Part shown: positions 1 through 36,704 of the stretch, one piece after another
Position numbering within the stretch: the first letter of the stretch is position 1
How the letters are laid out: each line of letters opens with the position of its first letter
Source of the DNA: a virus
DNA: 36,704 nucleotides
IMG/VR virus record: IMGVR_UViG_3300006735_000006
Span: 1 to 36,704 of that record
Direction: 5' to 3' (one strand)
Program-made: the position numbers and the translations under genes
The notes under the pieces: generated by a model
Seen by the model: the letters and a program-made list of their open reading frames with translations, nothing else
Database searches by the model: none
Told to the model about the DNA's origin: nothing

Positions 1-123
1 TCACTAGTCCTACGAATAACCAAACCCCTAAAACCAGGATTGCTAATATGTTTAAGCAAATATACAATACCAGCTGTAGTTTTTCCACCACCTCTGCTAC
101 CTCCATATAATATGAGGAAACAA
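1..123. repeat. Terminal direct repeat, left copy (circular overlap)
   Basis: This block is identical to 36582-36704. It lies inside the large-terminase coding sequence and includes its Walker A codons, and the reading frame continues correctly from one end to the other. The simplest reading is that a circular or circularly permuted genome was assembled with a short overlap, giving a unit length of about 36,581 bp. A true physical terminal repeat cannot be excluded from sequence alone. Confidence 0.95.
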
Positions 124-185
124 TCGTTGATAGCCAGGGCATATGTTTGTGGTCCACTATGTGGTTTAAATAAAACTCTGTCCAT
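1..185 (-). CDS. terL: Terminase large subunit, N-terminal part (continues at right end of window)
   Basis: These bases encode the first 61 residues of the packaging ATPase/nuclease, which translocates DNA into the prohead through the portal. The ATG at 183-185 is six bases after the stop of the upstream gene at 192, and an in-frame stop precedes it, so it is the only reasonable ATG. The Walker A loop GGSRGGGKT is visible at residues 28-36. No convincing ribosome site precedes the ATG, so translation may be coupled to the upstream gene. The frame runs off base 1 and is recovered at 36704-35372, giving a total of 464 residues, a normal size for a terminase. Confidence 0.93.
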   Translation of the reverse strand, partial: MDRVLFKPHSGPQTYALAINDCFLILYGGSRGGGKTTAGIVYLLKHISNPGFRGLVIRRTS

Positions 186-191
186 AGGTAG

Positions 192-494
192 TTAGTTATA
201 TTCTTTATCATCAGGTTCTTCTGCCTTTATACTTTCTTTTTGTTCTGGCATAAACACAAATCCAGCATTACTTTCAGTGTCTAATTTTAATTCTTGTGCT
301 TTTAAACTTGGGAATATCTTATCCATAAATTTCATAAGATACTCATGATGTTTAGGGTGATCAGGATCCATTGCATATCCTAATGCTAATTCTTTCATTA
401 CACCCTTACATTCTTCTGGGACATTAGCTTTGATGCTTGATCCCTTTGGTCTGCCTTTTGGATTACCTGATTGTCCTTTTTTAAACTTTGACAT
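192..494 (-). CDS. Candidate terminase small subunit (GQSGNPKGRPKG protein)
   Basis: A 100-residue charged protein lies immediately upstream of the large terminase. Its N-terminus carries the glycine/basic motif GQSGNPKGRPKG (residues 7-18). That motif is common in short phage proteins next to terminases and resembles a DNA-binding arm. The C-terminal 30 residues are acidic. Its start overlaps the stop of the 57-residue gene in a TAATG junction (492-496), and its stop is six bases before the terminase ATG. The position argues for the DNA-recognition subunit of the packaging motor. The sequence is short for a full small terminase and I see no clear helix-turn-helix, so this is an inference mainly from context and the N-terminal motif. 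Confidence 0.55.
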   Translation of the reverse strand: MSKFKKGQSGNPKGRPKGSSIKANVPEECKGVMKELALGYAMDPDHPKHHEYLMKFMDKIFPSLKAQELKLDTESNAGFVFMPEQKESIKAEEPDDKEYN

Positions 495-667
495 TATGAA
501 TATAAATTTGTGTATTTATTTTTCTTTTTCTTCCTATCATGTGCAAGATTAGTTCTTGATCTGTGTGATAGATTTGCTTCAGTCATTTCCCTATTATGTT
601 CTGCTTGCTTTTCTTTAGCCAATCTTTTGTTTTTTCTTCTATTCAGCAATTCTTTTATAACTGACAT
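494..667 (-). CDS. Small basic protein, 57 aa, unrecognised
   Basis: An ATG at 665-667 preceded by AGGAG six bases upstream opens a 57-residue frame beginning MSVIKELLNRRKNKR and ending NLYS. It stops at 494-496, sharing one base with the start codon of the next gene (TAATG). The protein is lysine/arginine rich and looks helical throughout, with no cysteine motif or membrane segment. The ribosome site and coupled junction make it a convincing gene despite its size. Its place just before the terminase genes suggests a packaging or late-accessory role, but no function can be assigned. Confidence 0.75.
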   Translation of the reverse strand: MSVIKELLNRRKNKRLAKEKQAEHNREMTEANLSHRSRTNLAHDRKKKKNKYTNLYS

Positions 668-674
668 ATGATCT

Positions 675-703
675 CCTGTTATTACCTGTTAATTTACCTG
701 TTA
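675..703. repeat. Triplicated TAACAGG element between two genes
   Basis: The minus strand carries TAACAGG three times (plus-strand cctgtta at 675-681, 685-691 and 697-703), at spacings of 10 and 12 bases. The copy nearest the downstream gene includes its ribosome site, AACAGGAG. The repeat may be a run of weak ribosome-binding look-alikes or an operator-like element. It fills most of the short gap between the 75-residue and 57-residue genes. Confidence 0.45.
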
Positions 704-705
704 AA

Positions 706-933
706 TCAGGCTTTAGCTCTTGGTTTCTTACCAAATATACCTGTCTTATACTTAAACTTAATCCCCTTGAGAAGCAATCTATTCTTGTTGCTCATCATCC
801 CATCCCTATAACCTAAATCGTAAGCTTCCTCCAATGCACAATCTATTACATTATTTAATCTTGGGATCTTAACGAGTAACCAAGCTATTATTTTATCTTG
901 CCATACTGGCTTGTGCTTAATTGGGTTCTTCAT
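706..933 (-). CDS. Small basic protein, 75 aa, unrecognised
   Basis: The protein begins MKNPIKHKPVWQDKIIAWLLVK and is strongly basic at its C-terminus (KYKTGIFGKKPRAKA). A short hydrophobic stretch near residues 14-22 is too short for a secure membrane helix and may be amphipathic. The start overlaps the end of the upstream membrane gene by 17 bases in another frame, consistent with translational coupling. I recognise no family. Context is the group of small genes leading into the terminase genes. Confidence 0.65.
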   Translation of the reverse strand: MKNPIKHKPVWQDKIIAWLLVKIPRLNNVIDCALEEAYDLGYRDGMMSNKNRLLLKGIKFKYKTGIFGKKPRAKA

Positions 934-1177
934 TTAGGTTATCATCTTCTTCAAATTGTTGAAATCGTGTGCTACTATCATACTCATCCCAATCATACAT
1001 TTGACTTGTAAGTTTTGTTTCATCTTCTTCTTGGTCTTTTTTAGGTTCTTCAGGTGTGGTATAGATAACCTCGTATGCTTGATGTGCTTGATTAGATCCT
1101 GATCTAAATGCATAATGTGTGATCACTGATCCCAGCACTGTTCCTGCAATAAAAAATAATGTTACTTCCATGATCAT
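917..1177 (-). CDS. Small single-pass membrane protein with acidic tail, 86 aa
   Basis: The N-terminus (about residues 3-22, VTLFFIAGTVLGSVITHYAF) is one predicted membrane helix. It is followed by a soluble tail very rich in Asp and Glu (PEEPKKDQEEDE, then QQFEEDDNLNEEPN). The ATG at 1175-1177 overlaps the TGA of the upstream nuclease gene (ATGA junction). A second ATG two codons in is also possible. The arrangement (N-terminal anchor, charged cytoplasmic or periplasmic tail) could fit a spanin-like or membrane-tether role, but it is far from the lysis cassette and I cannot assign a function. Confidence 0.7.
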   Translation of the reverse strand: MIMEVTLFFIAGTVLGSVITHYAFRSGSNQAHQAYEVIYTTPEEPKKDQEEDETKLTSQMYDWDEYDSSTRFQQFEEDDNLNEEPN

Positions 1178-1602
1178 AATTTGTGATATAAATCAAGTTT
1201 TTTCTTACCTATTTTATTTTCAAGTAATACTTTAAGTGATTTATGTTTAAAATCTTTTCTATTAACTGTATATTTATATTGTTTAAGACATTCTTCTACT
1301 GGCACATATGCTACCTTTCTGTAAATTAGATCTACAAATGCCCAGGCATCTATACAATCCTGATCATAAAACTTTTTCATGTTTTGCCCTCTTGTAGTAT
1401 TGAATATTAATCTATTGTGGGTTCTTTGTATATTAGATGATCCTTTTACTTGGATCCTTATTAATTGGTTCTTTACATTTATAAGCACATCAAATACACC
1501 TCCAGGCATTATATAAGCTTTATATCCCTGAAACCATATATCAGCACATACCAGGTGTTCTGCACCTGTTCCTTTGTATCTACTTAACTGCTGTATGTTC
1601 AT
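1174..1602 (-). CDS. PD-(D/E)XK nuclease-like protein (resolvase or homing-nuclease type), 142 aa
   Basis: The N-terminal half has the signature of small PD-(D/E)XK nucleases. GTGAEHLVCADIWFQGY (residues 11-27) supplies the helix with conserved Glu15, FDVLI holds Asp38, and IRIQVKGSS (residues 49-56) holds the (E/Q)xK element, here Gln51-Val-Lys53. This family includes archaeal-type Holliday-junction resolvases and phage endonucleases that cut branched DNA. The C-terminal part is basic and unrecognised. The gene overlaps its upstream neighbour by 23 bases and ends in an ATGA overlap with the next gene. Near the terminase it could resolve branched replicative DNA before packaging. Fold assignment is fairly secure; the exact substrate is inferred. 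Confidence 0.72.
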   Translation of the reverse strand: MNIQQLSRYKGTGAEHLVCADIWFQGYKAYIMPGGVFDVLINVKNQLIRIQVKGSSNIQRTHNRLIFNTTRGQNMKKFYDQDCIDAWAFVDLIYRKVAYVPVEECLKQYKYTVNRKDFKHKSLKVLLENKIGKKKLDLYHKL

Positions 1603-1789
1603 TTAATGCATGCTCTACTACTTTGTCTGAAACAAAATATTTTTCTGATATGATCTGAATCTTTTCTTTGTATTTTAGATCTGCATAACTTAATCCATCC
1701 CACATAGATCTGATCTCAATATCTCTTACTGGTGCATCTATTTTGTTTACTATCCTTTCAAACTGTGCATGCTTTGATTTATATTGCAT
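1580..1789 (-). CDS. Small protein, 69 aa, possible helix-turn-helix-like, unrecognised
   Basis: The ATG at 1787-1789 has a good ribosome site (AAAGGA six bases upstream) lying inside the end of the NinG gene, with an 11-base overlap. The protein contains a segment (LSYADLKYKEKIQIISEKYFVSDKVVEHAL) that could be read as two helices and a turn like a sigma-factor or repressor helix-turn-helix, but the match is weak. It ends within the start of the downstream nuclease gene. It may be a small DNA-binding regulator or a nuclease accessory. I do not recognise a family. Confidence 0.65.
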   Translation of the reverse strand: MQYKSKHAQFERIVNKIDAPVRDIEIRSMWDGLSYADLKYKEKIQIISEKYFVSDKVVEHALNEHTAVK

Positions 1790-2186
1790 CTAATATCCTT
1801 TTGTATTTTATGATCATTTCCTCTAATTCAATATTAGAGAATTTTCTTGTTGTTGTATATTCTTCTCGTAACTTTAAAAATTGTTTTTCTCCAAATGCAA
1901 GCTTAAACCATTCATAGTAATCAAAATTGTCCAGACCATGCTTGTAGTTACACCCCCAACACTGGGTTTGTAAATTACCATTTTCTCTTATATCCCATCT
2001 TGTGCTGTAGTGCCTTCTGCTAAAAACATGCCCACATGTTAGATTTTCCACTGATCCACATTGGACACAGTAAGGTGTTCTTTCTCTAATTATTTTGCTT
2101 GTTATAGTATCAAGCTTTTTTATTAGTGTCTTTCTGCTTGCTTTTTTTGCCAAAGATCTTATCCCACCTTTCTTTTGATACAACAC
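1779..2186 (-). CDS. ninG: NinG-family recombination protein (Rap-like)
   Basis: The protein shows the cysteine/histidine pattern of lambda NinG (Rap), a structure-specific nuclease for branched DNA in phage recombination. CVQC is at residues 40-43, CGH at 51-53, SRRH at 56-59, TRW at 62-64 and NLQTQCWGCN at 71-80, followed by an aromatic helix (FDYYEWFKLAFG). At 135 residues it is shorter than lambda NinG (about 200), mostly because the N-terminus is short. The 5' end is uncertain. The GTG at 2184-2186 lies 77 bases inside the preceding gene without an obvious ribosome site, while a TTG at codon 12 follows AAAGGTGG at a plausible distance. It probably acts with the annealing protein and exonuclease. 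Confidence 0.82.
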   Translation of the reverse strand: MLYQKKGGIRSLAKKASRKTLIKKLDTITSKIIRERTPYCVQCGSVENLTCGHVFSRRHYSTRWDIRENGNLQTQCWGCNYKHGLDNFDYYEWFKLAFGEKQFLKLREEYTTTRKFSNIELEEMIIKYKRILDAI

Positions 2187-2343
2187 CTGACATGCTCATA
2201 GTTATTCTTCCATGTGATTCTAATCCAGTTATAATAGGTCCTTTAACTGATGATGATTTTTTTTTGTTTCTTTCAGCTTTCTGCTCTTTATTTTCTGAAG
2301 CATTTTCCTGATAAGATTGTAATTTTTCAAATTTTGTTTCCAT
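2110..2343 (-). CDS. Basic hydrophilic protein, 77 aa, unrecognised
   Basis: I place the start at the ATG at 2341-2343 (METKFEKLQSY). A TTG eight codons upstream would give 85 residues. Neither has a recognisable ribosome site, so initiation may be near a transcription start in the repeat-bearing gap just upstream. The protein is rich in Lys, Glu and Ser, predicted disordered at first (NKEQKAERNKKKSSS), then a more ordered segment (GPIITGLESHGRITMSMSG). The last 77 bases overlap the NinG frame. No family recognised. Confidence 0.55.
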   Translation of the reverse strand: METKFEKLQSYQENASENKEQKAERNKKKSSSVKGPIITGLESHGRITMSMSGVVSKERWDKIFGKKSKQKDTNKKA

Positions 2344-2361
2344 AATTTTTGAGGTAAAGAT

Positions 2362-2428
2362 AGACAAGGCAACTATTTACGAGTTACTTACGAGTGTGTG
2401 AGGTAGGATTAAAACAGCTACCTTGTCT
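2362..2428. promoter_or_regulatory. Intergenic repeat cluster (candidate operator or origin)
   Basis: The 74-base gap 2344-2417 contains nested repeats. An 8-base inverted repeat AGACAAGG/CCTTGTCT sits at 2362-2369 and 2421-2428. A direct repeat TTACGAGT occurs at 2377-2384 and 2388-2395, 11 bases apart, so both copies face the same side of the helix. A 6-base inverted repeat AGGTAG/CTACCT lies at 2401-2406 and 2418-2423. Both direct-repeat copies contain one of the rare CpG words of this genome. The next gene has no ribosome site, so a transcription start here is plausible. The layout fits a tandem protein-binding site, either an operator or a small origin, but I see no clear -10/-35 pair. 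Confidence 0.5.
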
Positions 2429-2633
2429 TTAAAAGTTTCAGGATCCTTTCTAATGCACCTTGAGCTATTTTTGCTAAACTATTTGTGCTAAAATTCTGAT
2501 ATTCTCTTAATGCTGGTAAAGCATATTTATTTAATGCATCACTCAACTTCTTATTATCTTGTTTTAACAGCTGAATAGATTTATCAAGCTCTCTGTTGTG
2601 CTTTAAGATCTCTTGAAATCTTATATCATCCAT
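2418..2633 (-). CDS. Coiled-coil small protein, 71 aa
   Basis: The start is taken as the ATG at 2631-2633, four bases after the SpoVG-like stop. Longer in-frame starts would overlap that gene by up to 86 bases, and one of them (MEKRFHF) has a closely spaced AAGGA. Residues about 8-40 (EILKHNRELDKSIQLLKQDNKKLSDAL) form a heptad-like coiled coil, followed by a second basic helix (LAKIAQGALERILKLLKTR). Being translated directly after the SpoVG-like protein suggests a partner in replication or recombination, but I recognise no family. Confidence 0.65.
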   Translation of the reverse strand: MDDIRFQEILKHNRELDKSIQLLKQDNKKLSDALNKYALPALREYQNFSTNSLAKIAQGALERILKLLKTR

Positions 2634-2637
2634 ATAT

Positions 2638-2976
2638 TTAAAATGGAATCTTTTCTCCATCTTCCTTATTTTTGTTATAAGTAGGTTCTCCATAGAATTT
2701 ATAATCATCCATTGTATGATCATATTCTTTTTGAATTTCAGCTAAACATGCTGATTGTGCTGATGGATCTAAATCCAAAAACTGAAAGTATGTAGTTTCA
2801 CCATCCTTGTTATTATATTGCTTACTTGGACCTGCTACATACAATCCATTTACACCTTCTACTATTCTACAATCTTTGATAACAAACCTTCCTGCTATCG
2901 TTTCCAACACAATAGAAAATGTTGCTTTAGTTTTGTTCCATGGAACATTTTTAATATCACCAACTTTTACTTTCAT
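2638..2976 (-). CDS. SpoVG-like nucleic-acid-binding protein with SSB-like C-terminal tip
   Basis: The 112-residue protein resembles the SpoVG family. It opens with a short beta region (IKNVPWNKTKATFSIVL), then FVIKDCRIVEGVNGLYVAGPSK (residues 31-52), which matches the family core (D-x-R-V-x-x-G-x-N-G-L-F-V-A-x-P-S-K). SpoVG proteins bind nucleic acid and act as regulators in bacteria. Here the C-terminus ends EDGEKIPF, resembling the acidic (D/E)...IPF tip by which bacterial SSB recruits replication and repair proteins. In a recombination/replication operon that has no other visible SSB, this looks like the phage single-strand-binding protein, which is an inference. The start overlaps the upstream stop (ATGA) and has a strong AAGGAG site. 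Confidence 0.8.
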   Translation of the reverse strand: MKVKVGDIKNVPWNKTKATFSIVLETIAGRFVIKDCRIVEGVNGLYVAGPSKQYNNKDGETTYFQFLDLDPSAQSACLAEIQKEYDHTMDDYKFYGEPTYNKNKEDGEKIPF

Positions 2977-3167
2977 TCGTTCTCCTTATTCGTTTTTTTT
3001 ATTTGTTTTGATGATTTTGCTGGATCATCAGCCAGTGTAATTTCATAATAAGCATTACATCCAGTGCATGTTAAAACAGTAACTATACCATCTCCAGACA
3101 TTTCATAATCTTCAAATGTAAAATCTGATTGCCATTGGACAGGTGCTTTGCAATACCAACACTTCAT
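2973..3167 (-). CDS. Small zinc-ribbon protein, 64 aa
   Basis: Two CxxC knuckles, CWYC (residues 3-6) and CTGC (residues 34-37), are separated by a beta-rich stretch, the layout of a zinc ribbon. A basic tail follows (SSKQIKKTNKENE). Start and stop both use ATGA overlaps with the neighbouring nuclease and SpoVG-like genes, so the three are probably translated together. Such ribbons usually bind DNA or mediate protein contacts. No specific family is recognised. Confidence 0.75.
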   Translation of the reverse strand: MKCWYCKAPVQWQSDFTFEDYEMSGDGIVTVLTCTGCNAYYEITLADDPAKSSKQIKKTNKENE

Positions 3168-3652
3168 TCTATCTCATGCTCTTTTAATTTCCAGATCCAA
3201 TTTATTGGAATTTCGTAGTATTCTTTTTTTAATCCTGGATCAGGATAAACCTTAATTGGAAATTTTTGTGTTTCAATTAATGCCATAAGCTTATGATAAG
3301 ATATGATCCTTTGCATACCTTTCAATGTAGAGTATATAAAAAACAAACAGGTTCCACCATATACTCCATTCCAAAATTTATAGCTTTCAAGATCTTTTAT
3401 TTTCATTCTTAAAAAATCCTTACATCCCTTAACCTCTAAAAAATAAAATTGATCAGCACAGATCATATAATCAGGTGTATTTCTTATTGTTCTGGGAATT
3501 TTCATCCAATGTTTTACAGGCATTGTTTGAGATATATCAAAACCAAACCTCATCCAAGGCATCTTAATGTTTTTAAGAAATTCTTCACATTTAGGCTCTG
3601 CAATCATATTTTTATATCTCTGCTCAAAAGGCTGTTTGTATCCTTCTGTCAT
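3164..3652 (-). CDS. PD-(D/E)XK endonuclease-like protein, 162 aa
   Basis: The start at 3650-3652 (MTEGYKQ) is chosen because AGGAAGG lies at good distance and the ATG shares one base with the stop of the preceding 26-residue gene (TAATG). A longer frame to 3718 has no ribosome site and overlaps that gene. The nuclease core reads TPDYMICADQFYFLEVKG (residues 59-76): Asp61 followed by Glu73-Val-Lys75, then a basic helix (RMKIKDLESYKFW). This is the arrangement of VRR-NUC or resolvase-like PD-(D/E)XK enzymes. It likely nicks or resolves DNA during replication. The exact subfamily is not certain. Confidence 0.72.
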   Translation of the reverse strand: MTEGYKQPFEQRYKNMIAEPKCEEFLKNIKMPWMRFGFDISQTMPVKHWMKIPRTIRNTPDYMICADQFYFLEVKGCKDFLRMKIKDLESYKFWNGVYGGTCLFFIYSTLKGMQRIISYHKLMALIETQKFPIKVYPDPGLKKEYYEIPINWIWKLKEHEIE

Positions 3653-3732
3653 TATAATAACCTTCCTAACACAAAAGATATTAAAGCTACTTGTATTATC
3701 ATTAAAAATGTCATCCAATCGTGATTACTCAT
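3652..3732 (-). CDS. 26-residue single-pass membrane microprotein
   Basis: The ATG at 3730-3732 overlaps the TGA of the upstream coiled-coil gene (ATGA) and is preceded by AAGGAG seven bases upstream. The stop at 3652-3654 overlaps the next ATG (TAATG). The product begins MSNHDWMTFLMI and ends FVLGRLL: a short polar head and one hydrophobic helix of about 18 residues. Strong ribosome site and coupling on both sides argue that it is translated. Function unknown. It may anchor a replication protein at the membrane or act as a small inhibitor of a host membrane protein. Confidence 0.7.
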   Translation of the reverse strand: MSNHDWMTFLMIIQVALISFVLGRLL

Positions 3733-3938
3733 TTATTCTCCTTCATTTTTTTTATTTCAGTTTCCAATGATCTAATCCTGCAATCTTTTTCTTGTAGTGC
3801 TTTTAATACTTCTTCTCTTTGTCTTTTAAGAAACTCAACCTCACTAATAAGTTCTTTCCTGGACAAGTTCTGTAATAGTTCTAACATCACCTCTGGATTC
3901 TTTGCTATGATTGATGGATGATCTACTTTCTTTGCCAT
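3729..3938 (-). CDS. Coiled-coil protein, 69 aa, overlapping the replication gene
   Basis: The ATG at 3936-3938 follows AAAGGAG at ideal distance, yet it lies inside the upstream replication gene, overlapping its last 95 bases in another frame. Residues about 15-68 (ELLQNLSRKELISEVEFLKRQ onward to the C-terminus) form a continuous charged coiled coil. It is probably a partner of the initiator, for example a helicase-loader or oligomerisation subunit, but no family is recognised. It ends in an ATGA overlap with the 26-residue gene. Confidence 0.75.
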   Translation of the reverse strand: MAKKVDHPSIIAKNPEVMLELLQNLSRKELISEVEFLKRQREEVLKALQEKDCRIRSLETEIKKMKENK

Positions 3939-4677
3939 TTATTACTCCTTTGTTAGGTTTTAATTCTTTATTACAACATTTACTATCTTGACTTGCAACT
4001 GTGTATGGATCATAAAAATCACTTGATCCACAACCACTACAATATCCCATTCTTGCATTTCCTGTTGAATCAAGTTTAAAATCTTTAAATGATACCATAT
4101 CTTTTTTAACCACAGTTTTTATTATTTCATCATAATATCTTTCTTGATTTAAATATGTATGTGGATGTGGGATATATTGTTTTTCAGTGCCAGCATATGC
4201 TTCTTTGCAATGATCATTAATTACACTAACTGGAAGCTTGCTAAAATTATTCTTCCAAAAACTCCAGGCTTTTGCTTTTCCTGTTTTTCTTGGATAGTTA
4301 ATCCAAAAAAGATCAAAAGATTCTTTTTCTTCTTTATATTCTTTCTTTACATTAACTTTGGCATTTTGTCCTATACCCTGTGGGACAGCTATACCATAGG
4401 TATCTGACATACATCTTATAGTCCTTGATTCTATTTCCTTTGATCCAGGTTTGTAGTTTAGATCTACACTAACATAACCTTTCTTTTTAAGATCTGTAAT
4501 AGCCTTACTTACATAATCTTTGCTCACACCCAAACAATCACCAAAGTATTGATTAGATGCATAGCAACCCTTATCATTATCCAATCCCAGGATCTTTGCA
4601 TATAACAGCTTTTGCATCATTGATAGATCATTAGATCTCAATAGTTTTCCTGGTATTATTACATAATCATTATTCAT
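3844..4677 (-). CDS. Phage replication initiation protein (winged-helix N-terminus)
   Basis: The N-terminal 85 residues look like a winged-helix DNA-binding domain typical of phage replication initiators (MMQKLLYAKILGLDNDKGCYASNQYFGDCLG... with recognition helix near SKDYVSKAITDLKKKGYV). The middle carries the recurrent phage motif FWINYPRKTGKAKAWSFWKN and IPHPHTYLNQERYYDE, found in lambda O-like and DnaD-like replication proteins. A C-terminal cysteine cluster (CSGCGSSDFYDP then SKCC) may bind zinc. It would recruit host DnaB helicase to the origin, since no phage helicase or polymerase is seen. The start has AGGAG six bases upstream. The last 95 bases overlap the next gene. Confidence 0.75.
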   Translation of the reverse strand: MNNDYVIIPGKLLRSNDLSMMQKLLYAKILGLDNDKGCYASNQYFGDCLGVSKDYVSKAITDLKKKGYVSVDLNYKPGSKEIESRTIRCMSDTYGIAVPQGIGQNAKVNVKKEYKEEKESFDLFWINYPRKTGKAKAWSFWKNNFSKLPVSVINDHCKEAYAGTEKQYIPHPHTYLNQERYYDEIIKTVVKKDMVSFKDFKLDSTGNARMGYCSGCGSSDFYDPYTVASQDSKCCNKELKPNKGVINGKESRSSINHSKESRGDVRTITELVQERTY

Positions 4678-4692
4678 TTCGTTCTCCTATCG

Positions 4693-4956
4693 TTAATTAA
4701 ATAATTTCCAACAACATTTTTTATATTTCTTATCACTGCCACACATACACTTTTCGTTTCTTTTAGGCTGTTCAAATTTAAACTGTTCTTCTAAACCCAA
4801 TGCTCTCATACCATCTGATCTTTTATGTGAAACTAATTTATATATGTGGTTCTTCCATAGCACCAACATACCATCTTCGTATTTATCTAAACCATCAAAT
4901 ACTTTATCATGGCTTTCATAACCTTTGTTTATTAGCTTTAATCCCTTCTTTACCAT
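4693..4956 (-). CDS. SEC-C motif zinc protein, 87 aa
   Basis: The C-terminus RNEKCMCGSDKKYKKCCW (residues 66-83) is a clear SEC-C motif, the zinc-binding module of SecA tails and many small proteins, which mediates protein or nucleic-acid contacts. The N-terminal 60 residues, including KYEDGMLVLWKNHIYKLVSHKR, are unrecognised. The start overlaps the stop of the 51-residue zinc protein by seven bases, and the stop lies 15 bases before the initiator gene. Role in replication or recombination is suggested only by position. Confidence 0.8.
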   Translation of the reverse strand: MVKKGLKLINKGYESHDKVFDGLDKYEDGMLVLWKNHIYKLVSHKRSDGMRALGLEEQFKFEQPKRNEKCMCGSDKKYKKCCWKLFN

Positions 4957-5105
4957 AAGTTATTCATGCTTTCTGCTTTTCTTTTTTTATCATTGTATCT
5001 TTTATTAGTAATCCTAATACAATTTTTACATTTCTTAACATACCATGGACCATTCTTTCTAAACTGATCCAATGGCTTATCTTCTTTGCATGTATTACAA
5101 ATCAA
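4950..5105 (-). CDS. Small two-CxxC zinc-finger protein, 51 aa, TTG start
   Basis: The frame starts with TTG (5103-5105), preceded at seven bases by AAGGAG lying inside the last codons of the exonuclease gene. The product opens (M)ICNTCKEDKPLDQF and contains CKNC, so two CxxC pairs spaced by about 20 residues. This is the layout of the small zinc ribbon (C-x-x-C...K-P-x-x-x-F...C-x-x-C) often found alone in phages or fused in front of HNH nucleases. A basic tail follows (NKRYNDKKRKAE). The next gene starts seven bases before its stop. Likely DNA-binding. No HNH domain is attached here. Confidence 0.75.
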   Translation of the reverse strand: MICNTCKEDKPLDQFRKNGPWYVKKCKNCIRITNKRYNDKKRKAESMNNLW

Positions 5106-5880
5106 TTTTAAACTCCTTAATTAGATCTGATTTAAAACTTGGTGTAGCTTTAGTTTCTCTTGCTTTGCTATAAAACTTATTAAACAAATATTCAGCACAT
5201 TCCAAGCTCTTTGGATCATATGGCATCTCATATAAAAATCTTGATGTTTTGCCTGGCACAGCACCTCTAAAGTTCTTTTTACACCACACTACATACATTT
5301 TATCAATAGGTTCTTTGTTTTGTGAATCCCATAAGTTTTTATATGCTGACATTTGCATACCATAAGATGGATCATCAGGTCTTTTAGATGTTTTCCAATC
5401 TAACATAGCTACTATCTTTTTCTTTGGATTCTTTGGATCAGGCATTTTTGTAATTAGATCAGGTCTGCCTGCATACCTATATTTTAGATCACCATCTTTT
5501 AGCTCTGTAGAATATAAAAAAGCTTCTATTTCAATGATGTCTTTTTTCTTAATACCAGATGTTTTCCACCAGGTAACAAAAGATGTTACTGCTCTTTGAA
5601 CCTCTGGATCCCTATCTGTAAACAAATACTCTTTTCCTGTAAGCAAATGTTCTATTATATCATGTGTTCTTATTCCTACTCTACTTGCTTCAGATTTCCC
5701 TTTAAGATATTTATCATAATCACCTTCAGATGCTGTTATTAAAAACTTATAAAACCATTCATCTTTAGGTGTTCCACCCTTTAACATAGTAGTAACAGAA
5801 GGGACAAATGTCCCCTCTGCTATCTCATACCATCTGCCATTGGATGTTTTGGCAATAATATCTTCCCAGTTCTTACTCAC
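5095..5880 (-). CDS. PD-(D/E)XK exonuclease (RecB/Cas4-type), recombination partner
   Basis: The 261-residue protein has the RecB-like nuclease motifs in order: a conserved His in THD (about 73), a Glu in IEIEAF (about 117-119), YAGRPDLI with catalytic Asp (about 136-143), LDWKT (about 160-164) with the second acid and lysine, and the motif with conserved Gln/Tyr MQMSAY. This family supplies 5'-3' resection for phage single-strand annealing systems. The GTG at 5878-5880 is preferred because AGGTGG sits five to six bases upstream. A GTG three codons earlier is the alternative. It overlaps the annealing protein gene by eight bases, a classic exo/SSAP pair. Confidence 0.87.
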   Translation of the reverse strand: MSKNWEDIIAKTSNGRWYEIAEGTFVPSVTTMLKGGTPKDEWFYKFLITASEGDYDKYLKGKSEASRVGIRTHDIIEHLLTGKEYLFTDRDPEVQRAVTSFVTWWKTSGIKKKDIIEIEAFLYSTELKDGDLKYRYAGRPDLITKMPDPKNPKKKIVAMLDWKTSKRPDDPSYGMQMSAYKNLWDSQNKEPIDKMYVVWCKKNFRGAVPGKTSRFLYEMPYDPKSLECAEYLFNKFYSKARETKATPSFKSDLIKEFKIDL

Positions 5881-6571
5881 TATGACCACCTTCTATTAAC
5901 TGTGCATCAATAGTGTTTAGATGTTTTTGCAATTTATCATCTATCTTATCTAACTTGGAAAAGTATTCTTTATTTTGTAGTAGTTCTGATTTAGTGCATT
6001 GAGCATAAGTTTTTTTCCTTAATGTAGGAAAACCATACTGCACCTTATCAGTAGGTTGGAAGGTTATGGCATCACTAACCATAAGTTTTTCAAGATCTAA
6101 ACCTTCTGATCCATCATATTGCTTTTCTTGTTCTAAAGCAACATCAGACATTCCACCAGGCTGTTTAGTTTTCTTTGCTTTTGCTAAACCAATATACTTA
6201 TCACCATCCCATTGATTTTCAAAAACATCAGAATTAAATCCAATTCTTGACAAACCTTTTGTTAATGCATCAGTTTGACAAGATTTCATACAATCATTTT
6301 TGATTTGATTATCTGAACATATTGCTACTTCACCAACTTGATCACCATCTTTATACCATAGAATAGCTGAATAAAAGATCCATTTATCTTCAAAATGTCT
6401 TATCTCATCTTTTATACCCCAGCCTATTCCCATAGGACCAAACATTTCTGTAGCTTTTTTTAATTGGGATTGTGCATCAATTACAGTAGGCTTAAAACCA
6501 TACTCTAATTTTTTTAAAGTTTTAGGATCAGAATCACACACTTGATTCCATATCCTCATATTATCTTTCAT
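5873..6571 (-). CDS. Single-strand annealing protein, Rad52-like (Sak3-type)
   Basis: The 232-residue protein resembles phage annealing proteins of the Rad52 superfamily. It has an early MRIWNQVCDSDPKTLKK segment, then FGPMGIGWGIK (residues 44-54), then CQTDALTKGLSRIGFNSDVF (residues 98-117), the conserved helix-loop of this group, followed by DGDKYI. These proteins form rings on ssDNA and anneal complementary strands. The C-terminal third is variable and charged, as usual. It is first in its operon, with AAGGAG six bases before the ATG, directly behind a candidate promoter, and overlaps the exonuclease gene. Subfamily name is less certain than the function. Confidence 0.82.
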   Translation of the reverse strand: MKDNMRIWNQVCDSDPKTLKKLEYGFKPTVIDAQSQLKKATEMFGPMGIGWGIKDEIRHFEDKWIFYSAILWYKDGDQVGEVAICSDNQIKNDCMKSCQTDALTKGLSRIGFNSDVFENQWDGDKYIGLAKAKKTKQPGGMSDVALEQEKQYDGSEGLDLEKLMVSDAITFQPTDKVQYGFPTLRKKTYAQCTKSELLQNKEYFSKLDKIDDKLQKHLNTIDAQLIEGGHSE

Positions 6572-6581
6572 AAGTAACTCC

Positions 6582-6627
6582 TTATCGTTATTTTTAGTAG
6601 TTATAATATAACGATAAATTACTTAAA
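6582..6627 (-). promoter_or_regulatory. Candidate promoter and operator for the recombination/replication operon
   Basis: A 9-base inverted repeat TTATCGTTA (6582-6590) and TAACGATAA (6609-6617) brackets an AT-rich core. On the minus strand a -10-like TATAAC and a weak -35-like TTTAAG are separated by 16 bases, and one repeat arm lies next to the ribosome site of the annealing-protein gene. Both arms contain one of the genome's rare CpG words. A dimeric repressor or activator bound here could block the promoter. The -35 match is poor (3 of 6). Confidence 0.5.
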
Positions 6628-6659
6628 AAAAAATAGGTTTATTTAAAGTTTTACTTTAA
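6625..6659 (-). terminator. Weak candidate terminator after the lysis genes
   Basis: On the minus strand the last codons and stop of the 63-residue gene form a short hairpin (TTAAAG at 6654-6659, CTTTAA at 6643-6648, five-base loop), followed after 9 bases by a run of nine T (6625-6633). The all-AT-rich stem and the gap before the T run make it weak. It sits where one would expect separation between the late/lysis transcript and the next operon's promoter. Confidence 0.3.
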
Positions 6660-6842
6660 TAGGACATCCTTAATAACATCTTTAACAGAATCATAGATAG
6701 CTCCAAAGATTTTCTCCTCTGTAGATTCATTTAAAATAGGTATATTAACATTACTGTTCCATTTTGCTACCACTTTTTCTTTTGTAGATGGATCGTCTAA
6801 TTTGCTGATCACCCAGTTTGCTATTTGTTCTTTTAGTTTCAT
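6651..6842 (-). CDS. Small protein at end of lysis cassette, 63 aa
   Basis: AAAGGAG stands six bases before the ATG at 6840-6842, a strong start. The product (MKLKEQIANWVISKL... ending VKDVIKDVLLK) looks like two or three amphipathic helices with no cysteine or membrane segment. It is the last gene before the AT-rich gap and candidate terminator. Its first 92 bases overlap the 3' part of the preceding frame. Family not recognised. Confidence 0.7.
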   Translation of the reverse strand: MKLKEQIANWVISKLDDPSTKEKVVAKWNSNVNIPILNESTEEKIFGAIYDSVKDVIKDVLLK

Positions 6843-6936
6843 CTTGCTCCTTTTCTTTTTTAGCCATTTTTTTCATTTCAAATTCTCTTTGGTATTTAGG
6901 CAAGCTTGATAGATATTTCCAATCTATTTTTGACAT
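6751..6936 (-). CDS. Possible small basic protein, 61 aa, overlapping both neighbours
   Basis: From the ATG at 6934-6936 a 61-residue frame runs MSKIDWKYLSSLPKYQREF and then becomes very basic and low in complexity. It would fill the space between the coiled-coil gene (13-base overlap) and the next gene, but its last 92 bases lie inside that next gene and no ribosome site is visible. The N-terminal half looks protein-like. The C-terminal half may be only the shadow of the neighbouring frame. Confidence 0.4.
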   Translation of the reverse strand: MSKIDWKYLSSLPKYQREFEMKKMAKKEKEQDETKRTNSKLGDQQIRRSIYKRKSGSKMEQ

Positions 6937-7175
6937 TTGCAATTACATTTTAAATCTTTTTTAGGATGTGAATCTTTTTTTAATATTGCAACATCTTTTT
7001 CAAGTTCTTCTATGTATTTACCTTGCTTGTTTACAGTTTTTTGCTGTTGTTTAAACATTATGTCAAGTTCGTTAGGTTCTTTTACATATTTCTGTATTCC
7101 ACCAAGATCAAACTTTTTTTCTATTGCTTTTAATGCAAGATCTATAATTTTTTTAGCTATAATCCCCTGGATCAT
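6924..7175 (-). CDS. Coiled-coil protein with cysteine-rich tail, lysis cassette, 83 aa
   Basis: The start at 7173-7175 (MIQGIIAKKIIDLALK) is chosen because GGAG lies six bases upstream and the ATG overlaps the holin stop (ATGA). An in-frame ATG four codons upstream lies inside the holin gene. An amphipathic N-terminal segment is followed by a coiled coil (about residues 42-66, KQQQKTVNKQGKYIEELEKD and on) and a terminal CNCKCQK. Its position directly after the holin and its coiled coil recall Rz-type proteins, but it lacks a clear membrane anchor, so a spanin role is only a guess. Confidence 0.65.
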   Translation of the reverse strand: MIQGIIAKKIIDLALKAIEKKFDLGGIQKYVKEPNELDIMFKQQQKTVNKQGKYIEELEKDVAILKKDSHPKKDLKCNCKCQK

Positions 7176-7357
7176 ACTTTTCTCCATTGTTTAATTTTGA
7201 TCCCTAATGTTACTAAACCAATAAGTAAACCAACGAGTAATGTAAGGAATGAAAGTATAGGATTTAATATACCTGTCCAATACAATATTCCAGATCCAGC
7301 ACTTGATGCTATTCCAATCTCTGGCTGGTTGCTTAATGTGTCCAAAAAATCTTTCAC
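7172..7357 (-). CDS. Holin-like two-helix membrane protein, 61 aa, GTG start
   Basis: The GTG at 7355-7357 follows AAGGAG at good distance and overlaps the upstream stop (GTGA). Residues about 14-33 (GIASSAGSGILYWTGILNPI) and 34-53 (LSFLTLLVGLLIGLVTLGI) are two hydrophobic helices with a turn at NP, ending in a basic tail (KIKQWRKV). This size, topology and position near a lysozyme gene fit a class II holin, which permeabilises the inner membrane to start lysis. Two other membrane proteins in the cassette could share or modulate that role. Confidence 0.7.
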   Translation of the reverse strand: MKDFLDTLSNQPEIGIASSAGSGILYWTGILNPILSFLTLLVGLLIGLVTLGIKIKQWRKV

Positions 7358-7512
7358 TTTTTCTCCTTTTTCTTTCTCTTGTTCATTAAATATCCCAATG
7401 CCATTGGAAACAACATTTTTGAAATTCCTGGTTTTTTCTTTCCTTGTCCCATCTTTTGCCTACCTACTCCAAACAAAAAAGATGCACCTAAAACCTTACC
7501 AATATCTTTCAT
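7354..7512 (-). CDS. Small basic protein in lysis cassette, 52 aa
   Basis: AAAGGGG stands eight bases before the ATG at 7510-7512, which directly follows the stop of the 26-residue gene. The product is glycine- and lysine-rich: MKDIGKVLGASFLFGVGRQK, then a second mildly hydrophobic helix (KMLFPMALGYLMNKRKKK). It could be membrane-associated through amphipathic helices. It ends in a GTGA overlap with the holin. Unrecognised. A holin-modulating role is possible from position only. Confidence 0.68.
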   Translation of the reverse strand: MKDIGKVLGASFLFGVGRQKMGQGKKKPGISKMLFPMALGYLMNKRKKKEKK

Positions 7513-7593
7513 TTATATTTCCCCTTTAATAATTAATAACCCTATTGTAAAAAAAACTACAAATCCTAAACAAAAATATCCCCATTCAATCAT
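7513..7593 (-). CDS. 26-residue membrane microprotein in lysis cassette
   Basis: The ATG at 7591-7593 overlaps the end of the MscS-like gene by eight bases. The frame reads MIEWGYFCLGFVV and ends LLIIKGEI, essentially one membrane helix with a short charged tail. The stop is immediately followed by the next ATG. The ribosome site is weak (GGGA), so translation probably depends on coupling. It may be an antiholin, pinholin or a regulator of the adjacent membrane proteins. No homologue is recognised. Confidence 0.6.
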   Translation of the reverse strand: MIEWGYFCLGFVVFFTIGLLIIKGEI

Positions 7594-7948
7594 CTTGACA
7601 ATCATCCCACTTTTTAAGATCTAACATAGGTAGTGGTTTTTCTATCATATGATCTTTTAGTTTTATGTTTTGTATTGAAACTTTATTTCCACCTTTTATA
7701 TATGGCTTTCTATCTTGACAACCTACCTCATAAACAAACATTGTGGTTTTCCATAAAGATATTCTTGTTATACGAGCAGGTCTACCATCCAGTATTATTG
7801 TATCGTCTACATTTAGATCGTTTCCTGCCATTACTTTTAAACCTTCAATAGCAGATTCTATTGTGCTTTTTCCTAATAAAAATACAAAGCCAGCAATTAC
7901 CATCCAGCCATATTGACCAATAAGATTCTCAATAATATGTTGATCCAT
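7586..7948 (-). CDS. Membrane protein with MscS-like beta domain, 120 aa
   Basis: One hydrophobic helix (about residues 12-26, YGWMVIAGFVFLLGK) precedes a domain resembling the Sm-fold beta domain of mechanosensitive channel MscS. It reads LNVDDTIILDGRPARITRIS (45-64), then LWKTTM, then NKVSIQNIKLKDHMIEK (88-104), which matches the MscS pattern G-D-x-V-x-x-x-G-x-x-G-x-V...T-T...V-x-I-P-N. MscS itself has three membrane helices, so this is a minimal form. AAGGGG precedes the ATG. Between lysozyme and holin-like genes it may form or gate a membrane pore during lysis or protect the cell until lysis. The fold is seen by motif; the role is inferred. Confidence 0.68.
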   Translation of the reverse strand: MDQHIIENLIGQYGWMVIAGFVFLLGKSTIESAIEGLKVMAGNDLNVDDTIILDGRPARITRISLWKTTMFVYEVGCQDRKPYIKGGNKVSIQNIKLKDHMIEKPLPMLDLKKWDDCQDD

Positions 7949-7950
7949 TT

Positions 7951-8391
7951 TTACCCCTTATTGGCTTCTAAAAAATGTTTTATTGTTCCTTTTCCACCCT
8001 CTGTGTTATATGATTTCTTCCATAATTTAGCCATATCCTTTAGATTATTAGGAATAGGATCTGGAACCCTCCTATAGCATAATCTGCAAAATGCAACCTG
8101 TAATGCTATGTTAGACATAACACTAAAATGTTCATCTCCTTGCCTTAATCCATATTCAAGCAATACATTCATAACTTCTGGTCTATACCTGGCATAGTTT
8201 TTCAATACATCATCTATTGTATTTTTTTCTATTTGGAAAAATCCTAATGCTGGACCATTTCCCATTTGCTCTAAATGTCTAAAGCCAGTTTCTGCATTGC
8301 CTGTAGCTATGATCAGATCTACAACATCTTCACTATACATGTCTAAATCTTCACAAACTTGTTTAGCTATTTTTCTAATACTATCTTTCAT
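7951..8391 (-). CDS. Lysozyme-like / lytic transglycosylase endolysin, 146 aa
   Basis: The segment TGNAETGFRHLEQMGNGPAL (residues 30-49) continuing GFFQIEK has the lysozyme-superfamily arrangement of a catalytic glutamate (Glu34) followed by the G-x-x-G-x-x-Q element of SLT-type peptidoglycan hydrolases. No signal peptide is apparent, so release would depend on the holin. The ribosome site overlaps the stop codon of the giant gene (TAGGAG). It cleaves the glycan strands of peptidoglycan in host lysis. A role as a virion-associated lysozyme is also possible given its place behind the ejection proteins. Confidence 0.75.
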   Translation of the reverse strand: MKDSIRKIAKQVCEDLDMYSEDVVDLIIATGNAETGFRHLEQMGNGPALGFFQIEKNTIDDVLKNYARYRPEVMNVLLEYGLRQGDEHFSVMSNIALQVAFCRLCYRRVPDPIPNNLKDMAKLWKKSYNTEGGKGTIKHFLEANKG

Positions 8392-8399
8392 TTTTTCTC

Positions 8400-11300
8400 C
8401 TAATCTAAATAATCTAAATAACTTTTCTTTGATCCACTATCTACTGGCTTTGCTTTTACTTTCTTACCTTCACCCTGTTTAGGATTGTAAGGGTTCATCA
8501 TAATATCTTCACCTGTTAATTCTTTTTGATTTTTTCTAAATGCTCTTACTCTTTGTTTGTATACTTTTTTATCTAATGTTCCTTTTTCTACTGCACCTGC
8601 ACCAGTTCTGTAAAATCTCATTATCTCTTGTTTTCCATAGGCATAAACTTTAGATCTGTCATATATTTCAAAAAATGTTGATTGCTGATCCCAGCCATGA
8701 CCTTCTTGAACAAATACATCAAGCAAAGGATAATTATCTGGTGCTACCAATTCTCCATTTTTAATACCCTCATAAGCAAAGTTTGTTGCATCCATAAAAT
8801 CTTTAGTTAATCCTCCACCATAAGCTCTCATAAAATGATCTATTTTTTCTGGATTTAGATCTACTCCCCCAAACCCTTTTTCATTTGATGTTGCTTCATA
8901 CAATGCTCTTGTTGCATCTCTTGATGTTGGATAAACTCCTTTAAAGTAAGATTCATGTTGAAATAAATCTGGCTGACCTGGAAAAGATGTTTTATAAATA
9001 GGTGATCCCATCCAATTAACACCACCATGACCTGATTCATGTGTTTTGTTTATTTGAGCTATAGGCTGTAGAATAGTAGGTGTAAACATATTCATTGATC
9101 CTATTGGATTAAACCCTTGATCTACTGCTTTTAAGAATCTTTTAAAACCTCTTTCAAAAGTAGTTCCAGATCCTGCTTCTAATCCTAAAAGTTCTTGATA
9201 CCATTCTTGTCCAGCTAAAATATCTTCCAGTATTACACCAGTAGACCAAAAAGCATTTAACCCATATCCTACTTTCATAGATCCATATTTCTCTGTTCCT
9301 GGTATAGTAAGTAAAAACATGTTGTCTTTTTGATAATCATCTACTTTGTTATCCCACTCATCTGGTGCTAACAATCTATTTATAAGTGATTGGAAAAATC
9401 CTGCTATTACTAATCCATTTAACATCTTTTTAGCTTTTGGATTTTTTGCATATGAATATAATAGTTTTGCAGATCCCTGGATCCCAGCATTACTAAATAC
9501 CCATAACCTATTAAAGAAAGCTCCCCATGTTCCTTTTTTATTAAAGTTTACTGTTAGGTTCTTTGCAAATTGTGCAGATTTTTCTTTTGAATTTCCTTGT
9601 TCTACCATTTCTCTAAACACCATTAACCTAATACCATTTTCTACTGACATGTTTACATCTTCAACAAACTGTCCCATTTGTGCAAATATTTGTTTAGTTT
9701 TTCCTTTACCTTCTAATATAGAAATTTGTTTTTCAAGATCAGCTAATTTATCTTCTACTGTCATTTGATCCATCCAGCCAACTTTGCCACCATTTAGTTT
9801 AAATTGATTATACCAATATTCCCATCCCCCAGCTCTTTCTTGCACTCTTGGTTTAGCTTTGCCAGTTAATGCTAACTTTTTTAAATCCTCTGGTATAAAA
9901 TAATAATTTATTTTTTGTGTGCTTGTTTTAGTTTTTTTATTATATACCATTTCAGCATCTTGACCTAAACCAAATTCCATCACATCTCCTGGCTTAACAC
10001 CACCCAAAGATTCTATTTCTTCCATAACTCCTGATGGAACATCTTTAGGATCTATTTTTTCTTTGTCTATATTTGCCAAAATCCATGTTCTTGTTAGCTT
10101 TGTAAGATCTTTAAAATAAATATAATTAAAACCTGTTTTTTCTTTTTTACCTCTTGAAGCTCTGTATATACCTCTTATAGATGATCCAAGATTTTTATAT
10201 ACATTTAAAATACTTTTAAAACCAAGGCTTTCTGTCATGTTTATGCCAGCAGTTTGTGCATCTCTTTGAAAATTTGTTATTATAAATTTCAATCTTAAAG
10301 ATGTGTTTACTGATCTAAAAAATGTATTAAAAACACTAAAGCCTTTATAGATCAATTCTAATCCTTTAGAGCTGTTTTTATTTGGACCTCTTAATGATGC
10401 TAAAAGTAGATCATCTTTAATTTCTATAATTTTTGCTTTTCCATCTATTCTTACTTCAATTTGATTTCCTCTTAAATTTTGATCTAAAGGCATAAACAAA
10501 GTATTTCCTTCTTCATCAAAAGTATCTGATACTGTTTCTTCACCAGAAGGTAATTTTTTATAAACAGGCATAACCCTTTTACCTCTTGGTTTACTCCATA
10601 AGTTTGTAGGATATTTTTCTACTAAATTATAAAATGCTTTTAATACATTGTTTTTCTCTATTAAAGATATTGCACTTTCACGATCTGCAAAAATTTGCAC
10701 CAAAGGATTATCAGCTGAAGATTCTCTACCTTTAGCTCCTATTATACCTGATCCAGTGACTGTATATTTTCTTCCTTGTCCCATAAACATGCTACCTTTT
10801 TTGCCACCTAAACCTTTTAATGGAACATAATATTGATACATATCTTGCATTTCATCAAAAGAATCTTGTGATATTATTCCATTCATATATAGCATTTCTA
10901 ATGTTTCTTCTGCTATAGCATAAACACCAGGTGCTATTCCTGATCCATCATCTTCTTGTTCAGCAAATTCTTCATAAAGTTTTAATTTTTCTGGTGAGAT
11001 CATAGCAAAATAATCTTTTATTTGTTTCTCTGTTTTTCCAGATCCATTTTCTTTTCCATGTTTTTCTAATATATGTTTATTTCTTTCTTGTGCATGCTTC
11101 ATGTATAAATAATCACCAAGCTCTTGTATGCCAATACCTAACTCTTTCATTCTTTTTATAAATGGTGATATAGTGTTTTTTCTAAATAGATCTATTTTTT
11201 CAGCTGTTTTTCCTGGCAATAATTCATGCTTCATATAAGCATCAAGCTCATCTGGGATCATTCCAATTTCTTCTTGAACCACTTTCATTCTTATCATTTC

Positions 11301-14300
11301 ATCTTGGATTCTATGTAGCCACCATTGCCATGCAGAAGCATCATCTATAAATATATCTTCACTGTTCATTATTTTGTCTTTATTAACATTCAACTGGAAT
11401 GAAGGTAAATTTGTGTTCCAAATAATATCTCTTAATTCTTTATCTACTTCTATATTTATTCTTGGGTTTCTTTCATATGCTAATGTTTTTTTACCTTCAG
11501 GTGTTTTTTTATTTGTAGGTCTTTCTATTCCTAAATCACCAGGTCTAAATGCTGATAAACCAATCATAATTTCGTCATTAATCATTACTGCTTGCTCATC
11601 AGCATAATGCATGCTCTGACCTTCAACAGAGTTTTCTGGATCAGGCATACCATTAGACCACATTAAATCTTCTGAATCCATATCAGGATAATCACCAGTG
11701 TAATCAGGATCTGATTCAAAAAACCCCCATTCAGATACTAAAGTATTAATTGCTCTCTGTGTTGTATTATCATATCCTTGTGTAGGTAATTTCATATTTA
11801 ACTGAAATTCTTCACCTGTCCACTCTATTGTAAAAATATCTTTTACTTCTCTAATCATGTCATCCCATTGATCACTTCTACCAGTGTTGTCAAATTCTTC
11901 TGAACCTTTTTTAATTTGTTCAAAAATATGTGGATAAAATGCCATAATTAATTGCCTAACAGATGTTTCTTTTTGTGTGTCTATAGCATTATTACTAACT
12001 AATTGCATAAACTGTCTGCTTAAAAAACCTATGTCTAAATTTAAAGCTTGAAAAGGCTCTGGTCCATAGCCATCTTGATAAGCAACATTATCTAAAAAGA
12101 TTGAATATGCTTTTTCAATTTGTTTAGCTTCACCTATACTTTTAGCTCCTTTTAATTCACTTCGTCTTTCATCAATTACAACAAAGTCATTTTGAAATTC
12201 AAAAGGTATTAGTTTTTGTAATTTTTTAAGATCTGAAGGTATTCTTTTTGTGTAGACATTTGCATAGTGTGATTTTGTAGCTAAAAGCTGTTCTCCCTCT
12301 GGTGCTTTAACACTATTTATTAAAAACCCTGCTGGTATGTTTTGGTAATCACCAGTGTATTCTTTAACTAAATTATTAGCACCCTGAACACCACCTTCTA
12401 TAGCTCTTTGTGTATTATAATCTATATCAATCCAGCTATTCATAAATAGATCACCATCTTTTTTTTCTGGATTTCTAAAAGATCCATATTCTTGTCCTGT
12501 AGATAATATCATGTTTGAATAAAAACCTTCTGACATTTCCATAAAATGAACATATCCCAAGTTTATTCCATAATCTTCTAACAAAAGCATACCACTAACA
12601 TTGTTACCTCTTTTGTCTTTATATTTAATATAGTATGGTATAACTCCTTTACCAGCTGTTGATTGTATTTCTTTTAATTGATCTATCTTGCTTTGTAATT
12701 CTAATTGTGAATCAACACCTAATTTGTGTAACCAGCTTTTTGTCCAGGCATTTAAACCTCCAACATATGTATCTTGTTCAAAAACAGCTGTTCCTGGTTC
12801 AAATTTTGTTGCTCCATATTCATGATTAATTTTTATTTTACTTTCAGGATCTAATCTTTTAAATTCTTCATTAATTATTTCTAAACCTTCTATTAAATTT
12901 GACAATAAATTTGTGTTGTCATACATTAACTGATCTTCATTTTTAGTGTTTAATAATGTTTCTTTTATTCCTCTGTTAAAATCTTGGACATCTAAAACAG
13001 CAGTAAGGTTATAAGCTTCATTATCTAATATGCCAAGATCTATATACATTCTTTCCCATGATGCCATTCCATCACCTAAATATAAATTGTTAAAAGCATT
13101 TCTTAATTTGAATGGATTTTTATATTGAAATAGATCTTTTGTGTCTACATATTTTATTGTTGTTTGACCTTCATTGTTTTTAATTTTGTTAGCAATATCT
13201 GATCCTAACTGTGATAATTGCATTTCTGTTAAATTTTTATGTTCTGTTTCTTTTCCATCTTTATCGTATGCCCACACCTCGTATTTTGGTCCATGGGTTT
13301 TTTGTGCAGGTAATAATAAATCAAAAACAAAAACTTGAAACACATCTCTTGGCTCTACATTTTCACCTTTTACATTTCTAACTATTGTAGATGCATTGTT
13401 TGCCCAACTTGCTAAAGAAGGATATTCTCTTGCTAAATCTTCTTTTGGTTCTACTGCCCATTCAACACTACGACCATCATCTGTATCTAATTTTCTAATG
13501 GTCCAGTTAGCTGGATCGTATATTTCAGATCCCCATTGTTTTTCTGCTGGTGCTATCCATTTAACTTCAGATGCATAATCCCAAGCATAATTTTGTAATG
13601 CTATTTCTTCAGCTGTTGCAAACTGTATTCTGTCTACATTCATCTGACCAGCTGTTTTCATTATAGATTTTAATGCAAGAGATACCCATGCCATGTTTCT
13701 GTATGGTGTTTGTTGTATATCAAATTTTCCTGGCTCAAAACCTTCTTTTTCTTGAAACTTTTCTACACCTTTAAATTTAGATATATCAGATCCTACTTGT
13801 TGTTCATAATCACTTTGCAATTCTTCTATAAATAAAATTCTTTTAAGATTGCCATTTTTATCTGCTATTTTTCTTATAGTATATCTTACATGTGCAATGT
13901 TTTTTCCTAATCCATGATTTTCATAATCAAGATCCATTTTCTTTTCATAATTTGGTGTATGAACAGTAAACACTCCATATTCTATTACATCATCTCCACC
14001 TAATCTAATGCTTGAATATGGTGCAAGTTTTGAGAGCATACCATTGTCTATCATTTTATTAAGCTCTAAATTCCACATAATATCTACACCATCAGCATCA
14101 GGTGAAAAATCTACTTTATGTTCTGCTACTAATCTAAAAATATTATTTTCAGCAATATCTTCAAATGAAACAGCTCCTGTTTTCATTAATTTTTGCAGGA
14201 TCTGAATTTCTTGTAATGCATCTGACAATGTTTTATCATTGCCTGCCCAATACATATCTTCTGATTTTAAATCTTCAACAGTTAATTCTTCGTTCATTAA

Positions 14301-17300
14301 AAAAGCTTTATGTAATATCTGTGCTGGAAACTTAACATCTATTGTTGCATCATCAGATAATCCCATGCCACCAGAAAATTCACTTTTCTTAAAATAATAT
14401 GATCTATATACATTTTCTGGATTTACCTGGTTTTTAGAATCTAATGTTACATATCCTAAATTTAAATGAGCTAAAGATTTTCCATATGATTTTATAGTTA
14501 TTTTGGTTCCCCTTCTCTGGATCCATTCTAATAGATCATTTTTATATACATTTGGATCATCATGATGCAATTCGTGGTTTAATAAAAATTCAGGTATTTC
14601 TAATATATTATATTCTGATTTAGATATTTTACCTTCAAACCATTTTTCTACTCTTTCACGATCCATCTTGCCACCAAACTTTTCTTTTACCAGCCTTTCA
14701 GCTTTATCATAAAAATCTCCCTGCCTTAATTTTGCTTGATAGCTTACTTGATCCAAAGGTATTTCAGGATGATAACCCCATTCTTCTAATGCATCTCCTG
14801 CCCATCTAATATCTTTTAGTTTAACTTTGTGCATCCAAACATTTTCTTCATAATCATCTCCCATAATTAAACCATGCTGTGTTGCATAGCTATAAGAAGG
14901 TGTGATCCAATCTCCAGGATTTAATTCATTTTCAGGACTATATCTATATATAGTAACTATTTTGTCTGGATTGCCTTGATTTTCTTTAAGAAGCTTTACA
15001 AATTCTAATGTTTCCTGATATGCTTCATTCCCTAATCTTCTTCCAGCATCATCTTCATTATTATCTCTAAATGAATAGGGACTTGCAGATGTGTAATGAA
15101 ATGGTGCATCTAAAATATCTTTAGGTGCAAAAGAATCTTCTCCTATCATATTATGTGCTTGAGGTCCATCTTCTGATGGTCTATGATTACCTTTGTAATT
15201 TAGATCTGGTCCAGTTTTATCACCTGGTGCAACAACTACTGGAATATGTGTATCTTTGTTTTTGTATGCTTGTGTATATCTATTAGCACCATCTGTAAGA
15301 ACAAGCTTGCCTTTATAATATTCTGCTTCTACTGGCTGTTTGATCTGTCTACCTGGCTGTGGATCATCTTCTGCCAATGTTTCAAACCTACTTATTAATT
15401 CTTCTGGATTTCCAAACTCTGTTAATGGAACAAATAAAACTTCTCCTTCTTCTCCATTTGTGTTTTCTACAAATACTGAATTTCCTTCTACTCTTGGATC
15501 TCCTACAACTTCAGCTAATTCTACTTTTTCTTTTACATTTTCTTTAGATCTTTTTATAGCTTGAAATGAATCTGTGTTTTTTTGTTCGTCAATTTCTCTT
15601 TTTATATCTTCTTGTGTTTTAACACCAATGTTTTTTAATAAACCAGCTTTTTGGTAGTATCTTCTGATCTTTGGATCTAACTCATCTTGAAACAATCCAA
15701 TCATTCTTCCTGCATCTTTTACTAAATTGTCAAGCATTAATCTTACTTGACCAGTATATCCTTTATATTTACCAATTTCTTTATTGTAATAATAGTTTTT
15801 ACCTTCATGTTCAAAATATTCTTGTGATGTTCTTCCACCTGTTTGAGATACCTCTAATGTTTTATAGTAGTCATCCCAGATCTTTCTTTCAGCAGATCCC
15901 ATGTTTTTGTATGCCATGCCATATATTTCTTCTAAAACTGTATCAGCATTTGCACCAGTAAACAATTTAACTGCTACTTTATAATGCCCTTCTAATTCTT
16001 TCCATGCTGTAGATCCAAATATATCTATTACATCAGTTTCAGATAATTCATCATAAGGGATTCCCTCACCTTCTATCCACTGTTTTATTTTGCTTATATC
16101 ATGACCTTGTGCTTTTAATTTTTCTATTGTAATGCTCATTGTTTTATCTACTATATCAAGCAATCCTACATTATCAAAAGTATTAGGATTTTGTTTAATT
16201 AAAGCTGTTGCCATATTTAATGCTTGTGCTTTGTTTGCAGAATTTGTAATTCTTTCTTTAGATTTTTTTAATTTTTTTGTTAGGTTTTCTGATCCTTCTT
16301 CTGGTCCTATAAAATCAGGATTATCTCTATCCTCCATTTGTTTTTGCAATTCCTTACCTTCTTTTATTGCACTGTTAAATTCTGCATCATTTTCTTTACG
16401 AGCTTTATTTATTGTTCTTCCTGCTTCTGATTTATTAAATTTTTCATTTTCATAATATGTTGAAGCACCTTGCAATGTAACATTACCTACAGCTGGTATT
16501 GTAAAGGATACAAGCATTTGCATAAATTCTTCAGCTGTTGGGTTTGTCCATTCAAAATCACCTCTTGCTAATTCAGGATCTAAAAATCCATTTTCTGCAA
16601 GAACATGTGTCATATGCCTCATACCTTCACCCATAGGATATTCTTCTAACATTTCTTCTAAAATACCATCATAACCAGCTGATCTTAAATATTGATTAAT
16701 GTTGTTTTTCCACTGAACCTCTGTCCCTGGAAATGTTTTTAAAGGATTCTTTTTAATTATAGCTTGTATTAATGCAGATTTGTATATCATGTCTGCTACT
16801 TGTGTTTTTCTTACCCATTTAAATGCTGGACCAATAATATAATATCCTGTTCTTTCAGATAAAGATTCTACATGCTCTCTTGTTCTTGCAAACTTTTTTG
16901 CTGTATCTTCGTCTAATCCTTCATTGGCTATATATATTTCTGATGTAGCTGGATCAATATTAAAATTAGGTAACATATATTGCATTGTTGTTTTGTCTAC
17001 TTTTGAAACCCATGATCTGTTTCCATCTTTATCTGTTGTAAAAGTTTTAATTCCTTCATTCATTAATATATTAGCACTTGTTACTTTTAATGTTTCATCA
17101 ATAACTTTTCCATATGTTAGCACACCTTTTTTTCTAATTGTTTTTCCCAGCTTTTTTTCTATTGCTTCTCTAACAGTTTTGCTCATTATGGATCCAACAA
17201 CTTCTTTTCCTATCTGATTAGCATATCCAGCAATTCCAAATGATGATGCTATTTCAAGACCAAATGGAATCATGTGTGCCACTGTTTCACCTACAGAACC

Positions 17301-18617
17301 CCAGAATGTAGTGTTATTTTGTTTAGATTGATTTTTCAATATGTATTCATATATAAGCAATGCATCTTCATCACTTATATCTCCACCAGCTCTTAAAGAT
17401 TCTGATGCTTGCCATACTCTATATAATTCACTGTATTCATACCCTGAAGATATATATGGAAGCAATTTTGATGGTTCATTTGTAAATTCTAATATAACAT
17501 CTCCAAGTGATCTTGTAGAATTATAGTCATTCCATATTTTCCATTTTTCAGGATTTTTATTATGATCAGGTTCCATAAAAAGATTACCATTAGGCATAAC
17601 AGGATCTTCTGCCATATATGTTTCTTGATTATATAATCTATATCCACTCCTGTATATTTCTCCTGATATTGCTGAATGTTGATTTAATTCTTCTCTTGTC
17701 ATTCCTGATGTGTCTTTTGTTAAATGATCTATTATTTGTTTTTCATCTTTTAATTCAAGATTTTTTCCTATTTTTACAGGAACAACTTCTCCATAATTAT
17801 ATTCATCTATATTTCTGTTAGCAGAATTTTTAATAGGATGCATTTCAGGTGTTTCATCTTTAATTAAATGATAACCATTATGTGCTTTGCTATCACCAAT
17901 TTGTTCGTAAAGTTTTTTATTTCCAGCTAAATGATCGTGTTGTTCACGAGATCCATCTAATCCCCCAACACCATCTAATAAAGTTTGTTCCCATACTGTT
18001 GCAGGATCATCACCTCTCATGTCATAATGATATTGTTGAGAAAATGTTGGTAACTCTCCATTGTTTAAAGAATCATAATATCCTTGCACTTCTTCTTCAT
18101 GTTTGGCATCTGGATATAATAAACCTTTTCCATAAAGTGGTGCTGACAAAACTAATGATTTTTCAAATGTAGAAAGATCGTTGGTTTTAAATATTTCTGG
18201 TTTTTTGTTTTTATAATATTGTTCTGTTAAAGAAAGTTTTGAGTGAGGATTAAATTTAAAATCTTTTACTTTTGGATCATCTAATTTAATTTTTGGTAAA
18301 ATTGTTCCATCTGTTGCTATAACTTGATCTGGAATTTCAATTTCAGACATTATCCTTTTAAAATCTTTAGATTTTTTAGATCTTTGTGGTAAGTGAAATT
18401 CATGATCAGGATTTGATGTTTGATCATACCACCACTTCCTTATTCTTGCAACAGCTAATTTTTCATCTTTTCTCTCATCATCTGACAAAGATGATATAAC
18501 TGGATGATCTTTTGAACCCAATATTCTTGCTACATGAAAATCGTCTAGCTCTGTCCATGTATCATCAGGCTCAAATAAATAATTTGAATTGTTATATTGT
18601 TTAGGATTGAAACTCAT
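8400..18617 (-). CDS. Giant polyvalent virion/ejected protein, 3405 aa
   Basis: This single uninterrupted frame holds several modules known from phage large polyvalent proteins. A ParB/sulfiredoxin-like segment ending TDGANRYTQAY...HIPVVV lies at about 1040-1125. An ADP-ribosyltransferase-like module (IYRYSP...PGDWITPSYSYATQHG...DIRWAGDALEEWGYHPE) is at about 1185-1285. A widespread phage module (NIAHVRYTIRK, FIEELQSDYEQQ, LALKSIMK...DRIQFAT) is at about 1550-1680. YMKHAQERN with GSGKTEKQ is near 2500, the PLxRFG-like VPLKGLGG near 2600, and an LPD38-like region (FSNAGIQGSAKLLYSYAKNP...) near 3030-3100. Such proteins are carried in the capsid and injected, where the modules modify or defend against host functions. 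The ATG overlaps the upstream stop (TAATG). No polymerase motif is seen. Confidence 0.8.
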   Translation of the reverse strand: MSFNPKQYNNSNYLFEPDDTWTELDDFHVARILGSKDHPVISSLSDDERKDEKLAVARIRKWWYDQTSNPDHEFHLPQRSKKSKDFKRIMSEIEIPDQVIATDGTILPKIKLDDPKVKDFKFNPHSKLSLTEQYYKNKKPEIFKTNDLSTFEKSLVLSAPLYGKGLLYPDAKHEEEVQGYYDSLNNGELPTFSQQYHYDMRGDDPATVWEQTLLDGVGGLDGSREQHDHLAGNKKLYEQIGDSKAHNGYHLIKDETPEMHPIKNSANRNIDEYNYGEVVPVKIGKNLELKDEKQIIDHLTKDTSGMTREELNQHSAISGEIYRSGYRLYNQETYMAEDPVMPNGNLFMEPDHNKNPEKWKIWNDYNSTRSLGDVILEFTNEPSKLLPYISSGYEYSELYRVWQASESLRAGGDISDEDALLIYEYILKNQSKQNNTTFWGSVGETVAHMIPFGLEIASSFGIAGYANQIGKEVVGSIMSKTVREAIEKKLGKTIRKKGVLTYGKVIDETLKVTSANILMNEGIKTFTTDKDGNRSWVSKVDKTTMQYMLPNFNIDPATSEIYIANEGLDEDTAKKFARTREHVESLSERTGYYIIGPAFKWVRKTQVADMIYKSALIQAIIKKNPLKTFPGTEVQWKNNINQYLRSAGYDGILEEMLEEYPMGEGMRHMTHVLAENGFLDPELARGDFEWTNPTAEEFMQMLVSFTIPAVGNVTLQGASTYYENEKFNKSEAGRTINKARKENDAEFNSAIKEGKELQKQMEDRDNPDFIGPEEGSENLTKKLKKSKERITNSANKAQALNMATALIKQNPNTFDNVGLLDIVDKTMSITIEKLKAQGHDISKIKQWIEGEGIPYDELSETDVIDIFGSTAWKELEGHYKVAVKLFTGANADTVLEEIYGMAYKNMGSAERKIWDDYYKTLEVSQTGGRTSQEYFEHEGKNYYYNKEIGKYKGYTGQVRLMLDNLVKDAGRMIGLFQDELDPKIRRYYQKAGLLKNIGVKTQEDIKREIDEQKNTDSFQAIKRSKENVKEKVELAEVVGDPRVEGNSVFVENTNGEEGEVLFVPLTEFGNPEELISRFETLAEDDPQPGRQIKQPVEAEYYKGKLVLTDGANRYTQAYKNKDTHIPVVVAPGDKTGPDLNYKGNHRPSEDGPQAHNMIGEDSFAPKDILDAPFHYTSASPYSFRDNNEDDAGRRLGNEAYQETLEFVKLLKENQGNPDKIVTIYRYSPENELNPGDWITPSYSYATQHGLIMGDDYEENVWMHKVKLKDIRWAGDALEEWGYHPEIPLDQVSYQAKLRQGDFYDKAERLVKEKFGGKMDRERVEKWFEGKISKSEYNILEIPEFLLNHELHHDDPNVYKNDLLEWIQRRGTKITIKSYGKSLAHLNLGYVTLDSKNQVNPENVYRSYYFKKSEFSGGMGLSDDATIDVKFPAQILHKAFLMNEELTVEDLKSEDMYWAGNDKTLSDALQEIQILQKLMKTGAVSFEDIAENNIFRLVAEHKVDFSPDADGVDIMWNLELNKMIDNGMLSKLAPYSSIRLGGDDVIEYGVFTVHTPNYEKKMDLDYENHGLGKNIAHVRYTIRKIADKNGNLKRILFIEELQSDYEQQVGSDISKFKGVEKFQEKEGFEPGKFDIQQTPYRNMAWVSLALKSIMKTAGQMNVDRIQFATAEEIALQNYAWDYASEVKWIAPAEKQWGSEIYDPANWTIRKLDTDDGRSVEWAVEPKEDLAREYPSLASWANNASTIVRNVKGENVEPRDVFQVFVFDLLLPAQKTHGPKYEVWAYDKDGKETEHKNLTEMQLSQLGSDIANKIKNNEGQTTIKYVDTKDLFQYKNPFKLRNAFNNLYLGDGMASWERMYIDLGILDNEAYNLTAVLDVQDFNRGIKETLLNTKNEDQLMYDNTNLLSNLIEGLEIINEEFKRLDPESKIKINHEYGATKFEPGTAVFEQDTYVGGLNAWTKSWLHKLGVDSQLELQSKIDQLKEIQSTAGKGVIPYYIKYKDKRGNNVSGMLLLEDYGINLGYVHFMEMSEGFYSNMILSTGQEYGSFRNPEKKDGDLFMNSWIDIDYNTQRAIEGGVQGANNLVKEYTGDYQNIPAGFLINSVKAPEGEQLLATKSHYANVYTKRIPSDLKKLQKLIPFEFQNDFVVIDERRSELKGAKSIGEAKQIEKAYSIFLDNVAYQDGYGPEPFQALNLDIGFLSRQFMQLVSNNAIDTQKETSVRQLIMAFYPHIFEQIKKGSEEFDNTGRSDQWDDMIREVKDIFTIEWTGEEFQLNMKLPTQGYDNTTQRAINTLVSEWGFFESDPDYTGDYPDMDSEDLMWSNGMPDPENSVEGQSMHYADEQAVMINDEIMIGLSAFRPGDLGIERPTNKKTPEGKKTLAYERNPRINIEVDKELRDIIWNTNLPSFQLNVNKDKIMNSEDIFIDDASAWQWWLHRIQDEMIRMKVVQEEIGMIPDELDAYMKHELLPGKTAEKIDLFRKNTISPFIKRMKELGIGIQELGDYLYMKHAQERNKHILEKHGKENGSGKTEKQIKDYFAMISPEKLKLYEEFAEQEDDGSGIAPGVYAIAEETLEMLYMNGIISQDSFDEMQDMYQYYVPLKGLGGKKGSMFMGQGRKYTVTGSGIIGAKGRESSADNPLVQIFADRESAISLIEKNNVLKAFYNLVEKYPTNLWSKPRGKRVMPVYKKLPSGEETVSDTFDEEGNTLFMPLDQNLRGNQIEVRIDGKAKIIEIKDDLLLASLRGPNKNSSKGLELIYKGFSVFNTFFRSVNTSLRLKFIITNFQRDAQTAGINMTESLGFKSILNVYKNLGSSIRGIYRASRGKKEKTGFNYIYFKDLTKLTRTWILANIDKEKIDPKDVPSGVMEEIESLGGVKPGDVMEFGLGQDAEMVYNKKTKTSTQKINYYFIPEDLKKLALTGKAKPRVQERAGGWEYWYNQFKLNGGKVGWMDQMTVEDKLADLEKQISILEGKGKTKQIFAQMGQFVEDVNMSVENGIRLMVFREMVEQGNSKEKSAQFAKNLTVNFNKKGTWGAFFNRLWVFSNAGIQGSAKLLYSYAKNPKAKKMLNGLVIAGFFQSLINRLLAPDEWDNKVDDYQKDNMFLLTIPGTEKYGSMKVGYGLNAFWSTGVILEDILAGQEWYQELLGLEAGSGTTFERGFKRFLKAVDQGFNPIGSMNMFTPTILQPIAQINKTHESGHGGVNWMGSPIYKTSFPGQPDLFQHESYFKGVYPTSRDATRALYEATSNEKGFGGVDLNPEKIDHFMRAYGGGLTKDFMDATNFAYEGIKNGELVAPDNYPLLDVFVQEGHGWDQQSTFFEIYDRSKVYAYGKQEIMRFYRTGAGAVEKGTLDKKVYKQRVRAFRKNQKELTGEDIMMNPYNPKQGEGKKVKAKPVDSGSKKSYLDYLD

Positions 18618-20152
18618 TATTTAGATTTTTTAGATGTGATTTTTTTCCACATTTTTTTAACAGGATCCCACCCTGCTTTTATTGCTTCTTTTATATCTAT
18701 GGTATCGTCTGGCTTCCAATTTTTATCCTTATAACTTAAAGCTCTTTTTTCTTTTTTGTTTCCCTTTTCTTTTTTAGGCTTTTCTTTTTTAGTTTTATCT
18801 TTTTTAGGTTTATCTTTTACTGGTTTATCTTTTTTAGGTTTACTTGTTTTTTCTACAGATTCTCCAGAAAAATATTCTTCTGAACTTACATCACGAGATT
18901 CACCTTCTTCGTCATCTTGTATAGTATAAGTTTTCTTTTCTTTAGTTTTAACTGATTTCTTTTCCTTGATTTTAACTGATTTCTTTTTATCTTTTTTAGT
19001 TTTTAATTGTCCATCTTCTCCATATATATCTTTATACATAACTGCATCAGGATAATTACTATGATATTTTCCAGATGTATTTACCCATTGACCTGTTGCA
19101 GGATCCCACACAACATCATAATCACTTTTAAGCAAATGTCCACCAGGTGTATTGTTCAACACATCCATTTTTAATTTGTTGTTTTCTCTAAATTGTTTTT
19201 CTTTATACTCTTTAGATCCAACTGTTGGATTTGCATTACTACTTGGTGCTTCCTCTTTTTCTATAGCAAAATAATTATTTTTTAAAAACTCGTCTTTTGT
19301 TATTCTTTTTCCATCTACTATCAAATATCCATCCCCTGGCATATCTAATATCTTTTGTTTAAATTCATCAGTAAGATTAGGAATTTTTTCTGTTATTATT
19401 GTGTCCATCTTTTTATTTTCAGATGATTTACCTTTATGGTGTTCTATAGCATCATCCATATCTTTCAGCTTTTGTGCTAATATTTTTTTCTCTCCTTCAT
19501 CTTCAGTATTTTCAAAAAGCTCTAATAATGTATTTCTGCTTTTTATTAGCTTATCTGAATCCATGTTTTGATATTCTATTCTTTGTGTGGCTCTATCTTC
19601 TGTATAGCCTTTTACCATTTCATTATCTAATACTTTTTTTTCTTCTAAATCTTTTTCTTTTTGGATGTTTTCTTTGTTTTGATTTTCTACATAAGTTTTA
19701 TGTTTTTCTACTTTTTTCATTAGATCTTGTTCATCCTTACCATAAACATATGATCCATCTTCCATCTTTTGATGAAATGGAAATTTTGATTTCATTTTTT
19801 CATGTGCAAGATAATTATCCATTGCTTCTTTGTTTTCAAAATCTTTTTTATTTTTTCCAATACCTACATAATATTTTCCATCTTTACCTTTCCTACCTCT
19901 ACCTGCTATGGCTAAACCTATACCTGCTAATGCTCCTAAACCTCCTATAACATCTGATGGTCCACCAGATCCAGATCCACCACCAGATCCTGATCCTGAT
20001 CCAGGTGATTTTACAGATTGTGCTGGTGGTATCTTTGCATTATATCCAACACTATTAGATACTATACTATCCACCATTCCATCCCAAGAAGATGGTAATG
20101 ATGATCTTATACTTTCATAAGACATATTTTCTATTTTTTTCTTTTTAGCCAT
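18617..20152 (-). CDS. Probable internal virion/ejection protein, 511 aa, low-complexity ends
   Basis: After a short N-terminal region comes a Gly/Ser linker (SPGSGSGSGGGSGSGG), then a hydrophobic glycine-rich segment (IGGLGALAGIGLAIAG, about 69-84) that could insert in a membrane. A central helical, charged part follows, and the C-terminal 130 residues are dominated by Lys-rich repeats (KDKPKKDKTKKEKPKKEK). The segment VVWDPATGQWVNTSGKYH (about 355-372) is the only globular-looking motif. AGGAG precedes the ATG. Directly upstream of the giant protein and downstream of another glycine-rich protein, it is probably part of the ejectosome, but this is inferred from position and composition. Confidence 0.6.
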   Translation of the reverse strand: MAKKKKIENMSYESIRSSLPSSWDGMVDSIVSNSVGYNAKIPPAQSVKSPGSGSGSGGGSGSGGPSDVIGGLGALAGIGLAIAGRGRKGKDGKYYVGIGKNKKDFENKEAMDNYLAHEKMKSKFPFHQKMEDGSYVYGKDEQDLMKKVEKHKTYVENQNKENIQKEKDLEEKKVLDNEMVKGYTEDRATQRIEYQNMDSDKLIKSRNTLLELFENTEDEGEKKILAQKLKDMDDAIEHHKGKSSENKKMDTIITEKIPNLTDEFKQKILDMPGDGYLIVDGKRITKDEFLKNNYFAIEKEEAPSSNANPTVGSKEYKEKQFRENNKLKMDVLNNTPGGHLLKSDYDVVWDPATGQWVNTSGKYHSNYPDAVMYKDIYGEDGQLKTKKDKKKSVKIKEKKSVKTKEKKTYTIQDDEEGESRDVSSEEYFSGESVEKTSKPKKDKPVKDKPKKDKTKKEKPKKEKGNKKEKRALSYKDKNWKPDDTIDIKEAIKAGWDPVKKMWKKITSKKSK

Positions 20153-20164
20153 TAAATTCTCCTG

Positions 20165-20680
20165 TTATTTCCCAAATATATCTAAATTAGCTATTGAACC
20201 AGCTGATCCCAGTAGATCTCCTAATAATCCACCACCACTGTTTTGTGCATTAGCTTGTGCTATATTCATTAATCTGTTAGATCTCATCATTCCATATTCA
20301 CCTAATTGATCTTGTGCTTTTAATTTACTCATTTCATTTGCCATTGATATTCTTCTTGCTTCGTCTGCTAAATATGATAATGTATCACGATCTGTTCTTC
20401 TCATTAGCTCCTGTGTTACAATAGATGAACCTAAACCCTGTCCCATCATTCTTCCTTGGGTTGCCATGTTTTGCATATTCATACTTTGATATGCTGACCT
20501 TCCCATAGTTTGTTGCAGATCAGCTACAGGTATTGTCCCAGATTTAGATCTTGCTTTTAATTGTTTTTCAAAATTTATTTCTTCATCTGTTCTAATTTCT
20601 CTTAATTTATCTGGAGATCCACCAAACAATCCTGATACTGCTCCCATAATCCCCATAATTCCTTTTGCACCTAATGGCAT
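20165..20680 (-). CDS. Probable small internal virion protein, 171 aa
   Basis: The ATG at 20678-20680 (MPLGAKGIMGIMGAVSGLFG) is chosen because GAAGGAGG lies upstream. A longer frame would overlap the preceding gene. A glycine-rich hydrophobic N-terminus, a Gln/Met-rich helical middle (QQTMGRSAYQSMNMQNMATQ) with EARRISMANEMSK, and a glycine-rich end (GGGLLGDLLGSAGSIANL) make up the protein. This composition is typical of small membrane-interacting ejection proteins of podoviruses. The upstream gene stops only two bases before the start codon. Confidence 0.6.
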   Translation of the reverse strand: MPLGAKGIMGIMGAVSGLFGGSPDKLREIRTDEEINFEKQLKARSKSGTIPVADLQQTMGRSAYQSMNMQNMATQGRMMGQGLGSSIVTQELMRRTDRDTLSYLADEARRISMANEMSKLKAQDQLGEYGMMRSNRLMNIAQANAQNSGGGLLGDLLGSAGSIANLDIFGK

Positions 20681-20681
20681 A

Positions 20682-21923
20682 TTAATATCCTCCTTCTTGA
20701 ACATTGCTTCTAATTTCTGTTTCTATCTGAAATGTTAGATCATTATCTAAAAAATCATCAGCTATTTTATCTGTATGATCGTGGAATTTTGACATATAAA
20801 ATTCACCTAATTTTGGATCTGAACTCATTAACACCATAGCTAATGCATAATAAGGTAAAACTTTTTGATGATGTTTATTTATTGTTGGTCCATATTTTGT
20901 TCTATAGTTTCTATATAACATAGTGTCTGCAAAAAACACAGGTATCGTATGTGCTGTTGCATGAGCTGAAGCATTCCAATCTATAATTCTTAAACCTTGG
21001 ACACCTCTATCAAATCTTATTTCTCTTTGCCCTGCTCCACCAATTTCACCAATAGTAGATAATGTTGTTGGTGATTTTGCAAAAGGAATAAGCTCATCTA
21101 TATCAGTGTTATTTATTGTCCCTGTATATTTTATATCTATACCACCATAAGTTAATAATTTTTTATTTGTTTCTGTCCAAGTTTCACTATTTAAAACACA
21201 AGTTTTTTGTGTTGTATGACCTCCACTACCAGAACATGTTCCTGCACTTGTTCCATATCTAACTTCATATTCTTTATCTTGAGCTTGTCTATCCCATCTT
21301 GAAACAGAGGTGTTGTAATAATACATATCTGTTAATATTTTTTCACCATTCCAAAAATCTGCAAATTCTTTATCAGCATGTGGCTCTACCCATAATATTT
21401 TTTGTTCCCATACAGGATATGTAGCTGGATCTAATGCATCATCTGCTCCATTATAAGATCCAAAATAAGATCTTAATAATAAATGATCACTTGTTTCTCT
21501 ACCTTCGTATGCTATTCTTATTTTTGTATTAGATTCTAATTTAACATTAAATTGTATAATTCTTTCTCCCAGCATATTCCAGTGTGTTGGTGAGCCTTCA
21601 TCCATTGCTTCAGAATCTACATTCGTTGCATTCATATTTAATATAGAATCAGATGAATTTTGCCTTATAAGTTTTCTTGCTCCACAATACACTGCTTTAA
21701 TTTTTCCAACATATTGAGGTAATAATATTTGATTAGTATTGTTTTCCCATTTTAAACCAGTAGATCTTTTTAAAATACCTTCAGATATACCAGCTTTTTG
21801 GATTATTGTTTCTTCTGCTTCCATAAGAAACTCTTTGATCATTGTTCTTGGTGTTTCTTTAGTAACTAACCCACCTAATGTTAAAACCTGATCTGTTAAT
21901 CTTTTCCACGATTTATAATACAT
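20682..21923 (-). CDS. Tail or head-tail adaptor-like structural protein, 413 aa
   Basis: The N-terminal 80 residues (KEFLMEAEETIIQKAGISEG... LLPQYVGKIKAVYC) resemble the start of podovirus tail-adaptor proteins, with a helical pair followed by a beta domain. Most of the rest is beta-rich. A short cysteine-bearing insertion (CSGSGGHTTQKTCVLNSETW, about 233-252) may form a disulfide-stabilised loop. AGGAG precedes the ATG. It lies between the nozzle-like protein and the ejection proteins. I do not recognise the precise family. Confidence 0.6.
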   Translation of the reverse strand: MYYKSWKRLTDQVLTLGGLVTKETPRTMIKEFLMEAEETIIQKAGISEGILKRSTGLKWENNTNQILLPQYVGKIKAVYCGARKLIRQNSSDSILNMNATNVDSEAMDEGSPTHWNMLGERIIQFNVKLESNTKIRIAYEGRETSDHLLLRSYFGSYNGADDALDPATYPVWEQKILWVEPHADKEFADFWNGEKILTDMYYYNTSVSRWDRQAQDKEYEVRYGTSAGTCSGSGGHTTQKTCVLNSETWTETNKKLLTYGGIDIKYTGTINNTDIDELIPFAKSPTTLSTIGEIGGAGQREIRFDRGVQGLRIIDWNASAHATAHTIPVFFADTMLYRNYRTKYGPTINKHHQKVLPYYALAMVLMSSDPKLGEFYMSKFHDHTDKIADDFLDNDLTFQIETEIRSNVQEGGY

Positions 21924-21931
21924 AAATTCTC

Positions 21932-22072
21932 CTAATGACTATGATTTTCTAGTTGTTCTATTTTTTTTTCTAATATATACATTTTATTTTTAAGGTTTGC
22001 TATTTCCCTTTCAAGAAATGTTATTAATTTTCCATTTGTTCCATCATTTGGTTTTAATCCAATATTACTCAT
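21932..22072 (-). CDS. Coiled-coil microprotein, 46 aa, between tail genes
   Basis: The ATG at 22070-22072 overlaps the end of the 1194-residue gene by eight bases and the frame ends at 21932, nine bases before the next gene with its AGGAG site. The product begins MSNIGLKPNDGTNGKLITFL and becomes a coiled coil (EREIANLKNKMYILEKKIEQ). No good ribosome site is seen, so it would depend on coupling. It may trimerise or staple tail proteins, as small coiled-coil tail components do, but this is inference. Confidence 0.6.
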   Translation of the reverse strand: MSNIGLKPNDGTNGKLITFLEREIANLKNKMYILEKKIEQLENHSH

Positions 22073-25000
22073 AGCTTATAAATATATTCTTTATTGATAC
22101 ACTTTCTTTTAAAATTGACCAATTTGTTGAAACTTTTAATTGACAAGCATAAGCTCTTTTATTTACTTTAAATGTTACTGTTCTTCCTGTCCTTGATACT
22201 TTATTCCACAATCCTTGTTTATCTTCATTTTCATGATCATACAAAAGATCATTTGGTATTGATTGATCCATATTATAATCTTCTCCATATCCTTGATCTG
22301 CATAAACATAATTCTGATCAGTTAATAAATCTTTATGAATAACTGTTTCATTATTTGTATCTGTAGTAATAGGCATGTCTGTATACCAAATTGCACCATT
22401 TTCTCTTGGTTTATACATACCAGAATTTAATTCATGATTATATGCTCTTTCAAATAAATCTGATGTATTAGTTTGTTTTCTTCTCATATCTGTATAAAGC
22501 TCTAACCTTAATAATTTATTTTCATAATCTGACCAATTATTATAGTCGTATTCTACTGTTATAGATCTAACTATTTTTGTTTCAAGTGGATCAGCTATAA
22601 GAACCCATCCTGTTAAAAATCCAAAAGGCTTTTGTATATATCCCCATTGTGAAGGATCTTCATCTAAAGATGTTGCAAGTGTTTCTTCATCATAAACTCT
22701 AACTCCCAATAAATTTCTTGTTTCATAATCCAGAGCATATGTTGATGGATTTACTGTTAAATCAGAATGTTCTCCTAATAAAATTTCTGTCCATATTTCT
22801 TGATCTCCTGATGCTTTAACTTTATAGGTGTCCCCATTTTCAAAGCTTACCCAAATGCTTTCTTCTTTAGGTTGATAAGCTATTTTAATTGCATCACTAT
22901 AATTTATTTTCCATTCATCTTGAATTTTTGTGCTAATTTTTCTTGGAACAAAATTTGCATCCATTAAGTATAAACCTTCTTTGTTTGCAAAAATTAATGC
23001 TCCTTTAATCTCAATAACTGCATCTGGACTTGTTAATCCTATTAATCTTGTAGCTTCCATTAATGACCATGCTGTTGGATCATAAGAAGGTATATTCAAT
23101 CTAAATATAGCATTGTCAGAAAAAACTACTAATGATCCAGCTATTTCAGCAAATTGTGTAATATTGCCTGCATCTCCAAGATCTGTAATTGCTATATAGT
23201 TAGTTATAGGTATAATGTCTGGAGAATTAAATTCTGAAAACATGATCCAATTAGGATGTCTTTCATCATCTGATTCAGGATTTAATCTTACATTACCAGC
23301 AAATAATCTACCATTGATCATTTTTGCACATTTGTATTGTATTGATGTAGAGGTATCTCCAAACTTATGGACAGCTCCATCTGTTAAGCCTGAATCATAC
23401 ATTGTAACATTAATTTTTTCTGGATCTGTTGCATCTACATCTATTGATGCATCTTTTTTTAATGTCATAGACAAAGATCCTATATCATCAAGATTTTCAT
23501 CTATTTTGATCATTTCATCTGTTCCAACTACTTGTGTATTAAGAACAGTATAATCCTGGTTATTTATGCCTACTATGTCGTTTGTAGATACAGAAACTCC
23601 AGATGCATTTAGATCTGCTTGAACTCCAAATGTGTCATTTCCAAAATATCCTCCAGCTATTGGACCTTGCTTAATTTCAAACACTCCTGGTGAATGAACT
23701 GTAAAACCCATTGTATTGTCTGTGTCTACATTTCCCCCTGTATCAAAAACTCCTGTTGCAAATGCAAATTTCTTTGTAGCTGATCCCCAAGCAGAAGATG
23801 TTTTAAACACCCATATATATTGATGACCTATGTCATTGTCTAAATTATTTAAATTAACATCAGCTCTAAAAATTACATCATTAGCATAACTTCCTTGGTG
23901 CTGTGTTTTATAATTTGTTGTAGTGTTAGGAACTGTTGCTATACCTATACTCCATGTTAATTGACCTGGTGATGATCCAGATCTGTATGGTAAAACAGTA
24001 GATGTTACTGCATACCAAGTGTCTTTTTTTAATTCTCTTGTTTTGTCTGCATTTTGACCTACTACTTGCCATCCATCTAAACTACTATTTGGAACTGATA
24101 ATGTATATTCCCAATGGCTAAATTTACCCATTTGATGCCCATCAGTATTGTTTGCAATGTCTGATTCTCCAAACATAGTAGTGCTATGTTCACCTTGACC
24201 TGGTGAAGAATAATACCACCCTCCATGCTGTAAACCCAATGTTCTTGCATCATATAACATATTAGAAGCATCTGTAATAAAAGCTATTTTATCATTTCCT
24301 GCTATTCCAAAAAATTTCTGTGCTTCTCTTTTATGCTGTTGCATTTCACTTGGTCCTAAAACTTCATCATCCTTCCAAAATTCATGATCCAATGTAACAT
24401 AACCATTTCCAAGAGATCTTATTTTTCTTACATAAGCTCCTGCATTTCTTGCTCTTTGATACCATGGTTCCCCAGGTGTGTGAGCTTGATGATAATTCAT
24501 TAGGTAGTTTACTCCATATAGATCTCCACCTATTGCTGTATGATCTGTTAATCCTGTATTATCTCCATATCCCCACTGAAAACTGTTTGTCCAGGATCCT
24601 TTGTTTATACAAGTTTGAAAAGGATTATCTCTCCATATGTCTAAATCATCTGCATTTGAAGACCAGGATCCATTAGTTATTGTAATTCCTGACCAAAATA
24701 GATCTCCTCCTTGCCAATGATCTGGTCCATTAGTTACAGCTTGATTAGGAAGCACTCCTGTTATTACAGATCCTAATGATGCCATTCTTCTGCCTGTAAA
24801 ATAATTTGATTGATCTGAAGATTCTTGACCTTCTGGTATATATGTGCTTAAAGTTTTAATATGATAATATTGAACACCTGTTTCATCTGCTACTGTATTT
24901 GTTCCTCTATATATCTTTAAGTGTGTTATTCTTGGATTCCATTCTAATTTGTTTATAGAAAAAACTAATTTAGCTGTAGCATTAGCTGATCCTGTAATAT

Positions 25001-25649
25001 TAACAGTTTTAAAAGTATCTCTTTCTAATGGTCCTTCTTGAACACCATCATAGATTCCTGTTATTTTATAAAAATAATGTTTACCTGATGGCAAATGACC
25101 TCCAGAATCTACAGATGAAGAAACCCATTGATGAGGTGGTGCATATGCTTTATCTTCTATCCAATAGCCATCAAAAACTACTTCTCCATTCCAGAATGTT
25201 CTTTTAATATAATCTATATATGTAGCATAATCTTCCCATCCATTTAATATTCTTAAACTACCTCCAAGGTCTACGATTTGTATTACAGAATCATTTGTGT
25301 GTGATAGAACACCCCAATCAGACCATGATACCATGTCATCTGAAGATCTTGCTACTCTAATATTATCTCTTTGTTCTGAATCATAATAAACTACAACCCA
25401 AAATGGCTGTATTGTAGTTTGATCTGAATGAACTTTGTCAATCCATTTATATAGAATAATAGGCTGTATTTTTCTACCACTTGGATCCACTAAACTTTTT
25501 TGCAAGGCAGATATTACAACAGCCATATTTTTTATATATCCATCTTTAAAATCAACATTGACAGCTTCAATAAATCCATTTTCTGCTACTGCTGATGGAC
25601 TTGATTGTTTGTCAAGACCTTGGGTAAGATTAAATTGTTTTACTGGCAT
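22065..25649 (-). CDS. Large tail-nozzle-like protein, 1194 aa
   Basis: The N-terminus (QFNLTQGLDKQSSPSAVAEN followed by EAVNVDFKDGYIKNM) is the usual opening of podovirus tail nozzle/stabilisation proteins (T7 gp12 or P22 gp10 type), in which the protein forms a beta-propeller ring. The region around 790-920 (FSEFNSPDIIPI, GSLVVFSDNAIFRLNI, IEIKGALIFANKEGLYLMDA) is a repeating propeller-blade pattern. It is larger than T7 gp12 (about 800), with a long insertion at about 330-760 that may add decoration or receptor contacts. It directly follows the adaptor gene. Confidence 0.7.
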   Translation of the reverse strand: MPVKQFNLTQGLDKQSSPSAVAENGFIEAVNVDFKDGYIKNMAVVISALQKSLVDPSGRKIQPIILYKWIDKVHSDQTTIQPFWVVVYYDSEQRDNIRVARSSDDMVSWSDWGVLSHTNDSVIQIVDLGGSLRILNGWEDYATYIDYIKRTFWNGEVVFDGYWIEDKAYAPPHQWVSSSVDSGGHLPSGKHYFYKITGIYDGVQEGPLERDTFKTVNITGSANATAKLVFSINKLEWNPRITHLKIYRGTNTVADETGVQYYHIKTLSTYIPEGQESSDQSNYFTGRRMASLGSVITGVLPNQAVTNGPDHWQGGDLFWSGITITNGSWSSNADDLDIWRDNPFQTCINKGSWTNSFQWGYGDNTGLTDHTAIGGDLYGVNYLMNYHQAHTPGEPWYQRARNAGAYVRKIRSLGNGYVTLDHEFWKDDEVLGPSEMQQHKREAQKFFGIAGNDKIAFITDASNMLYDARTLGLQHGGWYYSSPGQGEHSTTMFGESDIANNTDGHQMGKFSHWEYTLSVPNSSLDGWQVVGQNADKTRELKKDTWYAVTSTVLPYRSGSSPGQLTWSIGIATVPNTTTNYKTQHQGSYANDVIFRADVNLNNLDNDIGHQYIWVFKTSSAWGSATKKFAFATGVFDTGGNVDTDNTMGFTVHSPGVFEIKQGPIAGGYFGNDTFGVQADLNASGVSVSTNDIVGINNQDYTVLNTQVVGTDEMIKIDENLDDIGSLSMTLKKDASIDVDATDPEKINVTMYDSGLTDGAVHKFGDTSTSIQYKCAKMINGRLFAGNVRLNPESDDERHPNWIMFSEFNSPDIIPITNYIAITDLGDAGNITQFAEIAGSLVVFSDNAIFRLNIPSYDPTAWSLMEATRLIGLTSPDAVIEIKGALIFANKEGLYLMDANFVPRKISTKIQDEWKINYSDAIKIAYQPKEESIWVSFENGDTYKVKASGDQEIWTEILLGEHSDLTVNPSTYALDYETRNLLGVRVYDEETLATSLDEDPSQWGYIQKPFGFLTGWVLIADPLETKIVRSITVEYDYNNWSDYENKLLRLELYTDMRRKQTNTSDLFERAYNHELNSGMYKPRENGAIWYTDMPITTDTNNETVIHKDLLTDQNYVYADQGYGEDYNMDQSIPNDLLYDHENEDKQGLWNKVSRTGRTVTFKVNKRAYACQLKVSTNWSILKESVSIKNIFISYE

Positions 25650-26308
25650 TAGGCTCCTTTAGTAGATCCTGGTGTTACTCTCCCATATGTCCCTACTCCT
25701 TGTGGTTTTTCTACTGCATACCTTTCATTTAAAGCTTTTAAAAACCCCATAGAACTTTCTAAAGCTACATTAGCTTTTGTGTAATCTCCATCCATTCTCC
25801 ATAATAAAGCTTCAGCTAAACCAACAACAATTTCGTGCAATGATTCATCTAATTCACAATCTTGATCAGATGCTATATCTAATGGTTTTCTTAAATGATA
25901 AATTGTAACACTATCTGTGTTTGCTGGCTTTATGTTTATGTGATCTGCAAAAACATAGCCTACTGGATTATCAGAAGAAGCTGACATAAAAGTATTTTCT
26001 AATCTCTTTACATCTTTAAATTCTATTAAATTTACATATGCACCCACAGATGCTGAATTATTATATACAGCAAAAATGCCATTTCTTATTGGTGTATATG
26101 TAAGTGTTGAAAGATCATATTTTCCATTAGCATCCAATGTTACTGTTTCACTTGTTTCTAATTCTGTAAGTATTCCATTATCAGCAGTATTAACTACTTG
26201 CATTTGTGCTAAATTTAATACTTTGTATCTTGTGCTTGTAGAGTATGCCCTGTAATCTGGATCAGCACATCTCAATCCAAGCATGTCCAACATTTCTATA
26301 TTTGTCAT
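25649..26308 (-). CDS. Head-tail adaptor/tail tubular protein A-like, 219 aa
   Basis: The ATG at 26306-26308 (MTNIEMLDML) is preceded by AGGAGG and shares a base with the upstream stop (TAATG). A longer frame is not supported by a ribosome site. Helical N-terminus (STSTRYKVLNLAQMQVVNTA), a beta-rich middle (HINIKPANTDSVTIYHLRKP) and a long C-terminal helix (ELDESLHEIVVGLAEALLWR) match phage adaptor proteins that join portal and nozzle. It lies directly before the nozzle-like gene, as expected. Confidence 0.65.
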   Translation of the reverse strand: MTNIEMLDMLGLRCADPDYRAYSTSTRYKVLNLAQMQVVNTADNGILTELETSETVTLDANGKYDLSTLTYTPIRNGIFAVYNNSASVGAYVNLIEFKDVKRLENTFMSASSDNPVGYVFADHINIKPANTDSVTIYHLRKPLDIASDQDCELDESLHEIVVGLAEALLWRMDGDYTKANVALESSMGFLKALNERYAVEKPQGVGTYGRVTPGSTKGA

Positions 26309-27030
26309 TAATGACCTCCTGTTAAGTTTGTAGATATATCTAAAAAGTTTCTCAAATACCATTTATCTTCTAAATAGATCCATTCTGTTACATCACCACT
26401 TGCAGTAACAATATTTGTTGATCCACCTATTAAACCACTACTGGTAACATCAAATGTTATAGCTCCTTTTGAAACTATTATTATTTTCTGCATATTTACT
26501 GCTTCATCAAAATCTGTTATAGTTAATGTTCCAGTGTGTGTGTTAAAATAATTAGATCCATAAACACTTGGTGTTGCATCACCTGAAGCAAAAGTTTTAA
26601 ATACAGTTGTAGTTTTAACTACTTGCTTTGATGGATAACCCTGTTGATCTAAAACTGTATCATTATTAGGATATGCTACTAAATCTATGTCAGGTGTAAC
26701 TGTTGCATTAACCTTTTTCCCAATTAAAGATCTAAATACTTTTGGATTTCTTACTGTCCTTTTTGCTGATATTTTATCTACACCACCATAATTTCCTGAT
26801 CCATCAGCTTTAGCACCCCCTGATAGATAATTATGTATATAAGTTTGAATTTCTGTTCCTTTTGGTGAAGAAGCAAATAATAGATCAGCATTTGTGTCTG
26901 ACCAATCATAATAATTTCCTGATGTATCTTTAACTGTGAATGTCCACTGTTTAAATACTGATCCTTCTTTTTCCTCTGTTGCATCTATTACATCTGATGC
27001 ATTTGCTTCTGCACTTGTAAATTTAGCCAT
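26308..27030 (-). CDS. Structural protein, 240 aa, fibre- or decoration-like
   Basis: The protein is beta-rich. The C-terminal part (GTLTITDFDEAVNMQKIIIV, then GAITFDVTSSGL and WIYLEDKWYLRNFLD) recalls the small beta-sandwich ends of phage decoration or fibre proteins. It lies among other fibre-like genes downstream of the capsid and ends in a TAATG overlap with the adaptor gene. A specific family is not recognised. Confidence 0.55.
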   Translation of the reverse strand: MAKFTSAEANASDVIDATEEKEGSVFKQWTFTVKDTSGNYYDWSDTNADLLFASSPKGTEIQTYIHNYLSGGAKADGSGNYGGVDKISAKRTVRNPKVFRSLIGKKVNATVTPDIDLVAYPNNDTVLDQQGYPSKQVVKTTTVFKTFASGDATPSVYGSNYFNTHTGTLTITDFDEAVNMQKIIIVSKGAITFDVTSSGLIGGSTNIVTASGDVTEWIYLEDKWYLRNFLDISTNLTGGH

Positions 27031-27039
27031 TTATATCTC

Positions 27040-28398
27040 CTAATAAGTTGTTGAATCACCACCTAATCCAGCTTCTACTACCTCACCAAATTGAGGAGTA
27101 AAGCCTGTTGCTGGATAATGTAGATTATCAGAATATGTTGTTATTTTCCCTGCTCCAGAAGCTCCAATAAATAAAGATTGACTTACTGATGCATCTAATT
27201 CTATTTTAATCATCTGTGTAAAAACTGTTCCTGATCCAATTTCTGCATTTGCTACATAACTTGTTCCTGGCACTGCTGATCCACCTGATGTTGAATTGTG
27301 GTTCATAAACTTAATTACCATACTGTGTGTATTAAGAGAATTATACCATCCTAATACCAGGGTGCTATCTCCATAGTAAAATTTAAATGGCATCTTGTGA
27401 TGTTGAGGTGCTATTCCTGGATATGATATTTTTAAAGTAAACCCAAATAAACTGAAAGAAGCTCCAGCATGACATGCCCATCTTGCATTTATGTTGTCTG
27501 ATTGTCCCCATCTATTTGTCAAACTTTGTGATAATGTTGTGTAGGTTCTAACCTCAACCAATTTTCCAGTTGTTGCAGGGTGTTGTCCTGTTGCTGGATC
27601 TAAAGCTATAATCTTTATACCTCCACCATAAAAACTTCTTGATGTTATTTTATAGTCAGTTGCTGATGATGCTGTGCCACCATGTAAAAATACAGTATTC
27701 TCTCCAAAAGGACTACACATATCAAGAGCTTTATCTAATGTTGCAAAAGGTGAATTAAACGAGGTTCCATCATTTGTATCACTTCCTTTAGGTCCATTGT
27801 TTGTATTAGCTGTGTTAGAATTTACATACCAATAATTTGGTGATTGATTAAACACTGTTGATCCTAACTTCATGTAACTTGCATTAACATGTAAAGGTGC
27901 TTGTGGATTACCAAAATCTCCTATCCCTACTAATGGTTCATTTGCTTTCTTTTGTAATGTTATAAATTTAGTTATATCACTATTATCATCTGAAAAGATT
28001 CTCATAGTTTTTGTCGTTCCATCTTTATAGTTATCTATAACAAATGAATTTTTTTGCAGATCATTATAATTTGCATCTGCTGGATCTTTAAGCATTACTT
28101 GACCACCTTCAACAGCATCAGAGTTATGTGATACTATATTTCCACCCCAAATATTACCACTTTTGCCATCTGTTTTTCTTACAGATAATGATACTGATTG
28201 TGATGTTCCTACATCATTAGTAGCTTTTCCCAAGCTTACCATTGCAGAAGATATGTTTATATTAGTGGCTCCATTATCTCCTGTTCTTATTTCAACATTA
28301 CCACCTGCTGACATTCCTTTTGGTGTTCCAGATCCATTATCTCCATGGACTAATGATGCTTGAACTTCTGATAATTTCTTACTTGAAAATGTTGCCAT
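27040..28398 (-). CDS. Fibre/receptor-binding-like protein with beta-helix start motif, 452 aa
   Basis: A repetitive N-terminal half rich in Gly, Asn and Ser is followed by YVNSNTANTNNGPKGSD, then NDGTSFNSPFATLDKALDM (about 190-225). This is the characteristic beginning of pectin-lyase-like parallel beta-helices in phage tail spikes and fibres. The C-terminal half (about 230-452) would be the helix and end domain, with aromatic and Gly-rich strands. It probably recognises or decorates, as a head or tail fibre, the cell surface. Only about 200 residues follow the motif, so the beta-helix would be short. Confidence 0.65.
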   Translation of the reverse strand: MATFSSKKLSEVQASLVHGDNGSGTPKGMSAGGNVEIRTGDNGATNINISSAMVSLGKATNDVGTSQSVSLSVRKTDGKSGNIWGGNIVSHNSDAVEGGQVMLKDPADANYNDLQKNSFVIDNYKDGTTKTMRIFSDDNSDITKFITLQKKANEPLVGIGDFGNPQAPLHVNASYMKLGSTVFNQSPNYWYVNSNTANTNNGPKGSDTNDGTSFNSPFATLDKALDMCSPFGENTVFLHGGTASSATDYKITSRSFYGGGIKIIALDPATGQHPATTGKLVEVRTYTTLSQSLTNRWGQSDNINARWACHAGASFSLFGFTLKISYPGIAPQHHKMPFKFYYGDSTLVLGWYNSLNTHSMVIKFMNHNSTSGGSAVPGTSYVANAEIGSGTVFTQMIKIELDASVSQSLFIGASGAGKITTYSDNLHYPATGFTPQFGEVVEAGLGGDSTTY

Positions 28399-28411
28399 TT
28401 AAAATCTCCTT

Positions 28412-29176
28412 TTATACTCTTGAACAATTACAGTTAATTTTATAATATAATTTTTTTCCCTCTGTGCTTGACACAGCTACATCATCTTTAAACCCATCTA
28501 ATCTTCCAATTAAAGCATCTGAACCCATAGTTATTTCACTATCTCCCATTAAAGTGTTTCCTGGAATAATAATCTCTGTAGTATTGCCTGATCCATCAGT
28601 TGGCATAGCATATTCTACATTTTCCATTATGTATTTATGAATCTGTTGATCTGTTGCTCCAACAAGTGAAGGTTTATCTCCCCAGGTTACAACAGGTCTT
28701 ACTTTCTGCTCATAACCTTGATCAAAATTAAATTCCAAATTAAAATTATTTAAACCCATCTGTAACCCATCAGTTAATGGTTGTTTAATAGTTATATGTG
28801 GTGATAGATCCATATTTATAGATTTGCTTAATGTTTCAGATGTATTCCCTGAAGCATCCAATACAGTTAATTTCATAGCTACACCAGTATGTGCAGTTAA
28901 AGCAAAGTCATCTTTTGGATCATACTGTAATTTTACTACTACATACCTATGAACATTTAAAGCTTTTCCTTGTTCCATTTGCACTTCTTTATACAAAACA
29001 GAACCACCAGCATTTGTTAATTTTAATTTAGGGAAATTAGTATCACCTACATTAAGATCTTGCCCTCTTATTTCAGCTGTAGCAACGATATATCCAGTTT
29101 TAGGAACAAAAGATAAAGTTAAATTCCTTGCTGATACATCTGCTGTTTGATTTGTTATATTAAATATTTGTGCCAT
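28412..29176 (-). CDS. Structural beta-rich protein, 254 aa, unrecognised
   Basis: The sequence alternates polar and hydrophobic residues in strand-like patterns (RNLTLSFVPKTGYIVATAEI, VHRYVVVKLQYD, GVAMKLTVLDASG), like an immunoglobulin-like or fibre-base domain, and ends CNCSRV. It follows the capsid gene after a 91-base gap with a hairpin. GGG before the ATG is a weak ribosome site. A head-decoration or fibre-attachment role is likely from its position. Confidence 0.55.
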   Translation of the reverse strand: MAQIFNITNQTADVSARNLTLSFVPKTGYIVATAEIRGQDLNVGDTNFPKLKLTNAGGSVLYKEVQMEQGKALNVHRYVVVKLQYDPKDDFALTAHTGVAMKLTVLDASGNTSETLSKSINMDLSPHITIKQPLTDGLQMGLNNFNLEFNFDQGYEQKVRPVVTWGDKPSLVGATDQQIHKYIMENVEYAMPTDGSGNTTEIIIPGNTLMGDSEITMGSDALIGRLDGFKDDVAVSSTEGKKLYYKINCNCSRV

Positions 29177-29190
29177 TTACCCTTTTTTAA

Positions 29191-29236
29191 GTATTGTGGG
29201 AACCTCATCAATTCAGGTAAAGATCCCCACAAATAC
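29191..29236 (-). other. RNA hairpin between capsid gene and next gene
   Basis: Plus-strand GTATTGTGGG (29191-29200) pairs with CCCACAAATAC (29226-29236) with one bulged base, and an inner ACCT/AGGT stem lies inside. On the transcribed strand it is not followed by a T run, so it is not a typical terminator. It could protect the abundant capsid mRNA from 3' degradation, mark a processing site or reduce read-through into the fibre genes. Confidence 0.5.
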
Positions 29237-29239
29237 ACT

Positions 29240-29254
29240 ACGATTTTATACGAT
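29240..29254. promoter_or_regulatory. Tandem ATCGT words after the capsid gene
   Basis: Plus-strand ACGAT occurs at 29240-29244 and 29250-29254, ten bases apart (ATCGTATAAAATCGT on the minus strand), with TATAAA between them. This is one helical turn, like the 11-base spaced CpG repeats at 2377-2395. It may be a protein-binding site or part of a promoter for the fibre and tail genes. No -35 element is convincing. Confidence 0.35.
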
Positions 29255-29267
29255 ACTAACTAACCTA

Positions 29268-30437
29268 TTAGTATGATGTTGGTCCACCTACAATAAGACC
29301 TTGCATTCTACAATTAGAACTTGTTAATTGTCCCATCCAGAAAATACGAGCTTGCATTACATCATTGCCCTCTTGTCTTTTAAATGGATCAAAAGCAAAG
29401 TTTCTTTTAGAGTGAACTTTGAAATCAAGATACTTTGTATTTAAGAAATACATTTGTCCAGCAGGACAATGTGAATCTACAACAACAGTAGCACCTTTGA
29501 ATCTCAATGTTTGGAACCCAGCATCAGCTAATGTAGAATCCCCAGCCCATCTTTTGTTTGCTTGCAACGAACTTTCATAAGCATCAAACATGGTTTGAGT
29601 AGTTACAATTAGATCAGGTTGATCATTATCAACTGTGCAAGCACCATACATTCTTGTCATTTGCTTAACTAATTCAGCAACACCATTAGTAGTAACAGTA
29701 AGCTCATTAAATGTAGCTCTTGTTGTTTTTGTTGAACTAATTGAAGCTAACGATAAGAAAGGACTATTCCACCATTTATTATCATCAGTTGAAGAAGGAT
29801 AAGTATCAATATTACCTACTTTTCTTCTAAAACCAACAATAGTATTATCTATTGCACCAGGTGCATGCCATTGTGGATTAGTTACAGGATTCTCTAAAAT
29901 ACCAGCAGGGTGATCAGCTGTTCCTAAACCACCAGCATCAATAGCTGTGTAGTTTGCACTTGCTTCTGTTCCTGCACCATTAAGAGATGTTAATCCAGCA
30001 GTTGTTCCACCAGTAGAAGCAAAAATTGCATCACCAAAAAGATCTTTCATAGATTTTTCAGCATTTTTCATTTTTGATTTTAATAGTGAAAGAACTTGTG
30101 AATCTCCTTGGTTCTTGTGTTCTTCATCACCTCTGAAATAGATTCCTGCATAAGCAGTAGACCATTCCCATTCACTTGCACTTATAATTTCCTGATCAGC
30201 AATAGCAGTAGCTGTTGAACTACCATAGTCAATAAATCCTTGAGATTTACTACCACCAGAAGATGCTACCTTACCATATTCCACAGGGACTATAATTTTC
30301 TTACCACCATCTAATTTCTCTGCATTTGATAATAATTTCAATAACAGAGCATTAGAATTGAAAATGTTGTCCACTAAAATAGGTATGAATTTATCTCTTG
30401 TTAGAGCTGTCAGGTTTCCATAATTTAAACCAGCCAT
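29268..30437 (-). CDS. Major capsid protein, 389 aa
   Basis: N-terminal ALTRDKFIPILVDNIFNSNA (about 11-30) with GGKKIIVPVEYG is the usual start of HK97-fold coat proteins of short-tailed phages. A long helix follows (SLLKSKMKNAEKSMKDLFGD), and the C-terminal domain contains PDLIVTTQTMFDAYESSL and KGATVVVDSHCPAGQMYFLN, typical of such shells. The length is normal. AAAGGAG before the ATG is ideal for high expression, and the gene follows the scaffold gene by 23 bases, as expected. Confidence 0.8.
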   Translation of the reverse strand: MAGLNYGNLTALTRDKFIPILVDNIFNSNALLLKLLSNAEKLDGGKKIIVPVEYGKVASSGGSKSQGFIDYGSSTATAIADQEIISASEWEWSTAYAGIYFRGDEEHKNQGDSQVLSLLKSKMKNAEKSMKDLFGDAIFASTGGTTAGLTSLNGAGTEASANYTAIDAGGLGTADHPAGILENPVTNPQWHAPGAIDNTIVGFRRKVGNIDTYPSSTDDNKWWNSPFLSLASISSTKTTRATFNELTVTTNGVAELVKQMTRMYGACTVDNDQPDLIVTTQTMFDAYESSLQANKRWAGDSTLADAGFQTLRFKGATVVVDSHCPAGQMYFLNTKYLDFKVHSKRNFAFDPFKRQEGNDVMQARIFWMGQLTSSNCRMQGLIVGGPTSY

Positions 30438-30460
30438 CTTTCATTCTCCTTTTTTAACTT

Positions 30461-31360
30461 TTATTTAAAATATTTAGAAATTTCTGGATCTTCTAATCCT
30501 ATTTTATTCCAAGCCTTTGGTCCTCTTGGCTGATCTTGAACGACCTGCTTTGCACCAGTAGCTTGTTTGGATATAACTTTTCCAGCATTTCTACTACGAT
30601 TTTCATCTAACTTCCTGTCCTGATCAGCTTTTCCAAGCAATGCATCAGTTGCCCACAATCTAAACCCTATATTAAGATCTCCTATTCCAGCTTCATCTAC
30701 AAACTGTAGAAACTTATCTGTCTTTTCTCCTCCTAATATATCAGAGTATTTATTTTCTAAAGTATCAAGCTGTTCTTCAAGAATCTGAACATTCTTTTCT
30801 ACTTCTAAAACTTCTACTCTTTGAGCTAACTCACTTTGTGGTTCTTCTGCTTGCTCATCTAATAAGTAATCTTCAGGATTAATATCTTCAGGGACAGATC
30901 CCCAATCAACATTATCCAAACCAGAATCTCGTAAGCCATTAGGATTATTGTGATAATAATCTTTTATATGACCTTGCAGATTTTCATCATTACTTATTTG
31001 ATCAAAAAGCTTTCCCAGCTGTGCTAAATTTTGAGATTTCTGTGTATTTGATTTACTCCAGTTTTGCTTATTATCAGCATCCTGTTTCCATTTTAATACA
31101 TCATCAAAAGAATATGTTTCACCATTAACATCTATTTCATATTCCTCTGGGTTATCCCATTCAGCTTTAGATCCTATTTGTGATTGATCTGCTTCTATAT
31201 CAGATTTCACTATAGCATCTTTTCCTTCATCTAATGCAGACACTGTGGTCTGGTCCTCTGACGATCCTACGACAGGTGCTGAATCATCAGTTATGTTATA
31301 CTCTGATGTATCTACATCATTGTATTCCTGTGGTTGTTCCACATTGGTTTCATCTACCAT
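30461..31360 (-). CDS. Capsid scaffolding protein, 299 aa
   Basis: The start MVDETN at 31358-31360 is chosen because AAGGAG lies nine bases upstream. An ATG three codons earlier abuts the ribosome site. The protein is strongly acidic with coiled-coil segments (QRVEVLEVEKNVQILEEQLD, about 187-206) and the motif GETYSFDDVLKWKQDADNKQ followed by NWSKSNTQKSQNLA, common in scaffolds of podoviruses. A short C-terminal segment with DPEISKYFK may contact the capsid. The position between the portal group and the capsid gene supports the role. Confidence 0.78.
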   Translation of the reverse strand: MVDETNVEQPQEYNDVDTSEYNITDDSAPVVGSSEDQTTVSALDEGKDAIVKSDIEADQSQIGSKAEWDNPEEYEIDVNGETYSFDDVLKWKQDADNKQNWSKSNTQKSQNLAQLGKLFDQISNDENLQGHIKDYYHNNPNGLRDSGLDNVDWGSVPEDINPEDYLLDEQAEEPQSELAQRVEVLEVEKNVQILEEQLDTLENKYSDILGGEKTDKFLQFVDEAGIGDLNIGFRLWATDALLGKADQDRKLDENRSRNAGKVISKQATGAKQVVQDQPRGPKAWNKIGLEDPEISKYFK

Positions 31361-31407
31361 GTTTAACATCTCCTTGATTGGTTATTTACAGTAAACTTTT
31401 TAAAAAT

Positions 31408-32319
31408 TTATACTTCTTGTATTCTTTCGTATTCAAATCCTTTTAAACCCTTCTTGCCTTTAACTGCCATTTTTTTCTCTGGAGCAAAAGTTTGAACCCC
31501 TTTATCATTTTTTGACCATCTGCCAACCCTCATGCTCATATTGTTGTCCATTAAATATTCAGCTATTAGTTGATCATCATGTGGATTTTGAAATGCTCTT
31601 ACTGATTTAGTAGCAGGCTTGAAATTGTTTATGTATGCTTGGTGATCTATATTAACTTGGTTTATAACTTTCATTTTATCTCCACCCATCTGTTTAATTA
31701 GATCAGAAAAGTAATTTGAAGGTTGAATAGTTTTAATCCAAGTGCCTAAATTGGTTTCTGGCTTACTATTTGGATCTGGGAGATCAACCATACCAGTAGT
31801 TATATCTTTAGATCTTTCAAGGGATGCATCAAATGTCCCTCTTGTTTCTAAATATGGTGCAATAGCAGGAAAGATTGAATCAGGTGATATAAACTGCTCA
31901 CGACTAATATCTCTTGAACCTGGCTTCATTCCACCAAGACCTTTACCTTTTAATGAAGAAATTTTATATTTATCTTTTCCAATCTTCTTCATCTTTTTAG
32001 ATTTTTTATCTTTAGCAGATATAGATCTAATTCCAGATACATTTGGATTTGATCCTGGTATTTGCATAGCACTTGATCCCATATCTATATAAGATTCATC
32101 TGAACCACCTATATCTGATCCTGGTCTACCTGGATCTATAATATTATCAGATGAAACAAAAGATGGATCATCTGGTGCTACTGGAACACTATCATAACCA
32201 TCAGATCTGAAATCAGACATTATGCCACCTTTTGTAGTTAGCATTTGTGATGCTATTGATTTAATATTCTTTTTTGGTCTACCTTTTTTTGAACCATATG
32301 TTCCTTTTCCCTGTGGCAT
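31408..32319 (-). CDS. Unrecognised virion-region protein, 303 aa
   Basis: The N-terminus has a basic GSKKGRPKKN patch, followed by a low-complexity, probably disordered Ser/Asp/Pro region (about 35-130) and a more ordered end (ETNLGTWIKTIQPSNYFSDL, PHDDQLIAEYLMDN). AAGGAG precedes the ATG and the start overlaps the upstream stop (TAATG). It lies between the portal and scaffold genes. It could be a head-completion or protease-related protein, but I see no catalytic motif. Confidence 0.55.
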   Translation of the reverse strand: MPQGKGTYGSKKGRPKKNIKSIASQMLTTKGGIMSDFRSDGYDSVPVAPDDPSFVSSDNIIDPGRPGSDIGGSDESYIDMGSSAMQIPGSNPNVSGIRSISAKDKKSKKMKKIGKDKYKISSLKGKGLGGMKPGSRDISREQFISPDSIFPAIAPYLETRGTFDASLERSKDITTGMVDLPDPNSKPETNLGTWIKTIQPSNYFSDLIKQMGGDKMKVINQVNIDHQAYINNFKPATKSVRAFQNPHDDQLIAEYLMDNNMSMRVGRWSKNDKGVQTFAPEKKMAVKGKKGLKGFEYERIQEV

Positions 32320-32879
32320 TATTTATCTCCTTTTCTTTTAGTGGAATATTTTAAACCATTCCATGTGAAAACAGATTGACCATCTTTTCTTGCTTTAGCA
32401 AAGGCTTCTCTAAATGATCCAGCTTTTTTAGATTCTTTGCCATACACTTTATAATCACCACCTTTGGTTTTTTTAGATACAGCTTTCATAGATGTATTTC
32501 CATCTTGATCTGTTGTTCTCATTTTTGCTTGTTGTTTTCTATCAGATCCTTTTGTTTTATAAAAAACTTCTTTTTCACTTTGACCTCCAGCATTATCACT
32601 CATGCCTTCTTGAATTATTTTAGATCTGTAATTCTTTTTATTTTGACCTGTTGCTTTTTTATACTCTCTACCTAAAAACCTTAATTTTCTTTTCTTTTTT
32701 CTTTTTTTCCTTCTTTCAGATCTACCTCTTTGTCTTTCTTCTTTCTTCTCTTTTTTAATTGTTTCTTTAACTTTTTCTTCATGTTTAGAAACAGGTTTCT
32801 TCTTTACTGATCCAAATTTACTTTCCACCTTGTATGCTTTTATAGGTGTTACTGCTGATGATTTCTTTTTATCTGACAT
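32319..32879 (-). CDS. Very basic portal-associated protein, 186 aa
   Basis: An extremely Lys/Arg-rich middle (RSERRKKRKKKRKLRFLGRE) is followed by a C-terminal SFREAFAKARKDGQSVFTWN, then GLKYSTKRK. From memory, this ending (S-F-x-x-A-F-A-x-A-R...F-x-W-x-G) recurs in small proteins near podovirus portal genes. The basic region may bind packaged DNA. It starts 11 bases inside the preceding gene and ends in a TAATG overlap. It may be an internal virion or DNA-condensing protein; confidence in role is low. Confidence 0.6.
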   Translation of the reverse strand: MSDKKKSSAVTPIKAYKVESKFGSVKKKPVSKHEEKVKETIKKEKKEERQRGRSERRKKRKKKRKLRFLGREYKKATGQNKKNYRSKIIQEGMSDNAGGQSEKEVFYKTKGSDRKQQAKMRTTDQDGNTSMKAVSKKTKGGDYKVYGKESKKAGSFREAFAKARKDGQSVFTWNGLKYSTKRKGDK

Positions 32880-33060
32880 TCTTTTTCCCCTTTATATCTT
32901 TTGCTATTCCTGTTAGTTTTGCCTTTTTAGCCAATGCTACTACTTTTGGGTTTTCTGATCCTGATGCTGATAGAATACATTCTTTTGTTACTCCATCATA
33001 ACCATTTGAATCACACCATGCTTTTAATGTGAATACTCTTTTATTGCCCAGTATTGCCAC
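32869..33060 (-). CDS. Small basic protein after portal, 63 aa, GTG start
   Basis: The GTG at 33058-33060 overlaps the portal 3' end by 20 bases and has AGGAG four bases upstream. The product reads (M)AILGNKRVFTLKAWCDSN and then NPKVVALAKKAKLTGIAKDI, with a Lys-rich tail. No family recognised. It is cotranslated with the portal and the very basic protein. Confidence 0.6.
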   Translation of the reverse strand: MAILGNKRVFTLKAWCDSNGYDGVTKECILSASGSENPKVVALAKKAKLTGIAKDIKGKKNVR

Positions 33061-34810
33061 CTGGCTCCTGTTCTTCTGGATTCTGGTAACCCATCTGATG
33101 CATCATTCTTATTTTAGCTTGCATGATCTCATCTTCATTTGTAGAAGCTCCAATAGTATCCATGTCTTGCTCCATCTGCATCATTACTTGTTTCTTCTGT
33201 TCAAGTAATTCTTCTAATATATCTTTTGATATATCTTTCTGTGTCCATCTCCAAAACTTTTCTGGATCTAATAATCCTAACTGCATTAGGTCCATTGCTT
33301 GATCAAATCTACTTGCTCTTGATTCAGGCATACTTGATCCTGGTATATATTTAAAATCCATATCATCATCTAAATCAAATGGATTTACAGAAGAAAACTC
33401 TAACCCTGTTCCCTCTGTGTATTTTCTTACATCAATTTGTTTTTCATAGTTATTTTTCAATATACTTAAAGTCATCTTATATAGATCTATAATTGCATCT
33501 TGACCTACTTCTCTTTCTTTTGTTCTTATGATCTGCTGTGATGCTTCTTGTAATTGTGCTATTGCTCTACCAGCTGTAACACCACTTGGATTTCTTCCTT
33601 GTGTAATGTCATGCACACCACTAACTGTGTCTGTTATTTGCATTAACCCTTGTGCTAATGGCAATGTAGATGCACTAATATTTCCAGCAGGTAAACGATC
33701 TACTTTTTCATGTGGACCATTAGTATAATATATTTGTCCAGGCTTATCTGTTGGTCTGTTACCTGGATGCTTTGCCATTGATTTAGACATAACAACAGCA
33801 GGATTACCATGGTAGATCATATTATCTAATCCTTGTGATAATAATATACTTGTTCCTACAGATAATGTTTCAATAACCTCTGGCTCACCTTTACCCCAAA
33901 AAGAATGTGAATCCATATAATTTTTAAATGATACTAATGGTATAAATGGATATGGTGATTCTACTTTCTGCAACATAACCTTACCTGCCCATGTGCATAT
34001 ATATAATACATCATCCTCATAATACCAGGCTTCTTTAAGTAATGCTTGTCCACCTTTGTATATCTGATCACCTGTGTCATCACCTCTATATGCTGGTGAT
34101 TCTTCTCTTAATTCTGTTTTATAATCTTTTGATTCAGCAAACTTATTATTATGTTTTACAAAACTCTTATATTCATTTAGCTCACCTTCACTTTTAACAT
34201 ACTTGCCATTAGGATATTGATTTGCTATATCTTTAACATAAGTAGGTGTTGCAAAAACTACACAAGATGATTCTTGCAGGTTCGTAGCTAAAGGATCTAT
34301 GAACACTGTATATGGATCAGGTGTTAAGTAGTTTACATGACCTTCTTCTTGATCATACATTATCTTAATAAACCCATTACCATATATCAATCCATCCTTC
34401 TTCATAGCACTTACAGCTCTTGCAAATTTAAACTTATCCATTTCTGATTCTACTGCTTCTTGTGCTATCCTTGCCTGATCAACTTGTTCTTCTCTTTTAG
34501 GCATAATGTCTGTTTTAGGGTTACGATCAGTTAATATAGAATATATAGTTTCAACTGTGCTGTGTATAGTATTAGCAACTACTCTACTTTTATATTTAGG
34601 CAAGTTAAATGGCTTAAAGAAATCACCTCTATATAATTCTTCGTTTCTTCTCCACCTTCCAATCTTATGTTCTTTAGCTTTCTTTCCAGCTTCAAACATT
34701 CTATTCATAGCCTTTAATGATTTTCTTTCTTCTGCTGTTGGTGTATACTCACCTTTAATAGTAGTTAAACCATCACCAACTTCTACATCATCATATTTAG
34801 TCATTGCCAT
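33041..34810 (-). CDS. Portal protein, 589 aa
   Basis: The size and content match podovirus portals: N-terminal helices (KIGRWRRNEELYRGDFFKPF), a central NGFIKIMYDQEEGHVNYLTP then DPYTVFIDPLA, typical for the wing region, PFIPLVSFKNYMDSHSFWGK, and ITDTVSGVHDITQGRNPSGV in the stem region. The C-terminus is a Met/Gln-rich helix (LLEQKKQVMMQMEQDMD) that may extend into a short barrel. Twelve copies form the ring through which DNA enters and leaves the capsid. The start overlaps the upstream gene by 14 bases. It is the third gene after the YkgJ-like gene. Confidence 0.82.
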   Translation of the reverse strand: MAMTKYDDVEVGDGLTTIKGEYTPTAEERKSLKAMNRMFEAGKKAKEHKIGRWRRNEELYRGDFFKPFNLPKYKSRVVANTIHSTVETIYSILTDRNPKTDIMPKREEQVDQARIAQEAVESEMDKFKFARAVSAMKKDGLIYGNGFIKIMYDQEEGHVNYLTPDPYTVFIDPLATNLQESSCVVFATPTYVKDIANQYPNGKYVKSEGELNEYKSFVKHNNKFAESKDYKTELREESPAYRGDDTGDQIYKGGQALLKEAWYYEDDVLYICTWAGKVMLQKVESPYPFIPLVSFKNYMDSHSFWGKGEPEVIETLSVGTSILLSQGLDNMIYHGNPAVVMSKSMAKHPGNRPTDKPGQIYYTNGPHEKVDRLPAGNISASTLPLAQGLMQITDTVSGVHDITQGRNPSGVTAGRAIAQLQEASQQIIRTKEREVGQDAIIDLYKMTLSILKNNYEKQIDVRKYTEGTGLEFSSVNPFDLDDDMDFKYIPGSSMPESRASRFDQAMDLMQLGLLDPEKFWRWTQKDISKDILEELLEQKKQVMMQMEQDMDTIGASTNEDEIMQAKIRMMHQMGYQNPEEQEPGGNTGQ

Positions 34811-34988
34811 TGATTCTTTTCTTCCTTAATTTTTGAATTAATTCTATACCACTTGGTCTACTAGCTGTTTGTGCTTGTAGGTTAGATAAATAGTTATCAT
34901 CACCAAATTTTATCTTATCTTTTTCTTCTTTCTTTCCACTCATTCCTGCAAGCATTGGTAAAAATTTCATTATAATACTTGGATCCAT
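34797..34988 (-). CDS. Small protein before portal, 63 aa
   Basis: The ATG at 34986-34988 shares a base with the upstream stop (TAATG) and AGGAGG stands seven bases before it. The product MDPSIIMKFLPMLAGMSGKK has a short hydrophobic stretch, then a charged segment and a basic end (IELIQKLRKKRINGND). It overlaps the portal start by 14 bases. Unrecognised, possibly a portal-assembly accessory. Confidence 0.68.
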   Translation of the reverse strand: MDPSIIMKFLPMLAGMSGKKEEKDKIKFGDDNYLSNLQAQTASRPSGIELIQKLRKKRINGND

Positions 34989-35113
34989 TAAGCTACCTCC
35001 TGATTGCCTGTGTTCTCATCAGTTAATTTACTTATTAACTTTTTACCATAAGTATGGTTATATGCATTACTCTTTAATTTCTTTTTCTTTATCAATTTCT
35101 TTACTGCTGTCAT
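34988..35113 (-). CDS. Small basic protein, 41 aa
   Basis: The ATG at 35111-35113 overlaps the TGA of the YkgJ-like gene (ATGA), and the stop shares a base with the next start (TAATG). The product starts MTAVKKLIKKKKLKSNAY and ends GNQEVA. The tight coupling on both sides and the absence of any other frame in this 121-base interval support it. Function unknown. Confidence 0.62.
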   Translation of the reverse strand: MTAVKKLIKKKKLKSNAYNHTYGKKLISKLTDENTGNQEVA

Positions 35114-35397
35114 ACATCCTCATATATTTTTTTATCTGATCCTACTAAATTCTGAATACTATTACAATTTTTCATTGTGCCTATATAACCACCACCAGGA
35201 TCCTCTTTAACTCTACATATGTCTGGTCTATCTTCATATATTTTACACATATTGTTATCATCTAAATGTATACATGCACCATCTTCTCTTTGTCCAATTT
35301 CATTTCCTTCTTCATCTCTAATCAGTCCAATCATTCCTGCAATCTTACAGCATGCACCACATTGTTTACAATCAAAAGTTATAGCTCCATCCTTCAT
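35110..35397 (-). CDS. YkgJ-family cysteine-cluster protein, 95 aa
   Basis: The motif CKQCGACC (residues 10-17), then CIHLDDNNMCKIYEDRPDIC (about 42-61), matches the YkgJ (zinc/iron-chelating cysteine cluster) family, small proteins thought to bind a metal ion or cluster. Its biochemical role is not established. It lies between the large terminase (26-base overlap) and the portal group, with GGGG at good distance before the ATG. A role in packaging or a host-metal function cannot be told apart from sequence. Confidence 0.82.
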   Translation of the reverse strand: MKDGAITFDCKQCGACCKIAGMIGLIRDEEGNEIGQREDGACIHLDDNNMCKIYEDRPDICRVKEDPGGGYIGTMKNCNSIQNLVGSDKKIYEDV

Positions 35398-36704
35398 CTT
35401 TATCCCCTTCAGTTAATTCTTTAAACTTCCTTTGTTCTGCATTTAACTTTGGTTTTGGTTTAGATGGAACCTGCAAATGGTTTATAATGTATCTACAAGC
35501 ATCCATTGCATGATCTTCAAGTGTAGTATCTACATCTTCTGGATTCTTTTCATCTCTTATCATTAATGGTATTGTTCTTACCAAATTAGGACATCTTCCC
35601 TTGATCACATAAAACTTATGATCATGTATCATTTCAGACATCTTCATCCATCCATTTACTCTTGTATTGTTAGCTGGTTGTAGATTCTTTACCCATGGAT
35701 TGTGTGGCTCTCCTATTAATGCATTAGCTATACTTGTTTCACTAAATGCTGGTCTGTCTGGACTACTCCAGGACATTGGATTCTTGGTCCACATACTTGG
35801 ATCACCTAAACTCATTATTACATCTGATGATCTACTATGTATTTGTGTTGCCCAATGACTTGGATGTTTCTCTGCACCATACAATTCATCATAAACAAAT
35901 ATCTTATTATCATAAGTATATTCTCCCCATAATGCACAAAAGGGTGCTGAATAACCCCAGTCAATCCCAACATATCTTGCATTGCCATCAACTCCAAACC
36001 CTAATGATCTTGCTTCTTCTTCAGTTATAACATGTTTATTAGGATCCCATTCAGTAAAGTATTGCCCTGCATATATATCCCAATTACCATCTCTCCATGC
36101 TTCCCTTAATCCATCTGGTAGTGAATCCAGAAACTTAACATAATCTGGATCAGCTTTCATTAGTGTTGGATTGTCATCAACTGTAGCTGGTATAAATATA
36201 CTATATCTTTTACTAATTGGATCTCTAAATGCTTTATTAGGTTCTTTCTGTCCTATCTTCCATTTCTCACGAACCCAACTATGTCCTGGACCACCAGGAT
36301 TAGCTGTGCAAAAGATCTGTGGATCAATACCTTTAACAGTAGATCTACAACTTGATGCTAATTTCAAAAAACTTTCTTCGTTTGGTATTTGTGTCAATTC
36401 CTCAATTACCATTCTTTGATATTCATGTCCCTGGTATTTCTGATAAGCATTGTCATCTCTTAAATGTCCACATCTTATCAAAGCTCCTGAAGGAAACTTT
36501 ATCGTTGCTGGTTTACCTGTTACTACACCTCCAGCTGGTGCATACATAATTCTTGCTCTATCTATCCAATCTACAAGATCTTCACTAGTCCTACGAATAA
36601 CCAAACCCCTAAAACCAGGATTGCTAATATGTTTAAGCAAATATACAATACCAGCTGTAGTTTTTCCACCACCTCTGCTACCTCCATATAATATGAGGAA
36701 ACAA
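35372..36704 (-). CDS. terL: Terminase large subunit, main part (N-terminus at left end of window)
   Basis: Joined with 185-1 this gives a 464-residue terminase. Numbered on the full protein, Walker A GGSRGGGKT is at 28-36 (encoded in the duplicated end), Walker B-like MVIEEL at about 119-124, the coupling motif CTANPGGPGH at about 153-162, nuclease motif GIDWG at about 267-271, LGDPS at about 320-324 and the final EDHAMDACRY (Asp about 418). All three nuclease acids are present, so both ATPase and RNase H-like nuclease domains look intact. It cuts concatemers and drives DNA through the portal. It overlaps the YkgJ-like gene by 26 bases. Confidence 0.95.
   Translation of the reverse strand, partial: CFLILYGGSRGGGKTTAGIVYLLKHISNPGFRGLVIRRTSEDLVDWIDRARIMYAPAGGVVTGKPATIKFPSGALIRCGHLRDDNAYQKYQGHEYQRMVIEELTQIPNEESFLKLASSCRSTVKGIDPQIFCTANPGGPGHSWVREKWKIGQKEPNKAFRDPISKRYSIFIPATVDDNPTLMKADPDYVKFLDSLPDGLREAWRDGNWDIYAGQYFTEWDPNKHVITEEEARSLGFGVDGNARYVGIDWGYSAPFCALWGEYTYDNKIFVYDELYGAEKHPSHWATQIHSRSSDVIMSLGDPSMWTKNPMSWSSPDRPAFSETSIANALIGEPHNPWVKNLQPANNTRVNGWMKMSEMIHDHKFYVIKGRCPNLVRTIPLMIRDEKNPEDVDTTLEDHAMDACRYIINHLQVPSKPKPKLNAEQRKFKELTEGDKDEGWSYNF
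36582..36704. repeat. Terminal direct repeat, right copy
   Basis: Exact copy of 1-123. See the left copy: the shared block lies within the terminase gene and joins the two gene parts in frame. Confidence 0.95.

What the first reader, a model, noticed from the sequence alone, without database searches (positions are those of the whole stretch)
1..36704. CpG survives only as ACGA/TCGT across the whole genome
Reading the full sequence by eye I found about 80 CpG dinucleotides, roughly a tenth of what the base composition predicts. Every one is in the same tetranucleotide, TCGT or its complement ACGA. I saw no GCG, CCG, CGC, CGG, ACGT or TCGA. The whole stretch 8041-10680 contains no CpG at all. 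Simple CpG depletion would leave ACGT and TCGA at similar rates to ACGA, so this is a context rule. Consequences: no GCG, CCG, CGC or CGG codons, Arg CGA only after A and CGT only after T. Possible causes are a methylation or restriction system (host or anti-phage) that spares ACGA, a mutational process in methylated CpG, or protection of ACGA as a functional word. I do not know a described case.
Basis: partly seen in the sequence, partly recalled or inferred. Interest (0 to 1): 0.85.

Follow-up and report, generated by a model that had tools for sequence, protein, structure and literature searches.

The report
Phage genome purged of restriction sites
This marine phage genome really does keep CpG only inside ACGA/TCGT, but this is one visible corner of something wider: the phage and each of its relatives have erased a different set of short DNA words, most of them typical cutting sites of bacterial restriction enzymes, so the rule looks like evasion of several host enzymes at once.

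Summary
The 36.7-kb window has 82 CpGs (observed/expected 0.093), all TCGT or ACGA. It is not a single CpG rule. The same genome also lacks GTAC (0 against about 71 expected under synonymous-codon shuffling), GGCC, CTNAG, GASTC, AGWCT, GTYRAC, GATATC, GAATTC, CAATTG, CTGCAG and asymmetric sites such as CTCTTC, GAGAC and GGGTC, and nearly lacks CTAG. Outside CpG, missing words are strongly enriched for palindromes. Of 119 testable commercial restriction specificities, 27 are absent.

Over forty relatives lack different mosaics: GATC in 23 of 43 phages (at least 9 changes on the tree), CATG in 9, AGCT in 3. The four parts of the window's CpG rule (no GCG, CCG, ACGT or TCGA) occur separately in other members, CCG only nearly so. 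ACGA is what none of the four hits.

Best explanation: accumulated, currently selected avoidance of many host restriction-modification targets. The kind is known; the number of targets, their turnover, and avoided 3-base CpG words without a listed enzyme are unusual. Host and enzymes were not identified.

The parts
1..36704 (.). Whole genome under the word exclusion: no GCG, CCG, ACGT, TCGA, GTAC, GGCC, CTNAG, GASTC, AGWCT, GTYRAC, GATATC, GAATTC, CAATTG, CTGCAG, CTCTTC, GAGAC or GGGTC; CTAG 5 only
1..123 (+). direct terminal repeat, left copy (identical to 36582-36704)
36582..36704 (+). direct terminal repeat, right copy
35372..36640 (-). terminase large subunit
   Evidence: phrog_979 E=4e-32
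33041..34810 (-). SU10-like portal protein
   Evidence: PF23899 E=8e-32
29268..30437 (-). major head protein used for the family tree
   Evidence: phrog_9953 E=1e-43; tree
25649..26362 (-). SU10-like adaptor protein
   Evidence: PF24175 E=3e-8
8400..18617 (-). 3405-aa polyvalent protein with LPD38 domain
   Evidence: PF18857 E=6e-20, phrog_14770 E=3e-109
3844..4677 (-). replication initiation protein (HTH_36)
   Evidence: phrog_270 E=3e-28
5095..5889 (-). PD-(D/E)XK exonuclease
   Evidence: phrog_298 E=3e-30

Best explanation
The window is a marine tailed phage (no methyltransferase of the three families searched) whose genome has been cleared of the recognition sites of many host restriction-modification systems. 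Restriction cuts incoming unmethylated phage DNA, so mutants lacking a site survive; when the host population carries many enzymes, successive clearances accumulate. CpG survives only as ACGA/TCGT because four CpG-containing targets or target groups (GCG, CCG, ACGT, TCGA) have been cleared and together they cover every NCGN word except ACGA/TCGT. Shown here: the exclusions, their palindrome bias, their independence in relatives, and continuing absence despite divergence. Inferred: that restriction enzymes are the agent. Unknown: the host, its enzymes, and whether GCG and CCG are each one target or several 4-5-base targets.
For: (a) Missing words are not limited to CpG: GTAC 0 against 71, CTAG 2 against 71, CTAAG 0/33, AGACT 0/32, CTCAG 0/23, GGCC 0/11, GAATTC, GATATC, CAATTG, CTGCAG and GTTAAC all 0 under a synonymous-codon null. 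(b) Among words without CpG, absent ones are enriched for palindromes: 3/11 against 0/99 tetramers, 4/24 against 3/355 pentamers (interrupted), 5/26 against 16/1219 hexamers; Fisher p 8e-4, 4e-4, 4e-5. (c) Many match known Type II sites: RsaI, BfaI, HaeIII, DdeI, MlyI, HincII, EcoRV, EcoRI, MfeI, PstI, EarI, BsmAI, TaqI, MaeII, HpaII, HhaI; 27 of 119 testable commercial specificities absent. (d) Relatives carry different complete exclusions: GATC in 23 of 43, CATG 9, AGCT 3, GGCC 21, with at least 9, 6, 3 and 10 changes on the head-protein tree. The sister L033 (76% head-protein identity) differs in 8 of 14 tested words. (e) CpG components separate: L072 lacks all GCG plus ACGT but keeps CCG and TCGA; L073 nearly lacks CCG but keeps GCG; L049/L051 lack TCGA; L036 and L105 lack ACGT. 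(g) No N6/N4, C5 or D12 methyltransferase in the window; 4 of 36 family members carry a C5 methyltransferase, including the sister L033.
Against: No host or cognate enzyme was identified. GCG, CCG, VCGB-like (L056) and near-total CG loss (L043, L071) are shorter or more degenerate than any site of that form in the enzyme list checked. TpG and CpA are raised (1.39 and 1.23), as CpG-to-TpG mutation would give, though that is also the easiest route of site removal. L033 lacks GGCC despite its methyltransferase.
Confidence: 0.86

Rival explanations
1. A single CpG-directed system (one enzyme or methylase) tolerates only ACGA/TCGT, and the other missing words are unrelated.
For: In the window the exclusion within CpG is absolute (82 of 82); L043 and L071 are almost CpG-free (O/E 0.01 and 0.03), so something close to a whole-CpG target may exist.
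Against: The complement of ACGA cannot be written as one recognition word; it needs at least CGS + ACGT + TCGA. Those parts vary separately among relatives: GCG without CCG in L072, CCG without GCG in L073, ACGT alone in several, TCGA alone in others.
Confidence: 0.08
2. Mutational loss of methylated CpG (deamination) with context dependence.
For: TpG 1.39 and CpA 1.23 over expectation with CpG 0.09.
Against: Cannot remove GTAC, CTNAG, GAATTC or CAATTG; predicts graded loss, not zero in nine of ten contexts; sister L033 keeps TCGA, CCGA, GCGA and ACGA; new CpGs arise in L001 but only as TCGT.
Confidence: 0.03
3. By-product of host-like codon or dinucleotide usage.
For: AT-rich genome; AGA dominates Arg codons (342 of 417).
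Against: Synonymous-codon shuffles keeping the codon usage give about 241 CpGs, three quarters of them outside ACGA/TCGT; codon junctions and non-coding DNA obey the rule; GC-matched marine phages of another family do not show it.
Confidence: 0.02

Closest known systems
Restriction-site avoidance in prokaryotic viruses (Rusinov et al. 2018, PMC6286503, and earlier work cited there)
   Same: Complete or near-complete elimination of Type II sites from a phage genome, mostly palindromes; mostly in non-temperate phages.
   Different: That survey finds eliminated sites to be a minority case (about one-tenth of viral genomes). Here one 36.7-kb genome shows about 16 inferred exclusions and close relatives have different sets. 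Some excluded words (GCG, CCG, VCGB, almost CG) have no such specificity in the enzyme list I checked.
GANTC depletion in about half of pelagiphages (PMC9516812)
   Same: Marine phage group in which some members have cleared a methylation target and others have not.
   Different: One adenine-methylation word there; here many words per genome.
[quoted passage not shown]
   Same: Avoidance of several Type II targets tuned to the hosts met.
   Different: Statistical under-representation in plasmids, not absolute absence of many words in one genome.
C5 methyltransferases carried by phages
   Same: Sister L033 carries a 697-aa C5 methyltransferase with a long variable region between the conserved halves, an alternative way to survive restriction.
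   Different: The window has none; its protection would be sequence-based.

Membership tests
Restriction-site avoidance (orthodox Type II) | Sites eliminated (observed/expected below 0.1, expectation above 15) | tested here: met
   GTAC 0/71, CTAG 2/71, CTNAG 0/57, ACGT 0/28, TCGA 0/20 under the synonymous null; a different expectation formula from the paper's
Restriction-site avoidance (orthodox Type II) | Excess of palindromic words among the absent ones | tested here: met
   Fisher p 8e-4, 4e-4, 4e-5 for 4-, 5- and 6-mers
Restriction-site avoidance (orthodox Type II) | Avoided words are known recognition sites | tested here: met
   and for most; not for GCG, CCG and AGWCT, which are not in the enzyme list used
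Restriction-site avoidance (orthodox Type II) | Host encodes the cognate restriction systems | not testable with these tools
   no host found; one distant relative lies in a contig of a Flavobacteriales MAG, too weak to assign
Restriction-site avoidance (orthodox Type II) | Genome not protected by own methylation | tested here: met
   PF01555, PF00145 and PF02086 not found in the window; base hypermodification cannot be excluded from sequence
Restriction-site avoidance (orthodox Type II) | Non-temperate lifestyle | tested here: inconclusive
   no integrase among the Pfam and PHROGs matches, but most proteins are unassigned
CpG loss by methylation and deamination | Loss confined to CpG with excess TpG/CpA | tested here: not met
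   TpG/CpA are raised but many non-CpG words are also absent

The most novel reading that the evidence does not exclude
The CpG exclusions with only three or fewer fixed bases (GCG in the window and L072; CCG in the window, and all but GCCG in L073; VCGB in L056; nearly all CG in L043 and L071) are footprints of host defence systems with very short CpG-centred targets that are not yet described, so that phage word absence could be used to discover uncatalogued restriction specificities in uncultured marine bacteria.
Probability: 0.3. Interest if true: 0.75.

Novelty: new variant of a known kind. Interest (0 to 1): 0.55.

Why it matters
If correct, each genome in this phage group is a readable record of the restriction enzymes its lineage has had to survive, with sets changing over modest protein divergence. 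That gives a way to infer defence repertoires of uncultured hosts from phage sequence alone, to measure how fast those repertoires turn over, and to find recognition words for which no enzyme is known. It also warns that a striking dinucleotide rule can be the overlap of several ordinary selection pressures.

Tried and rejected
Host identification: the capsid search of 84,980 species genomes found one distant relative (36%) in a contig of a Flavobacteriales MAG; it does not follow the rule, so no host is claimed. The annotated phage collection holds only distant relatives, at most about 36% identity. Single-motif explanations of the CpG rule (YCGR, RCGY, SCGS, VCGB) were considered; none leaves exactly ACGA. 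Methyltransferase-for-avoidance trade-off: four members carry C5 methyltransferases, but their specificity cannot be read from sequence and L033 lacks GGCC regardless, so this is only suggestive. Uniqueness: rejected, because two Manatee Spring phages lack 27 and 25 of 172 commercial specificities, so multi-site avoidance is not confined to this group. The plain-composition expectation overstates some absences in CpG-poor controls, so codon shuffles were used for the claims about the window. Papers: no report of this CpG pattern found in the held library.

Full report
Observation. All 82 CpGs of the 36,704-base window are TCGT (50) or ACGA (32), at 9% of the expected CpG number. The record has a 123-bp direct terminal repeat and the gene content of a tailed phage: terminase, SU10-like portal and adaptor, head protein, and a 3405-aa polyvalent protein with an LPD38 domain. 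There are no tRNAs.

Chance. Shuffling synonymous codons, which keeps every protein and the codon usage, gives about 241 CpGs spread over all ten NCGN classes (ACGA 60, ACGG 33, ACGC 30, ACGT 28, GCGA 25, TCGA 20, CCGA 20, CCGC 13, GCGC 8, CCGG 6). Observed in coding DNA: 71, all ACGA/TCGT. The codon usage itself is already shaped by the exclusion, so this null is conservative. Codon junctions and non-coding DNA obey the rule, so the constraint acts on DNA.

It is not only CpG. The tetramer scan showed GTAC 0, GGCC 0 and CTAG 5. Under the codon null the window lacks GTAC (71 expected), CTNAG (57), AGACT (32), GAGAC (17), GACCC (16), CTCTTC (14), GACTC (12), GGCC (11), GTYRAC (12), CAATTG, GAATTC, GATATC and CTGCAG. 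The greedy inference lists 16 exclusions; its weakest members (below about 15 expected) should be read as provisional. Outside CpG, absent words are palindromic far more often than words in general, the mark of Type II restriction. GATC, by contrast, is over-represented (306 against 183).

Decomposing the CpG rule. The set of NCGN words minus ACGA/TCGT equals {GCG-containing, CCG-containing, ACGT, TCGA}. Relatives show these parts separately. L072 has no GCG and no ACGT but 43 TCGA, 85 ACGG/CCGT and 20 CCGG. L073 has 11 CCG-containing sites, all GCCG, while GCGA is at 52. L049 and L051 lack TCGA but keep GCGA and ACGC. L036, L056, L063 and L105 lack ACGT but keep TCGA. L056 keeps almost only words with TCG or CGA (VCGB avoided). 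L065, L066 and L076 lack SCGS almost completely. L043 and L071 have lost nearly all CpG. So ACGA is a remainder, not a protected word.

Mosaic and tempo. On a tree of 43 head proteins, complete absence of GATC (23 phages) needs at least 9 changes, GGCC 10, GCGC 9, ACGT 7, CATG 6, CCGG 6, TCGA 4, CTAG 4, AGCT 3 (absence here means at most 3% of the plain-composition expectation). Pairs with 85-95% head-protein identity differ in 1.4 of 14 words on average, those at 65-75% in 3.9. The sister L033 (76%) differs from the window in 8 of 14. A second near relative, L002, resembles L033: no CTAG, AGCT, GGCC or CTNAG, but GTAC 9, GAGAC 10, GGGTC 12.

Continuing selection. L001 is a contig of the same phage species (93-97% nucleotide identity). 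CpGs are gained and lost between the two, and those present in either copy are TCGT/ACGA. L001 also lacks all the non-CpG words. The random placement ignores protein constraint, so the ratio is approximate.

Controls. HTVC106P-like phages at similar GC, which share several IMG sample numbers with the group, show other exclusions; of the window's non-CpG tetramer losses they share only GGCC. That sharing of samples is also the basis for calling the group marine. Among 33 genomes tested against 230 commercial specificities, the window has the highest share of testable sites absent (27 of 119, 23%), others 0-21%. Two Manatee Spring phages reach 27 and 25 of 172, so multi-site avoidance occurs elsewhere.

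Mechanism. The window has none of three DNA methyltransferase families; four of 36 members carry a C5 methyltransferase, including the sister. I conclude, at 0.86, that the phage has cleared targets of many host restriction systems. The restriction agent is inferred: no host or enzyme was found. The shortest exclusions (GCG, CCG) may be single unusual targets or sums of 4-5-base targets such as CCGC, GACGC, ACGGA and GCGC; the window alone cannot tell.

Relation to the literature. Avoidance is an established phage strategy, with elimination in about a tenth of genomes and almost only for orthodox Type II sites (PMC6286503). A marine precedent is GANTC depletion in half of pelagiphages (PMC9516812). 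What is unusual here is the number of exclusions in one small genome, their turnover among relatives, and CpG-centred words without a listed enzyme. I rate it a new variant of a known kind.

Noticed in passing
control loci L168 and L173-L252 (HTVC106P-like marine phages, 737 kb): CNCG (=CGNG) is almost absent: CACG 4, CCCG 1, CGCG 0, CTCG 3, against 1000-2800 for each other XNCG word. This is a group-wide avoidance of an asymmetric word with three fixed bases; I found no report of it in the searches made.
   Followed up: partly
window 1-36704: GATC is over-represented (306 in coding DNA against 183 under the codon null; AGATCT 53 against 20), while 23 of 43 relatives have almost none. Cause unknown.
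   Followed up: partly
L255 369-2462 (G004, sister phage L033): 697-aa C5 methyltransferase with a long region between the conserved halves, possibly several target-recognition domains.
   Followed up: partly
L170 and L172 (Manatee Spring phages MW202803, MW202462): Each lacks about 25 of 172 testable commercial restriction sites, mostly 6-base palindromes.
   Followed up: no
L073 (G027): All 11 remaining CCG-containing sites are GCCG/CGGC, so the excluded word there is HCCG; the phage also carries a C5 methyltransferase.
   Followed up: no
window 35110-35397: Small CxxCxxCC zinc- or iron-chelating protein between terminase and portal (PF03692).
   Followed up: no
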